Shown here: in pieces, positions 1 to 64,000 of the stretch | Layout: each line of letters begins with the position of its first letter | Numbering within the stretch: position 1 is the first letter of the stretch | NCBI RefSeq assembly: GCF_017814435.1 | Contig: NZ_JAGJCB010000003.1 | Span: 1 to 64,000, forward strand | DNA length: 64,000 nucleotides | Direction of reading: 5' to 3' | Source: Mariniflexile gromovii | GTDB lineage: Bacteria; Bacteroidota; Bacteroidia; Flavobacteriales; Flavobacteriaceae | Notes under the pieces: model-generated | Database searches by the model: none | Seen by the model: the letters and a program-made list of their open reading frames with translations, nothing else | What the model was told of the DNA's origin: nothing | Translations under genes and position numbers: made by a program

Positions 1-621
1 TTTGAAAAGAGCAAAAATAAATCCCAAATTGTGGATATTTATCCTGGCAAAAACACAAGGCTATCGGATAAACCATATGATAAAAATACACCTATCAAGG
101 TAAGGTTGGTAAGGATCGAGCTGCGCAAAGGACAAGTTGAAATTTTAATGACCTCTTTGCTGGACAGTAAAACGTACCCTAATTCAATCTTTAAAGAGCT
201 CTATGCCAAAAGATGGGGGATCGAAACATATTATGACGAACTAAAAAACAAACTAAAGATTGAACACTTCTCGGGATACTCAAACCAAAGCATACTACAG
301 GATTTTTATGCAGCGCTTTTCATCAGCAATATCCAAACCTTAATTGTAAGCGAGTTGCATGAGGAAATGGAAAAAGAAAGCAAACAGCTCAAATACCAAT
401 ACAAAGTAAATTCAAACCTCTCTTATGGCTTTTTAAAGAATAGGGTTTTAGAATTGTTCTTCTCAGAAAACGATATGGAAAAAGTTGTTTTTGAACTAAA
501 AAAATTATTTAAAGAAAACAAAATACCCATAAGGCCAAATCGCTCTTTTGAACGAGATTCAGGAAAATACAGAACTAGAATCAAACCTAAAATAACTAAA
601 AACCAAAAAGATAGCATATGA
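1..621 (+). CDS. IS4-type DDE transposase, 3' part (cut by window edge)
   Basis: The reading frame is open from the first base, so the 5' part lies outside the window; about 206 residues remain. The visible part is the C-terminal end of a DDE transposase. It contains Y-AK-R-WGI-E-TYYDEL-K, which fits the Y(2)R(3)E(6)K signature around the catalytic Glu of IS4-type transposases. The C-terminus is basic, as expected for a DNA-binding enzyme. The element's right end should lie shortly after the stop, but I cannot define its terminal repeat because the left end is missing. The next gene is on the opposite strand and is not obviously part of the element. Whether the copy is intact cannot be judged here. 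Confidence 0.85.
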   Translation, partial: FEKSKNKSQIVDIYPGKNTRLSDKPYDKNTPIKVRLVRIELRKGQVEILMTSLLDSKTYPNSIFKELYAKRWGIETYYDELKNKLKIEHFSGYSNQSILQDFYAALFISNIQTLIVSELHEEMEKESKQLKYQYKVNSNLSYGFLKNRVLELFFSENDMEKVVFELKKLFKENKIPIRPNRSFERDSGKYRTRIKPKITKNQKDSI

Positions 622-673
622 CATTCTCTTAACTTAATGACATTGCGCTCGCACTAGCAGGGGCACAGTATTT

Positions 674-1504
674 TTAATATTCTATTTTCAATGTTTTTCC
701 TTCCAAGAACTTTCCTTTTGATTCGGAAATTTTTAGTTTTTGTTCAGCTGAAATTCCAATCGTTTCTCCATCTTTTAACGTGACATTATAAGCTATAACA
801 TAATGAGCTAAATTGAACATCATTTCATTCAATTCTTCAATTGAGTTTCCGGATTCAACAATTTCCATTTCCATTTTACCAAAGTCAGCAAGTCCGTATG
901 TGTATACAGATTGTTTTCCGTTTTCTTTTCTTAAACCGAAGTAAATCCAATTGTATAAAGGAAGGTCTTCTTCGCTCATCATTTCCACATTCGCTTGATA
1001 GAAGTCCTTTTTTAGAACTAAAATTCTACCTCCAATATAAATTCCAATTGCTTTGCTATTATTCATTACTGCAGAAGCAATTTTACTATATAACAAGTTT
1101 TCTTGAACTGGATTTTTTCCAGCATTCATAATTGATAATACAATATGTCCTCTGTGTTTAGATGTTTCTTCAATTCCGTTTTCCCAGAAATAATTGTATT
1201 CAGCTGTTCTTTCAACTTCTCCTTCTGGAATTGTAGCAGGTATATTTGCTATAGCAACATTGTATTCTCCAATTACTAATACAGCAGCTTTGTCATCAGC
1301 GTCATTGTCATTTACTTTTAGTTTCCATTTCGCTTTTAATTCATTCACAGTCCCTTTTAAGTCGAATGAATTTGGGTCTTCTAAAAGAACCATTCCTAAA
1401 ATTGCTGAATTTGTGTTTGATTCAGTCTTTTTTTCTTTTTTTAAAAAGCTAAATAATCCCATTGATAGAATTCCGATTAATATTATGGTTAGTGTTTTTT
1501 TCAT
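674..1504 (-). CDS. DUF4261-like protein of unknown function
   Basis: The 276-residue protein begins with a hydrophobic segment (MKKTLTIILIGILSMGLFSF) followed by a Lys/Glu-rich linker, so it is probably membrane-anchored or exported. From about residue 33 (SAILGMVLLEDPNSFDL) to the end it resembles the DUF4261 family, as far as I can recognise by eye. That family has no established function that I know of. The gene stands alone between a transposase and a 446-base non-coding stretch, so context gives no role. A short hairpin (arms 1521-1527 and 1538-1544) lies just upstream of its start. I cannot assign an activity. Confidence 0.65.
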   Translation of the reverse strand: MKKTLTIILIGILSMGLFSFLKKEKKTESNTNSAILGMVLLEDPNSFDLKGTVNELKAKWKLKVNDNDADDKAAVLVIGEYNVAIANIPATIPEGEVERTAEYNYFWENGIEETSKHRGHIVLSIMNAGKNPVQENLLYSKIASAVMNNSKAIGIYIGGRILVLKKDFYQANVEMMSEEDLPLYNWIYFGLRKENGKQSVYTYGLADFGKMEMEIVESGNSIEELNEMMFNLAHYVIAYNVTLKDGETIGISAEQKLKISESKGKFLEGKTLKIEY

Positions 1505-1950
1505 ATTGTGCCTAACAATTGGATATAATCAATTAACTATATCCGTTTTATATCTTCACGAATATAATAAATAATCACTTACAAAATCACTGTTTTTTAA
1601 AACCAAAAATTACCGTTTGTCGATTTTTTATAAAACTTTTTAAAGGGTTTTGTTCGAGTCTTGTTCGACATTCCTTCGAGGATTCTTCGTAAAAACCCTT
1701 ATTTTACGAAGGAATCTCGAAGAATCCTCGAAGGAATGTGGGAGAAAGCCACATTTAAGTCCATTTATATCCATACAAATTGACTTAGAGTAAAGTTGAT
1801 TTTGGGTTATAAGGTTTCGTAGAAAAGAATCTTCAAAAACGCTTTATGCAGCGTTGTTGTAATACCCAGCTCGTGCAAACAATTTATTCACACCTATTAA
1901 GTACAAGCGAGACGCACGCAATAGCAACCTTTGTTATTGATAGTAAATTC
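1505..1950. other. Non-coding stretch between DUF4261 gene and peroxiredoxin gene
   Basis: There is no convincing gene in these 446 bases. The stretch contains a 21-bp perfect inverted repeat (listed separately), a small hairpin near the DUF4261 start, and a short GC-richer palindrome with arms AACGC at 1838-1842 and GCGTT at 1851-1855. Together with the transposase at the left edge, this looks like a scarred accessory junction, but no insertion sequence can be delimited. Confidence 0.5.
1669..1738. repeat. 21-bp perfect inverted repeat with an inner hairpin
   Basis: Bases 1669-1689 and 1718-1738 are exact reverse complements (21 of 21). A second pair of arms, TTCGTAAAA at 1686-1694 and TTTTACGAA at 1702-1710, nests inside. 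RNA or single-stranded DNA from here could form a long branched hairpin. It could be a small mobile repeat or a structured transcript end. No T-run typical of a terminator follows on either side. Confidence 0.75.
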
Positions 1951-2601
1951 TTAAGAAATATTTTTTAAAGCATCAATAATTTCATCAGGTTCGGAGCGGG
2001 TTCTGTAATCAACATTCACGTAGTTCCATGTAACCACTCCGTTTGTGTTTATTACAAATGTTGCAGGAATAGGTAGTATGTTTGCATTGCCATTATTGAT
2101 TTTTTCTAAATCAAGACTTCTATCGGTTCGCATATGTTCCATCAAAAATTCTGGCACTTCCCAAGCAACGCCATATTGTGATGCAACTTTGGCATCTTGA
2201 TCGGACAATACCATAAATTCCATGTCGCTAATTTCATTTTTTGTCAGTGATCCGTCGGGTACTTGAGGGCTGATAGCCACCAATGTTGCGCCTAGTGCAT
2301 GGATATCGTTTAATTTTGCTTGTAATGCTCTAAGTTGTAAGTTGCAATATGGGCACCAATCGCCCCGATAAAATGTAACAACAACAGGGCCTTGATCCAA
2401 TAAGGTTTTTAATTGTATAGGTGTTCCTTCAGGGTTAGGGAGCTCAAAATTTGGAGCTTTTTGTCCAATTTTAATGGCATCGCTTCCTTGTTGGAAGGCT
2501 TTTGCTTTACTAATTATATCGTCAACGCCTTTCATGAATTCAGGTTTAGCTTGTCTTCCTGCTTCAATTTTAGCATCGGTTTGTTCTTTTAATGTTTTCA
2601 T
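1951..2601 (-). CDS. Peroxiredoxin-like thiol-disulfide protein (AhpC/TSA family)
   Basis: The 216-residue protein has a thioredoxin-like fold of the AhpC/TSA type. A helical N-terminal stretch of about 45 residues is followed by IGQKAPNFELPNPEG, the usual start of a peroxiredoxin domain. The redox motif FYRGDWCPYCNLQLRAL contains two cysteines as CPYC, unlike typical 2-Cys peroxiredoxins, which have a single peroxidatic Cys in PxxxTxxC. It is therefore closer to the bacterial peroxiredoxin-like group. There is no signal peptide, so it is probably cytoplasmic, acting on hydroperoxides or protein thiols. The gene is monocistronic or loosely linked to the methyltransferase gene upstream. Confidence 0.85.
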   Translation of the reverse strand: MKTLKEQTDAKIEAGRQAKPEFMKGVDDIISKAKAFQQGSDAIKIGQKAPNFELPNPEGTPIQLKTLLDQGPVVVTFYRGDWCPYCNLQLRALQAKLNDIHALGATLVAISPQVPDGSLTKNEISDMEFMVLSDQDAKVASQYGVAWEVPEFLMEHMRTDRSLDLEKINNGNANILPIPATFVINTNGVVTWNYVNVDYRTRSEPDEIIDALKNIS

Positions 2602-2683
2602 TTTTCTTTTTTTGAAAATCCGTAATCAATTAAAATTATAAGACTTTTTATTGCTGATAAAAGAGCAACAAAAAGTCTTAATA

Positions 2684-3340
2684 TTATATTTTGTACAGCG
2701 TTGTAACAATGCGCCCTTTATTGTTTTCTAAAACATGCTCATTTAAAAGGGTTGCTTCTTTAATTTTTAAATGAAAAGGAGCTTCCAGCAAATTAACGCC
2801 ACTGTTTTGTTTCAGTCGGATGCCTTGTCCGGAAATAACATCTTTGTTTGGTGTAAAGTTTCCCAAAGGCACATGCTCGGTGAGAATGATGTATTTATAA
2901 GCTTTTAGTTTTTTAACAACTTGCTGTATTTCTGAATTTGAAATGTGCTGTAACACTTGGCGTAATATGGCGCAGTCGGCATCTGGAAGTTCATCTATTG
3001 CTATATCCAAACACTGAAATTCTAGGTTGGCTTCCTTAAAAAGTTTTTTGTTTCTGGCAATTAGGCTTTCAACAATATCAACCGCCATATATTTTTTGGT
3101 GTATTTGGTAAGGTGTTTTCCAATGTTAAAATCGCCGCATCCTAAATCGCAAACAATTAAAGATTTGTTATGAGCTTCAAAAAAAGCAATTAAAGCATCT
3201 ATATAGGGTTTGGTTATTTCCAGATCATGAGAGCCGCTTCCCGAATAAAAATCGAAGTCTTTGCCTCCCCAAAGTTTCAGTTCGTAAATCTGATTCATGG
3301 CATCTTTAGTAGGCCAAGGTGTTTTAGCTTTTTTAATCAC
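2684..3340 (-). CDS. Class I SAM-dependent methyltransferase
   Basis: The 218-residue soluble protein carries the SAM-binding motif I VCDLGCGDFNIGKHL at about residues 63-77, followed by AVDIV with an acidic residue expected to bind the ribose of SAM. A further motif DADCAILRQVLQHIS matches the post-motif region of small-molecule methyltransferases. No domain defines the acceptor. The neighbours (a peroxiredoxin and a cupin protein) do not suggest a pathway. The same-strand order may indicate co-transcription with the peroxiredoxin gene, 82 bases downstream. Confidence 0.8.
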   Translation of the reverse strand: MIKKAKTPWPTKDAMNQIYELKLWGGKDFDFYSGSGSHDLEITKPYIDALIAFFEAHNKSLIVCDLGCGDFNIGKHLTKYTKKYMAVDIVESLIARNKKLFKEANLEFQCLDIAIDELPDADCAILRQVLQHISNSEIQQVVKKLKAYKYIILTEHVPLGNFTPNKDVISGQGIRLKQNSGVNLLEAPFHLKIKEATLLNEHVLENNKGRIVTTLYKI

Positions 3341-3407
3341 TTTTATTAAAATTTACCAATAAATGTTTCAATTATTAAGTGTTTTCAAAAGTCAATTATG
3401 ATTTATA

Positions 3408-3432
3408 GTGTCAGTCTGAGCTTGTCGAAGAC
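3408..3432. repeat. REP-like intergenic repeat unit
   Basis: A unit reading GTGTCAGTCTGAGCTTG and continuing TCGAAGAC lies between two minus-strand genes. I recognise this as a common intergenic repeat of Flavobacteriaceae that normally occurs as inverted pairs. Only one clear arm is present here; a weak partial arm (AGTGTGACA) occurs near 3460. Confidence 0.5.
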
Positions 3433-3536
3433 TTTTTTTTGATTACTTTTCAACAAGAACAGTGTGACATATTAACTTTAAATTAAAATTTATAAAGAAT
3501 TGCACGCAACGGGATTTTTAGTAAAAAAAACACCTT

Positions 3537-4364
3537 TTACTCGTCTTTTGTGTTGTGGGTTTTTAACCATTCTTCCCCGTCTTTATCTACAAAGAAATCC
3601 ATCCATACATAGTACATTTCATTACCGGCATTTACACTTACCGAATGGCTAGAGCCGCGTGGAATATGTAGTAAGGAATATGGCGGGAAATCAACCTGGG
3701 CTTCATCGGCATAAACGATGGTGTTGTTGTTGGTAAGGCCTAAAAACAATTGTTCTAGCATGCCGTGTACATGGGCGCCAACTTTATCTGGGCCAATGGT
3801 TTTAACGGTGCCCATAGCAACCCGTGGGATGTATTTGTTGGGCAAAATAGTTCTGCTGGTGGTTTGCGGACTTTTTATAGGCTCGGTGTACGAGGTGCAT
3901 TCTATAAATTGTTTAAAATAGATATTATCAACATGCTCTTTGGGGAATGTTTTTATGTCTTCAAGATCAAGTTCTGTTTGAAAAACCGATATTTTAAGGT
4001 AATGTAGTGTGTCATTTTCAATAGGTTTAAACGCAATGTCGGTTACATTGTTTGGTAGCATGATGGTTTCAGGAACTATCTCATAGGTTTTGCCACCAGA
4101 TGTTAATTGGCCATACCCTTTAATGAATAAGTAAATGGTTTTGTGGGCTTTATCATTAGCAACCTTTTTGGTAACAGCGCTTGTAAGGGTAATATGTTCT
4201 GTAGTTACTCCGGGTATTTCATTGTTTAAAATAGTTTTGTTTTGTTCTTGTTGGTTTGCTTGCAAATCCATTTTAAGAAATTCAATGGGTATTTCTTGTG
4301 TGTTTCCCCAATTGAATGAAAACAATATGGCAATAAAAAGCGAAAAAGTTAATTTAAGTCTCAT
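3537..4364 (-). CDS. Exported cupin-domain protein
   Basis: I start the protein at 4364 (275 residues) because MRLKLTFSLFIAILFSFNWG then forms a clean signal peptide. The longer open frame to 4418 would put a polar extension in front of it and overlap the trmH-type gene. The mature part looks like a bicupin: a first beta-barrel around residues 60-140 and a second with AHVHGMLEQLFLGL and LLHIPRGSSHSV, where His and Glu residues would bind a metal. The protein is expected in the periplasm. The substrate is unknown. The gene follows the RNA methyltransferase gene by 16 bases and is probably co-transcribed with it. Confidence 0.75.
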   Translation of the reverse strand: MRLKLTFSLFIAILFSFNWGNTQEIPIEFLKMDLQANQQEQNKTILNNEIPGVTTEHITLTSAVTKKVANDKAHKTIYLFIKGYGQLTSGGKTYEIVPETIMLPNNVTDIAFKPIENDTLHYLKISVFQTELDLEDIKTFPKEHVDNIYFKQFIECTSYTEPIKSPQTTSRTILPNKYIPRVAMGTVKTIGPDKVGAHVHGMLEQLFLGLTNNNTIVYADEAQVDFPPYSLLHIPRGSSHSVSVNAGNEMYYVWMDFFVDKDGEEWLKTHNTKDE

Positions 4365-4380
4365 GTGTTTAGAACCGTTT

Positions 4381-4911
4381 TTAATATTGTAATTTACTGA
4401 ATAAATCCCAAACCACAACGCCGCAGCTTACCGAAATATTCAACGAATGTTTGGTGCCGTATTGCGGAATTTCAACCACCATATCACTAGCCGAAACAAC
4501 CTTTTGTGCAACACCTTTTACTTCGTTTCCAAAAACCAGGGCGTAGGTGGTTTGTGTGTTAGGTATAAAATCGTTTAGCATGGTAGCATTTTCAGCTTGC
4601 TCAACAGAAACCACTTTTACACCTTCAGCTTTCAACTTTTCAACTAAAGTAAGCGTGTCTTCCACATATTCCCAAGCAACGGTATCGGTACTTCCCAAAG
4701 CGGTTTTGTGTATGTCTTTATGTGGTGGTGTTGCTGTGATGCCGCAGAGGTAAATTTTTTCAACTAAAAAAGCATCACTGGTTCTAAAAACCGAACCAAT
4801 ATTATTCAAACTTCTAATATTATCAAGAACGATGATTAAGGGTGTTTTTTTTACCTCTTTAAAGTCTTCAACACTTAAACGATCTAGTTCGCTATTTTTT
4901 AGTTTACGCAT
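4381..4911 (-). CDS. TrmH/SpoU-family RNA 2'-O-methyltransferase
   Basis: The 176-residue protein shows all three SPOUT motifs of SpoU enzymes. Motif 1 is NIRSLNNIGSVFRTSD with the catalytic Arg; motif 2 is LVFGNEVKGV; motif 3 is IPQYGTKHSLNISVSCGVVV, which forms the knotted SAM site. These enzymes methylate ribose in tRNA or rRNA in the cytoplasm. The length fits a single-domain member without an N-terminal RNA-binding domain. The exact target nucleotide cannot be read from the sequence. The gene is divergent from mutS across a REP-containing spacer. Confidence 0.9.
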   Translation of the reverse strand: MRKLKNSELDRLSVEDFKEVKKTPLIIVLDNIRSLNNIGSVFRTSDAFLVEKIYLCGITATPPHKDIHKTALGSTDTVAWEYVEDTLTLVEKLKAEGVKVVSVEQAENATMLNDFIPNTQTTYALVFGNEVKGVAQKVVSASDMVVEIPQYGTKHSLNISVSCGVVVWDLFSKLQY

Positions 4912-4922
4912 ATTTTTATTGT

Positions 4923-5003
4923 GTCATGGCGAGGAACGAAGCAATCTCTCTGTTTTTAGTTCAAATTTAAAGATTATTTCAGTTATGCTTCCTTCGTAAT
5001 GAC
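4923..5003. repeat. REP-like inverted repeat (GTCATGGCGAGGAACGAAGC type)
   Basis: The left arm at 4923-4948 and the right arm at 4985-5003 (ending CCTTCGTAATGAC) form an imperfect inverted repeat. I recognise this as a widespread intergenic repeat family. It sits in the divergent spacer between the trmH-type gene and mutS. Confidence 0.6.
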
Positions 5004-5104
5004 GATTATAGATTGTGAATAATTATCAATAACTTCTAAAGTAACCACTTCAAAGAAAATGGAAAAATAGTTACATTAGCAAACTTACTAAAAAACAAAA
5101 TCCT

Positions 5105-7717
5105 TTGGCAGCTAAAAGTAAAAAAGAAACACCGTTAATGAAGCAGTATAACGCGATTAAAGCAAAATACCCCGATGCTTTGTTGCTGTTTCGTGTGGGC
5201 GATTTTTACGAAACCTTTGGTGAAGATGCTGTAAAGGCTGCTGGTATTTTAGGCATTATTTTAACCAAGCGTGGTGCTGGTAGCGAGAGTGAAATTGAGT
5301 TGGCAGGGTTTCCGCACCATTCCATAAATACCTATTTGCCCAAGTTGGTTAAAGCGGGAGAGCGCGTTGCTATTTGCGACCAACTGGAAGATCCAAAATT
5401 AACGAAGAATATTGTAAAACGTGGTGTTACCGAATTGGTAACGCCCGGGGTTGCGCTTAATGATGAGGTATTGGTATCAAAATCCAATAACTTTTTGTGT
5501 TCGGTGTATTTTGATAAAAAATATATTGGTATTTCGTTTTTGGATATTTCTACGGGTGAGTTTTTAACCTCACAAGGAAATGCGGAATACATTGATAAAT
5601 TACTTCAAAATTTCAATCCGAGTGAGGTGTTGGTTTCTAAACAAAAGCGTACCCTTTTTAATGAAACCTTCGGAAAAGATTTCCATACCTTTTATATGGA
5701 AGATTGGGTATATCAAACCGATTATGCCTATGAAACCCTTGTCAAACATTTCAACACCAAAACACTTAAAGGCTTTGGTATTGAAGATTTGTATGAAGGC
5801 ATTATTGCATCGGGTTCCATTCTTCATTATTTAGGTGAAACGCAGCATAATAAACTGCAACATATCACTTCCATTTCTAGAATTGCTGAAGATGCGTATG
5901 TGTGGATGGATAAATTCACCATCCGGAATTTAGAACTTTACAATTCTACCAACAACAATGCGGTAACGCTTTTAAATATTATAGACAGAACCATTTCGCC
6001 TATGGGTGGGCGTTTATTAAAACGTTGGTTGGCATTGCCTTTAAAGAACCTTGATAAAATTAAACAACGCCATGAGGTGGTGCATTATTTATCAAATGAA
6101 AACGGCACGCTTCAAAAAATACAAAATCACATTAAGCATATTGGCGATTTAGAGCGCTTAATTTCGAAGGTGGCAACGGCAAAGGTGAATCCGCGCGAGG
6201 TTATTCAGCTTAAAAATTCATTGGAAGCTATTGTGCCCATAAAAGCATTGGCAACAAATTGTGATAATGAATCGTTGAAAATTATTGGCGATACGCTTCA
6301 AGGTTGCGATGTGTTAAGGGCGAAAATAAAAGAAATGCTTTATGAAGATGCGCCCGTTAATGTGTTAAAAGGGCATACCATTGCACCAGGGTTTTCTACT
6401 GAATTGGATGAATTGCGAGGTTTGTCTAAATCAGGCAAAGATTACCTCGACAAGATGCTACAACGCGAAACCGAGCGAACGGGCATCACATCCTTAAAAA
6501 TAGATTCCAATAATGTGTTTGGGTATTATATAGAAGTACGCAACACGCATAAAGATAAAGTGCCAGAAAGCTGGATACGAAAACAAACTTTGGTAAGTGC
6601 CGAACGTTACATTACCGAAGAACTTAAAGAATACGAAGCCAAAATTTTAGGTGCTGAAGATAAAATAATGGCCATTGAACAGCAATTGTTTGCAGAGTTG
6701 GTAGGTTGGATGAACCAATACATAAAACCTGTACAACAAAACGCCTTTTTAATTGGGCAATTGGATTGTTTGTGTGGGTTTGCGCAGTTGGCAAAAGACA
6801 ATAACTATATATATCCTGTTATTGATGAATCGCACGATTTAGAAATAAAAGATGGCCGTCACCCCGTTATAGAAAAACAATTGCCTATTGGTGAAGCCTA
6901 TATAGCCAACGATGTGTTTTTGGATAGAACCAACCAGCAAATCATCATGATTACGGGGCCTAATATGTCTGGTAAGTCGGCTATTTTGCGTCAAACGGCT
7001 TTAATTGTGTTGTTGGCCCAAATAGGAAGTTTTGTGCCAGCAAAAGAAGCTAGAATTGGTTTGGTTGATAAGATTTTCACTAGGGTAGGTGCGAGCGATA
7101 ATATTTCAATGGGCGAATCAACCTTTATGGTAGAAATGAATGAAACCGCTTCTATTTTGAACAATATTTCCGACAGAAGTTTGGTGCTTTTAGATGAAAT
7201 TGGGCGTGGTACCAGTACCTATGATGGTATTTCGATAGCTTGGGCCATTAGTGAGTATTTGCACGAGCATCCAGCAAAACCAAAAACATTATTTGCGACC
7301 CATTACCACGAACTTAATGAAATGACCGAAACTTTTGGACGTATTAAAAACTACAATGTTTCGGTAAAGGAGTTAAAAGACAATGTGCTTTTTATAAGAA
7401 AACTGGTTGAAGGAGGTAGTGCGCATAGTTTTGGTATTCATGTGGCGAAAATGGCGGGCATGCCACAACAAGTTTTGCATCGCGCTAACGCTATTTTGAA
7501 GAAATTGGAGAAGTCTCATTCCAGTGAAGAACTTACAGATAAGGTGAAAACATTGGCAGACGATATGCAATTAAGTTTTTTTAATTTAGACGACCCACTA
7601 TTGGAAAACATAAAAGATGAAATATTACATATTGATATTGATACACTTACGCCAGTAGAAGCGCTTATGAAACTGAATGAAATTAAGCGAATGTTGGTAA
7701 AGAAAAAGCGTGCGTAA
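5105..7717 (+). CDS. mutS: DNA mismatch repair protein MutS
   Basis: The 870-residue protein recognises base mismatches and small loops and starts repair with MutL. Domain I contains [16 protein letters not shown], with the Phe-x-Glu mismatch-reading motif (FYE). The ATPase domain has Walker [14 protein letters not shown], the [12 protein letters not shown] region and [10 protein letters not shown]. The length is normal for MutS1. The start codon appears to be TTG at 5105, because the [17 protein letters not shown]-terminus matches family members; the next ATG would lose the conserved beginning. The gene is followed by a tRNA pair that has its own promoter. Confidence 0.97.
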
Positions 7718-7746
7718 AAATAATTTCATTTATTTTGTAAAAAGGC

Positions 7747-7776
7747 TTTGCATTTCTTAGAAAAGTTTTAAATTTG
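7747..7776 (+). promoter_or_regulatory. Consensus Bacteroidota promoter for the tRNA pair
   Basis: TTTG at 7747-7750 and TAAATTTG at 7769-7776 are separated by 18 bases. This matches the Bacteroidota -33/-7 consensus (TTTG and TAnnTTTG). The first tRNA base lies 39 bases downstream of the -7 element. Confidence 0.8.
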
Positions 7777-7814
7777 CATCCGCAATAGCAATGTTGCACG
7801 TTCATTTAAAAACT

Positions 7815-7886
7815 GCGAAAGTAGCTCAGGGGTAGAGCATCACCTTGCCAAGGTGAGGGTCGCGGGTTCAAATCCCGTCTTTCGCT
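7815..7886 (+). tRNA. tRNA-Gly (anticodon GCC)
   Basis: The acceptor stem pairs GCGAAAG (7815-7821) with CTTTCGC (7879-7885), and T7886 is the discriminator. The anticodon stem TCACC/GGTGA encloses the loop TTGCCAA with anticodon GCC at 7847-7849. The T-arm contains GGTTCAAATCC. The CCA end is not encoded. It forms a pair with the following tRNA-Leu, 29 bases downstream. Confidence 0.97.
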
Positions 7887-7915
7887 CTGAAACTTTCTTA
7901 AAAATATACCAAGAC

Positions 7916-7999
7916 GCTGAGGTGGTGGAATTGGTAGACACGTTGGACTTAAAATCCAATGGCCATTAGGCTGTACGGGTTCAAGTCCCGTCCTCAGTA
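7916..7999 (+). tRNA. tRNA-Leu (anticodon UAA)
   Basis: The acceptor stem pairs GCTGAGG (7916-7922) with CCTCAGT (7992-7998), with a G-U pair at the first position; A7999 is the discriminator. The anticodon stem TTGGA/TCCAA holds the loop CTTAAAA with anticodon TAA at 7950-7952. A long variable arm typical of class II tRNAs follows. The CCA end is not encoded. Confidence 0.97.
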
Positions 8000-8002
8000 C
8001 TG

Positions 8003-8035
8003 AAGCCCTTTCATTTATTTGAAAGGGCTTTTTTT
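8003..8035 (+). terminator. Intrinsic terminator of the tRNA pair
   Basis: A perfect 10-bp stem (AAGCCCTTTC at 8003-8012 and GAAAGGGCTT at 8021-8030) with an 8-base loop is followed directly by a T-run. It lies 4 bases after tRNA-Leu. Confidence 0.92.
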
Positions 8036-8040
8036 GTTTT

Positions 8041-8479
8041 TTAACAATGCTATTAGCAGTATTATTAATGGGCCTAAAGTATTTTTCTGATATTTATAAT
8101 CTGCTTATTACTTCTTTATTTATTGAAAATTATTACTGCTAAATCCTCATTAGAAGCCTTTTTCTTCAATTTAAAGATTAAAAGATCTTTGTTTTATTCT
8201 AAATAATTCAGAAATATATTTTCAAAATCTGATTGTTACCGTATATAAATATCATATATAAAGTTTGGTTCTTCAAATTTTTAGATTCCTTCTTAATGGA
8301 AAATTCAATTTGAGGGTTGGTTTCTATAGTTGCATTTAATGCTTTTTAAAAACAATCATCTATGAATAATCTAAATGTAAATCGACCAAATATTAATTCT
8401 TAAGAGCTAAAAAAATATTTTAAAAAAGCTTAATTTTAGGTGTTAAACATCTTATTTAAAAACCTATAAATAAAACTAA
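8041..8479. other. AT-rich non-coding stretch upstream of cbpA-like gene
   Basis: I see no gene, RNA or clear repeat in these bases. The stretch should hold the promoter of the dnaJ-like gene, but I find no convincing match to the Bacteroidota consensus. Confidence 0.5.
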
Positions 8480-9361
8480 ATGGCTTATATAGATTATTAT
8501 AAAATATTAGGTGTTTCAAAAAATGCTTCAGAAGCCGATATAAAAAAAGCATATCGAAAACTGGCACGTAAATACCATCCAGACTTAAATCCGAACGATA
8601 AAATTTCAGAAAAAAAATTCAAGGAAATTAATGAGGCGAATGAGGTTTTAAGTAACAAGGAGAACAGAAAAAAATACGACCAATATGGCGAACATTGGCA
8701 ACATGCCGAAGCCTATGAACAATCGAAGCAGCAAAATCAGCACAAACAAACCTATCAAGATGCTTCTGGTGGGTATTCTGAAGAAGATTTTTCAGATTTT
8801 TTCGAAAGCATGTTTGGGGGTAGGGCATCTAGAAGTAGTAGACAAGTAAAATTTAGAGGTCAGGATTATAACGCAGAATTACAACTAGAGCTGAAAGATG
8901 TTTATGAAACACACAAACGTACCTTAACCGTTAATAACAAAAATATCAGGATCACCATACCTGCTGGTGTGGAAAATGGGCAAATTATCAAAATAAAAGG
9001 GCATGGTGGCCCAGGCGTAAATGGTGGCCCTCGTGGGGATTTATACATTCAGTTTTCAATTTTAAATCACACCCAATTCAAAAGAGATAAGGACAATCTT
9101 TACATTACTGTAGATTTAGATCTTTATAAAGCTTTATTAGGAGGCGAGTTGATGGTTGATACGTTTAACGGTAAAGTAAAACTGAATATAAAACCAGAAA
9201 CACAAAACGGAACGCAAGTAAAACTTAAAGGGAAAGGGTTTCCTAAATACAAAAAAGAAGGCCAATTTGGAGATTTATATATTACCTATCAAATAAAAAC
9301 ACCAACCAACCTATCAGAAAAAGAGAAAGCCTTAATTAAAGAGTTACAAAAACTACGTTAA
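8480..9361 (+). CDS. cbpA: CbpA-like DnaJ co-chaperone
   Basis: The 293-residue protein has an N-terminal J domain (residues about 4-70) with the HPD motif at 33-35 ([10 protein letters not shown]), which stimulates the DnaK ATPase. A linker rich in Gln, Ser and Gly follows, then the two beta-barrel substrate-binding domains (from about residue 120; [19 protein letters not shown]). The four-repeat zinc finger of true DnaJ is absent, so it is of the CbpA type. The gene for its CbpM-like modulator begins 2 bases after the stop codon, which supports this. It acts in the cytoplasm in protein quality control or stress. Confidence 0.92.
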
Positions 9362-9363
9362 TA

Positions 9364-9660
9364 ATGGAAACACAAAATTTAATATCAGTACAATTAATTT
9401 GTAATCAGTACAATGTTCCAATTTCTTTTATAAATACATTGCAAGAATTTCAACTGGTGGAACTTATAGATGAAGACAACAACCTTTATATCCATACAAA
9501 ACATATGAATAAAGTTGAAAAAATGATACGGTTACACTATGATCTGGATATTAACATAGAAGGAGTTGATGTTATTTATAATCTACTTAAAAAAGTAGAA
9601 TCGTTGAAGCAAGAAATTAATGTGCTTAATAACAGGTTAAGGCTTTACGAAGATTTGTAA
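9364..9660 (+). CDS. cbpM: CbpM-like chaperone modulator
   Basis: The 98-residue protein begins with a MerR-like helix-turn-helix fold (LISVQLICNQYNVPISFINTLQ) and ends in a helical segment (YNLLKKVESLKQEINVLNNRL) that can form a coiled coil. This is the layout of CbpM, which binds the J domain of CbpA and modulates it. The near-abutting position after the cbpA-like gene supports the call. Sequence similarity in this family is low, so the assignment rests on size, fold and context. Confidence 0.8.
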   Translation: METQNLISVQLICNQYNVPISFINTLQEFQLVELIDEDNNLYIHTKHMNKVEKMIRLHYDLDINIEGVDVIYNLLKKVESLKQEINVLNNRLRLYEDL

Positions 9661-9715
9661 ATGAGTAATAATGAAAGCAACTATTCCATAAGCTTTATTT
9701 TTTAAATTCATAAAC

Positions 9716-9727
9716 TGATTAATATCA
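9716..9727. promoter_or_regulatory. FNR/CRP-like palindrome upstream of the split-barrel gene
   Basis: TGAT-TAAT-ATCA is a perfect inverted repeat with the spacing of FNR/CRP-type boxes (TGAT-N4-ATCA). A TATGTTTG sequence at 9734-9741 follows 6 bases later and fits the -7 consensus. The same half-sites recur upstream of the stress protein gene. Confidence 0.45.
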
Positions 9728-9815
9728 TGGTTTTATGTTTGTAAAATAAATATCTTCCTATTTCAAAAGTGCAAAATAGGCAGTTATGCATACAATCCTT
9801 TAAAAAAGTTAAGCC

Positions 9816-10289
9816 ATGATAGCAAATTTAAATAAAACAGAATGCTTAAAAATACTAAGTAGAAATTACATTGGGCATTTGGCATACATATACAAAAATT
9901 TACCCTTTGTAATTCCAATTACTTATTATTATGATCAAAAAAACGTAACCGTTATTGGGTATTCAGGTGAAGGGCATAAAACCAAAGCCTTACGGCTGAA
10001 TAATGCTGTAGCACTCGAGGTTTCAGAGATAACAACCATTAACAATTGGCAATCCGTATTAATACATGGAACGTTTGAAGAATTAGATGGCACTAATGCA
10101 AAATCTCAATTGCATGAGTTTTCACAGGGTGTAAAAAAACTTGTTTCAGCAAAAGAAAAAAGGGATGTGAATTTTATTAACGAATTTTCAGGTAAGGTTA
10201 ATTTTGAAGCAGTTCCTATAGTTTACAATATAAAAATTGAAGAAATAACAGGAAAACAAAGAGAGCCCAAATTAAGAATAGAACGCTAA
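9816..10289 (+). CDS. Pyridoxamine 5'-phosphate oxidase-like FMN-binding protein
   Basis: The 157-residue soluble protein fits the FMN-binding split-barrel fold. It shows CLKILSRNYIGHLAYIYKNLPFVIPITYY at the start and the GEGHKTKALRLNNAVALEV segment that contacts the flavin phosphate. Relatives often bind FMN, F420 or heme, and their substrates are rarely known. Its location between the chaperone pair and a universal stress protein, and the palindrome upstream, suggest a role in a redox or low-oxygen stress response. That role is an inference. Confidence 0.8.
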   Translation: MIANLNKTECLKILSRNYIGHLAYIYKNLPFVIPITYYYDQKNVTVIGYSGEGHKTKALRLNNAVALEVSEITTINNWQSVLIHGTFEELDGTNAKSQLHEFSQGVKKLVSAKEKRDVNFINEFSGKVNFEAVPIVYNIKIEEITGKQREPKLRIER

Positions 10290-10372
10290 AATTGGTTCGT
10301 TTTTTATAGGTGTCACTAGCTGTGAAATGATTTTTAAAAAAAAGACAAATAAAGGCTTAACTTTCTGTTTTT

Positions 10373-10386
10373 ATGATAATTATCAT
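10373..10386. promoter_or_regulatory. FNR/CRP-like palindrome upstream of the universal stress gene
   Basis: ATGATAATTATCAT is a perfect 14-bp palindrome containing TGAT-N4-ATCA. It lies 50 bases before the start codon at 10436. The same pattern occurs upstream of the preceding gene, which suggests a shared regulator. Confidence 0.45.
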
Positions 10387-10435
10387 TTTAAAAAAATAAA
10401 TATTAACCGAATTTTATAACATTAAAAAAAGTGTT

Positions 10436-11323
10436 ATGAAAACAATTATATATGCAACAGACTGCAGCAAAAATGGATCTTCCTTATTGCGCTACGCCTA
10501 TCGTTTTAGTTCTATAATGAAAGCAGATTTACATATTTTGCACGTGTATGATTTGCCTCCAATAAACCTTTCAACCATCCATTCTAAGGAAATAATAAGA
10601 AAACGTATACATGGCGAGCGGATAGATATGGTAACAAAATACTGTAAAATCCACTTGCAACATGAGTTTAGCCAAAAACTCATAACTATTCATGCCGTAG
10701 AAAATGATTCCATTAGTAATAGTATTATAAATCTGTCTAAAAAACTTTCGTCTGATTTGGTTATTCTGGGTATGAAAAACCCCAATAGCAAAAGAGGATA
10801 TTTTTCTGGTAACATTGCTGATGCTTTATTAGGCAGAATTGAAATTCCTATATTAATAGTGCCAAATGATTTGGTTTACAATAATCTTTCAACAGTGGTT
10901 TATGCAAGCGATTTTGAATTGGATGACATATTAGCCATAAAAAAACTTGTAGAAATTGCAAAACCATTTTCTGCACTTGTAGAAGTCATCCATGTATTTG
11001 AAACGGAAGATGATGCTTTAAATGATAATATGGAAAGGTTTAAAAATCTTTTGTTAAAAGAAGTTACATACCCGGAAATAGCTTTTAGAGCCATTGCTTC
11101 TGGTAAAATTAAATCGGGGCTATTAAGTTTTGTAAAAAAGGAAAATGCTAATATGCTAGGGATGTTGGAACGTACTAACAGTAATAGTTTTAACAACCTA
11201 TTCCACAAAGATTTAGTAAAAGAATTAGAGGCTGTAGTTTCAATTCCTGTACTCGCATTTAATAAGCAGCATAATAAACCTAAAACCTCAAAAGCAACTA
11301 TAAACAAAAAGGCACTTGTGTAG
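10436..11323 (+). CDS. Tandem universal stress protein (UspA family)
   Basis: The 295-residue protein holds two Usp domains. The first (about residues 1-141) starts MKTIIYATDCSKNGSSLLRYA and ends in GNIADALLGRIEIPILIVP, which resembles the nucleotide-binding loop. The second (about 150-276) starts LSTVVYASDFELDD and is more degenerate near its end. Tandem Usp proteins are cytoplasmic and are linked to starvation, oxygen limitation or redox stress. The gene closes the stress group, and its 3' end faces nagB across a shared terminator. Confidence 0.88.
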   Translation: MKTIIYATDCSKNGSSLLRYAYRFSSIMKADLHILHVYDLPPINLSTIHSKEIIRKRIHGERIDMVTKYCKIHLQHEFSQKLITIHAVENDSISNSIINLSKKLSSDLVILGMKNPNSKRGYFSGNIADALLGRIEIPILIVPNDLVYNNLSTVVYASDFELDDILAIKKLVEIAKPFSALVEVIHVFETEDDALNDNMERFKNLLLKEVTYPEIAFRAIASGKIKSGLLSFVKKENANMLGMLERTNSNSFNNLFHKDLVKELEAVVSIPVLAFNKQHNKPKTSKATINKKALV

Positions 11324-11392
11324 TGGTTGTATGAAGCTATAATTAATAAATAGAGGTTTACTGAGTTTAAGTTTCATTTTCACTGCAAATAA

Positions 11393-11427
11393 AAAAAATA
11401 GCTTGGAAAATGTCCAAGCTATTTTTT
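11393..11427. terminator. Bidirectional intrinsic terminator
   Basis: A perfect 15-bp stem (11393-11407 with 11413-11427) encloses a 5-base loop, with an A-run on one side and a T-run on the other. It can end transcripts of both the stress protein gene and the convergent nagB-like gene. Confidence 0.9.
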
Positions 11428-11449
11428 AATAATAAAAACAACACAATTT

Positions 11450-13378
11450 TTAGTAATGCCACCTCACAAACGCCTCCATGGCTGCATAGTGCGATAGGCC
11501 CAATTCGTGATATAGATCGGCGGTTTCCTTGTTCCTGTCTTCGGCACGTTGCCAAAACTCCCTACTGTCGCTACCTTGAAATACCACGCCATCTTTTTGC
11601 GATTGGTGCTTGAAGATGCCTTTTCGTTTTTCCAGTACCTGGTCCGGCCCCATGGGAACGGCCATTTCAATTTCATCAATGCCCCATTCCTGCCATGCAC
11701 CCCTGTACAGCCAAACCCAGCAATCGTTCATGAACTTTTTGGGCTTTAATTGTTTTACGGCCTCGAAAATAGCGTCCAGACATACTTTATGGGTACCATG
11801 CGGATCTGCCAAATCGCCAGCCGCATATATTTGGTGCGGTTTGATTTTTTCTATTAGATCCATGGTAATCTGGATATCCTCTTTCCCCAAGGGTTTCTTT
11901 TCAATGGTGCCCGTTTCGTAGAATGGCAGTTCCATGAAATGGATCTGGCTATCGGGAAGGCCCACAAAATAGCATGTAGATTGGGCTTCCCCTTTTCTGA
12001 TAAGCCCTTTGATGTACCTTACCTCGGGAATATCTATTTCGCTCGCTTTTTTGTTCTTAAGAAACGTTTCGGCCTTTTTGTAAATGTTCTCAGCCTCTTT
12101 GTTCTCTATTCCAAATTTATCGTTGTAATCGCACACAAAGCTGGCAAAGCGCAGCGCTTCATCATCGGCAACGGCAATGTTTCCAGAGGTTTGGTAACCT
12201 ACATGTACTTCGTGCCCTTGTTCCTGCAAACGTTTAAAGGTGCCGCCCATGCTTATAATATCATCATCGGGATGCGGACTGAAGATCAGTACACGCTTTT
12301 TGGCAGGTTCGGCACGCTCCGGCCTTTTGCTATCATCCGCATTTGGCTTGCCTCCTGGCCACCCGGTAATGGTGTTCTGTAGTTTGTTGAATATTTTTAT
12401 GTTGATGTCGTAAGCTGGACCTGAATCGGCCAACAAATCGCTCATTCCGTTTTCAATATAATCGGCATCGGTAAGCATCAGAATAGGCTTTTTCAAATTC
12501 AGGGCCAATGATAATACCGCTTTTCTTATAAGTTTGTCCGTCCAAACAATTTTCTCTACCAACCATGGCGTGTTGATACGGGTGAGTTTTGAAGCTGCAG
12601 CCTGATCCAGTACAAAAGTGGCATTATTGTGCACTTGCAGATAGGATGCAGGTACCAAGTTGGTTACCGTGTCTTCCACCGAAGCTTTTATGATATTCGA
12701 TTTGCCTTCGCCCCAAGCCATAAGGATGACCCTTTTGGCTTCCATTATTTTCTTGACACCTAGGGTGATAGCCGTTCTGGGGGTGTTGTTCAATCCTGAG
12801 AAATCGCCGCTGGCGGCAACCCTTGTAATATGGTCCAGTGCCACCAATCTGGTTTTTGAGTTTTGTAACGACCCCGATTCGTTAAAACCGATATGCCCAT
12901 TGCCTCCAATACCGAGTATCTGCAAATCGATGCCTCCCAAAGCCTCAATTTTGGCTTCGTACTGGTTACAGTAATCTGAAATTTCCTCTTTGGGTAATTT
13001 TCCATCTGGGATATGGTAGTTTTCAGGCAATATATCTACATGGTTGAACAATTGTTCTTTCATAAAACGCACGTAGCTATTGATGGAATCTGGCTCCATA
13101 GGGTAGTATTCATCCAAGTTGAACGAAACGACGTTTTTGAAGCTCAGGCCTTCTTCTTTATGCAATCGGACCAATTCGGCATATAGTCCTTTTGGTGTAG
13201 ACCCTGTGGCCAAACCCAATATGCAAGGTTGTTTTTGGGCCTGTTTAACCCGTATTAAATCGGCAATTTCTTTGGCAACAGCTTTTGAAGCCATAGAGGA
13301 ATTTTCAAAAACTATGGTTCCTACGTTCTCAAATCTTTTTTCAAAGCCCGTTGCTTTGTCTATAGTGCTCTTTAACAT
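11450..13378 (-). CDS. nagB: Glucosamine-6-phosphate deaminase fused to a PIG-L/LmbE deacetylase-like domain
   Basis: I start the protein at 13378 (MLKSTIDKATGFEKRFE, 642 residues); the longer open frame would run into the upstream gene. Residues about 15-260 form the NagB domain, which converts glucosamine-6-P to fructose-6-P and ammonia. It shows LDEYYPM and LGIGGNGHIGFNES, containing the catalytic His and Glu. From about residue 365 (VLIFSPHPDDDIISMGG) a PIG-L/LmbE zinc deacetylase-like domain follows, with the HPDD metal motif and DPHGTHKV as a likely third ligand. I believe such fusions are common in Bacteroidota. The second domain's substrate is unclear; it might deacetylate GlcNAc-6-P, since no nagA is in the window. 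Confidence 0.92.
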   Translation of the reverse strand: MLKSTIDKATGFEKRFENVGTIVFENSSMASKAVAKEIADLIRVKQAQKQPCILGLATGSTPKGLYAELVRLHKEEGLSFKNVVSFNLDEYYPMEPDSINSYVRFMKEQLFNHVDILPENYHIPDGKLPKEEISDYCNQYEAKIEALGGIDLQILGIGGNGHIGFNESGSLQNSKTRLVALDHITRVAASGDFSGLNNTPRTAITLGVKKIMEAKRVILMAWGEGKSNIIKASVEDTVTNLVPASYLQVHNNATFVLDQAAASKLTRINTPWLVEKIVWTDKLIRKAVLSLALNLKKPILMLTDADYIENGMSDLLADSGPAYDINIKIFNKLQNTITGWPGGKPNADDSKRPERAEPAKKRVLIFSPHPDDDIISMGGTFKRLQEQGHEVHVGYQTSGNIAVADDEALRFASFVCDYNDKFGIENKEAENIYKKAETFLKNKKASEIDIPEVRYIKGLIRKGEAQSTCYFVGLPDSQIHFMELPFYETGTIEKKPLGKEDIQITMDLIEKIKPHQIYAAGDLADPHGTHKVCLDAIFEAVKQLKPKKFMNDCWVWLYRGAWQEWGIDEIEMAVPMGPDQVLEKRKGIFKHQSQKDGVVFQGSDSREFWQRAEDRNKETADLYHELGLSHYAAMEAFVRWHY

Positions 13379-13397
13379 TTTAGTTTTTTTTAATTTT

Positions 13398-14726
13398 TTA
13401 TTGTCTTGACCAACTTTTGTATTTATGTCCCCATACGGCAAAAAACAGGATCAATATATAGCAAGGGATCAATATCCAGTAACTGCTTGTTGATGCCGTG
13501 GCCAATGCGTCAACTTCGTTGAGTCCATTTGTGATAAGCTCGTGTTTGTTGGCATCTACCATTCTACCGTAAAGTGGAGGTATAATGGCACCACCCGAAA
13601 TGGCCATAATCAATAGCGCGGAACCCGTTTTTGTGAATTTACCCAAACCTTCTAGAGTCAATGGCCATACGGCAGGCCAAACCAGGGCGTTGGAAATGCC
13701 CAATGCCGCTACAAATAAAACAGAGGTAAACCCGGTTGTAACCAGTATGCATATGCTGAAAACAATGCCCAATACCGCACTGATTTTAAGTGCTGTGCCC
13801 TGCTTTAAATATTTGGGTATCAAAACAACGCCCAGGGCATAGGTGCATACCATGGCCAATAAGGTCAACGTGGTGAAAAACTTCGCATCGGCAGCAGGGA
13901 AGCCCAATGAAATGCCATAGGCAATGATGGTGTCGCCCGCTATAACTTCAGCACCCACATAAACGAATAGAGTAAGTACACCCAACCATAAATGCGGAAA
14001 TTGAAAAATACTGGTTTTTGCTGTGCTACCTTCTTTAGGTTCATCAGCTTCCGCTGCTTCCACATGTGGTAATGGGGCTTTTCTAATTAATAAACCTAAT
14101 ATAACTAATACAATGGCCATGATTAAATAAGGCATAAAAACGCTATCTGCCATGGTGTCCAACAGAACGCCTTTTTCTTCAACCGAGGCGGTTTCCAGTT
14201 GTTCCTTTACCTTGTCGATACCCGAAAGGAGCAGTGCGCCAAAGATCAACGAACCCAGTGCACCGGCCACTTTATTGGCTATACCCATAATGGCAATACG
14301 TTTGGCGCCACTTTCTATGGGGCCTAAAATGGTAATGTATGGATTGGCCGCGGTCTGCAACAGGGTCATACCGATACCTTGGATGAAAATACCTGTTAGG
14401 AACACCCAATAGGTCCTTGCTTCGGCCGCGGGGATAAAAACCAAGGCGCCTATGGCCATAATGATGAGCCCTAGGGACATGCCTTTTTTGTAGCCTATTT
14501 TATTTAAGATATAGGAAGCGGGCAACGCCATGACCACAAATGAAATATACGACGCTGAGGCCACCAAATACGATTGTGCATCGGTAAGCTCATTGATGGT
14601 TTTCATAAAGGGGATCAATGCACCGTTTATCCAGGTAACAAAACCGAATATGAAGAATAAACTCGCTATGATGATTATGGGAACTAAATTGTTCTTTGTG
14701 GGTGGTGCGGTTTGTGGTGCTGTCAT
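13398..14726 (-). CDS. nagP: Sugar MFS transporter, NagP/FucP type
   Basis: The 442-residue inner-membrane protein has about 12 hydrophobic segments. FIFGFVTWINGALIPFMK and LLQTAANPYITILGP are hallmarks of the FucP/GluP/NagP group of proton-coupled sugar transporters. The gene lies 19 bases upstream of the nagB-like start on the same strand, so GlcNAc is its most likely cargo. The run susC-susD-sulfatase-sulfatase-nagP-nagB places it in the glycan locus. Fucose or hexose transport cannot be excluded by sequence alone. Confidence 0.85.
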   Translation of the reverse strand: MTAPQTAPPTKNNLVPIIIIASLFFIFGFVTWINGALIPFMKTINELTDAQSYLVASASYISFVVMALPASYILNKIGYKKGMSLGLIIMAIGALVFIPAAEARTYWVFLTGIFIQGIGMTLLQTAANPYITILGPIESGAKRIAIMGIANKVAGALGSLIFGALLLSGIDKVKEQLETASVEEKGVLLDTMADSVFMPYLIMAIVLVILGLLIRKAPLPHVEAAEADEPKEGSTAKTSIFQFPHLWLGVLTLFVYVGAEVIAGDTIIAYGISLGFPAADAKFFTTLTLLAMVCTYALGVVLIPKYLKQGTALKISAVLGIVFSICILVTTGFTSVLFVAALGISNALVWPAVWPLTLEGLGKFTKTGSALLIMAISGGAIIPPLYGRMVDANKHELITNGLNEVDALATASTSSYWILIPCYILILFFAVWGHKYKSWSRQ

Positions 14727-14793
14727 ATAGTTTATTTAAAAATGATTTTAGTACAGTATTGTTTTATTAGTAGTCAATTTATGTTTATTAAAA

Positions 14794-16206
14794 TTAATTA
14801 TTTTTCATATTATATTCTAAACTGTCACACTTACTTCTCATGTTTTGAAGAACCTTTGAGTAATTGGGGTTGCTTTTTAAATTTTCTAATTGATCAGGAT
14901 CTTTTTGTAAATCGTGTAAATATTCATATGGTGGATTTTGTTCATAATAATTGACATAAACATATCTTTGCTCATGTATTCCAACATATTTAGGGAGTTT
15001 GTCATACTCCATCCTATGTTCAATAAGAAAATTGTCTCGCCATGCCTTAATTTTATCATTATTTAAAATGGGTAAAAGACTTTTTCCTTGATATCGTTGA
15101 GGTGTTGATATTCCAGCTATGTCAAGAATTGTTGCTGGAATATCAATATTAAGGGCAACTTTATCGGATGTTTTTACTGAATTCTTATTTGGTATTCGCG
15201 GGTCATAAATTATTAAAGGAACTCTTAGAGATTCATCATAGTGCGTCCATTTACCAGCAAACCCCCTATTACCCATGTAATAGCCATTATCCGCAGAATA
15301 AATGATTACGGTATTTTTATCTAAGCCTTTTTCTTTTAATGTGCTAATTACTCTATTCATTATATTATCGTATCCACTAATCATACGGAAATAAGCCCTC
15401 ATATTCGTTTGATATTTTTCTTCCGTATCCCATCTCCAGAAATAACGTTCCCTGTTTAGTGAATTCTTTAAAAAATCAGGATGATTATCATATATTTTAG
15501 GGTCAGATAATTTAGGTTTAGGCATTTCTATATTTTCATACATTTTAGCAACTGATTCTGGATACGGGTAATGCCCTATACCAGGACTTAAATTTTTATC
15601 AACAGCATGTACAGAATTAAAACTTATAGATAGACAAAAGGGTTTTTTGGAAGTTTGATTTTTTATAAATTCTACTGCTTCATCGCCACGAATTTCATCA
15701 GAGTGCTTCAAGGTGCCATCTGACATTGTTTCGAAGTAAGCAGCGTTTTTAAGAGAGGGTTTGAAATAATCAAACATTTCCGTAAGCATGCTATCTTGTA
15801 TTTCAATGTTTACTCCAAATTTTCCAGTAAAACCAGTAACATATCCGGATTTTTTTAATAAGTATGGATATGAATTTGTGATAAATTCTTTTTTTAGAGG
15901 TTTTTTTCCAAAAGTATAATTGTGTTTGGACTCATATAATCCTGTAAGAATGGAAGCTCTACTCGCAGCACAAATTGGCGTAGTAACAAATGCATTTGTA
16001 AATACAGTTCCGTTTTTAGCAAGTTGATCAATTGTTGGTGTTTTTACTATGGGATGACCTGCAGAAGAAATAACATCATTTCGTTGATCATCAACTAGGA
16101 TAAATAAAATATTTGGTTTCTCTTCTTTATAAATAGTGCTATTTTTACATCGACAGAATAGCATTATGATTAGTGAACAAATTAGTGTTTTTAATATATT
16201 TTTCAT
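14794..16206 (-). CDS. Family S1 sulfatase, lipoprotein (CAASR site)
   Basis: The 470-residue protein begins with a lipoprotein-type signal (IIMLFCRC; likely acylated Cys18 or Cys20), so it should be membrane-anchored. The catalytic Cys79 lies in C-A-A-S-R, the site converted to formylglycine. Metal ligands D39-D40 (ILVDDQRND) and SADNGYYMG with the following GKWTHYDESLRVP complete the active site. It hydrolyses a sulfate ester on a glycan; the position cannot be read from sequence. It pairs with the sulfatase gene 184 bases upstream, but its motif and middle region differ clearly from that gene, so the two likely act on different sulfates. Confidence 0.92.
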   Translation of the reverse strand: MKNILKTLICSLIIMLFCRCKNSTIYKEEKPNILFILVDDQRNDVISSAGHPIVKTPTIDQLAKNGTVFTNAFVTTPICAASRASILTGLYESKHNYTFGKKPLKKEFITNSYPYLLKKSGYVTGFTGKFGVNIEIQDSMLTEMFDYFKPSLKNAAYFETMSDGTLKHSDEIRGDEAVEFIKNQTSKKPFCLSISFNSVHAVDKNLSPGIGHYPYPESVAKMYENIEMPKPKLSDPKIYDNHPDFLKNSLNRERYFWRWDTEEKYQTNMRAYFRMISGYDNIMNRVISTLKEKGLDKNTVIIYSADNGYYMGNRGFAGKWTHYDESLRVPLIIYDPRIPNKNSVKTSDKVALNIDIPATILDIAGISTPQRYQGKSLLPILNNDKIKAWRDNFLIEHRMEYDKLPKYVGIHEQRYVYVNYYEQNPPYEYLHDLQKDPDQLENLKSNPNYSKVLQNMRSKCDSLEYNMKNN

Positions 16207-16390
16207 TTTTTATTATTTTATGTCTTTACAAAAATCCTCTAATAAATAGGATGTTTTATAAAATGTAATTAGTCTCTAATTTATTGTTACTTATCATATT
16301 ATTGCTTGTTTCTAACCCCTCTTGCAAAAAAAAAATGAGCAATCTATTTAGTCTTTGTTTATCTAAAATAATTTACAACTTTTTCTAAAA

Positions 16391-17818
16391 TTACCATTTA
16401 AAAGGAACAGTTCCTGTTGAATCTACAGCATGCCCCCACTTCTTTATGTATGTTTGTCCTGGTAAGAAATCATCATCAAGACGATTGAGTTCTTCCTTAA
16501 GTAATTTTTCTAAGTTTTTAGAAATGGTAATATAAGCGGAATTTCCTATTAGATTATTTAACTGGTAGGGGTCTGCAACATTATCGAAAAGCAACCATTC
16601 GCCATTTAAATCTTTAGCATACGTATGTGTCTTTGTAATAAGGCCTCTAAATTCTTTTCCTCCTATTTTTCTTTTCCATTGTCCAAAGGGCTGAACACAT
16701 GCAACGAGGGAGGCTTTTCTATAGTCTTCTCTTTTTTCAAGAATTACGTCAGTAATATTTTCACCGTCTAAATTGTTTGGTATATTTATACCAGACATTC
16801 CCAATAAAGTAGGCAATATATCTAAAGTGTTTAGGAGAAAATCACTCTTCTTCCCTTTTTTTCTTAATAATGCAGGGTATTTAATTATGAAAGGTACTTT
16901 AGCAGATTCTTCATAAATTTTTTGTTTTTTTTCTTCGCCATGACTATTAATCATATCTCCATGGTCTGAAGTAAAAACGAAAATGGTATTATCCTCAATA
17001 TTACTTCGCTTTAAAGCATCCTGTAATTGTTTTATGTAACTATCTAGAGCAGAGCAATGTGCGTAATATCCTTTCAATATGTTTTTTGTTTTTTCAGATA
17101 ATTCTCTGGGAACATTTGGTCTTAATTGTATATCAGTATTTTTATATAAATCCTGAAATTCTTTAGGTGCGGTTTGATATGGTGCATGAGGTGGTCCCCA
17201 AGCTAGCATTAAAGAAAAGGGAGTTTTATTTTTTGCTTGTTCTTCTATAAAAGCAATAGCATCTTTTGTTTGAGCTTCGGCATCGTAACCATCCCATTGT
17301 TGTAATTTGTCATCATTTCCCCAATAATTTGAATTGTTATAGCTATGGGAGCAGTTTAATACTTTCCAATAGTCAAATCCTTGTCGCCTTTCTTTTGGTA
17401 TATATGCAGAACGCTCATTGCCATCAAGATGCCATTTACCAATATAAGCAGTGTTGTATCCTTCTGCTTTGAATAGTTTTGCAAAACTATTGGAGTCTGG
17501 GTTAAGCCTAATATCATTCATAAACATGCCGTTTTTTAATGCGTACTGCCCTGTTAATAACATGGCTCTATAGGGAGTGCACACGGGACTAGTGGAAACG
17601 GCATTGGTAAAATACACGCCTTCTGATGCAAGTTTATCTAAATTTGGAGTTTTAACATCTGGATTGCCAGTGTATCCCATTGATTCTGCCCGCCATTGAT
17701 CAGCAAAAACATATACTATGTTAGGTTTCCTTGTGCTATCGTTGGTAGGTTTTTCTTCTCCCTTGTCACTACAAATATTGAATAAAGAGAAGCATAATAA
17801 ATAAACAATATTTTTCAT
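16391..17818 (-). CDS. Family S1 sulfatase (CTPYR site)
   Basis: The 475-residue protein has a short hydrophobic start ending in a possible lipobox (LFNIC, Cys16). The formylglycine site is C80-T-P-Y-R84. The first metal motif is VFADQWRAESMG (one Asp, D40, where many sulfatases have Asp-Asp), and the second is VFTSDHGDMINSHGE. It removes sulfate from a glycan outside the cytoplasm; the position is unknown. The gene lies downstream of susD beyond a hairpin that may reduce read-through, and 184 bases upstream of the next sulfatase gene. Confidence 0.92.
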   Translation of the reverse strand: MKNIVYLLCFSLFNICSDKGEEKPTNDSTRKPNIVYVFADQWRAESMGYTGNPDVKTPNLDKLASEGVYFTNAVSTSPVCTPYRAMLLTGQYALKNGMFMNDIRLNPDSNSFAKLFKAEGYNTAYIGKWHLDGNERSAYIPKERRQGFDYWKVLNCSHSYNNSNYWGNDDKLQQWDGYDAEAQTKDAIAFIEEQAKNKTPFSLMLAWGPPHAPYQTAPKEFQDLYKNTDIQLRPNVPRELSEKTKNILKGYYAHCSALDSYIKQLQDALKRSNIEDNTIFVFTSDHGDMINSHGEEKKQKIYEESAKVPFIIKYPALLRKKGKKSDFLLNTLDILPTLLGMSGINIPNNLDGENITDVILEKREDYRKASLVACVQPFGQWKRKIGGKEFRGLITKTHTYAKDLNGEWLLFDNVADPYQLNNLIGNSAYITISKNLEKLLKEELNRLDDDFLPGQTYIKKWGHAVDSTGTVPFKW

Positions 17819-18119
17819 TTTGTTTAATTTAGTTAGTCACTTAATGTAAGTCGTTTTTAGACTTGTATAGAAATTGTTCGTGTATGGTTAGTTAAACTTT
17901 TAACATATGTACAGATTGGCAATTGATTAATGATTTGTTGGGTTGTCATTTGCCATTTTTAATTATTCATCAGGGTATTCAGTTGAATATTATATAAATT
18001 TTAACGAACTACTGCTAATTTTAATTTAAAAAGTCACCCAAAATAAGACTTTTAAATCTTTTTTGGGTAACTGAGAAATTAAACTAAATCAAATTAATAT
18101 TTTAGTGTTAAAAAAACTA
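17819..18119. other. Spacer between susD and the first sulfatase gene
   Basis: There is no gene here. The susD-proximal end holds a terminator-like hairpin, and the rest is AT-rich and could contain a promoter for the two sulfatase genes. I see no clear consensus promoter. Confidence 0.5.
18032..18072 (-). terminator. Terminator-like hairpin after susD
   Basis: Arms AGTCACCCAAAA (18032-18043) and TTTTGGGTAACT (18061-18072) pair with one mismatch. Read on the minus strand, a T-run follows. It sits 48 bases past the susD stop and may act as a partial terminator, lowering sulfatase expression relative to susCD. Confidence 0.7.
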
Positions 18120-19862
18120 TTATAAACCATCGTAACCTGGATTTTGTGGTAATAGGTTCGGGTTTAAAGTTAATTCTAATTGAGGTATTGCAAGCAAATA
18201 ATCTCTCTCAAGGTTAAAAAGATACCCATTCGGTAGTGACTCTTGGTAAGGGTCTAAATAACCATTGGCATCTAATTTTTGACCAGTTGCCCATCCTTTT
18301 CCTGTTTCGTAATAAGCCCCTCTAGGTCTATTTTTTTCGACACTAGTATCGGCCGCAAAAAGTTTATGAGCTCTCCAACGCATTAAATCATCTAACCTAA
18401 AACCTTCTCCCATTAATTCAACCATGCGCTCTCTTCTTATTTCTTGAAGCAATGGCGTAATGGAGTAGCCGTAATCTGGCCAGTTTGGATCTGTGAAACC
18501 AACAGCTAGTGTAAGCGCTGGCATAGCAACGCCTGTTCTAGAACGCAGTTTGTTTATAGAAAGATCTAAATCGGCTTGCGTAATAGTGCCCAATTCTGCT
18601 TTGGCTTCGGCATAAATAAGCAATGCTTCGGCATAACGCATCAAAATTTTTGCGGTATCTCTAGTTTGTGAGTTTGATGAAGCCACTATCTGAGGTACTC
18701 TATATTTTTGAGATTCATAGCCTCCAACACTTCCTACGTTAGTATTAAGTAAAGGACGTACAAATAGCGTGTTTGTACCGTTAACCGCCGTTGAAACGAT
18801 ATCACCCGGTACCATAACCGTAGCTGCAAGCCTTGGATCGCGGTTAGTTTCAATAGTGTTAAGCGATTGATCTCCTTGGTATAAAGAAGTGCTTACACCA
18901 ATAGGTTTTCCATCGTTACAAAGATAACTGCGTATTGCAAACCGTGTATAAGAACTCGCATTTGGCCATGATAGCTGTAGCGCATTGCCAAAAGTGCTGC
19001 CTAAGCCAAGAAAATCATATTGTCTCCAAAGTATAACTTCAGTATTTGTAGTTAAATTAGTTTGGTTAAATAAATTCCCGTAACTGGAATGAAGTGATCT
19101 TGTATTCCCATCAATCAATGCTTTTGAAGCATCGGCAGCCTGCTGTAAGTAAGTAGTGCCTGTGGAGCCTGCTACCCCAAAAACGGTACCATTATGGTAT
19201 TTTTCCCAAGTACCCTCATAAAGTGCTACGGTGGCTTTAAGTAATTGAGCAGCTTCTTTACTAACACGGGCACCAACCGCAGATTTAGGTTTTAGTACCG
19301 CTATAGCCTTATCTAAATCGGCAAGTATAAAATCGGCTACCTTGTTTCTTGGTTCTCTTGCTCTAAACAAAGCTTCTCTATCAGTATTTGTAAAATAAGC
19401 ATCATAAATTGGTAAAGCACCATAATCTTTCAATAAATCGAAATAGTAGTAGGCTCTAAAAAAATAGCCTTCGCCTATGTATTGGTTAAGATCTATCTCC
19501 AAGCCTTCTGCCTTTGCAGCATTGGATACAAAATAATTCGCTTTTCTTACTTTGCTCCAATTCCAAATAGATGTACTAGCATTTGTAGGAACACCTGTTT
19601 GTCCATTTAATCTGCTATTAAAGCCCGTAGCCATGGATACATCGGTGCCATTGTCTGGATTTGGCGAATTACCAACGCTTACTCCCTGCCAACCAGGTAA
19701 ATCTTGATAGAAGGAATTGGAATACAATTCTAAATCACTCACTGTTTTCCAGAATTCGGGTTCAGAAATTTCATCTAGAGGGGTTCTTTCTAGAATATCA
19801 TCATTACACGAAACAAACAAGTGCATCGAGCATATTACTATTAAATAAATTATTTTTTTCAT
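18120..19862 (-). CDS. susD: SusD/RagB-family glycan-binding lipoprotein
   Basis: The 580-residue protein is a surface lipoprotein (signal MKKIIYLIVICSMHLFVSC, Cys19 as acylation site). DILERTPLDEISEPEFWKT is the usual SusD start, and the internal helices with tetratricopeptide-like repeats (EGYFFRAYYYFDLLKDYG) match the family. The C-terminal part with LLQEIRRERMVELMGEGFRLDDLMRW is a strong SusD signature. It caps the SusC barrel and delivers glycan fragments. It follows susC by 18 bases. It is the only SusD-like protein in the window. Confidence 0.97.
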   Translation of the reverse strand: MKKIIYLIVICSMHLFVSCNDDILERTPLDEISEPEFWKTVSDLELYSNSFYQDLPGWQGVSVGNSPNPDNGTDVSMATGFNSRLNGQTGVPTNASTSIWNWSKVRKANYFVSNAAKAEGLEIDLNQYIGEGYFFRAYYYFDLLKDYGALPIYDAYFTNTDREALFRAREPRNKVADFILADLDKAIAVLKPKSAVGARVSKEAAQLLKATVALYEGTWEKYHNGTVFGVAGSTGTTYLQQAADASKALIDGNTRSLHSSYGNLFNQTNLTTNTEVILWRQYDFLGLGSTFGNALQLSWPNASSYTRFAIRSYLCNDGKPIGVSTSLYQGDQSLNTIETNRDPRLAATVMVPGDIVSTAVNGTNTLFVRPLLNTNVGSVGGYESQKYRVPQIVASSNSQTRDTAKILMRYAEALLIYAEAKAELGTITQADLDLSINKLRSRTGVAMPALTLAVGFTDPNWPDYGYSITPLLQEIRRERMVELMGEGFRLDDLMRWRAHKLFAADTSVEKNRPRGAYYETGKGWATGQKLDANGYLDPYQESLPNGYLFNLERDYLLAIPQLELTLNPNLLPQNPGYDGL

Positions 19863-19880
19863 GATTCTTATTAATTAAAT

Positions 19881-22800
19881 TTAGAATGAAATATTTAGTC
19901 CAGTTGAAATAACTTTAGATAGTGGATAGGAATATGCACTACCAAACTCACCTGGTACTGTTTCTGGGTCATAGAACATAAGCTTCGAAATTGTTAAAAG
20001 GTTTTCGCCAGTAACAAAGATCCTAATTCTATCTATCTTATATTTTTCGGTTACAACTTTAGGAATTGTAAATCCAATTTGCATAGTTTTTAACCTAGTG
20101 TAAGCCCCATTTTGTAAAAAATGATCGGTATTAAAGCGGTAGTTTCTGTTGTTATTACCTGGGTTTTGCGCATAAGGGGTTGGGAAATAAGCATCTAAGT
20201 TAGGGCCTAATGGGCTTGTGGTATCTAGTGGTCTAAAATAATCTAAATGTTCTACCAATACATTGGCATGTAATGGGCCTTGTGCAGGGCCTCTAAAACG
20301 TTGATGGGTTGAAAGGGAAACATCACGTTTTCCAACACCTTGTATAAACATATTAAAGTCAATACCTTTCCAGCTTGCTCCCAAGGTGATACCATATTGG
20401 TACCGTGGGGTGCTATTTCCTATAACTCTAAAATCACCTGTATCGTTTAGCGTACCGTCGCCATTATTAATAAATCCATCGCCATTTAAATCTGCATATT
20501 TAGCATCACCCACACCAAATGTACTATTATGAACATACCTCTGGTTAATTACTAAATTTCTTTCAGTAGCTTCTTCGGCGGTTTGAAACCAACCTTCCCA
20601 CGTTAAACCCCAAATTGCACCAAGATCACCTCCAGCATAAAAATTATTATTGATTCCATTTGTTGGGTTTGGATATTCCAGTACGGTTTGTTTATAATCA
20701 GACAATACAGCTCTAATGTTATAATTAAAATCGCCTAACGACTGTTTCCAAGTTAATTCAGCTTCCCAACCTTGAACACGTATGGTGCCAGCATTTACAA
20801 GTGGCTGATTTGTTCCTAAAACAGCAGGTAGTGTTTCTCCTTCTGATGCCAAATTATTGGTGTCCGAACGGTACCAATCAAATGTAAAGCCCAATCTATT
20901 TTTTAATGCTAAAATATCGATTCCTAAGTCTTTCGTTTTTACGGTTTCCCAAGTTAGGTTTTGACTGGTAAGGTTAGGTGGGTTGGTGAAAAATTGACGA
21001 GCACCATTAAATAAAAAAGTACCATTACTAATTGGAAGGGTTGATATATATAAATAATTGCCCACATTTTGGTTTCCAAGAGAACCTTGAGTAGCGCGAA
21101 GTTTAAACATACTTATATCTTTGATTGGCCAAAAGTTTTCTTTGGCAATGTTATAACCCAATTCAAATGAAGGTAATCCTGTTAATCGGTTACCTGGTTC
21201 AAATCTTGAAGAGCCATCTCTACGATAAGTAACTCTACCTATATATTTTTCTTTATAATTATAACCAAATCTCCCAAAAACACTTTCAGTTGACCAATGT
21301 GAAATATTATCAGATGCTGTTATAACACCCACTGCGGAAGATAGAGATTGCACATTGTCTGTTAACAAGTTATAGGCATTTGCATTCATGTTAAAAACAT
21401 TATATTGCTCATTTTGATACCCTGCTGTGACATCAAAATTATGGCCTTTTACAGATTTTGTATAGGTAGCAAACAAGTTAGGTGATAAATACTCGTTGGT
21501 ATCTAAACTTGGGCGTACTAGCGTTTGTGAACGTGCAGTAATGTAGCCGAGGGTGCCATCGGGTCGTGTCCATTGTTGTTCGGCACTCGTAAAAACCTGT
21601 TTGTTGTTAACTCTTCGATAGTTATACTGTAAGTTAATAAGTAAATCCTTAATAGGCTCAATGGTGATTCTAGGCAAAATGGATATTTGATTATTAACAT
21701 TACTTTCACGATTGTAATCCCAACTAGGATATGAGGCATTAGCCAACGGTTCTCCGTTATTTGGGTCTACGGTAGGCAAAGTAGGCTTAAGTTTTGATAA
21801 CACATCAAAAACACGTCCTCTTCCAAATTGCTGATCCCATGGGTAATCCAACTTTGCCAATGTAGCTTTGGTTAAAAGTTCAAAAGACAACCATTTGTTA
21901 GGCTTTGATGCAATTTTAGCGTCTAAATTGTGCCTGCTATACGTATCTGTTGTAGTAGCCAACAAACCATCTTCGTTATATGTGCCTGCAGATATGTAAT
22001 AATTCAACTTTTCGTCGCCCCCTCTAAAGTTTATATCGTGCTTAGACCTAAGTGACCAGCTACTAAATAAAAAATCTTTCCAATTGGTAGATCCCGTTGC
22101 TCCAAGTCCAAAATTAGATTGATCCCATGAGTTGCCAGCACTATTAGGTATCAAGGTTGGCGCACTCCCTGGATTTGCCATATTTTGCTGTATCCAACCT
22201 AGCTCCTCTTCGGTATAATACGGAGATAAACCTGTGTTTGAAGCGGTATCATTCATAGTATACGCAAAATCAATAGCACTGGCTTGCTCAGGCCATATAG
22301 TTGGTTGTGATATTGAGAAGTTGTTAGTGTAAGACACCTTCATACCACCTTTCATGTCTTTACCACTTTTAGTAGTGATAATGATAGCGCCACCTGCTGC
22401 ACGTGCCCCATAAATAGAAGCCGATGCTGCATCTTTTAGTACGGTAACAGTTTCAATATCTTCTGGGTTAATTTGGCTTATGTCCATTTCGGCACCATCT
22501 ATAAGTATAAGAGGTGATGAATTGCCAACAGAACCAAGATCCCCAGAACTGGTCACTAAACCACGAATATTAATATTAGGTTGTGCACCAGGTTCGCCAC
22601 CATTTGCCGTTGTAGTAATTACAAGGTTACCAACAGCACCTTGCAATGCCAAAGTAGCATTGGCAACAGGTCTATTTTCAAAAACCTCCGAGCCTACTTG
22701 TGAAACTGCAGATGTTACGGTGGTTCTTTTTCGCGTACCATACCCAACTACTACCACTTCATTAAGTGCCGATACGTCCTCGGTTAATGTAATTGCTATT

Positions 22801-23156
22801 GAACTTTGGTTATTTACAGTAACTTCTTTGGAAACAAAGCCAATGTAAGAAACTGTTAATGTTGCCTTTTGGCTTGAAACTCTCATGGTGAATTTACCAT
22901 CAAAATCTGCCTGAACTCCATTAAACGTACCCTTTTCAAGAATATTAGCGCCAGCAAGTGGTTGTCCGTTACTATCGGTAACCATACCTGTTATTTGAAG
23001 TTGTTGTGCACTTTTGTCTGTTTTATTTTCAGCTTCAATAGGGTTTGTATTTACAGCAAAAACACTGGCAAAGCACAAAAAAATCAAAGAATTTAAAATG
23101 GTTATGAGTAGTTTTTTCTTTAAGCCTGAAAAAGTACTGTTTATTTTTTTTTTCAT
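19881..23156 (-). CDS. susC: SusC/RagA-family TonB-dependent outer-membrane transporter
   Basis: The 1091-residue protein has a signal peptide, then a carboxypeptidase regulatory-like domain (LQITGMVTDSNGQPLAGANI, about residues 52-130), then ALNEVVVVGYGTRKRTTVTSAV at the start of the plug domain. A long beta-barrel follows, ending in aromatic-rich ISTGLNISF with a terminal Phe, as expected for outer-membrane insertion. With SusD it imports oligosaccharides using TonB energy. It is the first gene of the minus-strand run that leads to nagP and nagB, which suggests that the cargo contains GlcNAc. Confidence 0.97.
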   Translation of the reverse strand: MKKKINSTFSGLKKKLLITILNSLIFLCFASVFAVNTNPIEAENKTDKSAQQLQITGMVTDSNGQPLAGANILEKGTFNGVQADFDGKFTMRVSSQKATLTVSYIGFVSKEVTVNNQSSIAITLTEDVSALNEVVVVGYGTRKRTTVTSAVSQVGSEVFENRPVANATLALQGAVGNLVITTTANGGEPGAQPNINIRGLVTSSGDLGSVGNSSPLILIDGAEMDISQINPEDIETVTVLKDAASASIYGARAAGGAIIITTKSGKDMKGGMKVSYTNNFSISQPTIWPEQASAIDFAYTMNDTASNTGLSPYYTEEELGWIQQNMANPGSAPTLIPNSAGNSWDQSNFGLGATGSTNWKDFLFSSWSLRSKHDINFRGGDEKLNYYISAGTYNEDGLLATTTDTYSRHNLDAKIASKPNKWLSFELLTKATLAKLDYPWDQQFGRGRVFDVLSKLKPTLPTVDPNNGEPLANASYPSWDYNRESNVNNQISILPRITIEPIKDLLINLQYNYRRVNNKQVFTSAEQQWTRPDGTLGYITARSQTLVRPSLDTNEYLSPNLFATYTKSVKGHNFDVTAGYQNEQYNVFNMNANAYNLLTDNVQSLSSAVGVITASDNISHWSTESVFGRFGYNYKEKYIGRVTYRRDGSSRFEPGNRLTGLPSFELGYNIAKENFWPIKDISMFKLRATQGSLGNQNVGNYLYISTLPISNGTFLFNGARQFFTNPPNLTSQNLTWETVKTKDLGIDILALKNRLGFTFDWYRSDTNNLASEGETLPAVLGTNQPLVNAGTIRVQGWEAELTWKQSLGDFNYNIRAVLSDYKQTVLEYPNPTNGINNNFYAGGDLGAIWGLTWEGWFQTAEEATERNLVINQRYVHNSTFGVGDAKYADLNGDGFINNGDGTLNDTGDFRVIGNSTPRYQYGITLGASWKGIDFNMFIQGVGKRDVSLSTHQRFRGPAQGPLHANVLVEHLDYFRPLDTTSPLGPNLDAYFPTPYAQNPGNNNRNYRFNTDHFLQNGAYTRLKTMQIGFTIPKVVTEKYKIDRIRIFVTGENLLTISKLMFYDPETVPGEFGSAYSYPLSKVISTGLNISF

Positions 23157-23893
23157 AAAATGAGAATTAATTGGTTAGTATTAGTAATTAATAAAAACTG
23201 TAAACCTTTTTTTAATTTGATTTACGAGTAGTTTATTAGTGTTTAAAAGATTTTTTTTGCCATATATCTTTTTTAAGAATTATTTTACAATTATAAATTT
23301 GAATTAAAGTTTATAATAAAAGTTAATTGAATAAGGCAACAAGTTTTTACCATAAATTTGGAATAGATTAATATTTCAATTCTATTTTAACCTCGATTTA
23401 ACTAAAAATTTAACTTTTATTTTACAGTTTTTAAATAATTAGTTAAACTTAGATATTTTCTCTTCTAAAGAATTAATTATTTCGACGAATAACCTCTGCC
23501 CTTCGATAAAAAAATAGAATATAATTGATTTTGAGTTAATTTAAGTCAAATAAAAAAACTTATCTCGTAATACTTTTACATTTTACATTATAAGATTTTA
23601 TAAAAAAAGGAATCAATACGTAGTAATGTTTTTCATGTAAATAAACTGTACCATAATTAAATTATTATATCGGACAGATTTGTTATCAAATTTATGAATT
23701 CCAAAAATATATTTCCTTCACCTATTGTTAGAGGTTATTAGTCGAAATTTTAATTTGTTTTAAAACAATGTATTTATATTGACCTAGAGATTAATTTGTC
23801 TTATAAATAACACTAATATGTGACAATCGATTATATATTTTGTTCTATTATTTCGGCTTAATAAAACAATCTCAATATTCTTAATTTTATCAA
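23157..23893. other. Divergent regulatory region between susC and the GH20 genes
   Basis: These 737 bases hold no gene. The region is very AT-rich and must carry promoters for both arms of the locus. A 9-bp inverted repeat (TTTAACTAA at 23397-23405, TTAGTTAAA at 23439-23447) is a weak operator candidate. TAAATTTG occurs on the plus strand at 23294-23301 and 23353-23360, and on the minus strand at 23687-23694, but without well-placed -33 partners. The long spacer on the susC side leaves room for a regulated leader. Confidence 0.5.
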
Positions 23894-26272
23894 ATGATTA
23901 ATAAGTGTAAGATTATAAAAAATAGTTTTTCCGCATATTTACTGTGTTTAATGATACTAGTGGTTTCGTGTGTTAAAAGAGATTTCAACACAGGTAAAGG
24001 AACTATTATTGCTAAAGGTAACGTGGCTATTATTCCCTTGCCTGTTGAATTGATAAAAGGACAAGGCTATTTTATAATTGACAAACACACGATAGTTTCT
24101 GTGGAGAATGATGAACAATTGCATATTGCTACTAATTTTTTTAAAAAGTTTGATAATATATGGAGCCAGATTCCTGAAATAGCTATAGGTAAAACCAATG
24201 CAAACATTGTATTTCGTACAGATAGTTTACTAGAAAATGAAGCTTATGAACTTATAGTAGAGGCGGATAATATACTTCTGAAATCGGCTTCTGGAGCTGG
24301 TTTTTTTTATGCTATGGAAAGTCTTGGCCAATTAATGTCTGTTTCATTTGATTCAGAAAAAAAACAATCGAACACAAATTGGGCTATTCCTGTAGTTACA
24401 ATTAAAGATAAACCTACCTTTGGATGGCGTGGATATATGTTAGATGTTTCCCGGCATTTTTTTGACAAAGAAGAAGTGAAGAATGTTATAGATTTTATGG
24501 CAGAAGTAAAATTAAATCGTTTTCACTGGCACCTGTCTGATGACAATGGATGGCGAATTGAAATAAAAAAGTACCCAAAACTAACAGATGTTGGTGCATG
24601 GCGAGTGAACCAAAATGCGAAAGACGAAAATACATCTAATTGGTGGGGAAGACCCGCCCAAAATGAAGGTGACTTAGCAACCTATGGTGGATTTTACACA
24701 CAAGAAGATATTAAAGAAATAATAGCTTATGCTAAAGAGCGTTATATAGAAATTATAGCAGAAATAGACATACCAGGTCATTCACTAGCGGCACTGGCGG
24801 CATATCCAGAAATATCGTGTGCTAAAGGACCTTTTTATGTAGGTACAGGTGGTGTTAATAAAAACAATACGTATTGTCCAGGTAAAGAAGTAACCTTTGA
24901 GTTTGTAGAAGGGGTATTGGGGGAAGTAATGGACTTGTTTCCTTTTGAATATGTACATATTGGAGGTGATGAATGCAATAAAGAGGCATGGAAAGTAGAT
25001 GAATATTGCCAACAGCGTATGAAGGAAGAGAACCTTGCCGATGAGCATGAACTACAAAGCTATTTTATAAAAAGAGTAGAGAAAATTATAAATGCACATG
25101 ATAAAAAAATGATTGGTTGGGATGAGATTTTAGAAGGCGGTTTAGCACCAAACGCCACGGTAATGTCCTGGCGTGGGGAAAAAGGAGGTATTGCAGCAGC
25201 TAGACAAGGTCATGATGTGATTATGACACCTTCAAAATATTGTTATCTGGATTTAAAACAAGGGGATGATGATATTGAACCAAATTTAGGATATGCTTAC
25301 ACCTTTCTAAAAGACACCTATAATTATAAGATAATATCGGATAGTTTAACAACTGAACAAGGTAAGCACGTGTTGGGTATCCAAGGCAATTTATGGACAG
25401 AATCCATAACCAATTGGAATCAATTAACTTATATGACCTTTCCAAGATTGTATGCGGTTGCAGAAAATGGGTGGACAAATCAAAAATTGAAAGATTGGAA
25501 TAGTTTTACAATGCGATTGCTTAACCAATTTAAACGTTTGGATGCCAAAGGCGAGCGCTATGCCACAAGCGCATATAATGTAAGAATTGATCATAAAGGA
25601 CAACCAGAAGGTACCATAGAAATATCTCTTAAAACAGAAGTTGATGGCTTAGATATTTATTATACGCTAGATGGCAGTACCCCCAATTTGCAATCCCTAA
25701 AATATGAAAAACCATTTAAAATAGATAAAACATTCAACTTAAAAGCTACGTCGTTTCTAAAAGAAGAACAGACAGGAAACGTGTCTGAGAGATATTTTCC
25801 AGTGCACAAAGGAGTAGGTGCCCAAGTGGTATATCATGCTCCAAGTTCACAAAAAAACAACAATAACTTGGGATTAATAGATTTAAATTACGGAAAACTT
25901 AGTTCCTGGGATAAAAACTGGAATGTATTTGATGGAGACTTAAATGTTGATATAATATTTCCTGAACCTAAAGAAATTGAATCTATAGAAATAACAAGTC
26001 TTAGGTTTACAATATCAGGAAATTATGTTCCAGAAAGCTTTGAAATTTATGGTTCTGAAGATGGACAGACTTTTTCTAAATTGGCAGAAGTTCAACTATT
26101 GGAAGAAAGTCATACCCAAGGCAGAAATAAAGTAAAATCAACCATACCTTTTAACAAAACTAGTGTTAAGGCTGTAAAAGTAAAAGCAAAAAGTGTTAAC
26201 CCTATTCCAGTAGATCATCATCAAGCTACAAATGCATCTAAGATTTTGATAGACGAAATTGTGATTTTTTAA
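23894..26272 (+). CDS. GH20 beta-N-acetylhexosaminidase, multidomain lipoprotein
   Basis: The 792-residue protein has a lipobox (LVVSC, Cys26). An N-terminal GH20b domain (about 43-165) precedes the catalytic barrel, which starts GWRGYMLDVSRHFF and has HWHLSDDNGWRIEIKKYP. The catalytic Asp359-Glu360 pair lies in HIGGDE, as used in substrate-assisted cleavage of terminal GlcNAc or GalNAc. After the barrel comes a chitobiase C-terminal-like domain (IYYTLDGSTP) and an F5/8-type C-like domain (about 650-792) that may bind glycans. It is the first plus-strand gene of the divergent pair and is followed by a second GH20 gene after 19 bases. Confidence 0.95.
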   Translation: MINKCKIIKNSFSAYLLCLMILVVSCVKRDFNTGKGTIIAKGNVAIIPLPVELIKGQGYFIIDKHTIVSVENDEQLHIATNFFKKFDNIWSQIPEIAIGKTNANIVFRTDSLLENEAYELIVEADNILLKSASGAGFFYAMESLGQLMSVSFDSEKKQSNTNWAIPVVTIKDKPTFGWRGYMLDVSRHFFDKEEVKNVIDFMAEVKLNRFHWHLSDDNGWRIEIKKYPKLTDVGAWRVNQNAKDENTSNWWGRPAQNEGDLATYGGFYTQEDIKEIIAYAKERYIEIIAEIDIPGHSLAALAAYPEISCAKGPFYVGTGGVNKNNTYCPGKEVTFEFVEGVLGEVMDLFPFEYVHIGGDECNKEAWKVDEYCQQRMKEENLADEHELQSYFIKRVEKIINAHDKKMIGWDEILEGGLAPNATVMSWRGEKGGIAAARQGHDVIMTPSKYCYLDLKQGDDDIEPNLGYAYTFLKDTYNYKIISDSLTTEQGKHVLGIQGNLWTESITNWNQLTYMTFPRLYAVAENGWTNQKLKDWNSFTMRLLNQFKRLDAKGERYATSAYNVRIDHKGQPEGTIEISLKTEVDGLDIYYTLDGSTPNLQSLKYEKPFKIDKTFNLKATSFLKEEQTGNVSERYFPVHKGVGAQVVYHAPSSQKNNNNLGLIDLNYGKLSSWDKNWNVFDGDLNVDIIFPEPKEIESIEITSLRFTISGNYVPESFEIYGSEDGQTFSKLAEVQLLEESHTQGRNKVKSTIPFNKTSVKAVKVKAKSVNPIPVDHHQATNASKILIDEIVIF

Positions 26273-26291
26273 TTAATAAAACTAAAATATA

Positions 26292-27914
26292 ATGAAACAG
26301 CTCTTTTTATTATTAACACTTTATATGGTGTTTAGCTCATGTTCAACTAAATACGCAACCTTTGTTAATTCAAAAAATGACTATCCAATTATTCCAAAAC
26401 CAATAAGTTTGAAAATTAATAAAGGAAAGTTTTTAATGGATGCCAATACAAAAATTATAGCAAATTCAGAACTGAAAAATGAAGGTGAATACTTATCGGA
26501 TTTACTAAGTACTATTACTAAAAACAACATGGTTTTTGAAAATGAAGGTTCCGAAAAAGGAAATATTTCATTGCGATTTGATGCCAGTATTTCCAATGAC
26601 GAAGGGTATAAATTAGTTGTTAATTATGATAGGATAATTATTTCAGGCAGAACAGCCAAAGGAGTCTTTTATGGTATACAAACGTTTAGCCAATTAATCC
26701 CCAGAGAGAAAGAATTGACAGAATTAACAATACCTGCAACTGTGATAGAAGATAGTCCCAAATATGTTTATAGAGGTATGCATTTAGATGTGGCACGTCA
26801 TTTTTTTTCAACCGAATTCGTTAAAAAATATATAGACATATTGGCTATGCACAAAATGAATACATTTCATTGGCATTTAACAGAAGACCAAGGTTGGAGA
26901 ATTGAAATTAAGAAGTATCCAAAACTTACATCTATTGGGGCTTTTAGAAAAGAAACGATTGTAGGCCACGGCAACACATGGAATAAAAATGAAGCCAAAT
27001 ATGATGGACAACCTTATGGAGGTTTTTATACACAAGAAGAAATTAAAGATGTTGTAGCCTATGCGACAAAAAGACATATTACTATCATCCCAGAAATTGA
27101 ATTACCAGGGCATTCCTTAGCAGCTATTGCGGCATACCCTGAATTAGGAAATACAGGCGAACAATATGAAGTGGGTACCAGATGGGGGGTTTTTCCAGAA
27201 ATTTATGCACCTAGCGAAATAACTTTTAAATTCTTGGAAGATGTTTTAACAGAAGTTATATCATTATTTCCCAGTAAATTGATTCATATTGGAGGTGATG
27301 AAGCTCCAAAAACACAATGGGAGCATAGCACGTTTGCTCAAGAAGTCATAAAAAGAGAAGGATTGAAAGACGAACATGAATTACAGAGCTATTTTATAAA
27401 ACGCATTGAAAAATTCTTGAATTCTAAAGGAAGAAATATTATAGGTTGGGATGAAATTTTGGAAGGCGGTTTAGCGCCCAATGCTACTGTTATGTCTTGG
27501 CGAGGGGAAAAAGGAGGTATTCAAGCGGCAAAGTTAAAGCACAATGTGGTAATGACACCAACTCAGTTTTGTTATTTTGATTTTTATCAAACTAAAGATA
27601 AAGAAAATGAGCCTCTTGCTATTGGAGGAAAAACAACTGTAGAGGATGTTTATAGTTATGATCCTACTCCGGAAGAGTTAACAGAAGAAGAAGGCAAGTA
27701 CATTTTAGGAGCGCAAGCTAATGTTTGGACCGAATATATAAAAACACCAGAACTTGTAGAATATATGATTCTACCAAGATTAACAGCACTTTCCGAAGTC
27801 GTTTGGTCTAAAAAAGAAGATAGAGATTGGAATGACTTTCAAAATCGATTAAAACATATTATAAAAATGTATGATGCTAATAATTTGAATTATGCACAGC
27901 ACAGTTTAGATTAA
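26292..27914 (+). CDS. GH20 beta-N-acetylhexosaminidase, lipoprotein
   Basis: The 540-residue protein has a lipoprotein signal (YMVFSSC, Cys17), a GH20b domain and a catalytic barrel with FHWHLTEDQGWRIEIKKYP and the Asp336-Glu337 pair in HIGGDEAPK. It lacks the C-terminal domains of its upstream neighbour. The two share long identical blocks (GWDEILEGGLAPNATVMSWR), so they probably arose by tandem duplication and may divide different GlcNAc linkages or antennae. The gene ends 41 bases before the convergent response-regulator gene. Confidence 0.95.
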   Translation: MKQLFLLLTLYMVFSSCSTKYATFVNSKNDYPIIPKPISLKINKGKFLMDANTKIIANSELKNEGEYLSDLLSTITKNNMVFENEGSEKGNISLRFDASISNDEGYKLVVNYDRIIISGRTAKGVFYGIQTFSQLIPREKELTELTIPATVIEDSPKYVYRGMHLDVARHFFSTEFVKKYIDILAMHKMNTFHWHLTEDQGWRIEIKKYPKLTSIGAFRKETIVGHGNTWNKNEAKYDGQPYGGFYTQEEIKDVVAYATKRHITIIPEIELPGHSLAAIAAYPELGNTGEQYEVGTRWGVFPEIYAPSEITFKFLEDVLTEVISLFPSKLIHIGGDEAPKTQWEHSTFAQEVIKREGLKDEHELQSYFIKRIEKFLNSKGRNIIGWDEILEGGLAPNATVMSWRGEKGGIQAAKLKHNVVMTPTQFCYFDFYQTKDKENEPLAIGGKTTVEDVYSYDPTPEELTEEEGKYILGAQANVWTEYIKTPELVEYMILPRLTALSEVVWSKKEDRDWNDFQNRLKHIIKMYDANNLNYAQHSLD

Positions 27915-27955
27915 AAAAAGAATAAATAAAATTGTTATTTTATAATTATATATGG

Positions 27956-28669
27956 CTAAAGGGAAGAATTCAATATTTTCTGCTTCACTTCATCAATATA
28001 AGATCTTCCAATAACATATCTAAGGCCTTCAATTTCCAAACTGTTTCCTTCAACAGCATCAATCTTGCCTATGGCAATGGTGTATGATCGGTGTATGCGT
28101 ATAAAATCTCTTGATGGTAATAAATTGGTAAAATCAGATAGGGTGCTATGTATAATGTATTTTCCAGTAGTAGTACTTATTTTTAAATAATCTTTTAGGG
28201 ATTCAATTGCCAATATTTCGTCTAAAAAGATTTTTTTCATTTTCTTTTTGTCAATTTTAACAAAAAGGTATGGGCGTTCTTTTGTTGTTTCAGAAAGTAC
28301 TTTATTGTTCTCAAGCCTTCTATTGATTTTGTTCAAGGCTTTCATAAAACGAGGTAACTCAATAGGCTTTACTAAGTAATCAAGTACGTCCAATTCGTAG
28401 GTTTCTAAGGCAAAATCTTCGTAAGCGCTTGTAATGATTATTAATGGAGGGTTTTCTAGACTTTTTATAAAATTGATACCATCTAAAACAGGCATATTAA
28501 TATCTAAAAAAATAACGTCTACGTTATTGGTTTTTAAAAAATTTAAGCTGTCTATGGCATTTGTAAATGTGCTTATTACTTCAAAGTCTTCAATTTGTTC
28601 TAAGTAGTTTTTAATAACATTTATAGCCAAAGGTTCGTCATCTACAATCAAACATTTTATTTTCATCAC
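27956..28669 (-). CDS. LytTR-type response regulator
   Basis: The 237-residue protein has a receiver domain (residues 1-120) with Asp56 in VIFLDINMP as the phosphate acceptor, and a C-terminal LytTR DNA-binding domain (about 140-235; FVKIDKKKMKKIFLDEILAIESLKDYLKI, IRIHRSYTIAIGKIDAVEGN). Regulators of this type bind direct repeats near promoters. Its sensor gene lies 41 bases upstream. The pair sits inside the glycan locus, so it is the best candidate for the locus regulator; no HTCS, SusR or sigma/anti-sigma pair is present in the window. Confidence 0.93.
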   Translation of the reverse strand: MMKIKCLIVDDEPLAINVIKNYLEQIEDFEVISTFTNAIDSLNFLKTNNVDVIFLDINMPVLDGINFIKSLENPPLIIITSAYEDFALETYELDVLDYLVKPIELPRFMKALNKINRRLENNKVLSETTKERPYLFVKIDKKKMKKIFLDEILAIESLKDYLKISTTTGKYIIHSTLSDFTNLLPSRDFIRIHRSYTIAIGKIDAVEGNSLEIEGLRYVIGRSYIDEVKQKILNSSL

Positions 28670-28710
28670 TTTATTTTTTGTTATTTTTTTTCTGCTTAAA
28701 TGGACTTGTT

Positions 28711-29769
28711 TTACGCCACCTTTATTTTAAGCTTTACAACAAACATATTGTTGTCGTTTTTAATAATAAGTTTATAGTCACTTTTTTTGTACCCCAATGC
28801 GAGTCTTTTTTTTACATTTTCTAAACCTATGCCACTGGAATGGTTAAAACGCTCTTCATGCTCTGTTTTTAAGGGCATTGGATTAGAGATTCTAAAGTAA
28901 AGAAAATCTTTTCTAATTATTAAACTTATGTCAATTTTAACTTTTCCAATGTTTTTATGGGCGCCATGTTTAAAGGCATTTTCTATGAACGATAACAGCA
29001 ATATTGGTGCAATTTCCTTATCTTGAATATCGCCGGAAATAGACATGTTTATTTCAAGTTCATCATTATGCCGAATGCGTTCTAAATCAATATAGTTTTG
29101 AATACAAAGTATTTCGTTTTCCAAGGATTGTTTTTTGTTTGCGGTTTCATATAATAGGTAGCGCATCAATTCAGAAAGCATTAAAATAATTTTAGGTGTT
29201 TTTTTAGAATTTTCAACCGCTAAAGAATATATGTTGTTTAAGGTGTTAAAAAAGAAGTGGGGAGAAATTTGGGTTTTTAAAAAAAGAAGTTCAGTTTCTA
29301 ATTGTGCTTTTTCTAAATCGGCCACCCGTCTGTGTTCATTTAAAAAGTCTAATGTTATTTTAATGGCGGTAACAAAGGTTATTACGTAAAGTTCGCCAAT
29401 CATCATATCTATGGTGTAATTAAGTGTTAACCTGTCGGTAGGGACGGGGCCTTCGGGCCATACGTTATTACTAACTAAATAATAGGTAAGGTTGAATTTC
29501 ACTATAACCATTAAAAATATGGAGGTGAGAATTAATATAATGTAGGTTATATACCGTTTTTTAAATACAAAATTTGGCATAAGAAAGTATATATTAAAAT
29601 AACTTAATGCCATATGAATGGGAAATCCGAACAAATTTGTTTTGAACGAGTATAGGTAATCATCAAAGTAACTGCCCCATTTAAAAACATTAAAAAGAAA
29701 GTATATAGACCAAAATATGATATGATGGTAAATAGATATCTTATATATGTTGTGTGAATTGAATTTCAT
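28711..29769 (-). CDS. LytS/YehU-type sensor histidine kinase
   Basis: The 352-residue inner-membrane protein has four hydrophobic segments in its first 150 residues, a coiled-coil linker (ADLEKAQLETELLFLKTQ) and the His_kinase motif TQISPHFFFNTLNNIYSLA with the phosphorylated His. A HATPase domain follows (LLSFIENAFKHG; HSSGIGLENVKKRLALGY). There is no large periplasmic sensor domain, so the signal is probably sensed at the membrane or through another protein. It is divergent from the GH92 gene, with a 128-base shared spacer. Confidence 0.93.
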   Translation of the reverse strand: MKFNSHNIYKISIYHHIIFWSIYFLFNVFKWGSYFDDYLYSFKTNLFGFPIHMALSYFNIYFLMPNFVFKKRYITYIILILTSIFLMVIVKFNLTYYLVSNNVWPEGPVPTDRLTLNYTIDMMIGELYVITFVTAIKITLDFLNEHRRVADLEKAQLETELLFLKTQISPHFFFNTLNNIYSLAVENSKKTPKIILMLSELMRYLLYETANKKQSLENEILCIQNYIDLERIRHNDELEINMSISGDIQDKEIAPILLLSFIENAFKHGAHKNIGKVKIDISLIIRKDFLYFRISNPMPLKTEHEERFNHSSGIGLENVKKRLALGYKKSDYKLIIKNDNNMFVVKLKIKVA

Positions 29770-29897
29770 TTTAAAGAGAATTGTTTATTTATTGTTTTTT
29801 TTGGTGTTTAACTGTGTTCTTATGTCATCCGTCTAAATTACTTTCATTAATAATTAAATTTATGAAATTTTATAAAATCAATATGCTAAATAATCAA

Positions 29898-32141
29898 ATG
29901 AAACACGTATCACTACTTTTTTTACTGGTAGTTTTTGCAGTAAGTTGCAACAAAAGTATTAGTAAAAAGGAAACCGAAGTACAATTTTTAACAAAATATG
30001 TAAATCCGTTTATAGGTACAGGTGGTCATGGGCACACCTACCCTGGTGCTACAGTGCCTTTTGGTATGCTACAAGTAAGCCCTGTAAATGGCGTAAGTAA
30101 CTGGGATTGGTGTTCTGGATACCATTACTCCGATTCTGTTGCGATAGGTTTTAGTCATTTAAGTTTAAGTGGTACGGGAATTGGCGATTTAGCCGATATA
30201 TTATTTATGCCCGTTAACAAGGAGGTAGATTTAACCATCATGCCATCCCATCGAGATTCACTGCCATACAAATCGGCTTACAATCATAAAAACGAGAAGG
30301 CTACCCCAGGATATTATCAGGTTTTGCTTGAAGATAATAAGGTGAATGCGGAGTTAACAACATCACTTAGAACAGCATTTCATAAATATACGTTTAACGA
30401 ATCTGAAAAACAATCTGTTGTCATAGACTTGGGTTTTGCTATCAATTGGGATAAAGCTACCAATACACTTATACAGGTTGAAGATGCTTATACTGTATCG
30501 GGTTACCGTTTTAGTACAGGTTGGGCAAAAAACCAAAAAGTATTTTTTGTTGCAAAGTTTTCTAAACCAATAGCAGCATACAGTTTGGTGTCCGACAAAC
30601 AAAAGGTTGAAAAAATGGATAGCACTACCGTAAAATCTGCAGCACAATTCTTTTTCAATGAAAATGAAGGGAAAGAATTGTTGGTAAAAGTGGCACTTTC
30701 ATCTGTAAGTATAGATAATGCAAAAGATAATTTAGATGAAGGTTTTGATTTTGAATCGGTAAAAACCCAAGCAGAAAACACATGGAACGAAGCCTTATCT
30801 ACCATACAGGTTGAATCACCGGTCGATTCCTTAAAAACCATTTTTTACACCGCCATGTACCATGCACAATTGGCGCCCGTTACCTTTAGCGATAAAAATG
30901 GACAATTTAGAAAAGAAAATGATAGCATTATAACAGCCAAGAGCTATACAGCATATTCTACATTATCATTGTGGGATACATTTAGAGCAGAACACCCCTT
31001 ACTTTCATTAATAGCAGCAGATAGAGTGTCCGATATGGTAAACACGATGCTTGAGTATTACAGTACAAAAAGCATCTTACCGGTTTGGACACTTTATGGT
31101 AATGAAACAAATACCATGACGGGGTACCATTCCATTCCGGTGATTGTAGAAGCTTATTTAAAAGGTATTAGAGGTTTTGATGCCGAAAAAGCTTATGAAG
31201 CCATGAAAACTACCATGATGCAGGATGAGCGTGGTTTGAAGCATTATAAAAAGTATGGTTACATACCTTATAATTTGTTAGACGAATCGGTTACCATTAC
31301 CCTTGAATATGCTTATAACGATTGGTGCGTTGCTCAAATGGCAAAAGCATTGGGTAAAGAAGCCGATTATAAATTCTTTTTAAACCGATCAAAAGCATAT
31401 CAATATTTATTTGATGATAAAACTGGATTCATGCGTGGTAAAGCCGAAGATGGCGTTTCATGGCACGAACCTTTTGATGCAAAATATTCAAACCATAGAG
31501 AACATACCGATTATACCGAAGGCAATGCTTGGCAACATAGTTGGTTTTTGCCGCATGATGTTGAAGATTTTATAAAGTTACATGGTAGCAACGACCTTTT
31601 TACCGACAGATTAGAGCAGCTTTTTACCGAAAGTTCTGAAATTACAGGAAGCAACGTTTCTGCTGATATTTCTGGCTTAATAGGGCAATACGCTCATGGA
31701 AACGAACCTAGTCATCATATAGCATATCTATTTAACCGTGCAGGTAAGCCATGGCGCACACAATATTGGGTAAACCATATTTTAAAAACGCAATACAATA
31801 CCACACCTAACGGATTGAGCGGTAATGAAGATTGCGGACAAATGAGTGCTTGGTATGTATTAAGCTCTATAGGCTTGTATCCCATGAACCCTGCTTCAAC
31901 CGAATACGAAATAGGAAGTCCTGTTTTCAAAAAATCCACCATAACGCTTCCCAACGGAAAAACCTTTACCATTAAAGCAGAAAATGTTTCTGATAAAAAT
32001 ATTTATATACAGTCGGCAACGCTTAATGGCACTTTATTTAACCAAACCAACATTTCCCATAAAACAATATTAAACGGAGGCACGCTTCACTTTGTTATGG
32101 GTAATACTCCAAATAAAAACTGGGGGACCAAAAACCAATAA
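29898..32141 (+). CDS. GH92 exo-alpha-mannosidase, lipoprotein
   Basis: I place the start at 29898 (MKHVSLLFLLVVFAVSC; 747 residues) because it gives a clean lipoprotein signal; the frame is open from 29781 without such a signal. The protein is a two-domain GH92 enzyme, calcium-dependent and inverting. It shows FVNPFIGTGGHGHTYPGA-like residues, FSHLSLSGTGIGD, LWDTFRAEHPL and GNAWQHSWFLPHD. The conserved GNEPSHH Glu and the Asp in NEDCGQMSAW are the expected catalytic acids. It trims terminal alpha-mannose from N-glycans. It is followed after 20 bases by a sodium symporter gene. Confidence 0.95.
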   Translation: MKHVSLLFLLVVFAVSCNKSISKKETEVQFLTKYVNPFIGTGGHGHTYPGATVPFGMLQVSPVNGVSNWDWCSGYHYSDSVAIGFSHLSLSGTGIGDLADILFMPVNKEVDLTIMPSHRDSLPYKSAYNHKNEKATPGYYQVLLEDNKVNAELTTSLRTAFHKYTFNESEKQSVVIDLGFAINWDKATNTLIQVEDAYTVSGYRFSTGWAKNQKVFFVAKFSKPIAAYSLVSDKQKVEKMDSTTVKSAAQFFFNENEGKELLVKVALSSVSIDNAKDNLDEGFDFESVKTQAENTWNEALSTIQVESPVDSLKTIFYTAMYHAQLAPVTFSDKNGQFRKENDSIITAKSYTAYSTLSLWDTFRAEHPLLSLIAADRVSDMVNTMLEYYSTKSILPVWTLYGNETNTMTGYHSIPVIVEAYLKGIRGFDAEKAYEAMKTTMMQDERGLKHYKKYGYIPYNLLDESVTITLEYAYNDWCVAQMAKALGKEADYKFFLNRSKAYQYLFDDKTGFMRGKAEDGVSWHEPFDAKYSNHREHTDYTEGNAWQHSWFLPHDVEDFIKLHGSNDLFTDRLEQLFTESSEITGSNVSADISGLIGQYAHGNEPSHHIAYLFNRAGKPWRTQYWVNHILKTQYNTTPNGLSGNEDCGQMSAWYVLSSIGLYPMNPASTEYEIGSPVFKKSTITLPNGKTFTIKAENVSDKNIYIQSATLNGTLFNQTNISHKTILNGGTLHFVMGNTPNKNWGTKNQ

Positions 32142-32161
32142 CCAAAAACAAAAAACCAATA

Positions 32162-34039
32162 ATGAATTTAATCGATGTTTCAATAATAGCCCTTTACATA
32201 GTCTTAACACTGGGTATCGGTATTTGGGTGTCTAAAAGAGCATCGCAAGGGTTAGATTCATATTTCTTAGGAGGAAAATCAATCAAATGGTATTATTTGG
32301 GCTTAAGTAACGGCTCAGGTATGTTCGATGTTTCTGGTACTGCGTGGATGGTTGGTATCCTATTTTTGTATGGTGCTAAAAGTTTTATGTTTATGTGGAT
32401 GTGGCCTATTTGGAACCAGATTTTCATCATGATTTTTTTAGCGGCATGGATAAGGAAATCAGATATCATGACAGGCTCCGAATGGATTTTAACCCGTTTT
32501 GGAGATGATAGGGCAGGTAGGGCATCACATTTAATTGTGGCTATTTTTGCCGTTATAGCATCCATAGGTTTTATAGCCTATTTTTTTGAAGGTGTGGGTA
32601 AGTTTTTAACCATTATCCTGCCTTGGGATTTAACATTTGTTTTCAATAACAGTGTTGTTTTTACCTCCGATCAAAGTTATGCGTTGGGCATTATTTTTTT
32701 AACAACCATTTACACCATTAAGGGTGGTATGTTTTCGGTAGTTGCTACCGAGGTGTTGCAATATATTATCATGGTTGTAGCAGGCATTTTAATTGCAGTA
32801 TATGCTTTTGTTACCGTTTCGGATGTTGAGATAAGCAATATCATTTCTGCGGAATGGAAAAATATTTTCTTCGATTCTGAATTAAATGGATCTTGGTCTG
32901 CAAAGTATGCGGCTTTTAATAATTTAATTGATGCTCAAGGCTATAAAATGTTTGGGGCATTTATAGGCATGTCGCTTTTTAAAGGTTTTTTTGCAAGTAT
33001 TGCGGGTCCAACACCTAGTTATGATATGCAACGTATTTTATCAACCAGATCGGTAAAAGAAGCTGCTTACATGAGTGGTTTTACCAATTTAATTCTTTTT
33101 ATCCCTCGATATTTGCTTATTGGTGGTGTTGTAATTTTGGCATTGGTTTATTTGGCGCCAACCATGGCTACATCAACCGATTTAAGTTTGGCCGATTTAG
33201 AAGTTATATTGCCCAAAGTCATCAATAACCATGTGCCAGTGGGTATAAAAGGCTTGTTGTTGGCAGGACTTTTAGCGGCATTTATGTCTACGTTTTCAGC
33301 TTTTGTAAACTCAAGTCCCGCATATATTGTAAACGATATTTATAAAAAATACTTTAAACCTTCGGCAACATCTCAACATTATATAAGAGTTAGCCACGTG
33401 GCATCTTTTGTGGTCGTTATATTGGGTGTGGTTATGGGCTTTTTTGCAGATTCCATTAATTCCATAACTTTATGGATTACCAGTGCTTTATATGGAGGTT
33501 ATGTGGCGGCAAACTTTTTAAAATGGATTTGGTGGCGCTTCAATGGTTGGGGGTATTTCTGGGGAATGACCTCTGGGTTAATCATAGCAACCTTACAGTT
33601 TTTATTGGATAAAAATAGTGGTAATTTTGAAACAGGTTCTACGTTATATAACATTGCCCAAATTCCAGCTATTTATGTTTTTCCAGTTATATTTATAGTA
33701 TCGCTTTTAGGCTCTTTTTTAGGTACCTATTTAACACCGGCAACCAATATGGAAACCTTAAAAAGTTTTTATAAAAACGTAAGACCTTGGGGTTTTTGGA
33801 AACCCGTTTATAAAGCATTGCACGCTGAAGATAAAGATATTACTAAGAATACAGATTTTAGTATGGATATGCTAAACTGTATCATTGGTATCATTTGGCA
33901 ATCCAGCATGATTTTATTGCCTATATATTTTATGATACGCGATTATCCTAAAACTTGGGTGGCTTTTGCGGTTTTCATTTTAACTTCAGCTATTTTAAAA
34001 TTCACCTGGTTGGATAAAGTAAAAAAGTACAAAGATTAA
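32162..34039 (+). CDS. Sodium:solute symporter (SSS family)
   Basis: The 625-residue inner-membrane protein has about 13-14 hydrophobic segments. LGLSNGSGMFDVSGTAWMVG and SIAGPTPSYDMQRILSTRS match the sodium and substrate regions of SSS sugar transporters. Its C-terminal tail has one more hydrophobic hairpin (SMILLPIYF and VAFAVFILTSAILKF). The position between GH92 and GH130 suggests uptake of a mannose-containing sugar such as Man-GlcNAc or mannose. A decayed copy of the tail of a related transporter lies directly downstream. Confidence 0.92.
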   Translation: MNLIDVSIIALYIVLTLGIGIWVSKRASQGLDSYFLGGKSIKWYYLGLSNGSGMFDVSGTAWMVGILFLYGAKSFMFMWMWPIWNQIFIMIFLAAWIRKSDIMTGSEWILTRFGDDRAGRASHLIVAIFAVIASIGFIAYFFEGVGKFLTIILPWDLTFVFNNSVVFTSDQSYALGIIFLTTIYTIKGGMFSVVATEVLQYIIMVVAGILIAVYAFVTVSDVEISNIISAEWKNIFFDSELNGSWSAKYAAFNNLIDAQGYKMFGAFIGMSLFKGFFASIAGPTPSYDMQRILSTRSVKEAAYMSGFTNLILFIPRYLLIGGVVILALVYLAPTMATSTDLSLADLEVILPKVINNHVPVGIKGLLLAGLLAAFMSTFSAFVNSSPAYIVNDIYKKYFKPSATSQHYIRVSHVASFVVVILGVVMGFFADSINSITLWITSALYGGYVAANFLKWIWWRFNGWGYFWGMTSGLIIATLQFLLDKNSGNFETGSTLYNIAQIPAIYVFPVIFIVSLLGSFLGTYLTPATNMETLKSFYKNVRPWGFWKPVYKALHAEDKDITKNTDFSMDMLNCIIGIIWQSSMILLPIYFMIRDYPKTWVAFAVFILTSAILKFTWLDKVKKYKD

Positions 34040-34056
34040 GATTTAAAACGAACGCG

Positions 34057-34252
34057 ATGATCTATCAAGATAAGTTAGAAAGGTTAAGTTTGATGCTAGG
34101 TATTTTATGGCAATCGAGTATGTTGATGTTGCCTATATTTTTTGCAACACAAGATTACCCAAAAACATATATAACTTTAGCTGTTTTTATCATAACTTCA
34201 GTTATTTTAAAATTTCACTTGGTTAGATAAAGTAAAAAAATACAAAGATTAA
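34057..34252 (+). pseudogene. Remnant of a second sodium symporter tail
   Basis: A short frame at 34057-34230 encodes 57 residues. It matches the last about 55 residues of the upstream symporter (GILWQSSMLMLPIFF, DYPKT, AVFIITSVILKF). Near its end one extra T (AAATTTCAC where the intact gene has AAATTCACC) shifts the frame. Reading across it restores TWLDKVKKYKD and a stop at 34250-34252. By my count 38 of 56 residues then match, so it is a diverged paralogue rather than a fresh duplication. It is probably the only remaining piece of a deleted second transporter gene. A functional small membrane protein is possible but less likely. Confidence 0.82.
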
Positions 34253-34263
34253 GCAAATAGAAT

Positions 34264-35229
34264 ATGAGTAATATGCCCTGGCAAGATAAGCCTGAAAATT
34301 GTAAAGATGTGATGTGGCGCTATAGTGAAAATCCTATTATCGATAGGTATGCTATACCAACATCAAACAGTGTTTTTAATAGTGCCGTAGTGCCATTTAA
34401 AGATGGATTTGCAGGTGTTTTTAGATGTGATAATAAAGCGGTGCAAATGAATATTTTTGCTGGTTTCAGTAAAGATGGCATCCATTGGGATATTGAACAC
34501 GAACCCATACAAATGAAAGCAGGTAACACCGATATGATTGCATCCGATTATAAATACGACCCCCGAGTTGTTTTTATTGAAGACCGCTATTGGATTACTT
34601 GGTGCAATGGGTATCACGGTCCAACTATTGGTATCGGTTATACCTTCGATTTTAAGGAATTTTTTCAGTGTGAAAATGCGTTTTTGCCTTTTAACAGAAA
34701 TGGCGTATTGTTTCCAAAGAAAATAAATGGAAAATATGCCATGTTAAGCAGGCCAAGTGATAACGGTCACACACCTTTTGGCGATATTTACATAAGTTAT
34801 AGTCCTGATATGAAATATTGGGGCGAACATCGTTGCGTTATGAAAGCTTCAAATTTTGCAGATAGCGCATGGCAATGTACAAAAATTGGCGCAGGTCCCA
34901 TTCCTATTTTAACCAATGAAGGTTGGCTTATGATTTATCATGGCGTTATCAATACATGTAACGGGTTTAGGTATGCCATGGGTTCTGCACTTTTAGATGA
35001 AAACGAACCAGATAAAGTTAAATACAGAACGCAACCCTATTTGTTGGGGCCTGCCGAGTTGTACGAACAAGTGGGCGATGTGCCTAACGTGGTATTTCCT
35101 TGTGCGGCATTGTACAATACCGAAGAGGATAAATTAGCGGTTTATTATGGTGCAGCAGATACCGTAGTGGCTTTGGCTTTCGGAAAACTAAGTGAAGTGG
35201 TTGCATTTACAAAAAACAACAGTTTATAA
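34264..35229 (+). CDS. GH130 beta-mannoside phosphorylase
   Basis: The 321-residue protein has no signal peptide and so should be cytoplasmic. Five-bladed propeller motifs [24 protein letters not shown] and [22 protein letters not shown] are typical of GH130; Asp99 in YDPRV is the likely catalytic acid. The N-terminus resembles the subgroup acting on Man-beta-1,4-GlcNAc, the core of N-glycans, giving mannose-1-P and GlcNAc. That specificity is inferred from context: adjacent symporter, two GH92 genes and a PNGase F-type gene. GlcNAc released here would feed the NagB route. Confidence 0.92.
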
Positions 35230-35237
35230 AGCTTAAA

Positions 35238-36308
35238 ATGAATTTAAAACTTAAATTCTTAATAGTGTTATTTGGTGGCATTTCAGCATTGGGTTGTTCG
35301 CAATCCCACATGGAAATAACCCCCAAAAGCTATATTGCTTATAAAACAACTGAAAGTATTAACATTGATGGCAAAGATTCCGATAGTTCGTGGCGTAAAA
35401 CCGAATGGACAAGCGCTTTTATAGATATTGAAGGTGTAAAACAGCCTAAATATAAAACCCAAGTAAAAATGCTTTGGGATGATACTTTTTTCTATATTTT
35501 GGCTAACATGGAAGAACCGCATGTTTGGGCGAATTTAACAAAACGCGATACCATTATTTTTTATAATAATGATTTTGAAGTGTTTATAGATCCAGATGGC
35601 GATACCCATAACTATTACGAATTGGAATTGAATGCCTTAAATACCGCATGGGATTTGTTTATAAATAAACCATACAGAGCCGACAATGTGGTGTTGAACG
35701 ATTGGAATATTACAGGTTTAAAATCGGCGGTAAAAGTACATGGCACGCTTAATAATCCTAACGATGTAGATGAAGGATGGACTTTAGAAATGGCCATTCC
35801 TTGGGCTGCTTATAAAACGGGGTATTTCCAAAAAAACGTCCCTTCAGATAAGTTCTGGAGAGTCAATTTTTCCCGTGTGAATTGGGATTTTCAAATTACC
35901 AAAGGCCAATATGAAAGAAAAAGGGATAGTAAAGGCAAGTTACTGCACGAATACAATTGGGTGTGGTCGCCCATGGGGGTTGTGAACATGCATGAACCCG
36001 AAAAATGGGGCTATGTGTATTTTTCATCAAAGCAAGTAGGAGCATCAGATAGTTTCAACATCTCTCAAGATGAAAAAATCAAATGGGCGTTGTACAAACT
36101 GTATCGAGCTCAAAATGCTTATTTTAAAAAACAAGGTAGTTATTTAGCTTCAATCGATAGCTTAACAAAAACAAGCATCATTGTTGACGGAAAAACATTA
36201 AAACCTAAATTAGAAAACCATAGTACGGGTTTTAATTTATCAATTCAAAGCCCATTTACTAATAAACTATTGACTGTTAAAGAAGATGGTAAATTCATAT
36301 CAAAATAA
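35238..36308 (+). CDS. CBM9-like domain lipoprotein
   Basis: The 356-residue protein has a lipobox (SALGC, Cys20). Residues about 35-260 form a CBM9-like carbohydrate-binding beta-sandwich: INIDGKDSDSSWRKTEWT, VKMLWDDTFFYILANMEEP, NNDFEVFIDPDGDTHNYYELELN and DEGWTLEMAIPW. The C-terminal 90 residues are helical (KWALYKLYRAQNAYFKKQG) and of unknown function. No catalytic motif is visible. It may hold glycopeptides at the cell surface or in the periplasm. It abuts the GH130 gene (8 bases) and the following gene. Confidence 0.82.
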   Translation: MNLKLKFLIVLFGGISALGCSQSHMEITPKSYIAYKTTESINIDGKDSDSSWRKTEWTSAFIDIEGVKQPKYKTQVKMLWDDTFFYILANMEEPHVWANLTKRDTIIFYNNDFEVFIDPDGDTHNYYELELNALNTAWDLFINKPYRADNVVLNDWNITGLKSAVKVHGTLNNPNDVDEGWTLEMAIPWAAYKTGYFQKNVPSDKFWRVNFSRVNWDFQITKGQYERKRDSKGKLLHEYNWVWSPMGVVNMHEPEKWGYVYFSSKQVGASDSFNISQDEKIKWALYKLYRAQNAYFKKQGSYLASIDSLTKTSIIVDGKTLKPKLENHSTGFNLSIQSPFTNKLLTVKEDGKFISK

Positions 36309-36315
36309 AAAACTT

Positions 36316-37428
36316 ATGCAATTATTAAAAATAGCCTTTTTTTCACTGGCGCTCATGTTTGTATCATGCAACACGAACGAAAAATCTAAGGAACAAACTG
36401 AAAATGAAAAAACAGCGGTAAAAGAGCCACGTTTTAAATACTGGAATTGGATTACCGTGGGGCATAAAAAATCCGATTCGGCTTATGCAGCGCATTTCAA
36501 CAAATTAAAAAGTTACGGTATTGATGCGGTTTTGATAAATTCTGGTGCCGACCCTAAGCTATTAAAAAGAGTAGCGCCCATAGCAAAAAAAGCTGGTTTG
36601 GAAGTACATGCGTGGATGTTTACCACCAACAGACCTGGAGATTCCATTGCGTTACAACACCCAGAATGGTACATGGTAAGCCGCAGCGGAAAATCTTGTT
36701 TTAATAAAGATGAAAGACCCTATGTTGGCTACTACCAATGGTTATCACCAAGTCACTCTGAAGCTCGGAAACATATTTTAAGTCTGGTTGAAGGTTTGGC
36801 AGAAGTAGAAGGCGTCACCAGTGTACATTTAGATTATATTCGTTATCCCGATGTGTATTTGCCCATTGGTTTATTGCCGAAATACAATTTAGAACAAGAA
36901 GAAGAGTTACCGGATTACGATTTTGATTATTCCGATGCGAGTGTTGAAAAGTTTATGGCACTACATCATAAAGATCCAAGAAAAATGGAAAATCCTGCTA
37001 TTGATATTGAATGGAAAAATTTTCGTTTAAACGAAATAAAATCATTGGTTGATGAAGCTTACGATATTGTTCATAAACACAACAAAAAATTAAGTGCCGC
37101 CGTATTTCCTTATCCGGAAATGGCAGACCACATGGTGCGTCAACGTTGGGATAAATGGAAAATTGATATGGTATTGCCCATGATTTATTATAATTTTTAT
37201 AATGAAGAATTAGATTGGATAGGGTATGCAACCAAACAAGGCATAGAAGATTTAGAAGGTAGACCAACCGAACTGCATACGGGTTTATATACCCCTAAAT
37301 TAAGTAATGCCGATTTAAAAGAAGCCATTCAAATGGCAAAAGATAATGGTGCAAAAGGCGTTGCGTTTTTTGACGATTACACACTTTCAGATGAACAATT
37401 TGAAATTATAAAAGCTTCAAAAGAATAA
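36316..37428 (+). CDS. GHL10-like putative glycoside hydrolase, lipoprotein
   Basis: I start at 36316 (MQLLKIAFFSLALMFVSC; 370 residues), which gives a lipoprotein signal with Cys18; the frame is open from 36286. The mature protein is a TIM-barrel-like member of the glycosyl-hydrolase-like 10 group. It shows FKYWNWITVG, GIDAVLINSGADP, VHAWMFTTNRPGD, VTSVHLDYIRYPD and DMVLPMIYYNFYNEE. The Asp in HLDYIRYP sits where a catalytic residue is expected. Substrates of this group are mostly unknown. Its place among N-glycan genes makes it a candidate for an untested glycan-cleaving activity. Confidence 0.8.
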   Translation: MQLLKIAFFSLALMFVSCNTNEKSKEQTENEKTAVKEPRFKYWNWITVGHKKSDSAYAAHFNKLKSYGIDAVLINSGADPKLLKRVAPIAKKAGLEVHAWMFTTNRPGDSIALQHPEWYMVSRSGKSCFNKDERPYVGYYQWLSPSHSEARKHILSLVEGLAEVEGVTSVHLDYIRYPDVYLPIGLLPKYNLEQEEELPDYDFDYSDASVEKFMALHHKDPRKMENPAIDIEWKNFRLNEIKSLVDEAYDIVHKHNKKLSAAVFPYPEMADHMVRQRWDKWKIDMVLPMIYYNFYNEELDWIGYATKQGIEDLEGRPTELHTGLYTPKLSNADLKEAIQMAKDNGAKGVAFFDDYTLSDEQFEIIKASKE

Positions 37429-37447
37429 CAGTTTATGTAAAAGTACT

Positions 37448-38458
37448 ATGTCAGGCAGAAGAAAATTTATAAAAAAGGCGGCATTAGGAACCGTTGGTAT
37501 AAGTACAGCTTTTAACACCATAACAGCAACCGAAAACCAGAAGGCACTAATTACTGATGCAAAAAAAGTAAAAAAGCCTGTTATAATTTCTACTTGGCGA
37601 CATGGGTTGGCTGCTAACGAAGAAGCTTGGAAACAATTAAAAAATGGAGCAACTGCTCTTGATGCCATTGTAGCCGGCGTAGGTGTTTCTGAAGGCGATC
37701 CAGAAGTAAGAAGTGTAGGTTATGGCGGTTTACCCGACCGAGAAGGAAAAGTAACTCTCGATGCCTGCATTATGGATAAAAACAGCAATTGTGGTGCTGT
37801 GTCATTTGTACAAGGTATCAAGCATCCTATTGCTGTGGCCCAAAAAGTTTTAGAAAACACGCCACACGTAATGCTTTCTGGTGAAGGTGCTTTGCAGTTT
37901 GCCTTATCGGAAGGTTTTAAAAAAGAAAATTTACTGACTGATAAATCTAAGTTAGCTTGGGAAAAGTGGTTGGAAAGTTCAAAATATAAGCCTGTTATCA
38001 ATATCGAAAATCACGACACTATTAGTATGTTGGTTTTAGATGAAGATGGTAACTTAGCAGGTGGTTGTACCACAAGCGGTGCCGCTTGGAAAATGCATGG
38101 TCGCGTGGGCGATTCGCCCATTATTGGTGCAGGTCTGTTTTTAGATAATGAGGTAGGTGCAGCTGCCGCTACAGGATTAGGTGAAGCAGTTGTTAGAACC
38201 GCCGGAAGCGCCATGGTAGTGGAGTTGATGCGCCAAGGGAAATCGCCTTATCAAGCCTGTAAAGAAATTGTAGAACGCATTTACAACAAGCATAAAAACC
38301 ACAAGGACATGGAATATCTTCAAGTGGGTTTTATAGCAATCAATAAAAAAGGTGAACATGCCGGTTACAGCGTAAGACCTGGTTTTAATTATGCTATTCA
38401 CGATGAAGAAAAGGGTAATAGAATGGAGCCAGCTGATGCTAAAATGGCTAAAAATTAA
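37448..38458 (+). CDS. N4-(beta-N-acetylglucosaminyl)-L-asparaginase, Tat-exported
   Basis: The 336-residue glycosylasparaginase cleaves the GlcNAc-Asn bond of glycoasparagines. A twin-arginine signal (SGRRKFIKKAALGTVGIS) directs the folded precursor to the periplasm. It is an Ntn hydrolase that splits itself before Thr191 in HDTISMLVLD, which becomes the nucleophile. GGCTTSGAAWKMHGRVGDSP and GAGLFLDNEVGAAAATGLGE form the substrate pocket. The gene is separated from the next GH92 gene by a strong hairpin. It would finish removal of the sugar-amino acid link after peptide breakdown. Confidence 0.95.
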   Translation: MSGRRKFIKKAALGTVGISTAFNTITATENQKALITDAKKVKKPVIISTWRHGLAANEEAWKQLKNGATALDAIVAGVGVSEGDPEVRSVGYGGLPDREGKVTLDACIMDKNSNCGAVSFVQGIKHPIAVAQKVLENTPHVMLSGEGALQFALSEGFKKENLLTDKSKLAWEKWLESSKYKPVINIENHDTISMLVLDEDGNLAGGCTTSGAAWKMHGRVGDSPIIGAGLFLDNEVGAAAATGLGEAVVRTAGSAMVVELMRQGKSPYQACKEIVERIYNKHKNHKDMEYLQVGFIAINKKGEHAGYSVRPGFNYAIHDEEKGNRMEPADAKMAKN

Positions 38459-38475
38459 GATTAATAATTGAGTTA

Positions 38476-38506
38476 GACCTCACAGGTTTTCAAAACCTTT
38501 GAGGTC
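38476..38506. repeat. Strong hairpin between asparaginase and GH92 genes (REP-like)
   Basis: Arms GACCTCA-C-AGGTTTT and AAAACCT-T-TGAGGTC pair over 14 bp with one mismatch, followed by TTTAAT. I recognise the GACCTCACAGGTTTT pattern as a frequent flavobacterial intergenic repeat. Inside the operon it may act as an attenuator or mRNA stabiliser. Confidence 0.7.
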
Positions 38507-38525
38507 TTTAATCAGATAAAAATAC

Positions 38526-40748
38526 ATGTATAAAGTAGTTTCTTTTTTAATCATCTTTTTTTGCGGTGTTACCCATGTATCATCACAAGAACCTGTTGAA
38601 TATGTAAATCCTTTTATTGGCACTTCAAACTTTGGGGCTACCAATCCTGGAGCCATTGCGCCCAGAGGTATGGTAAGCGTGTCACCATTTAACGTAGCCG
38701 GGAAACAAAATGTTTTAGAAAAAGACAGTCGCTGGTTGTCAAACCCGTATGTTAATGAAAATACATTCTTAACAGGATTTTCCCATGTGAATTTAAGTGG
38801 CGTTGGTTGTCCAGATTTAGGCGTGATTCTATTAATGCCAACCACGGGCGCTATCGAAACAAATCATTTAAAATATGGTAGTGCATATTCAAATGAAAAA
38901 GCAAAACCAGGATATTACAGTACATTTTTAACAAAGTATGATGTACAGGTAGAAACCACTGCAACAACCCGAACAGGGGTTTCAAGATATTCATTTCCTA
39001 AAGGAGCCTCCAATATATTATTAAATCTTGGTTTAGGGTTGACAAATGAAGCGGGTGCTTCTATAAAAATTGTGTCGCCTACCGAAATTGAAGGTATGCG
39101 TACCGTTGGGTCTTTTTGTTATTACAAACCAGAAGAAGCATATCCAGTTTATTTTGTGGCAAAGTTTAGTAAACCTGCAGATGCATACGGCGTATGGAAA
39201 AAACCTGCAAAGTATAACGGAGAAGAAGCGCAGTGGATGCCTTATAACGGTAAGGCAAGATTGATGGAAGGCTATCGAAAAGAGGTTATAGGCGATAGTA
39301 TTGGAAGTTATTTTACTTATAATTTTGATAAACCAACACAAATAGAAGTGAAAGTAGGCGTGTCGTATGTAAGTATTGAAAATGCGCGCGAAAATCTGGA
39401 AAAAGAAACCCAAAATGCATCTTTTGATGACATATTCAGTAAAACAGCTTCATCTTGGAACGAAAATTTATCTAAAATAAAGGTTGAAGGAGGTTCAAAT
39501 GATGATAAAACTATTTTTTACACGGCGTTATATCATACCTTAATTCATCCAAATATACTTAATGATTATAACGGTGAATATCCAAAAATGGCAACGCGCG
39601 AAACCCTAAAAACAGCAGGGACACGGTTTACAGTTTTTTCATTTTGGGATACTTACAGAAATTTGCATGCGCTTATGTCGTTAGTATACCCTAAGCAACA
39701 ATCGGATATGGTAAAAAGCATGTTGGATATTTATGATGAAAGCGGTTGGTTACCAAAATGGGAATTAAACGCTACGGAAACCACTACCATGGTGGGCGAT
39801 CCAGCAGGTATTATTTTAACCGACACCTATTTAAAAGGGATTCAAGATTTTGATGTTGAAAAGGCATACCAAGCCATGGCAAAAAGCGCCGATGCCCTGG
39901 AAAATAACCCGTTAAGACCCGGTATAAAAAACTATATAGAAAAAGGCTATTTAACAACCGAGCAGGAAGGTTCGGTTTCAACCACGCAAGAATACAATGC
40001 TACCGATTTTTCAATAGCATTACTTGCCAAAGCATTGAATAAGAAAGAAGATTATAAACGCTTTTCAAAGCGTTCCATATCGTATCGGGCATTATTCGAT
40101 AAAAATTTAAAACTCTTACGTCCTCGTAATGAAGACGGAACGTTTTACGAACCATTTAATCCGTTGGCGGGTGCAAATTTTGAAAAAAACATTGGTTTTA
40201 TAGAAGGCAACGCATGGCAATATGCCTTTATGGTGTCGCATGATATTAAAGGTTTAATGAAGTTAATGGGAGGTTCAAAGGCGTTTAGCAATCAATTACA
40301 AAAAGTGTTTGATGCCAATCAATTTGATATGGCCAACGAACCCGATATTGCTTACCCATACCTGTTTAATTATGTAAAAGGCGAGGAGTGGCGTACACAA
40401 AAATTGGTTGCTGAATTAGTTAAGCAATACTTTCAAAACAAACCAGCAGGACTTCCGGGTAATGACGATACGGGAACTATGTCTGCTTGGTTAATATATA
40501 GTATGATGGGTATTTATCCCATATCTCCTGGCGAACCTGTTTACACGATTACAACACCTGTTTTTGATAAGGTAACGATTGCTTTAGATCCTAATTATTA
40601 TAAAGGAAAAGAACTAATCATAGAAAAAACGGGAGCTAAAGATGGCGTTATTAAAGATGTTTATTTAGGTGATGCGCTTCATAAAAGTTACTTTATTCAG
40701 CATTCGGATTTGGTAAAAGGCTCAACATTAAAAATCAATTTAAATTGA
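38526..40748 (+). CDS. GH92 exo-alpha-mannosidase
   Basis: The 740-residue protein has a type I signal peptide (MYKVVSFLIIFFCGVTHVSSQ), so it should be periplasmic. GH92 motifs include YVNPFIGTSNFGATNPGA, FSHVNLSGVGCPDLG, SFWDTYRNLHALMSL and EGNAWQYAFMVSHD. Two active-site regions differ from the first GH92: ANEPDIAYPYLF in place of GNEPSHHIAYLF, and NDDTGTMSAW in place of NEDCGQMSAW. This suggests a different alpha-mannosidic linkage preference. Its stop codon lies 2 bases before the start of the PNGase F-type gene, so the two are probably translated together. Confidence 0.94.
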   Translation: MYKVVSFLIIFFCGVTHVSSQEPVEYVNPFIGTSNFGATNPGAIAPRGMVSVSPFNVAGKQNVLEKDSRWLSNPYVNENTFLTGFSHVNLSGVGCPDLGVILLMPTTGAIETNHLKYGSAYSNEKAKPGYYSTFLTKYDVQVETTATTRTGVSRYSFPKGASNILLNLGLGLTNEAGASIKIVSPTEIEGMRTVGSFCYYKPEEAYPVYFVAKFSKPADAYGVWKKPAKYNGEEAQWMPYNGKARLMEGYRKEVIGDSIGSYFTYNFDKPTQIEVKVGVSYVSIENARENLEKETQNASFDDIFSKTASSWNENLSKIKVEGGSNDDKTIFYTALYHTLIHPNILNDYNGEYPKMATRETLKTAGTRFTVFSFWDTYRNLHALMSLVYPKQQSDMVKSMLDIYDESGWLPKWELNATETTTMVGDPAGIILTDTYLKGIQDFDVEKAYQAMAKSADALENNPLRPGIKNYIEKGYLTTEQEGSVSTTQEYNATDFSIALLAKALNKKEDYKRFSKRSISYRALFDKNLKLLRPRNEDGTFYEPFNPLAGANFEKNIGFIEGNAWQYAFMVSHDIKGLMKLMGGSKAFSNQLQKVFDANQFDMANEPDIAYPYLFNYVKGEEWRTQKLVAELVKQYFQNKPAGLPGNDDTGTMSAWLIYSMMGIYPISPGEPVYTITTPVFDKVTIALDPNYYKGKELIIEKTGAKDGVIKDVYLGDALHKSYFIQHSDLVKGSTLKINLN

Positions 40749-40750
40749 AA

Positions 40751-41935
40751 ATGAAAATCAAAATAATCATAGTATTTATAGTTCTATTTTCTAATCAAAT
40801 ATTAATTTCTCAAAATGCTACCGAAAAAATTATTTTCAAAAATCAGATAATCAATTTCGGAAAAGAAGACCCAAATCAAGATACAGATGTTATAAGGCTT
40901 CAAGGAGGACGAGTGGTTTTGAAAAAAATAACTGTTCCAAAATTTCCAAAAGGCACTGATGTTTCTATCAAATTATCATTACAATCCAATGGCGATAGAT
41001 GGGATAAATCGGGTTCCTGTTTTGTGGTTTCAGACCCAGATCAAATTTCAATTATAGATGTATCGAAAGGCGAAAAAGAATTTCCAAAAATGTCCTGTAT
41101 CAGTGAAAAGCATGGCGGTGTTTTAGCTACTGAAGATTATAAACCTGTTGTAGAATTATTGCGATTTATGACGCCTTTTGGGGTTGGGTTTTACAGTAAT
41201 GAGGAAGGTAAGCACAGAAAACCCGTATATATACCTAAATGGGAAAATCAAGTTGTTTGGAAAGAAGATGTATCGCATCTTGAAAGTGTTGTTACAGGTA
41301 CGTTTTATATTGGTGTTTGGATTGATACTTGGGTAAAAGAGGGGTACATTATAGATTTGAGCTTATCGTATTCTAACAGACCAAGAAAATCGACTCAGGT
41401 TATTCCATTAATAAACACCATTAGCTATGTAAAAGGACAAGGGTTGCCATATTTTTTTGCTGAAAAGCCTTTAGATTATACATTTGAATTGAAAAAGAAC
41501 CTTAAAAAAGCAAAATTACATTATATAACGACAGGTCACGGTGGTCATAGTGGAGGTGATGAATTTACTAAAATAAAGAATAGCGTATATGTTAATAACA
41601 AATTAGTGTTAGATACTATTCCTTGGCGCGATGATTGTGCGTCATTTAGAAGGTTCAACCCTACCTCGGGGGTTTGGTTAAGAAAAGATTCAACCGCCTA
41701 CATGGATCGTAATACCAAAACATATCAAGTAAAAGAAATCGAGGAACGTTTAGCGTCTTCTGATTTATCACGATCTAATTGGTGTCCAGGCTCCAAAGTA
41801 GAACCATTTGTTGTTGACTTAGGAGATTTAAAACCGGGAAAACAAACATTAAAAATTACTATTCCAGCTACAAAAGCAGAAAAAGACAAATCAAACCATT
41901 GGCTGGTTTCTGCTTATATTACTTATGAAGATTGA
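40751..41935 (+). CDS. PNGase F-family peptide:N-glycosidase
   Basis: The ATG at 40751 gives a 394-residue protein with signal peptide MKIKIIIVFIVLFSNQILIS. It resembles the flavobacterial amidase that cleaves the GlcNAc-Asn bond and releases whole N-glycans. An N-terminal jelly roll contains GDRWDKSGSCFVVSD (Asp85 aligns with the key Asp in the WDR segment of PNGase F). The second jelly roll has TTGHGGHSGGDEFTKIKNS (Glu271 aligns with a catalytic Glu) and RSNWCPGSKVEPFVVDLGDL, matching the WCPG block. It is longer than the classic enzyme, with an insertion around residues 95-135. It closes the N-glycan run; a hairpin follows. Confidence 0.9.
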   Translation: MKIKIIIVFIVLFSNQILISQNATEKIIFKNQIINFGKEDPNQDTDVIRLQGGRVVLKKITVPKFPKGTDVSIKLSLQSNGDRWDKSGSCFVVSDPDQISIIDVSKGEKEFPKMSCISEKHGGVLATEDYKPVVELLRFMTPFGVGFYSNEEGKHRKPVYIPKWENQVVWKEDVSHLESVVTGTFYIGVWIDTWVKEGYIIDLSLSYSNRPRKSTQVIPLINTISYVKGQGLPYFFAEKPLDYTFELKKNLKKAKLHYITTGHGGHSGGDEFTKIKNSVYVNNKLVLDTIPWRDDCASFRRFNPTSGVWLRKDSTAYMDRNTKTYQVKEIEERLASSDLSRSNWCPGSKVEPFVVDLGDLKPGKQTLKITIPATKAEKDKSNHWLVSAYITYED

Positions 41936-42216
41936 ATGATGAGTTTTCTACCAACACCTTTTTAGATTTGTTATTGGTCGAACTAATTTTAGCCTGTGTT
42001 ATTTTGTTCTTTACTTTATAACTGTTAGTTTAAAATTGGTTTAGTTTATAGTTTTAAAGGGAGAGGTTTAAATTAATGTCTCCCTTTAATTTAAAAGTTT
42101 CACTAAATTTAATGATCTTTTAAACAAATTAAGCTGTTCTTTCTAAAAAGCAATATGGCTAAAAACGACTGTTTAGGTTCTAATGAAGTTTCAAAGGGGT
42201 TAGATAGTTTTGAGGA
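41936..42216. other. Spacer between the N-glycan run and the sulfatase run
   Basis: There is no gene in this stretch. It holds one terminator-like hairpin (listed separately) and leads into the direct repeats upstream of the next sulfatase gene. It is the longest gap in the plus-strand run, so a transcript boundary is likely. Confidence 0.6.
42054..42089 (+). terminator. Terminator-like hairpin after the PNGase F-type gene
   Basis: A perfect 11-bp stem (TTAAAGGGAGA at 42054-42064, TCTCCCTTTAA at 42079-42089) with a 14-base loop lies 118 bases after the stop codon. The T-run that follows is weak, so termination may be partial. Confidence 0.6.
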
Positions 42217-42246
42217 GTGTACATTTTATTTGATGCGTGTACATTT
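42217..42246. promoter_or_regulatory. Tandem direct repeat GTGTACATTT, candidate operator
   Basis: GTGTACATTT occurs at 42217-42226 and again at 42237-42246, start-to-start distance 20 bases (about two helical turns). It lies just upstream of the sulfatase run. LytTR-type regulators bind paired direct repeats with about this spacing, and such a regulator is encoded at 27956-28669. The link is an inference. Confidence 0.5.
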
Positions 42247-42296
42247 AAAATATAATGACTTAAAAAATGAATAAAACACAATATTTAAATAAAGTT

Positions 42297-43895
42297 ATGG
42301 TTAAAAAAAAGTTAATTTCATTGGGTTTTTTAATGATTGTAGTCTTTTTAAATGGCTGTAAAAGTAAAGAGGAAGCAAAAAAATCTAGCAAACCAAACAT
42401 CGTATTTATCATGACCGATGACCATGCCTTTCAAGCTATAAGCGCTTATGGGCACGGATTGAATAACACCCCAAACATTGATAGAATTGCCCATGAAGGC
42501 GCCATTTTCAACAAAGGTTATGTTACCAATTCCATTTGTGCTCCTAGTAGAGCTGTGATGCTTACCGGAAAGCACAGCTTTGTAAATGGAAAGATTGATA
42601 ACATTAGCGCGTTCAATTGGGATCAGGATAATTTTGCTAAATCACTTCAAAAATCAGGCTATCAAACTGCTTTAGTTGGAAAAATCCATATGGACGGATT
42701 GCCTCAAGGGTTCGATTATTCTTGTGTACTTCCTGGTCAAGGCGAGTATTATTCGCCAGATTTTATTGAAAATGGTGAAAAAAAGAACATCCCAGGTTAT
42801 GTAACCAGTATTACCACCGATATCGCATTAAACTGGCTTAAAAACAAAAGAGAAAAAGATAAACCTTTTTTATTGCTTTATCACCAAAAAGCTCCACACA
42901 GAACTTGGATGCCAGAGGAAAAGTATTTTACACTTTTTGAAGATAAAACGTTTGCACCACCAGCAAATTTCTTTGACGATTATGAGGGAAGACCTGCTGC
43001 TGCAACACAAGAAATGAGCATTTTTAAGGATATGGATTTGGTATACGATCTTAAAATGCTGGACAAAGAAGGCGATATAAAAACCAAGTATCGCGAGATG
43101 TTCCAAAGAAAATACGATAGAATGACCAACGAGCAAAAGGCCGCTTGGGATGCCTATTACGACCCTATTATTGCCGATTTTAAAGCTAAAAATCCACAAG
43201 GTAAAGATTTGGCTTTATGGAAATACAATCGGTACATGCACGACTATTTTAGAACCGTACAATCTGTTGATGATGGTGTTGGGCAAGTGTTGGATTATTT
43301 AAAGGAAAATGGCTTAGAAGAAAATACCATAGTTGTTTATACTTCCGATCAAGGTTTTTATTTAGGGGAACATGGTTGGTTTGATAAGCGTTTTATGTAT
43401 GAAGAATCGTTTAGAACCCCTATTTTAGTTAAATATCCTAAAGAAATTAAGCCAAGAACGGTTATTGATGAATTGGTACAAAATTTGGATTTTGCTCCCA
43501 CGCTTTTAGACTATGCTGGAATAGAAATACCAAAAGATGTTCAAGGGGAATCTTTTAGAAAATTAGTAAACGGTACATCCAGTGAATGGAGAGATGCCAT
43601 TTACTACACCTTCTATGAGTTTCCGGGAGAGCATAAAGTGAAACGTCACTATGGCGTACGAACAGATCGATATAAATTAATCCATTTTTATTACGATATC
43701 GATCAGTGGGAATTATACGACTTAGAAAAAGACCCATCAGAAATGAAAAATGTGTATAACGATCCATCTTATGCCGATGTTAAAACCAACATGCATCAGC
43801 AATTGGAAAACATGAGAACCAAATATGGCGATAGTGATGCATTAAACCAAACTCATTTAAGCAGAGTCTTAAAAGGGAAAGCCAATAACCATTAA
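42297..43895 (+). CDS. Family S1 sulfatase, lipoprotein (CAPSR site)
   Basis: The start at 42297 gives MVKKKLISLGFLMIVVFLNG followed by the acylated Cys21 (532 residues); an alternative ATG at 42267 adds 10 residues but sits only 20 bases from the direct repeats. The formylglycine site is C81-A-P-S-R. Metal residues are D41-D42 (IMTDDHAFQA) and YTSDQGFYLGEHGWFDKRF. The GEHGWFDKRF block, shared with the sulfatase at 51107, occurs in sulfatases that act on GlcNAc-6-sulfate among others, so GlcNAc-6-sulfate is possible but unproven. The next sulfatase gene follows after 30 bases. Confidence 0.93.
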   Translation: MVKKKLISLGFLMIVVFLNGCKSKEEAKKSSKPNIVFIMTDDHAFQAISAYGHGLNNTPNIDRIAHEGAIFNKGYVTNSICAPSRAVMLTGKHSFVNGKIDNISAFNWDQDNFAKSLQKSGYQTALVGKIHMDGLPQGFDYSCVLPGQGEYYSPDFIENGEKKNIPGYVTSITTDIALNWLKNKREKDKPFLLLYHQKAPHRTWMPEEKYFTLFEDKTFAPPANFFDDYEGRPAAATQEMSIFKDMDLVYDLKMLDKEGDIKTKYREMFQRKYDRMTNEQKAAWDAYYDPIIADFKAKNPQGKDLALWKYNRYMHDYFRTVQSVDDGVGQVLDYLKENGLEENTIVVYTSDQGFYLGEHGWFDKRFMYEESFRTPILVKYPKEIKPRTVIDELVQNLDFAPTLLDYAGIEIPKDVQGESFRKLVNGTSSEWRDAIYYTFYEFPGEHKVKRHYGVRTDRYKLIHFYYDIDQWELYDLEKDPSEMKNVYNDPSYADVKTNMHQQLENMRTKYGDSDALNQTHLSRVLKGKANNH

Positions 43896-43925
43896 TACCA
43901 TATATATCAAATTAAATCAAGCAAA

Positions 43926-45440
43926 ATGCAAAGTATATCAAAAGCATTATTACTGTTAATATCAATAACGGCGTTTATAGGTTGTAAAACGAAAGCCCAA
44001 GAGGAACCAAAAAAACCTAATATCTTATTTCTTTTTACAGACGATCAACGCGGTGGAACCATAGGCGCCATGGATAAGTATCATGTGCAAACGCCAAACA
44101 TTGATCAATTAGTTCATGATGGTACATCGTTTACAAACTCATACATTTTAGGAGCAACTACGGCAGCTGTTTGTTCACCTAGTAGAGCCATGTTAATGAC
44201 CGGGCGACATTATTTTAATATTGAGCCTAATGTTTATGCCCAATTTGCCTACCCTAAAGAAGAACAAGGGAAAAGCGACAAGCTAACATTTCCAGAATAT
44301 TTTAAATCGCATGGTTATACCACATTTGCAACTGGTAAACAGCATAATGGCGAAATATGGTTAGAACGCGGTTTTAGTGAAATTAAATCGGCCTTTTTAG
44401 GTGGTATGACAACACATTTTGGCACCAAAGTGAGTGATTATACGCCAGAATCCGGATGGTCTAAACCATATAAAAACGAAACTAAATTTAGTAGCGAAGT
44501 ATTTGCTGATGCTGCTGTTGGTTTTCTAAATGATTATAAAGAAGAAAACCCATTTTTAATGTATGTGGCATTTACAGCGCCACACGATCCGCGTACACCT
44601 CCTCAGGAATTTGAGGATATGTATCCAACTGAAGCTATAGAATTGCCTAAAAATTTTATGCCGCAGCACCCTTTTGAAATTGCTGATGAAAAAATTAGAG
44701 ATGAAGTGTTAGTACCATTCCCAAGAACGGAAGCCATCATTCAAAAGGAAATAGCAGATTATTACGCGATGATTACAGCTACCGATGCTCAAATTGGTCG
44801 AATTTTAAAAGCCTTAAAAGATTCTGGAAAGGCAGATAATACCATCATTGTTTTTGCTGGGGATAACGGATTGGCACTTGGGCAACATGGCCTTTTAGGG
44901 AAACAAAGTGTATATGAACATAGTGTTAGTGTGCCTTTAATTTTTGTGGGTCCTAATATTCCTAAAAACCAAAAGAACGGTGCTTTAGCCTATTTGCATG
45001 ATGTGTTTCCAACGTTGTGCGGTTTAACGGGGTTAGAAATTCCAAAATCGGTAGAAACTAAAGACTTATCGCCTGTGATTAAAGGCGATGAAAAAGAAGT
45101 ACGAAGCAGTATGCTATATGCTTATAATTCATGGCCCGGTGAAGCTTTTAATCCAAAGGTAAATAATGGCGGCGGACATCGCGCGGTGCGAAAAGGCGAT
45201 TTTAAATTAATTGTAAGTTCCAAACATGATGTGTTTACATATCAATTATTCAATGTGAAAAACGACCCTTGGGAACTTAATAATCTAGCAGAAGACAACG
45301 CCTATCAAGATACCCGAAACGATTTAATGTTAGAGTTGAAAAAACTAATAACAGATGTTGGAGATCCTGCAGATTTATCTAAAAATGAATTCGGACTTTT
45401 CGATCATCCTGAAGATTACAATTTTAAAAACAAAAAATAA
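43926..45440 (+). CDS. Family S1 sulfatase, lipoprotein (CSPSR site)
   Basis: The 504-residue protein has a lipobox (AFIGC, Cys20). The active site is C83-S-P-S-R within ATTAAVCSPSRAMLMTGR. Metal residues are D39-D40 (LFTDDQRGG) and VFAGDNGLALGQHGLLGKQS, the latter different from its neighbour's GEHGWFDKR. It therefore probably removes a sulfate at another position or sugar. The second gene of the first plus-strand sulfatase pair; the GH29 gene starts 1 base after its stop codon, which suggests translational coupling. Confidence 0.93.
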   Translation: MQSISKALLLLISITAFIGCKTKAQEEPKKPNILFLFTDDQRGGTIGAMDKYHVQTPNIDQLVHDGTSFTNSYILGATTAAVCSPSRAMLMTGRHYFNIEPNVYAQFAYPKEEQGKSDKLTFPEYFKSHGYTTFATGKQHNGEIWLERGFSEIKSAFLGGMTTHFGTKVSDYTPESGWSKPYKNETKFSSEVFADAAVGFLNDYKEENPFLMYVAFTAPHDPRTPPQEFEDMYPTEAIELPKNFMPQHPFEIADEKIRDEVLVPFPRTEAIIQKEIADYYAMITATDAQIGRILKALKDSGKADNTIIVFAGDNGLALGQHGLLGKQSVYEHSVSVPLIFVGPNIPKNQKNGALAYLHDVFPTLCGLTGLEIPKSVETKDLSPVIKGDEKEVRSSMLYAYNSWPGEAFNPKVNNGGGHRAVRKGDFKLIVSSKHDVFTYQLFNVKNDPWELNNLAEDNAYQDTRNDLMLELKKLITDVGDPADLSKNEFGLFDHPEDYNFKNKK

Positions 45441-45441
45441 A

Positions 45442-47094
45442 ATGACTTTTCTAATTCCATATAAATCAACCAAACTTTTAAAAAAACATCTTTTTGTATA
45501 TCTGATTTTTACGGGGTTACTTTTTTTGAGTCCTACGTATTATTCGTATGCACAAGAAAAAGATTTATCATGGGAAGAATTAGCAAAAGAATACGAATGT
45601 CCCGAATGGTTCAGAGATGCTAAATTTGGTATTTGGTTCCATTGGGGGCCACAAAGTGTACCAGAACAAGGTGGTGGTTGGTACGCGCGCCACATGTACA
45701 TGCAAGATGTGGGCAAGCAAACCTTTGGGAAAATGGCCTATTTATACCATAATCTTACCTACGGTCACCCTTCAGAATTTGGTTTTAAAGATGTTATAAA
45801 TTCCTGGAAAGCCGAAAAATTTGATGCCGATGCTCTTATTAAATATTCAAAAGAAAATGGTGCTAAGTACATTGTAGCCTTAGCGAATCATCATGACCAT
45901 TTTGATTTATTCGATTCTTCGTACCACCCATGGAATTCAGTTAATGTAGGTCCGAAAAAAGATATTATCGGGGAATTTGAAAAAGCAACCCGTAAGGAAG
46001 GTTTAAAGTTCGGTGTTACCAGTCACGACGATCGTTTTTTAAACTGGTGGCAACCCGCTTTTGGTTCCGATGAAAGTGGCGAATACAAAGGCGTTCCCTA
46101 TGATGGACGCTTAACCAAAGCCGATGGAAAAGGCAAATGGTGGGAAGGTTTAGATCCTGCAGATTTATATGGTCCTGCACCAGAAAATCGCACGCCAGAA
46201 GTGATTGAAGAAATTAAGGAAAACTGGCAAAAACGCCATATTGAGTTGGTAACCAAATACAAACCTGATTTGTTATATAACGACGGATTTAGTTTTACCT
46301 ATGGTGAATATGGTAAAGAAGTAGCCCGCACACTTTACAACAATAATTACAACGAAAATGGTTCTGTGCAAGCAGTGATGCTTTTAAAAAGGAATGAGTT
46401 AGGTACTGTAAACGAAGTAGAATCTGGTGGAAGTAACGCCCTTCGCGATGAACCTTGGCAATCTGAAATCACCTTTACTGATTGGTTTTATAAAACCGAT
46501 AGACATTTAACCCACGATACACGTACCATTTTAGAAATGCTGATTGAAGCCGTTAGTAAAAATGGAAACCTGTTGCTTAACATCGAATTAAAACCAGACG
46601 GTACCATTCCAGGCGAATTGAAGGTAATAATAGATAATGTGGGCGATTGGTTAAAAATAAATGGTGAAGCTATTTATGGTACCAGACCTTGGAAAGTGTA
46701 TGGCGACGGTAAAAGTGTTCGAGGTGAAAGTGAGCATGTTGAAGGCGGTGAGATACGAAATGCCGGTGATGATATTGAAGAAAAAACCAAAAAAGGAGAA
46801 CATTATAACCAAAGAACCACAGCATCACCAGAGTTTGCTTCAGACGAAGTTCGATTCACCACAAAAGGAGACGATTTTTATATTACCGTCATGAACCCTA
46901 AAACAGGCGAATTTGTAATTCCTTCCTTCGGAAAAGCAAGTGAAGTGAATCCTGGAAATCTAAAAACATTAACCCAGTTATATGACGGCAGAAGCATCAC
47001 GTTTAAACAAACCAACAAAGGTTTAAGTATAAACATGCCTGCAATAAATGGTAAAAGCTACCCTGTAGTTTTAAAAGCGAAATTTAAAAAGTAA
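45442..47094 (+). CDS. GH29 alpha-L-fucosidase
   Basis: I start at 45442 (550 residues); the open frame reaches back into the upstream gene. A signal peptide (LFVYLIFTGLLFLSPTYYSYA) exports it. The barrel shows WFRDAKFGIWFHWGPQSVPE, the usual GH29 opening, then YIVALANHHDHFDLFDS and LVTKYKPDLLYNDGFSF, in which Asp281 is the likely nucleophile of this retaining enzyme. A C-terminal beta domain follows. The long internal block with WWQPAFGSDESGEYKG suggests the subgroup with narrower linkage specificity, such as alpha-1,3/4-fucose. It would remove fucose from N-glycan core or antennae, or from a fucosylated polysaccharide. Confidence 0.92.
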   Translation: MTFLIPYKSTKLLKKHLFVYLIFTGLLFLSPTYYSYAQEKDLSWEELAKEYECPEWFRDAKFGIWFHWGPQSVPEQGGGWYARHMYMQDVGKQTFGKMAYLYHNLTYGHPSEFGFKDVINSWKAEKFDADALIKYSKENGAKYIVALANHHDHFDLFDSSYHPWNSVNVGPKKDIIGEFEKATRKEGLKFGVTSHDDRFLNWWQPAFGSDESGEYKGVPYDGRLTKADGKGKWWEGLDPADLYGPAPENRTPEVIEEIKENWQKRHIELVTKYKPDLLYNDGFSFTYGEYGKEVARTLYNNNYNENGSVQAVMLLKRNELGTVNEVESGGSNALRDEPWQSEITFTDWFYKTDRHLTHDTRTILEMLIEAVSKNGNLLLNIELKPDGTIPGELKVIIDNVGDWLKINGEAIYGTRPWKVYGDGKSVRGESEHVEGGEIRNAGDDIEEKTKKGEHYNQRTTASPEFASDEVRFTTKGDDFYITVMNPKTGEFVIPSFGKASEVNPGNLKTLTQLYDGRSITFKQTNKGLSINMPAINGKSYPVVLKAKFKK

Positions 47095-47101
47095 AAGCAT
47101 C

Positions 47102-48499
47102 ATGAAGAAGTTTGTTCATACAACTATAATGGCTTTTATAATAACACTGTCATTAAATGCTCAAATTAATGCAAAAGTGCATTACGTAAAGCTTGTTGAA
47201 GGTGAGGAAATTGTTTCAAACCCAATAAAAACCCAAGATGTCAAGTCTGAAGGTAAAGGTATTTCCGTTCGGATTTATCCAGATATATCGTTTCAAACCA
47301 TTACGGGTATAGGTGGAGCCTTTAATGAAATAGGAGGAGAAGCTTTAATGTCGTTAAGCGAAGATCAGCAAAACGATATTATGAAAAATTTGTTCGATAA
47401 AAATAGAGCAAATTTCACAGTTTGTAGAACAGCTATTGGTGCAAGCGATTTCGGAATTGATGCCTATAGTTACAGTGAAGTTCCAAACGATTACGAAATG
47501 AAAAAGTTTTCTATTGAAAGAGAACGAACAAGCGTTATTCCTTTCATTAAGATGGCTTATAAATACAATCCAAATATGCAGTTGTTCGCATCGCCATGGA
47601 GTCCGCCAGGTTGGATGAAAGCATCTGGTTTAATGGATAGAGGTGAGGAATTTCCAGAGAAAAATGTATTAAAAGACGATCCTAAAATTTATAAAGCTTA
47701 TGCTAAATATTTCTCAAAATATGTAGATGCGTACGCAAAAGAAGGCATTGCGGTTAATAAAATAGTGATTCAAAACGAGCAAGATATTTCTACTAAATAT
47801 CCTTCGTGTAACATGCCACCGAAACAAATGGGCGAGTTTGTAATTAACTATTTACGTCCGCAGTTCGAGAAAGATAAAACACCAGCCGAAATTTGGGCAG
47901 GTTCTTTTAGAACGGCAAAACGATTAGACGGTCTAGAGTTTGTGGCAAATAAAGAATGGCGAAGTGCTGTTGATGGTATTGGGGTGCAGTACATGAATGC
48001 CAGACAAGTAGAAAACATGGAAGCTGTTTTTCCTGATATTAAATTTTTACATACCGAAGGCAATTGCCATGGTGGCGAGAATAGTATAAATCAAGCTTTT
48101 TCCCGATTTGATGAAGTTGCTGCTTTTATAAATCATGGTGTTCCAAATTTTTGTTATTGGAATATGATTTTAAATGAAGATTCTTCAAGCGGATGGGGAT
48201 GGAAACAAAACAGCTTAATAAAAATTAATCGTAAAGAAAAAACGGTTACTTACAATCCAGATTATGCAGCAATGGCCCTTTTTGGTCGTTTTATGCGTTC
48301 GGGTATGAAAGTTGTAGCATCAGCTTCATGGTATGGCGACACCATAACACTGGCAGATGATACTAATGTATATCTGTTCATAAAAAATGATTCAGATAAA
48401 GTAAAAGCCTTCGACATTTGGCTGAAAGATAATCAAGCCCAAGTTGTAGATATTCCAGCAAATACGATTTCGGTAGTAGAATTGAATTATAAAAAATAA
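47102..48499 (+). CDS. GH30 glycoside hydrolase
   Basis: The 465-residue protein has a signal peptide (MKKFVHTTIMAFIITLSLNA). GITGIGGAFNEIGGEALM is the typical GH30 start. FASPWSPPGWMKASG, the acid/base Glu226 in IVIQNEQD and the nucleophile Glu319 in FLHTEGN are all present. GH30 includes beta-glucosidases, beta-xylosidases, beta-fucosidases and 1,6-galactanases, so the substrate is open. It stands between GH29 and GH3 genes on the same transcript. A second GH30 gene with different loops lies at 62051. Confidence 0.92.
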   Translation: MKKFVHTTIMAFIITLSLNAQINAKVHYVKLVEGEEIVSNPIKTQDVKSEGKGISVRIYPDISFQTITGIGGAFNEIGGEALMSLSEDQQNDIMKNLFDKNRANFTVCRTAIGASDFGIDAYSYSEVPNDYEMKKFSIERERTSVIPFIKMAYKYNPNMQLFASPWSPPGWMKASGLMDRGEEFPEKNVLKDDPKIYKAYAKYFSKYVDAYAKEGIAVNKIVIQNEQDISTKYPSCNMPPKQMGEFVINYLRPQFEKDKTPAEIWAGSFRTAKRLDGLEFVANKEWRSAVDGIGVQYMNARQVENMEAVFPDIKFLHTEGNCHGGENSINQAFSRFDEVAAFINHGVPNFCYWNMILNEDSSSGWGWKQNSLIKINRKEKTVTYNPDYAAMALFGRFMRSGMKVVASASWYGDTITLADDTNVYLFIKNDSDKVKAFDIWLKDNQAQVVDIPANTISVVELNYKK

Positions 48500-48516
48500 C
48501 CAAGAACATTATAAAA

Positions 48517-51102
48517 ATGAAAATTCAGAAAATCACTGTTTTAGTTCTTTTAGCTTTCGTTTCATTAACAGCTAAGGCACAAGAAAAACTTCCATATTTA
48601 GACACATCATTATCCTTTGAACAGCGTGTTAGCGACTTGGTTTCTAGAATGACATTAGAAGAAAAAGTAGGGCAGATGATGAACGATGCTCCAGCTATTC
48701 CTCGCTTAAATGTGCCAGCACACGAATATTGGAACGAATGTTTACACGGGGTAGCGCGTGCAGGTAAAGCAACCGTATTTCCACAGGCCATTGGTCTTGC
48801 TGCTACCTTCGATACCAATTTAATTTTCGAATCGGCCACCGTAATTTCAGATGAAGCACGTGCAAAACACCACGAAGCTTTAAGAAACAATTCTTTTAAA
48901 CGCTATGAAGGCTTAACATATTGGACGCCAAACGTAAATATTTTTAGAGACCCACGTTGGGGACGCGGTCAGGAAACTTATGGCGAAGACCCGTATTTAA
49001 CAGCACAAATGGGTGTTAATTTTATAAAAGGGTTACAAGGAGATGATTCAAAATACTTAAAACTAGTAGCAACGCCAAAGCATTTTGCGGTACATAGTGG
49101 TCCGGAACCAGAAAGACATTATTTTGATGCCATTACCAATAAACGCGATTTATACGACACCTATTTACCAGCATTTAAAGCAACAATTATGGAAGGGAAA
49201 GCCTATTCCATCATGGGGGCTTATAACAGATATATGGGGAAACCATGTTGTGCCAGTCATGAATTATTAGATGATATTTTAAGAAAAAAATGGGGATTTG
49301 AAGGTTTTGTAGTGTCCGATTGTAATGCCATTAGAGACATACACGATTATCATAACTATGTAGATTCTAAAGAAGAAGCTGCAGCTGTTGCTGTGAAAGC
49401 GGGTTGCGATTTAAACTGCGGAAACAGATACAGTTATTTAGTATCTGCCGTTCAAAAAGGGGTAATTAAAGAATCAGAAATTGATGTGTCCTTAAAACGC
49501 ATATTTTTAGCACGATTTAAATTAGGTATGTTCGACCCGGTTGAAATAGTGCCTTATGCAAGTACGCCAATGAGTGTTGTAAGTTCAGAAAAACACCGAG
49601 CATTAGCACTTGAAACGGCTGAAAAATCTATTGTTTTATTAAAGAATTCAAATCAAACCTTACCATTAAGCAAGAATTTAAATTCGATAGCGGTTATTGG
49701 TCCTAATGCAAACGATTTAGATGTTTTATTAGGAAACTACAACGGTTTTCCAGCTAATTATGTAACGCCGCTCGATGGTATCAAAGCTAAAGTGTCATCA
49801 AATACGAAGGTGTATTATGAAACTGGTTGCCAGTTAATCGATACCACCAGTGCCTTGTCATTCATACCAAGTCAGTTTTTAAAAAATGGTAAGGTTGAAG
49901 GGTTGCAAGTTGCTTACTATAATAACCAAAATTTTGAAGGGAGTCCGTTACAAATCCGTAATGAAAGGATAATCAATTCTAATTGGAACCTAAATCCTAT
50001 TGAAGGTTTAAATGAAGCCGCTTTTTCGGTTAAAATTACAGGTGAATTGCAGGTTGATGTTACGGGCGAATATGTTTTTGCTTTAGAAGCCGACTCGAAA
50101 TACAAGCTTTCAATAGGCGATTTAAAAGTAGAGAATTGGGAAAAACCTATAAGAAGGTTAATTAAAAATAAGGTAACACTTAAAAAAGGTAAAAAATACC
50201 CAATCAATATAGAATATGTACATGCAGGTTATCCTGCCAAATTAAAATTATTGTGGAAAGAACCAACAAAATCATCATTTGATAATGCTATAGAAATAGC
50301 TAAAAAATCGGATGTTGTTGTTTTTGTAGGAGGTATTTCTCCTAATGTTGAAGGTGAAGAAATGCCAGTGAAATGGGACGGATTTAAAGGCGGTGATAGA
50401 ACAAATATAGAATTGCCAGAGGTTCAAAAAAACCTTTTAAAAGCATTACACGCCACAGGAAAACCAGTGGTCTTAGTACTGTTAAATGGTAGTGCGTTAG
50501 CTGTATTATGGGAAAATGAAAACTTGCCTGCAATTGTTGAAGCTTGGTATCCTGGTGAATTAGGAGGAACAGCTTTGGCGAATGTATTGTTTGGAGATGT
50601 GAATCCTTCAGGCCGACTTCCGGTTACGTTTTACAAAACATTTAAAGATTTACCACAGTTTGTAAATTACAGCATGAAAGGAAGAACCTATCGTTATTTT
50701 GAAGGTGAAACCTTATATCCTTTTGGTTTTGGATTGAGCTATACGCAATTTGAATACAAAAATGTAGCGCTGTCTAAATCAAAAATTAACAGCAATGAAA
50801 ATACAACCTTAACAGTCGATTTAAAAAATATAGGAAACTTTAAAGGCGATGAGGTGGTTCAACTTTACGTTAAAGATATTGAAAGTAAAGAAGTTAGACC
50901 TTTAAAAAGTTTGCGAGGAATTAAAAGAGTTTCTTTAAACCCACAAGAATCAACGCAAGTTTCTTTTACAATCAAACCAGAAGATTTGTCATTTTATGAT
51001 TTCGTAAAAGATAAGGAGGTTGTAGAACCTGGAATGTTTGAAATTGGAGTGGGTAAATCCTCTAACGATTTTGTAAAAATTAATTTAGAAGTTATAAAGT
51101 AA
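48517..51102 (+). CDS. GH3 beta-glycosidase with PA14 domain
   Basis: The 861-residue protein has a signal peptide ending around AKAQ. The N-terminal GH3 barrel contains VPAHEYWNECLHGVARAGKATVFPQ and the nucleophile Asp268 in GFVVSDCNAI; the C-terminal alpha/beta domain contains GPNANDLDVLLGNYNG. A PA14 domain (about 460-575; LQVAYYNNQNFEG) is inserted, and a fibronectin III-like domain ends the protein. The barrel looks like the beta-xylosidase branch of GH3. If correct, it could remove the beta-1,2-xylose of plant-type N-glycans; this is inference. Confidence 0.92.
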   Translation: MKIQKITVLVLLAFVSLTAKAQEKLPYLDTSLSFEQRVSDLVSRMTLEEKVGQMMNDAPAIPRLNVPAHEYWNECLHGVARAGKATVFPQAIGLAATFDTNLIFESATVISDEARAKHHEALRNNSFKRYEGLTYWTPNVNIFRDPRWGRGQETYGEDPYLTAQMGVNFIKGLQGDDSKYLKLVATPKHFAVHSGPEPERHYFDAITNKRDLYDTYLPAFKATIMEGKAYSIMGAYNRYMGKPCCASHELLDDILRKKWGFEGFVVSDCNAIRDIHDYHNYVDSKEEAAAVAVKAGCDLNCGNRYSYLVSAVQKGVIKESEIDVSLKRIFLARFKLGMFDPVEIVPYASTPMSVVSSEKHRALALETAEKSIVLLKNSNQTLPLSKNLNSIAVIGPNANDLDVLLGNYNGFPANYVTPLDGIKAKVSSNTKVYYETGCQLIDTTSALSFIPSQFLKNGKVEGLQVAYYNNQNFEGSPLQIRNERIINSNWNLNPIEGLNEAAFSVKITGELQVDVTGEYVFALEADSKYKLSIGDLKVENWEKPIRRLIKNKVTLKKGKKYPINIEYVHAGYPAKLKLLWKEPTKSSFDNAIEIAKKSDVVVFVGGISPNVEGEEMPVKWDGFKGGDRTNIELPEVQKNLLKALHATGKPVVLVLLNGSALAVLWENENLPAIVEAWYPGELGGTALANVLFGDVNPSGRLPVTFYKTFKDLPQFVNYSMKGRTYRYFEGETLYPFGFGLSYTQFEYKNVALSKSKINSNENTTLTVDLKNIGNFKGDEVVQLYVKDIESKEVRPLKSLRGIKRVSLNPQESTQVSFTIKPEDLSFYDFVKDKEVVEPGMFEIGVGKSSNDFVKINLEVIK

Positions 51103-51106
51103 AGAA

Positions 51107-52702
51107 ATGCATCATACTAGAAAATATTATTTAGTAGTATCAAGCCTAATTGCTCTAATTTTTACGGTGAGTTGTAAAAATAAAATAGAGCAAAAGCTAG
51201 AACCCGAGGCACAAAGACCCAATATATTGTTCATTATGGCAGACGACCATACATCCCAAGCCTGGGGTGTATATGGTGGTATATTAAAAGATTATGTGCA
51301 TACGCCTAACATTACGCGTTTATCAGAAGAAGGGACGCTTTTAGAAAATTGTTTAGTTTCAAATTCTATTTGTACACCAAGTAGAGCTACCATTCTTACA
51401 GGGCAATACAGCCATATTAATGGCATAACAACCTTAGGTAATGGCTTGTCTCCCGATTATAACAACATTGCAAAATTAATGCAAAAAGGCGGGTATCAAA
51501 CCTCGGTTATTGGGAAATGGCATTTAAAGCAAGAACCTGCGGGCTTCGATTATTACTGTGTGTTGCCGGGTCAAGGTGAATACTGGAACCCCATCATGAA
51601 AACCAAAGATAATTGGGAAGATTATTACGGTGGCGGAAAACCATACCAAGGTTTTAGCACCGATATTATCACCCAAATGACTACCGATTGGATAGAAAAC
51701 AGAGATAAAAGCAAGCCATTTATGGCCATGTGTCATTTTAAAGCTACGCACGAACCTTACGATTATCCAGAGCGTTTTAGTCATTTATACAGAGATGTAG
51801 ATATACCAGTGCCAGCATCATTTTATGATAATGGTGCCGAAACTACAGGAAGGTCGTTTAAAGGGCAATCCATCGATAATTTAAAGCAACGATACTTAGA
51901 TGCTACGGCAGATCCATCATTGCGAAAAGATTTTATGAATTATCCAGAGTTACCTTTTTCGGTAGATGGTTTAACACATGAAGAAGCGCGCATGAAAACC
52001 TATCAAAAGTTTGTGAAAGATTTTCTGCGATGTGGCGCGGCTATTGATGATAATATTGGTAAATTGTTGGATTACCTTGAAAAATCAGGACTTGCAGAAA
52101 ACACGATAGTTATTTATACTGCAGATCAAGGTTACTTTTTAGGAGAACACGGTTGGTTCGATAAGCGTTTAATTTTTGAAGAATCCATCCACATGCCTTT
52201 TGTAATTCGATATCCAAAAGAAGTGAAGGCAGGTGCCAGAAACAAAGATATTATCGAGAATGTAGATTTCTCAGCCTTATTTGCCGATTACGCAGGAATT
52301 GAATATCCAAATACCATGCAGGGACATAGCTTCCGCGAAAACTTAAAAGGTAATACACCGAAAAACTGGCGTAAATATGGGTATTACCGTTATTGGGAAC
52401 ATTCAAAAGATAGACCCGGCCATTTCGGAATTCGTGGTGAACGTTACAAATTAGCGTTTTTCTATGGTAACGCACTTAAAGAAAACAACTATTCAGCGAA
52501 AGAACAGCCAACTAAATTTTGGGATTTTTACGATTTAAAAGAAGACCCGAATGAATTACGAAATGCTTATAACGATCCGAAATATAAAGAGATTATCAAG
52601 CAAATGAAACAGGAAATCCTCAAACAACGAAAAGTTGTAGGCGATTTAGATGCGAATAATCCCGAAATATTGGAAATTATCAAAAAACATTGGAATGATT
52701 AG
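51107..52702 (+). CDS. Family S1 sulfatase, lipoprotein (CTPSR site)
   Basis: The 531-residue protein has a lipobox (FTVSC, Cys23). The active site is C89-T-P-S-R; metal residues are D46-D47 (IMADDHTSQA) and YTADQGYFLGEHGWFDKRL. It resembles the sulfatase at 42297 in the GEHGWFDKR block and in YYCVLPGQGEY, so the two are probably paralogues with related but not identical targets. Its stop overlaps the start of the next sulfatase gene. The GH3 gene ends 4 bases upstream. Confidence 0.93.
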   Translation: MHHTRKYYLVVSSLIALIFTVSCKNKIEQKLEPEAQRPNILFIMADDHTSQAWGVYGGILKDYVHTPNITRLSEEGTLLENCLVSNSICTPSRATILTGQYSHINGITTLGNGLSPDYNNIAKLMQKGGYQTSVIGKWHLKQEPAGFDYYCVLPGQGEYWNPIMKTKDNWEDYYGGGKPYQGFSTDIITQMTTDWIENRDKSKPFMAMCHFKATHEPYDYPERFSHLYRDVDIPVPASFYDNGAETTGRSFKGQSIDNLKQRYLDATADPSLRKDFMNYPELPFSVDGLTHEEARMKTYQKFVKDFLRCGAAIDDNIGKLLDYLEKSGLAENTIVIYTADQGYFLGEHGWFDKRLIFEESIHMPFVIRYPKEVKAGARNKDIIENVDFSALFADYAGIEYPNTMQGHSFRENLKGNTPKNWRKYGYYRYWEHSKDRPGHFGIRGERYKLAFFYGNALKENNYSAKEQPTKFWDFYDLKEDPNELRNAYNDPKYKEIIKQMKQEILKQRKVVGDLDANNPEILEIIKKHWND

Positions 52703-54047
52703 TTACAACAAACCTTTTTTTGGAAGAAGGGTAAATAGGAAGCTTAATAGTTTTTTAGTTGTCCTATGTCTTGTAATTAACATCACAAGTTGTGCTGCTC
52801 AAAAACAAGAAAAACCAAACATCATCATCATTATGGCCGATGATTTGGGTTATGGCGATTTATCATGTTATGGCAGCACCTTAATCAACACGCCTCATTT
52901 AGACAATATGGCGGCCGAAGGTATTAAGTTTACCGATTTTCATTCTAATGGGTCTGTTTGCAGTCCTACGCGAGCGGCACTTTTAACGGGTAAATATCAA
53001 CAACGCGTGGGAATTGATGGCGTGGTTACGGCAAAACACGATCGCGATAAAGGTTTAGATACCAACGAAAAAACATTTGCCGAAGCTGTAAAAGAAGCTG
53101 GTTATGTTACGGGTATGTTCGGAAAATGGCATGTAGGATACCAAACCGAATTCAACCCCATTAACCAAGGTTTCGATGAATATATTGGTTATGTTTCTGG
53201 TAATGTAGATTATCACTCGCATATCGATCAGGAAGGTTATGAAGATTGGTGGTATGGTGATAAAATAAAAAATGAAGAAGGCTATTCAACCGATTTAATT
53301 ACAAAGCACTCTGTAGATTTTATAAAACGTCATAAAAACGAACCTTTTCTACTTTACATTCCACACGAAGCACCTCATGGACCCTTTCAAGGGCGTAAAT
53401 CGGCAGCAATACGTTCTTTAAACGACGGGTCTGAAGAAAAGAACAAACTATCAGATGAAGAACTTAACAACATTTACAAAGAAATGGTTGAAGTGATGGA
53501 TGAAGGTGTTGGAGAAGTGATGAAAACCTTAAAAGAACTTAAAATAGATAAAAATACACTTGTTTTCTTTTGTTCAGATAATGGTGCTTCCCAAAAAGTT
53601 GGAAGCAATGGTGGTTTACGAGGCTACAAATCAACCTTATTTGAAGGCGGTCATCGGGTATCTGCCATGGCTTGGTATCCTGGAAAAATTAAGCCCAATC
53701 AAATTAATAACGAAACCATTTTAACTATGGATTTATTTCCCACGATTATGGATTTTGTAGGGGGTAAACAACCAGAAAACATAGATGGCATCAGCCTAAA
53801 AAATAATTTGATTAAAGGGGAAGCTTTACCACAAAGAGATTTGTTTTGGGGGTATGCCGGAAGAAAAGCCATGCGTCAAGGCGATTGGAAATTGATTTTG
53901 AATAATAAAAATTCAGAACCCTTGCTGTTTAATTTAAAAGACGATTTAGGAGAAAATAATAATCTAGCAAAACAATATCCAGATTTGGTGAAAGGCATGT
54001 TAGATACATTGGATGCATGGGAAAAAGATGTGAATGCAAGTAATTAA
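52695..54047 (+). CDS. Family S1 sulfatase, lipoprotein (CSPTR site)
   Basis: I start at 52695 (450 residues), where ATGATTAG overlaps the upstream stop by 8 bases; the open frame starts at 52650 but would overlap more and lacks a better signal. The lipobox is NITSC (Cys33). The active site is C89-S-P-T-R; metal residues are D49-D50 (IMADDLGYGD) and FFCSDNGASQKVG, then KSTLFEGGHRVSAM. This class differs clearly from the overlapping upstream sulfatase. The overlap implies linked translation, so the two enzymes are probably made in similar amounts. Confidence 0.93.
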   Translation: MISYNKPFFGRRVNRKLNSFLVVLCLVINITSCAAQKQEKPNIIIIMADDLGYGDLSCYGSTLINTPHLDNMAAEGIKFTDFHSNGSVCSPTRAALLTGKYQQRVGIDGVVTAKHDRDKGLDTNEKTFAEAVKEAGYVTGMFGKWHVGYQTEFNPINQGFDEYIGYVSGNVDYHSHIDQEGYEDWWYGDKIKNEEGYSTDLITKHSVDFIKRHKNEPFLLYIPHEAPHGPFQGRKSAAIRSLNDGSEEKNKLSDEELNNIYKEMVEVMDEGVGEVMKTLKELKIDKNTLVFFCSDNGASQKVGSNGGLRGYKSTLFEGGHRVSAMAWYPGKIKPNQINNETILTMDLFPTIMDFVGGKQPENIDGISLKNNLIKGEALPQRDLFWGYAGRKAMRQGDWKLILNNKNSEPLLFNLKDDLGENNNLAKQYPDLVKGMLDTLDAWEKDVNASN

Positions 54048-54104
54048 ATTGCTTGACAATTAAGCTTTAAAAAAGGTAATTAGATGGAAATAATAAGAAA
54101 TAAA

Positions 54105-56396
54105 ATGACTAAAAAACTATCCATATTATGGCTTATTTGTACCTGTACTTTGCAAGCCCAAAATGACTTTAAATTATCCTATGATAAACCTGCCATGGTT
54201 TGGACAGAAGCTCTGCCTATAGGAAATGGTAGTTTAGGTGCCATGATTTTTGGAGGCGTTGCAGAAGAACGCATTCAATTTAATGAAGAAACTCTTTGGG
54301 CTGGTAAACCTCACGATTATTCACATAAAGGTGCTGGTAACTATTTAGCTGAAATACGACAATTACTTTCAGATGGAAAACAAAGAGAGGCTCAAAACTT
54401 AGCACAAGAAAAGTTTATGAGCGAACCCTTAAAACAAGTGCCTTATCAACCGTTTGACGATTTGTATTTAGCGTTCAAAGGTCATGAAAATTACACCAAT
54501 TATAACAGAACATTAGATTTAAATAATGCCATACATAGCGTTTCCTATAAGGTAGGTAAGGTGACTTTTAAGCGCGAAGTATTTTCTAGTTTTCCAGATC
54601 AAATTTTAGCGGTAAACTTAACGTCAAGCAAATCGAAAGCTTTGAATTTTGAATTGTGGTTAGATGCCATTCACGAAGATAAATCGATAAAAACTAATGG
54701 AAATTCTCAAACTTTAGAAGTAAAAGTGAAGGATGGTGTTTTAAAAGGCATCGCCACCTTGAAGATAACCACCAACGGTAAGTTGAAAGTGCTTGATGGA
54801 AAGTTGCAAATCACCAAAGCATCAAACGCAACTATTTATTTATCGGCAGCTACTAATTTCATCAATTTTAAAGACGTATCGGGCAATCCTGAAGACATTA
54901 CCACTGCTATTTTGGAAAAGGTTTCAAACGAAAAATTCAGTAGCATAAAATATAAACATGTAAATGATTATCAATCCTTATACAATCGCTTCAATTTAAA
55001 TTTTGGCGATAACGGAAAATCAGCCAATACCACAGAAAAAAGAATTTACGATTTTTGGAAAGACCCCAACGATCCACAATTGGTGGCACTGTATGTGCAA
55101 TATGCACGCTATTTAACGATTGCGAGTAGTCGCCCAGGTACCAAACCAGCAACACTTCAAGGTATTTGGAACGATAAGTTAAATCCGCCATGGTTCAGTA
55201 GTTATACCACCAATATCAATTTGGAAATGAATTATTGGCCTGTTGAAATGTATAATTTGAGCGAATGCCACGAGCCTTTATTCGATTTTATTGAGGACAT
55301 TGCTCAAACAGGAAAAATAGTCGCAAAAGAACATTACAATGCCGAAGGTTGGATTGTACATCATAACGTGGATATCTGGCGAGGTGCTGCTCCGGTAAAC
55401 GCTTCGCATCACGGTATTTGGTTAGGTGGAGCCGCTTGGTTGAGTTCGCATATTTGGGAGCATTACTTATTTACGCAGGATACAGAATTTTTAAAGGAAA
55501 AATATCCGCTTATGCGCGATGCGGCTCTTTTTTATTCTCAATTTTTATACAAAGATCCCAAAACGGGTTATTTAATAAGTTCACCATCTAATTCTCCAGA
55601 AATTGGCGGTTTAGTGGCTGGCCCAACTATGGATCATCAATTAATCAGAGCCTTGTTCAAAACCATTATTGAAGCTTCAGCTATTTTAAATACCGATCAG
55701 GATTTTTCAGCAAAATTAAAAACCATGATTCCTCAAATTGCGCCTAACAAAATAGGAAAACATGGGCAGTTACAAGAATGGATGGAAGATGTGGACGACC
55801 CCGAAAATCATCACCGTCACGTTTCGCATTTATGGGCGGTACATCCTGGAAAGGACATAAATTATGAAGATACACCCGATTTAATGCAAGCCGCAAAACA
55901 ATCTTTAGAATATAGAGGTGATGGTGGTACAGGTTGGAGTTTAGCTTGGAAAATCAATTTTTGGTCACGTTTTAGAGATGGCAACAGAGCTTATAAATTA
56001 TTGCATAATCTATTAAGTCCTGCCGAACATGAAGAACGAAAAGTAGGTGGTGGTTCGTACCCAAATCTTTTCGATGCACATCCACCGTTTCAAATCGATG
56101 GTAATTTTGGTGGCGCTTCGGGTATTTTGGAAATGTTATTACAAAGTCAGTTAAACAAAATAGAATTATTGCCGGCACTCCCTGATAATTTATCTGAAGG
56201 TGAAGTTTCTGGCATCGTTGCGCGCGGTGGTTTTGAGTTGTCTTTCAAATGGAAACATTCAAAAATTACAGATATTGAAGTAACTTCTAAACAGGGGTTG
56301 CCATGTAAATTGGCATACCATGATAAGGTGGTTGAATTTCAAACAGAAAAAGGTAAAACCTACAAATTTGATGGGTTATTGAATAAAAAGCATTAA
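54105..56396 (+). CDS. GH95 alpha-L-fucosidase-type hydrolase
   Basis: The start at 54105 (MTKKLSILWLICTCTLQAQ; 763 residues) fits a signal peptide; an ATG at 54084 adds 7 residues. AMVWTEALPIGNGSLGAMIFGG is the conserved GH95 opening. The (alpha/alpha)6 barrel has TNINLEMNYWPVEMYNLSECH, with the Asn pair used in this inverting family, SPSNSPEIGG with the likely acid Glu, and DGNFGGASGILEML. GH95 members cut alpha-1,2-fucose, and some cut alpha-galactose. It lies between two sulfatase pairs. With GH29 it makes fucose a likely component of the target glycan. Confidence 0.93.
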   Translation: MTKKLSILWLICTCTLQAQNDFKLSYDKPAMVWTEALPIGNGSLGAMIFGGVAEERIQFNEETLWAGKPHDYSHKGAGNYLAEIRQLLSDGKQREAQNLAQEKFMSEPLKQVPYQPFDDLYLAFKGHENYTNYNRTLDLNNAIHSVSYKVGKVTFKREVFSSFPDQILAVNLTSSKSKALNFELWLDAIHEDKSIKTNGNSQTLEVKVKDGVLKGIATLKITTNGKLKVLDGKLQITKASNATIYLSAATNFINFKDVSGNPEDITTAILEKVSNEKFSSIKYKHVNDYQSLYNRFNLNFGDNGKSANTTEKRIYDFWKDPNDPQLVALYVQYARYLTIASSRPGTKPATLQGIWNDKLNPPWFSSYTTNINLEMNYWPVEMYNLSECHEPLFDFIEDIAQTGKIVAKEHYNAEGWIVHHNVDIWRGAAPVNASHHGIWLGGAAWLSSHIWEHYLFTQDTEFLKEKYPLMRDAALFYSQFLYKDPKTGYLISSPSNSPEIGGLVAGPTMDHQLIRALFKTIIEASAILNTDQDFSAKLKTMIPQIAPNKIGKHGQLQEWMEDVDDPENHHRHVSHLWAVHPGKDINYEDTPDLMQAAKQSLEYRGDGGTGWSLAWKINFWSRFRDGNRAYKLLHNLLSPAEHEERKVGGGSYPNLFDAHPPFQIDGNFGGASGILEMLLQSQLNKIELLPALPDNLSEGEVSGIVARGGFELSFKWKHSKITDIEVTSKQGLPCKLAYHDKVVEFQTEKGKTYKFDGLLNKKH

Positions 56397-56398
56397 AA

Positions 56399-57760
56399 AT
56401 GAAGCAAATACTAGGTGTCATATTCATTTTATTAAGTTGGAATCTTTCGGTTTTTGGACAAACTAAGGACTCAAAACCGAATGTGATCATCTTTTTTACA
56501 GACGATCAAGGCTATCAAGATGTGGGTTGTTTTGGTTCGCCGTTAATCAAAACACCAAACCTTGATAAAATGGCAGAAGATGGTATAAAATTCACCGATT
56601 TTTATGCAGCTTCCTCCGTATGTTCGCCGTCAAGAGCTGCGCTTTTAACGGGATGTTATCCACCTCGTGTCGGTGTTCCTAAAGTGTTTTGGCCAAATTT
56701 ACCTGGGGGTTTATCAAATCAGGAATTAACCATAGCCGATATGCTTAAAACTAAAAACTATGCCGCCGCCTGCATTGGCAAATGGCATTTAGGTGATGAA
56801 GCGCAGTATTTACCTACCATGCAGGGTTTCGATACTTATTACGGCATTCCGTTTAGTAATGATATGTCGGTGAATCCAAAATCTAAAGTGTCAAAAAATA
56901 TTGTTTTTAGAGAAGGCATGACCCTCGATAGTTTACGTGAGAAAAAATGGCGCGGAAGAAAAGTGCCTTTAATGAAACAAGACGAGGTCATCGAATATCC
57001 GGTTGACCAATCGACCATAACGCAAAGATATACTTCAGAAGCTGTTGATTTTATTAAGAAAAATAAAGACAATCCGTTCTTTTTGTATGTAGCGCACACC
57101 ATGCCGCACGTGCCGCTATATGCCTCTGAAAATTTTAAAGGGAAAAGTGCTCGTGGAATGTATGGCGATGCGGTTGAAGAATTAGATTGGAGTATGGGCG
57201 AAATTTTGAAAACATTAGAATCACTAGGAATTGATGAAAATACCTTGGTGATTTTTACTTCAGATAATGGTCCTTGGAATTTAGAAAACGAACAAGGCGG
57301 TAGCGCTTTACCACTGCGAGGATTCAAAAATGAAACCTTAGAAGGCGGTATGCGAGTTCCCATGATTGCGCAGTGGAAAGGGAAAATAAAACCAGGTAGT
57401 ATTTCTAATGAAGTAGCATCGACTATTGATTTCTTGCCAACCATTGCCTACCTAACAGACGCACAACTTTCTGAAAAACCGATTGATGGAAAAAATATTT
57501 GGCACTTGCTTTCAGGAACCAAAAAAGGGAAATCACCGCATAGAAAAAAAGGATTTTATTATTACAAAGAATCCACGTTAGAAGCGGTGAGACAAGGCGA
57601 TTGGAAATTACGAATTATTGATGGTGAGGTAGCTTTGTATAATTTAAAAAATGATATATCCGAAAGTAACAATGTAGCAGATGCCAATCCGAAGCTCGTA
57701 AAAAAGTTACGTAAAATGATGACAGATTTTGATATGGACTTAAAACAATATATGCATTAA
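56399..57760 (+). CDS. Family S1 sulfatase, secreted (CSPSR site)
   Basis: The 453-residue protein has a type I signal peptide (ILGVIFILLSWNLSVFGQ) rather than a lipobox, so it is probably periplasmic. The active site is C75-S-P-S-R; metal residues are D35-D36 (FFTDDQGYQDVG) and FTSDNGPWNLENEQGG, followed by LEGGMRVPMIAQWKGKI. VGVPKVFWPNLPGGLSNQE is a typical insert of arylsulfatase A-like members. It begins 2 bases after the GH95 stop and is followed by another sulfatase gene after 21 bases. Confidence 0.93.
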   Translation: MKQILGVIFILLSWNLSVFGQTKDSKPNVIIFFTDDQGYQDVGCFGSPLIKTPNLDKMAEDGIKFTDFYAASSVCSPSRAALLTGCYPPRVGVPKVFWPNLPGGLSNQELTIADMLKTKNYAAACIGKWHLGDEAQYLPTMQGFDTYYGIPFSNDMSVNPKSKVSKNIVFREGMTLDSLREKKWRGRKVPLMKQDEVIEYPVDQSTITQRYTSEAVDFIKKNKDNPFFLYVAHTMPHVPLYASENFKGKSARGMYGDAVEELDWSMGEILKTLESLGIDENTLVIFTSDNGPWNLENEQGGSALPLRGFKNETLEGGMRVPMIAQWKGKIKPGSISNEVASTIDFLPTIAYLTDAQLSEKPIDGKNIWHLLSGTKKGKSPHRKKGFYYYKESTLEAVRQGDWKLRIIDGEVALYNLKNDISESNNVADANPKLVKKLRKMMTDFDMDLKQYMH

Positions 57761-57781
57761 AAATTTAAATAAACAGTTAGA

Positions 57782-59332
57782 ATGTCGCAAATAACATACA
57801 TAATTCTCTTATCACTATTAACGGTTTTTAATTCATTTGCCCAAGATGGAAAAAAGTCGCAGCCTAATATCATTTACATTTTGGCTGATGATTTAGGGTA
57901 TGGCGATGTGTCGGTGTATAACGAAAATTCTAAAATACAAACCCCTCATATTGATCAGTTAGCATCAAACGGTGTGATGTTTACCGATGCGCATACCAGT
58001 TCAGCTGTTTGTACCCCTACACGTTATGGTATCATTACAGGCCGTTACAATTGGAGAACAACTTTAAAAGAAGGTGTTTTAAGTGGGTATTCTAAATCTT
58101 TAATTAAAGAAGAACGTGTAACCGTTGCCGATTTATTAAAAAACCATGGTTACCAAACAGCTTTTATTGGAAAATGGCATATGGGTTGGGATTGGACTAT
58201 TGAAAATGAAGGCTCCATGGATATTGATAAATTAAATGCACGACCAGAAGTCGATTTTACAAAACCTATTAAAAACGGACCTCAACCTCATGGTTTCGAT
58301 TATAGTTTCGGATTTTGTGGCTCTTTAGATATGCCTCCTTATGTTTGGGTAGAAAATGGGATGCCAACAAGTGTCCCTACAAAAACAACCAAAGGAAAAA
58401 CCAAACAAGGCACTTTGCGCGAAGGGTTAACGGCAGACGATTTTGTACATGAAGAAGCGCTGCCGGAAATCACAAAACGCACCGTAAGTTATATTGATAA
58501 AAACGCCAATCAAGACAAACCATTTTTTGTATATATGCCACTTCCGGCGCCACATACACCCATTCTTCCTACCGAAGAATTTCAAGGAAAAAGTGGTTTA
58601 GATAATCCTTATGCCGATTTTGTAATTATGGTCGATTGGGTAGTTGGTGAAGTCACAAAAGCGCTTGAAGCAAATGGTATTTCAGAAAACACCTTAATTG
58701 TTTTTACCAGCGATAACGGTTGTTCTCCAACAGCAAACTTTGAACAATTAAAATCGAAAGGACACAACCCGAGTTATGAATATAGAGGGACTAAGTCAGA
58801 TATTTATGATGGCGGTCATCGCGTACCTTATATCATGACTTGGAAAGGACATATCCAACCAAATAAAACCAATCAAATGGTTTGTACCACCGATTTTTTT
58901 GCCACCGTGGCAGATGTTATTGGAGCGACTTATGCTGATGATGTTGCCGAAGACAGCTACAGCCATCTTGCAGTTACAAACATAAAATCACGTTTACCTT
59001 TAAGGAAAAGCATAGTATACCATTCGGTTGATGGCACATTTGCGTATCAAAAAGGCGATTACAAAGTGGTGTTTGGCCCTGGTTCGGGCGGCTGGAGCTA
59101 TCCTAATAAAAATACGAAGAAAGAAATATATGATGCCTTACCTAAAGTTCAGCTTTATAATGTTAAAGATGATGTCGCTGAAGCGAACAATTTGGAAGCT
59201 AAAAATCCTAAATTGATTAAAAAATATCGTAAAGAATTGCTGAAAATTATTAATGAAGGACGTAGCACCAAAGGGAAAAAACTAAGCAATGATAAGGTTG
59301 ATGCGTGGCCTCAATTAGAAGCATTAAAATAA
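57782..59332 (+). CDS. Family S1 sulfatase, secreted (CTPTR site)
   Basis: The 516-residue protein has a type I signal peptide (YIILLSLLTVFNSFAQ). The active site is C77-T-P-T-R in SSAVCTPTRYGIITGRYNWR, a block that I associate with galactose- or GalNAc-6-sulfatases of family S1; the subfamily is uncertain. Metal residues are D36-D37 (ILADDLGYGD) and FTSDNGCSPTANF. It forms the third plus-strand pair with the previous gene, yet both inserts and substrate loops differ. The second PA14-GH3 gene follows after 28 bases. Confidence 0.93.
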   Translation: MSQITYIILLSLLTVFNSFAQDGKKSQPNIIYILADDLGYGDVSVYNENSKIQTPHIDQLASNGVMFTDAHTSSAVCTPTRYGIITGRYNWRTTLKEGVLSGYSKSLIKEERVTVADLLKNHGYQTAFIGKWHMGWDWTIENEGSMDIDKLNARPEVDFTKPIKNGPQPHGFDYSFGFCGSLDMPPYVWVENGMPTSVPTKTTKGKTKQGTLREGLTADDFVHEEALPEITKRTVSYIDKNANQDKPFFVYMPLPAPHTPILPTEEFQGKSGLDNPYADFVIMVDWVVGEVTKALEANGISENTLIVFTSDNGCSPTANFEQLKSKGHNPSYEYRGTKSDIYDGGHRVPYIMTWKGHIQPNKTNQMVCTTDFFATVADVIGATYADDVAEDSYSHLAVTNIKSRLPLRKSIVYHSVDGTFAYQKGDYKVVFGPGSGGWSYPNKNTKKEIYDALPKVQLYNVKDDVAEANNLEAKNPKLIKKYRKELLKIINEGRSTKGKKLSNDKVDAWPQLEALK

Positions 59333-59360
59333 AACTAAAATCAGGTTAATAAAAAAGAAA

Positions 59361-62051
59361 ATGGGAAGAGTTAATAGCATAAAAAGTGGGTTGATAATAA
59401 TGTTTTTAGGAGGGATTCTTATGGGGTCATTTGCCTTTTCTATCAAAAAAGATCCGCCTTATAAAAACCCAAAATTACCAGTACAAGAACGTGTTAAAGA
59501 TTTAATGAGCCGAATGACGCTAGAAGAAAAGTTCTGGCAAATGTTTATGATTCCGGGCGATTTAAGTATCGGAAAAGATAAATTGAAGCATGGTATTTTC
59601 GGTTTTCAAATCTCTTCTAAAGGAAAAAATGATAACGCTGCAGAACAAATCATGGACTATGGTTCTACAGGTACTGCAGAGAATATGGCTAAGGAAATTA
59701 ACGAGCTTCAAAAATTCTTTATAAAAGAAACCCGCTTAGGAATTCCAATCATCCCTTTTAATGAAGCCTTGCATGGTTTGGCGCGCGATGGGGCAACCAC
59801 CTATCCACAAGCCATTGCTTTGGCCGCCACTTGGGATACGACCTTGGTTGGTAACGTAGCACGTGCTATTACTAAAGAAACCAAAACACGAGGCATTCGT
59901 CAAATTTTGTCGCCCGTATTAAATATTGCCCGCGATGTGCGTTGGGGTAGAACCGAAGAAACCTATGGTGAAGATCCATTTTTAACAACTCAAATGGCGG
60001 TTTCTTACATCAGTCAGTTTGAAAAAGAGGGCATCATCACATCTCCAAAACATTTCGTTGCCAATGTGGGAGATGGAGGTAGAGATAGTTACCCAATCCA
60101 TTTTAACGAGCGTTTACTTGAAGAGGTTTATTTCCCTGCATTCAAGGCTGTATTTCAAAAAGCAGGCGCACGATCGGTTATGACCTCCTATAATTCGTTA
60201 GACGGCACACCTTGTACATCAAACGAATGGTTACTCACCAAAAAATTAAAAGATGAATGGGGCTTTAAAGGCTTCGTGATTTCAGATGCGGGTGCTGTTG
60301 GTGGCGCTAACGTCTTGCACTTTACAGCAGCGAATTATGCCGAAGCTACCGAAGATGCTGTAGAAGCAGGATTGGATGTGTTGTTTCAAACCAATTACAA
60401 TCACTACCCATTATTTTGGGAAGCCTATGAAAAAGGGATGGTCGATATCAAAGCGATTGATGAGGCGGTAAGACGCATTTTAACCATTAAGTTCGAGTTA
60501 GGCTTATTCGAAAATCCTTATGTGGATGCTAAAGAAGCGGCAGTTTGGAACGGACATAAAACGCATCGGGAATTGGCAAGAGTTACAGCAGCTAAATCGA
60601 TGGTGTTGTTGAAAAACGAAAACAAAGTCCTTCCGTTAAGTAAGTCCGTTAAAAAAATGGCACTTATTGGTTACGATGCTAAAGCTGCCCGTTTGGGTGG
60701 TTATAGTGGCCCTGGAAACAATGTGGTTTCTATGTTGGAAGGGGTTTCAAATAAAATAGGAAAAGAAAATATTATCTACGCTCCTGGTGTTGCTTTTAAA
60801 GAAGAAAATTATCAGGTAGTGGCGTCGTCATTTTTATCAACTATGGAAGATGGTAAAAAAGTTGAAGGCTTAAGTGGGGCGTATTTTGATAATATTAAGT
60901 TAAGCGGACAACCAAAAGTGGAGCGCACAGACAAGAAATTACAGTTTGGATGGACCCTTTTTTCACCTCATGAAAGTTTGCCATACGATTGGTTTTCGGT
61001 ACGATGGACCGGAAAATTAAAAGCGCCAAAAACAGGTGTTTTCAATATTGGTATAGAAGGAAATGATGGATACCGTATGTATTTAGATGGTAAACTACTT
61101 ATTGATAATTGGCAAAAACAATCGTATAACACGGTTTTAAAACCCTTTTCATTTGAAGCAGGAAAAGAATACGATATTAAAATTGAGTTTTTCGAATCGG
61201 CTGGAAATGCGAAATTCAAATTGGTTTGGGATGCGACACATCAAAACGAATGGGAACAACAAATTGCCGAAGCTGTTGAAGCTGCAAAAAAAAGTGAAGT
61301 AGCCGTAGTTGTTGCAGGTATTCACGAAGGTGAGTTTCAAGACCGCGCTTTATTGAGTTTACCTGGGCATCAAGAAGCATTAATTAAAGCGGTAGCCAAA
61401 ACAGGAAAACCAACCGTAGTAGTATTGGTTGGTGGTAGCGCTATCACAATGGCAAACTGGATAAACGATGTGGATGGTATTATTATGGCGTGGTATTCTG
61501 GTGAAAATGGTGGTAACGGTTTTGCTGATGTTCTTTTTGGGGATGAAAACCCTGCAGGTAGATTGCCAGTTACGTTTCCTGTTGATGCGGCGCAATGTCC
61601 GTTATATTACAACAATAAGCCTACGGGTAGAGGCGATAATTATCATAACTTAACGGGGCAACCCTTGTTTCCGTTTGGTTACGGATTGAGTTACACGTCT
61701 TTTGATTATTCAGATTTGGAATTCAGTAAAAATAACATCAATCCAGATGAAACAATCACCGTTTCATTTACTGTAAAAAACACAGGCTCCGTAGATGGCG
61801 ATGAAGTGGTTCAGCTCTATATACGAGATGAATTAGCTTCGGTGTCCAGACCAATTAAAGAATTAAAAGGCTTTCAACGTATTAGATTAAAAGCTGGTGA
61901 AACTAAAAAACTAAGTTTTCAATTAGGACCAGAGGAATTGTCCATGCTTGATAAAGATTTAAAAAGATTGGTAGAAGCAGGCGATTTCAGAATCATGATA
62001 GGAGCTTCATCAAAAGACATTCGTTTAAGAGGAATTTTAACTGTAAAATAA
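59361..62051 (+). CDS. GH3 beta-glycosidase with PA14 domain (second copy)
   Basis: The 896-residue protein has a hydrophobic N-terminal signal or anchor (GLIIMFLGGILMGSFAF). The GH3 barrel shows RLGIPIIPFNEALHGLARDG and the nucleophile Asp309 in GFVISDAGAVGG. A PA14 domain (about 490-630; GLSGAYFDNIKLSGQPKVER) and a C-terminal fibronectin III-like domain follow. The architecture equals that of the GH3 at 48517, but the barrel sequences differ widely, so a different beta-linked sugar is likely. Its stop codon overlaps the start of the next GH30 gene by one base (TAATG). Confidence 0.92.
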   Translation: MGRVNSIKSGLIIMFLGGILMGSFAFSIKKDPPYKNPKLPVQERVKDLMSRMTLEEKFWQMFMIPGDLSIGKDKLKHGIFGFQISSKGKNDNAAEQIMDYGSTGTAENMAKEINELQKFFIKETRLGIPIIPFNEALHGLARDGATTYPQAIALAATWDTTLVGNVARAITKETKTRGIRQILSPVLNIARDVRWGRTEETYGEDPFLTTQMAVSYISQFEKEGIITSPKHFVANVGDGGRDSYPIHFNERLLEEVYFPAFKAVFQKAGARSVMTSYNSLDGTPCTSNEWLLTKKLKDEWGFKGFVISDAGAVGGANVLHFTAANYAEATEDAVEAGLDVLFQTNYNHYPLFWEAYEKGMVDIKAIDEAVRRILTIKFELGLFENPYVDAKEAAVWNGHKTHRELARVTAAKSMVLLKNENKVLPLSKSVKKMALIGYDAKAARLGGYSGPGNNVVSMLEGVSNKIGKENIIYAPGVAFKEENYQVVASSFLSTMEDGKKVEGLSGAYFDNIKLSGQPKVERTDKKLQFGWTLFSPHESLPYDWFSVRWTGKLKAPKTGVFNIGIEGNDGYRMYLDGKLLIDNWQKQSYNTVLKPFSFEAGKEYDIKIEFFESAGNAKFKLVWDATHQNEWEQQIAEAVEAAKKSEVAVVVAGIHEGEFQDRALLSLPGHQEALIKAVAKTGKPTVVVLVGGSAITMANWINDVDGIIMAWYSGENGGNGFADVLFGDENPAGRLPVTFPVDAAQCPLYYNNKPTGRGDNYHNLTGQPLFPFGYGLSYTSFDYSDLEFSKNNINPDETITVSFTVKNTGSVDGDEVVQLYIRDELASVSRPIKELKGFQRIRLKAGETKKLSFQLGPEELSMLDKDLKRLVEAGDFRIMIGASSKDIRLRGILTVK

Positions 62052-63484
62052 TGACAATGAAGATATTAAAATTAACAATATGCGCACTTCTGTTAGTCTT
62101 AACAGCAAACGCACAAAAACCAAAAGTAAGTTGGGTTAGTTCAACCAACAACGAAGTTTGGGTTACTAAAAAATACAAACCTTCAAAAAGCAAAAAGGCT
62201 TCAGATATTTCTATTGCTATCGATACTAAAAAACGAGAACAAAAAATAGATGGTTTTGGTGGCTGTTTCAATGAGTTGGGATGGGAAGCTTTAGGAATGG
62301 TGACTTCAGAAGAAAAACAACAAATTTTAAACGATTTATTCAGTCAGGAAACAGGGTGTAAATTCAATATATGCAGAATGCCCATTGGTGCGAACGATTA
62401 TGCGGTAGATTGGTACAGCCATAACGAAACGGAAGGTGATTTTGCCATGGAAAATTTCTCCATAGACCGTGATAAAAAACGACTCATTCCCTACATAAAA
62501 GAAGCACAAAAGATAAATTCAGACATCCAAATTTGGGCGTCACCTTGGTGTCCGCCATCATGGATGAAACACAGCAAACATTACGCTTGTAAATCCAATC
62601 CGGAATTTAATGATTTACCTGAAGAATGGAGTTCTACCGAAGAATTAGTATCACGTTTCATCACAGAACCAAAATATTTTGAAGCTTACGCCTTGTATTT
62701 TTCAAAGTTTGTAAAAGCTTATGAAAAAGAAGGCATCGATATTTCAGCGGTTCACGTTCAAAACGAATACAATTCAGCACAAAATTTCCCATCATGTGTG
62801 TGGAAGCCGCAAGATTTAGGAATTTTCATTTCAGATTATTTAGGACCTAAATTCAAAGCAGATAATTTAGATGCTGAAATATGGTTGGGTACGGTTGAGC
62901 GTCCACAAATAGAGCGAGTTTCAGATGTAATAGAATACAAAAACGCCAAAGATTATATTAAAGGTGTCGGTTTTCAATGGGCAGGAAAAGGCGCAATAGA
63001 AGCGGTGCATGCTAAATATCCAGAGGTGCAATTAATGCAAACGGAGACCGAATGTGGCGATGGTTCTAACGATTGGAAAGCAGCCGAATACACCTTCAAC
63101 TTAATGAAACATTATTTTGAAAATGGCGCCAATTCATACATGTACTGGAATATGGTTTTAGATGAAACCGGGAAAAGTCAATGGGGTTGGAAGCAAAATT
63201 CCATGATTTCTATTGATAGCAAAACCAAAGCCATTCGCTACAATCCGGAGTTTTATTTAATGAAGCATTTAAGTGCTTTTGTAGCACCGGGTTCTGTAAA
63301 ATTAGCTTCATCTGGTGATGACGACCAAGCCATCGTTTTTTATAATGAAGCTAGCAAACAAGTGGTTGTTCTTGCTTATAACAACAGTGAAGAAAACCGC
63401 GACATCCAATTAAATATTAATGACAAGCAAATTAAGGTCATGGTTGATCCCAAGTCGTTTAATACCATTTCAGTGAGTTTATAG
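62051..63484 (+). CDS. GH30 glycoside hydrolase (second copy)
   Basis: The 477-residue protein has a signal peptide (MKILKLTICALLLVLTANAQ, after a two-residue lead). KIDGFGGCFNELGWEAL opens the barrel; WASPWCPPSWMKHSK, the acid/base Glu239 in VHVQNEYNS and the nucleophile Glu332 in MQTETECGDG are present. It shares the fold with the GH30 at 47102 but differs in the loops around the active site. Translation is probably coupled to the GH3 gene through the one-base overlap. The substrate is not evident from sequence. Confidence 0.92.
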   Translation: MTMKILKLTICALLLVLTANAQKPKVSWVSSTNNEVWVTKKYKPSKSKKASDISIAIDTKKREQKIDGFGGCFNELGWEALGMVTSEEKQQILNDLFSQETGCKFNICRMPIGANDYAVDWYSHNETEGDFAMENFSIDRDKKRLIPYIKEAQKINSDIQIWASPWCPPSWMKHSKHYACKSNPEFNDLPEEWSSTEELVSRFITEPKYFEAYALYFSKFVKAYEKEGIDISAVHVQNEYNSAQNFPSCVWKPQDLGIFISDYLGPKFKADNLDAEIWLGTVERPQIERVSDVIEYKNAKDYIKGVGFQWAGKGAIEAVHAKYPEVQLMQTETECGDGSNDWKAAEYTFNLMKHYFENGANSYMYWNMVLDETGKSQWGWKQNSMISIDSKTKAIRYNPEFYLMKHLSAFVAPGSVKLASSGDDDQAIVFYNEASKQVVVLAYNNSEENRDIQLNINDKQIKVMVDPKSFNTISVSL

Positions 63485-63498
63485 TTAAAGAAAAAGTA

Positions 63499-64000
63499 AT
63501 GAAACGAAGAGAATTTGTAAAATATTTAGGCGCTGGTTCTTTATTTATAGGAGCCACTTCTTGTGGAGCCACACGTATTTTTGGAAGTAGTTATGATGAA
63601 GACATTTGTAGAGAAGCATGGAAAAAGTTAGCTAATAAAGGCGAAGCTTTTGATTATGTAAGTCCAGAACCTAAACGCCCAAAGGTATTGCTGTATGGCG
63701 ATTCTATTTCAATAGGGTATACACCAACGGTTCGAAAGGAATTAGAAGGAAAAGCCAATGTTTACAGAATTTTTAATAATGGCGGATCCAGCGATACGTT
63801 TATTCCTAAAATGGAGAAGTTAAAACAAACCATGTTTCAACCGTATTTAAAAGGTGGTTGGGATTTTAAATGGGATGTGATTCATTTTAATGTAGGCCTG
63901 CACGATTTAAAATATCTTAAAAATGGAAAACTGGATGCAGTAAACGGCAAACAAGTAAACAGTATTGAAGTATACAAAGAAAATTTAGAGAAGATTTGTC
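63499..64000 (+). CDS. SGNH/GDSL hydrolase, 5' part (cut by window edge)
   Basis: The frame is open from ATG at 63499 to the end of the window (167 codons). The N-terminus KRREFVKYLGAGSLFIGATS followed by Cys22 looks like a twin-arginine lipoprotein signal. The first SGNH block is VLLYGDSISIGYTP, with the catalytic Ser in GDS; a second block around IFNNGGSSDT carries the Gly, and FNVGLHDLKY resembles the Asn block. Such enzymes usually remove acetyl or other ester groups from glycans. The C-terminal part with the Asp-His pair is outside the window. It begins 14 bases after the GH30 stop. Confidence 0.85.
   Translation, partial: MKRREFVKYLGAGSLFIGATSCGATRIFGSSYDEDICREAWKKLANKGEAFDYVSPEPKRPKVLLYGDSISIGYTPTVRKELEGKANVYRIFNNGGSSDTFIPKMEKLKQTMFQPYLKGGWDFKWDVIHFNVGLHDLKYLKNGKLDAVNGKQVNSIEVYKENLEKIC

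Follow-up and report, generated by a model that had tools for sequence, protein, structure and literature searches.

Judged from its gene families and from their order in relatives, a gene cluster of Mariniflexile gromovii is, in the reading that we favour by a little, a modular PUL. Its target would be an N-linked type of glycan that carries sulfate and fucose and contains HexNAc and mannose, and an N-glycan core pathway would finish the breakdown. The parts are of known kinds; their conserved combination is unusual. The cluster extends from position 11,450 to about 81,653 of its contig and comprises about 70 kb and 40 genes.

Extent and gene content of the cluster

The window analysed here, the first 64,000 nucleotides of the contig, cuts the cluster: the end at 64,000 in the preliminary description proved to be a window artefact, as the contig has 393,718 bases and same-strand genes run on to ~81,653. 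Between 11,450 and 64,000 each gene family that had been named was recovered in Pfam scans: the NagB fusion, the NagP-like MFS transporter, eight sulfatases (a to h in Table 1), SusD, SusC, two GH20, two GH92, GH130, Asparaginase_2, PNGase F (both domains), GH29, two GH30, two GH3 and GH95. Beyond the window follow, in this order, GDSL, GH20, sulfatase, GH92, GH29, S9/esterase, sulfatase, GH20, a 555-aa protein with no Pfam or NCBIfam match, and GH92. This extension adds two sulfatases, two GH20, two GH92 and one GH29, giving Pfam totals of 10 sulfatases, four GH92, four GH20 and two GH29; the sulfatase half itself thus holds GH92-3, GH92-4, GH20-3 and GH20-4. All 30 genes between 29,781 and 81,653 lie on the + strand. 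Their intergenic gaps have a median of 13 bp; the three widest measure 331 bp (after the PNGase gene), 224 bp and 137 bp. For the 40 cluster proteins, Pfam reported no GH2, GH35, GH42 or GH33 domain, a result that fits antennae ending in HexNAc and not in galactose or sialic acid; GH88 and GH43 domains were likewise not reported.

Table 1. Positions of the cluster's features within the window and the matches on which their assignment rests
Feature	Positions	Strand	Evidence
NagB + PIG-L fusion, glucosamine-6-phosphate deaminase-like	11450..13441	-	PF01182 7.8e-24, PF02585 1.1e-15; NCBIfam NF002557 1070 bits, over cut-off
NagP-like MFS transporter	13398..14726	-	PF07690 9.7e-26; NF046060 NagP 398 bits, below its 625 cut-off
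Sulfatase a	14794..16206	-	PF00884 3.7e-53; G001, G005 without counterpart at same place
Sulfatase b	16391..17818	-	PF00884 2e-59; G001, G005 without counterpart at same place
SusD	18120..19862	-	PF07980 1.9e-39
SusC, TonB-dependent transporter	19881..23156	-	TIGR04056 790 bits, over cut-off
GH20-1 beta-hexosaminidase with F5/8-type domain	23894..26272	+	PF00728 5.7e-122
GH20-2 beta-hexosaminidase	26292..27914	+	PF00728 1.4e-121
LytTR response regulator	27956..28669	-	PF00072, PF04397
LytS-type histidine kinase	28711..29769	-	PF06580 9.8e-23
GH92-1 alpha-mannosidase	29781..32141	+	PF07971 2e-176
SSF-family sodium:solute symporter	32162..34039	+	PF00474 7e-27
GH130, proposed Man-GlcNAc phosphorylase	34264..35229	+	PF04041 2e-69; signal peptide not visible
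CBM9 protein, lipoprotein-like N-terminus	35238..36308	+	PF06452 6.6e-12
GHL10-type protein	36286..37428	+	PF02638 7.4e-11
Glycosylasparaginase, twin-arginine N-terminus	37448..38458	+	PDB 3ljq 2.4e-123
GH92-2 alpha-mannosidase	38526..40748	+	PF07971 3.6e-159
PNGase F-type amidase, group 1	40745..41935	+	PF09112 2.2e-59, PF09113 2e-52; PDB 3ks7 2.2e-111
Perfect 11-bp hairpin, possible terminator	42054..42089	+	Gap between halves; fold z -4.0; without T run
Sulfatase c, GlcNAc-6-sulfatase-like	42267..43895	+	PDB 7p24 1.1e-185, 5g2v 1.7e-164
Sulfatase d (Sulf-d), marker of block	43926..45440	+	PF00884 1.2e-49; PDB best only 1.6e-44, not close
GH29-1 alpha-L-fucosidase	45355..47094	+	PF01120 2.3e-81
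GH30-1	47102..48499	+	PF02055 3.9e-36
GH3-1 with PA14, beta-xylosidase-like	48517..51102	+	PDB 7zb3 beta-xylosidase 2.4e-129
Sulfatase e, L-Gal-6-sulfatase-like	51107..52702	+	PDB 7lha 3.8e-124
Sulfatase f	52650..54047	+	PF00884 7.2e-64
GH95 alpha-L-fucosidase or galactosidase	54084..56396	+	PF22124 6.3e-173
Sulfatase g	56399..57760	+	PF00884 1.6e-60; PDB best arylsulfatase A 3.6e-77
Sulfatase h	57782..59332	+	PF00884 3.4e-54; 40% identity to sulfatase i
GH3-2 with PA14	59361..62051	+	PF00933 6.1e-60
GH30-2	62051..63484	+	PF02055 1.1e-38; PDB 5ngk glucosylceramidase 9.1e-40
GDSL esterase	63499..64000	+	Truncated by window edge; gene stops at contig 64,287

A SusC/SusD pair stands beside CAZyme genes, the arrangement by which a PUL is recognized, and the families needed to release the glycan, trim its arms and cleave the Man-GlcNAc core occur together (PNGase, glycosylasparaginase (AGA), GH92, GH20 and GH130), as in an N-glycan locus. 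The cluster's PNGase carries D87, D194 and E273; D87 and E273, which we take to be D60 and E206 of PNGase F, are kept in all 44 aligned PNGases. The alignment position separating types I and II, which we assumed to be that of PNGase F E118, holds Asp in 36 of the 44 enzymes (392–442 aa, the cluster's included) and Gly in eight (557–568 aa), and this length split afterwards bore out the assumption. In the sections of the source that we draw on, group 1 (type I) PNGases have Asp or Glu, not Gly, at this position (PMC9522356), and the cluster's enzyme is of the type that is predicted not to accept core alpha-1,3-fucose. The Asparaginase_2 protein was closest to glycosylasparaginases in a PDB search (3ljq, E 2.4e-123, versus ~1e-34 for isoaspartyl peptidases), in agreement with its earlier naming. 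It contains an HDTI motif, presumably meaningful for a glycosylasparaginase; a twin-arginine N-terminus (SGRRKFIKK), recognized by eye, would fit its proposed Tat export. Modelled with AlphaFold on the basis of three sequences, the GHL10 protein attained a mean pLDDT of only 58.6.

The cysteine-type active-site motif C-x-P/A-x-R is present in all 10 sulfatases (eight in the window and two beyond), and the genome contains an FGE-type gene able to activate such enzymes (PF03781, 5 matches, best E 2.1e-80); an anSME-type activation was considered and dropped, its match being weak and below the cut-off. Sulfatase c scores 622 and 552 bits against the GlcNAc-6-sulfatases 7p24 and 5g2v versus 332 bits against the L-Gal-6-sulfatase 7lha, and by its nearest solved relatives it appears closest to S1_11 GlcNAc-6-sulfatases, which, in the excerpts cited, feature a His/Asp/Arg triad and a hydrophobic N-acetyl pocket (PMC10154612). 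The sulfated, fucosylated target proposed earlier is thus supported in part: sulfatase c fits it, and sulfatase e is nearest to an L-galactose-6-sulfatase, which is unexpected for a typical N-glycan and counts against our reading. Removal of whole 6-sulfo-GlcNAc by a GH20 is reported in the cited portion of another study (PMC11659886), and the four GH20 could include such an enzyme.

Conservation and modularity in relatives

The composite locus was followed in a set of 10: the M. gromovii locus itself, seven others of 397 sampled Flavobacteriaceae genomes, Mariniflexile fucanivorans, with which the host shares its genus, and Flavobacterium sp. UMI-01. In all 10 loci, which represent six or more genera, GH130 and SSF, both N-glycan genes, adjoin the sulfatase block in kept order. 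Sulf-d at ≥64% identity was found in 11 sampled genomes, eight of which (own included) have GH130 and SSF in the neighbourhood compared; the loci of G001 and UMI-01 add two. Gene order was tested in 12 relatives from GH92-1 on, using only best matches of ≥48% identity and 10–22 scored steps per locus. All steps were collinear except in G338 (15/17) and G233 (13/14), and the observed collinearity was never reached when the gene order of each locus was shuffled 20,000 times, a procedure that does not model common descent. The earlier proposal that N-glycan enzymes, sulfatases and fucosidases form one evolutionary unit is thus upheld by the 10 composite loci, and the two halves do not lie side by side by mere chance.

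The cluster described earlier is real; it is, moreover, larger and modular. Three of the 11 Sulf-d genomes (G216, G240 and G016, three further genera) have the sulfatase block but no N-glycan core close to it. PNGase is absent from four of the 10 composite loci (G005, G351, G177 and G233) and is therefore not the defining part. SusC counterparts (48–63% identity) accompany the sulfatase block in seven loci; the stretches of G338, G351, G177 and UMI-01 end before the SusC position. The best SusC in PNGase loci without sulfatase reaches 38% over a partial alignment. By this comparison the cluster's SusC/D type goes with the sulfatase block in the loci examined, with one exception: G216 has the block and a SusC of just 35% identity, a point against our reading. 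Weaker Sulf-d matches in G242, G345, G211 and G229 (47–50% identity) were left out of the counts; none of these shows Sulf-e and GH95 at ≥45% (G345 ends at a contig edge), and G242 has counterparts of Sulf-d, GH29-1, GH3-1 and GH30-1 at 50–54%. A phylum search of 395 genomes gave Sulf-d at E 1e-120 in the own genome only and, among the matches listed, 20 other genomes, all Flavobacteriaceae; this search did not recover already known Sulf-d relatives and says little on spread beyond the family.

Two adjoining loci with two substrates would also explain the arrangement, namely a standard N-glycan PUL (29.8–41.9 kb) and, apart from it, a locus directed at a sulfated fucose/mannose/HexNAc glycan (42.3–81.6 kb, with SusC/D). 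The second glycan could be algal or animal, and the loci would be kept together by substrates from the same organisms. We regard this as unlikely. In G240 and G016 the block comes with a SusC/D of its own and the core is missing from its surroundings, in G216 it also lacks the core, and in the M. gromovii cluster a hairpin lies in the gap between the halves; the core-less blocks, the PNGase-less composite loci and this hairpin all speak against a single locus. Furthermore, 30 of 40 PNGase neighbourhoods are free of sulfatases within 20 kb, an upper bound because 11 neighbourhoods are shortened by contig ends and in G244 and G395 a sulfatase lies ~24 kb from the PNGase. PNGase is present and a sulfatase match absent in up to 21 kb in L016–L020 (Yeosuana, Lutimonas and three Maribacter) and L021–L024. 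Two separate loci do not readily account for the recurrence of the composite locus, 10 times in six or more genera and once at another genomic site, nor for G233, in which a core shrunk to GH130-SSF-GH92-1 directly adjoins Sulf-c, nor for the single SusC/D pair that serves both halves in the own cluster.

The hairpin has a strong fold, yet it was unmatched by the terminator scan; sigma-70 and terminator scans of the gap gave nothing above chance, and the Bacteroidota promoter pattern gave no signal (5 matches versus 6.9 expected). A separate transcript for the second half is probable, and the LytS/LytTR pair is the likely regulator.

Substrate and proposed pathway

Under the single-PUL reading, SusC/D would import an anionic glycan or glycopeptide, as suggested by its association with the sulfatase block. 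Exo-sulfatases, one of them GlcNAc-6-sulfatase-like, and the GH29/GH95 fucosidases would uncap the antennae, and the four GH20 and four GH92 would trim the arms, with GH3/GH30 acting on beta-linked decorations. The group 1 PNGase F would free glycans without core alpha-1,3-fucose, and the glycosylasparaginase would remove GlcNAc-Asn stubs. Man-GlcNAc may then enter the cytoplasm via the SSF symporter, the gene of which adjoins GH130 in composite and N-glycan-only loci alike, and be split by GH130, while GlcNAc would enter by the NagP-like carrier and pass to the NagB fusion. Counting against this scheme, GH130 scores below the cut-off of all three NCBIfam models matched, and no surface endo-enzyme domain (GH18, GH85) was reported in the cluster. 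In the passages cited for oyster, N-glycans carry sulfate on galactose (PMC10301044); the cluster has no galactosidase family, a further point against.

Xylose had been suggested as a constituent of the target. Support from the complete xylose operon (GntR, XylB, XylA, SSF) that comes after the cluster was rejected, as this operon is genus backbone: XylA occurs in 6/6 genomes of the genus, and in four the operon stands without the cluster at that place. In G002, G003 and G005 it adjoins kdtA without the cluster; G005, a third species of the genus, has its PNGase-less cluster away from the xyl/kdtA site. The nearest PDB relatives of GH3-1 are beta-xylosidases.

A sulfated O-glycan (mucin-like) locus directed at marine animals is improbable. 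S1_11 and S1_15 sulfatases of gut Bacteroides act on mucin glycans in the part of the source cited (PMC10154612), and the authors who described a GH92-rich PUL in M. litorale annotated it for mucin-rich substrates (PMC11278836), but the cluster's four GH92, PNGase and glycosylasparaginase are enzymes of N-glycan breakdown, and GH2/GH35 galactosidase and sialidase domains were not reported in the 40 proteins. A diatom-type sulfated alpha-mannan or glucuronomannan PUL is barely credible: sulfatase-rich GH92 PULs are known in Polaribacter, Formosa and relatives (PMC6298971, PMC6794258) and the enzymes of one degrade C6-sulfated alpha-1,3-mannan (PMC13063451), as far as the cited sections go, but that four-enzyme pathway has no use for the cluster's four GH20, two GH29, GH95, PNGase F, glycosylasparaginase and GH130, and Pfam did not report here the GH2, GH88 and GH43 that are named for such PULs.

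Tentatively, and with some doubt, the single-PUL reading may be widened to a hybrid PUL class, its order kept across at least six flavobacterial genera, in which sulfatases and fucosidases are dedicated to N-glycans. If so, sulfated, fucosylated, HexNAc-ended (LacdiNAc-like) N-glycans would be a regular marine nutrient, sulfation would set the import specificity of SusC/D, and the N-glycan core pathway would be a shared back end. Should our reading hold, the ten sulfatases and the fucosidases would be a ready set for the analysis of sulfated N-glycans, the detection of which by mass spectrometry is difficult according to the cited excerpt (PMC10301044), and the cluster would mark bacteria feeding on sulfated glycoproteins in the sea.

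Comparison with described systems

That no system of exactly this composition has been described agrees with our searches of the open-access literature, in the sections of which cited here close relatives appear (PMC6298971, PMC6794258). The cluster is a hybrid of two described kinds, sulfatase-rich GH92 PULs and sulfatase-free GH92/GH130/GH20 PULs. With the sulfatase-free GH92-rich PULs of marine Bacteroidota it shares GH92, GH130, GH20 and sometimes the CBM9 gene; those PULs, in the portion cited, have a GH18 of their own and no sulfatases, whereas the cluster adds 10 sulfatases, GH29/GH95 and GH3/GH30 and has PNGase F (PMC6794258). Type A sulfatase-containing GH92-rich PULs and the diatom sulfated-mannan PUL have 3–4 GH92, up to six sulfatases and GH3, and carry GH2, GH43, GH88 or GH195, going by the cited parts (PMC6298971, PMC6794258, PMC13063451); one such Polaribacter PUL is given there as about 87 kb. 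The cluster resembles type A in its multiple GH92 and many sulfatases (four and 10), lacks the GH2 and GH88 of that type, and differs in its four GH20, fucosidases, PNGase, glycosylasparaginase and GH130. FCSP PULs share GH29, GH95, GH3, GH30 and sulfatases, so that these families also fit a fucose-containing sulfated polysaccharide, which counts against our reading; in contrast to the cluster, no GH20, GH92, PNGase or glycosylasparaginase is listed for FCSP PULs by the cited text (PMC6298971). Gut Bacteroides N-glycan breakdown has no sulfatase step in the review text available, where 'sulfat' occurs twice, both times in reference titles (PMC10154615), and it shares with the cluster the logic of group 1 PNGase, GH92, GH20, GH29, GH3 and GH130, as far as the cited accounts extend (PMC9522356, PMC10154615).

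Extent and content of the cluster

The proposed sulfated N-glycan utilization cluster is real, larger than first reported, conserved as a combination and modular. All gene families named in the preliminary description were recovered in the window by Pfam scans, and its count of eight sulfatases was correct; its end of the cluster at the window edge (64,000) was not, since the same cluster continues to 81.65 kb of the contig. The whole cluster comprises 10 sulfatases, 4 GH92, 4 GH20, 2 GH29, GH95, 2 GH3, 2 GH30, GH130, PNGase F and a glycosylasparaginase (AGA). Genome-wide, 41 matches to the sulfatase profile PF00884 were found, including 2 fragments. The 555-aa protein of the right extension gave no match in Pfam and NCBIfam searches and is possibly a new enzyme family. 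The contig measures 393,718 bases in a genome of 4.28 Mb, and its first 64 kb form the window; the transposase fragment at the contig start is perhaps the cause of the assembly break.

Features of the cluster and of related loci (window or contig positions unless a locus is named)
Feature	Position	Remark
DDE_Tnp_1 transposase fragment	1-621	very start of contig
Whole cluster	11,450 to ~81,653	40 genes
SusC/D	18120-23156	
Genes on + strand only	29,781 on	30 genes, gap median 13 bp
CBM9 and GHL10-type proteins	35238-37428	pair recurs in N-glycan core modules
Right extension	63.5-81.65 kb	in order: GDSL, GH20-3, sulfatase i, GH92-3, GH29-2, S9/esterase, sulfatase j, GH20-4, 555-aa protein, GH92-4
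555-aa protein	L002:14769-16436 (contig ~77,769-79,436)	between GH20-4 and GH92-4; G005 counterpart 85% identical
~830-880-aa protein, partial N-glycanase_N match	L006 (G001:C5:284932-285087); G325:C2:117317-117472	between LytTR and SusC
Separate N-glycan locus of G004	L012, L013, L028	type II-like PNGase, Gly at E118 position
GH92-1 of G338	L052-L053	broken into two reading frames, 537 and 148 aa

The 331 bp separating PNGase from sulfatase c contain a perfect 11-bp hairpin without a T run. Together with its flanks (71 bases) it folds with -19.1 kcal/mol (z -4.0), and 1 of 200 shuffled sequences folded equally well. Folding was computed for the window only; in the corresponding gap of Mariniflexile fucanivorans DSM 18792 (G001) and Flavobacterium sp. 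UMI-01, the inverted repeats are AT-rich and either imperfect or short. The window genome probably makes two transcripts here.

The cluster is followed on its right by a GntR regulator, xylulokinase, xylose isomerase (XylA), an SSF symporter and then kdtA. As XylA was found in all six Mariniflexile genomes and the xyl genes adjoin kdtA without the cluster at that site in G002, G003 and G005, the xyl operon is treated as genus backbone rather than counted with the cluster. The NagB fusion likewise occurs in 6/6 genomes of the genus, and the left end is therefore a recruited or shared module.

Predicted specificities of the enzymes

The best PDB matches of the PNGase were 3ks7 and 4qhb (~1e-111). 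It carries Asp at the position where type II enzymes have Gly; because of this Asp, the rule given in PMC9522356 predicts inactivity on core alpha-1,3-fucosylated glycans. This expected rejection argues against plant-type N-glycan cores as substrate.

Sulfatases c, d, e, g, i and j were compared with the PDB, and the subfamily names follow the nearest PDB chains rather than SulfAtlas. Sulfatase c was nearest to 7p24 and 5g2v (mucin-desulfating sulfatase, GlcNAc-6-sulfatase) and sulfatase e to an L-Gal-6-sulfatase; sulfatase g is arylsulfatase A-like and sulfatase i S1_15-like, a subfamily with 6S-Gal/GalNAc activity according to PMC10154612. For sulfatases d and j the PDB search returned no close solved relative. 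GH3-1 is beta-xylosidase-like by the same type of search; for GH3-2 and the two GH30 proteins the searches yielded no specificity.

Conservation of the combination

The PNGase F profile PF09112 matched in 68 of 397 Flavobacteriaceae genomes, with 41 strong matches (E 2.8e-45 or better) in 38 genomes, the window's included; partial N-glycanase_N matches in long proteins were also seen elsewhere in this survey. In the neighbourhoods of the other 40 strong PNGases (20 kb per side, 11 of them shortened by contig ends), at least one sulfatase was present in 10 and at least four in 3 (G126, G325 and G338), which share the gene order of the window. At E 1e-120, sulfatase d, the marker of the sulfatase block, hit 15/397 genomes. 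Identity was at least 64% in 11, and in all of these sulfatase d, GH29-1, sulfatase e and GH95 are present in conserved order. GH130 and SSF-1 of the N-glycan core lie within the stretch read in eight of these (the window genome G000, G005, G126, G325, G338, G351, G177 and G233; six genera). They are absent from the stretch read in G216, G240 and G016, none of which is among the 68 genomes where PF09112 matched. Including G001 and UMI-01, ten composite loci result, six with a PNGase.

Within the genus, the G001 cluster occupies the same genomic site and is collinear (72-97% identity); it lacks sulfatases a, b, f, h and j, GH30-1, GH20-1, GH20-2, GDSL, S9/esterase and the 555-aa protein. Its SusC and SusD are only 55% and 50% identical to those of the window. 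In G005, another Mariniflexile species, the gene order between GH20-1 and GH92-4 matches that of the window, but the cluster lies at a different genomic site; PNGase, GH3-1, GH30-1, GDSL and sulfatases a, b, f, h and j are missing from it. The ~830-880-aa proteins stand where the window has GH20-1/GH20-2. The G004 locus has a core resembling that of the window (LytTR-HisK-GH92-SSF-GH130-CBM9-GHL10-AGA).

SusC is 48-63% identical to the window's in seven loci (G005, G001, G325, G240, G016, G233, G126), all carrying the sulfatase block; the comparison excludes G338, G351, G177 and UMI-01, where the stretch read stops short of SusC. Sulfatase-free PNGase loci reach at best 38% over a partial alignment, and G018 and G248, with two sulfatases, are intermediate (40%). 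G216 is an exception, with the sulfatase block present and a SusC of just 35%. This pattern suggests that import specificity mostly follows sulfation. Between Mariniflexile species SusC/D shows 50-64% identity versus ~71-97% for the surrounding enzymes, as if it had been exchanged or subjected to fast selection.

Comparison with known loci

The cluster most likely targets sulfated, fucosylated N-glycan-type substrates. Mariniflexile isolation sources include sea water, sea urchin and oyster (PMC11278836), and the GH92-rich PUL of M. litorale, predicted in the same article to target mucin-rich substrates, may be a cluster related to that of the window. Among the papers listed by our searches of the open literature (without subscription papers and preprints), no title or opening of an abstract described a PNGase-plus-sulfatase locus or bacterial N-glycan desulfation. 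Marine GH92-rich PULs of a sulfatase-containing type are described in PMC6298971 and PMC6794258, and one such PUL degrades sulfated diatom mannan (PMC13063451). The sulfatase-free type contains GH92, GH130, GH20, GH18 and sometimes CBM9 (PMC6794258). The window cluster has the same kind of module as this sulfatase-free type, but here it is joined to a sulfatase/fucosidase block with its own GH20 and GH92.
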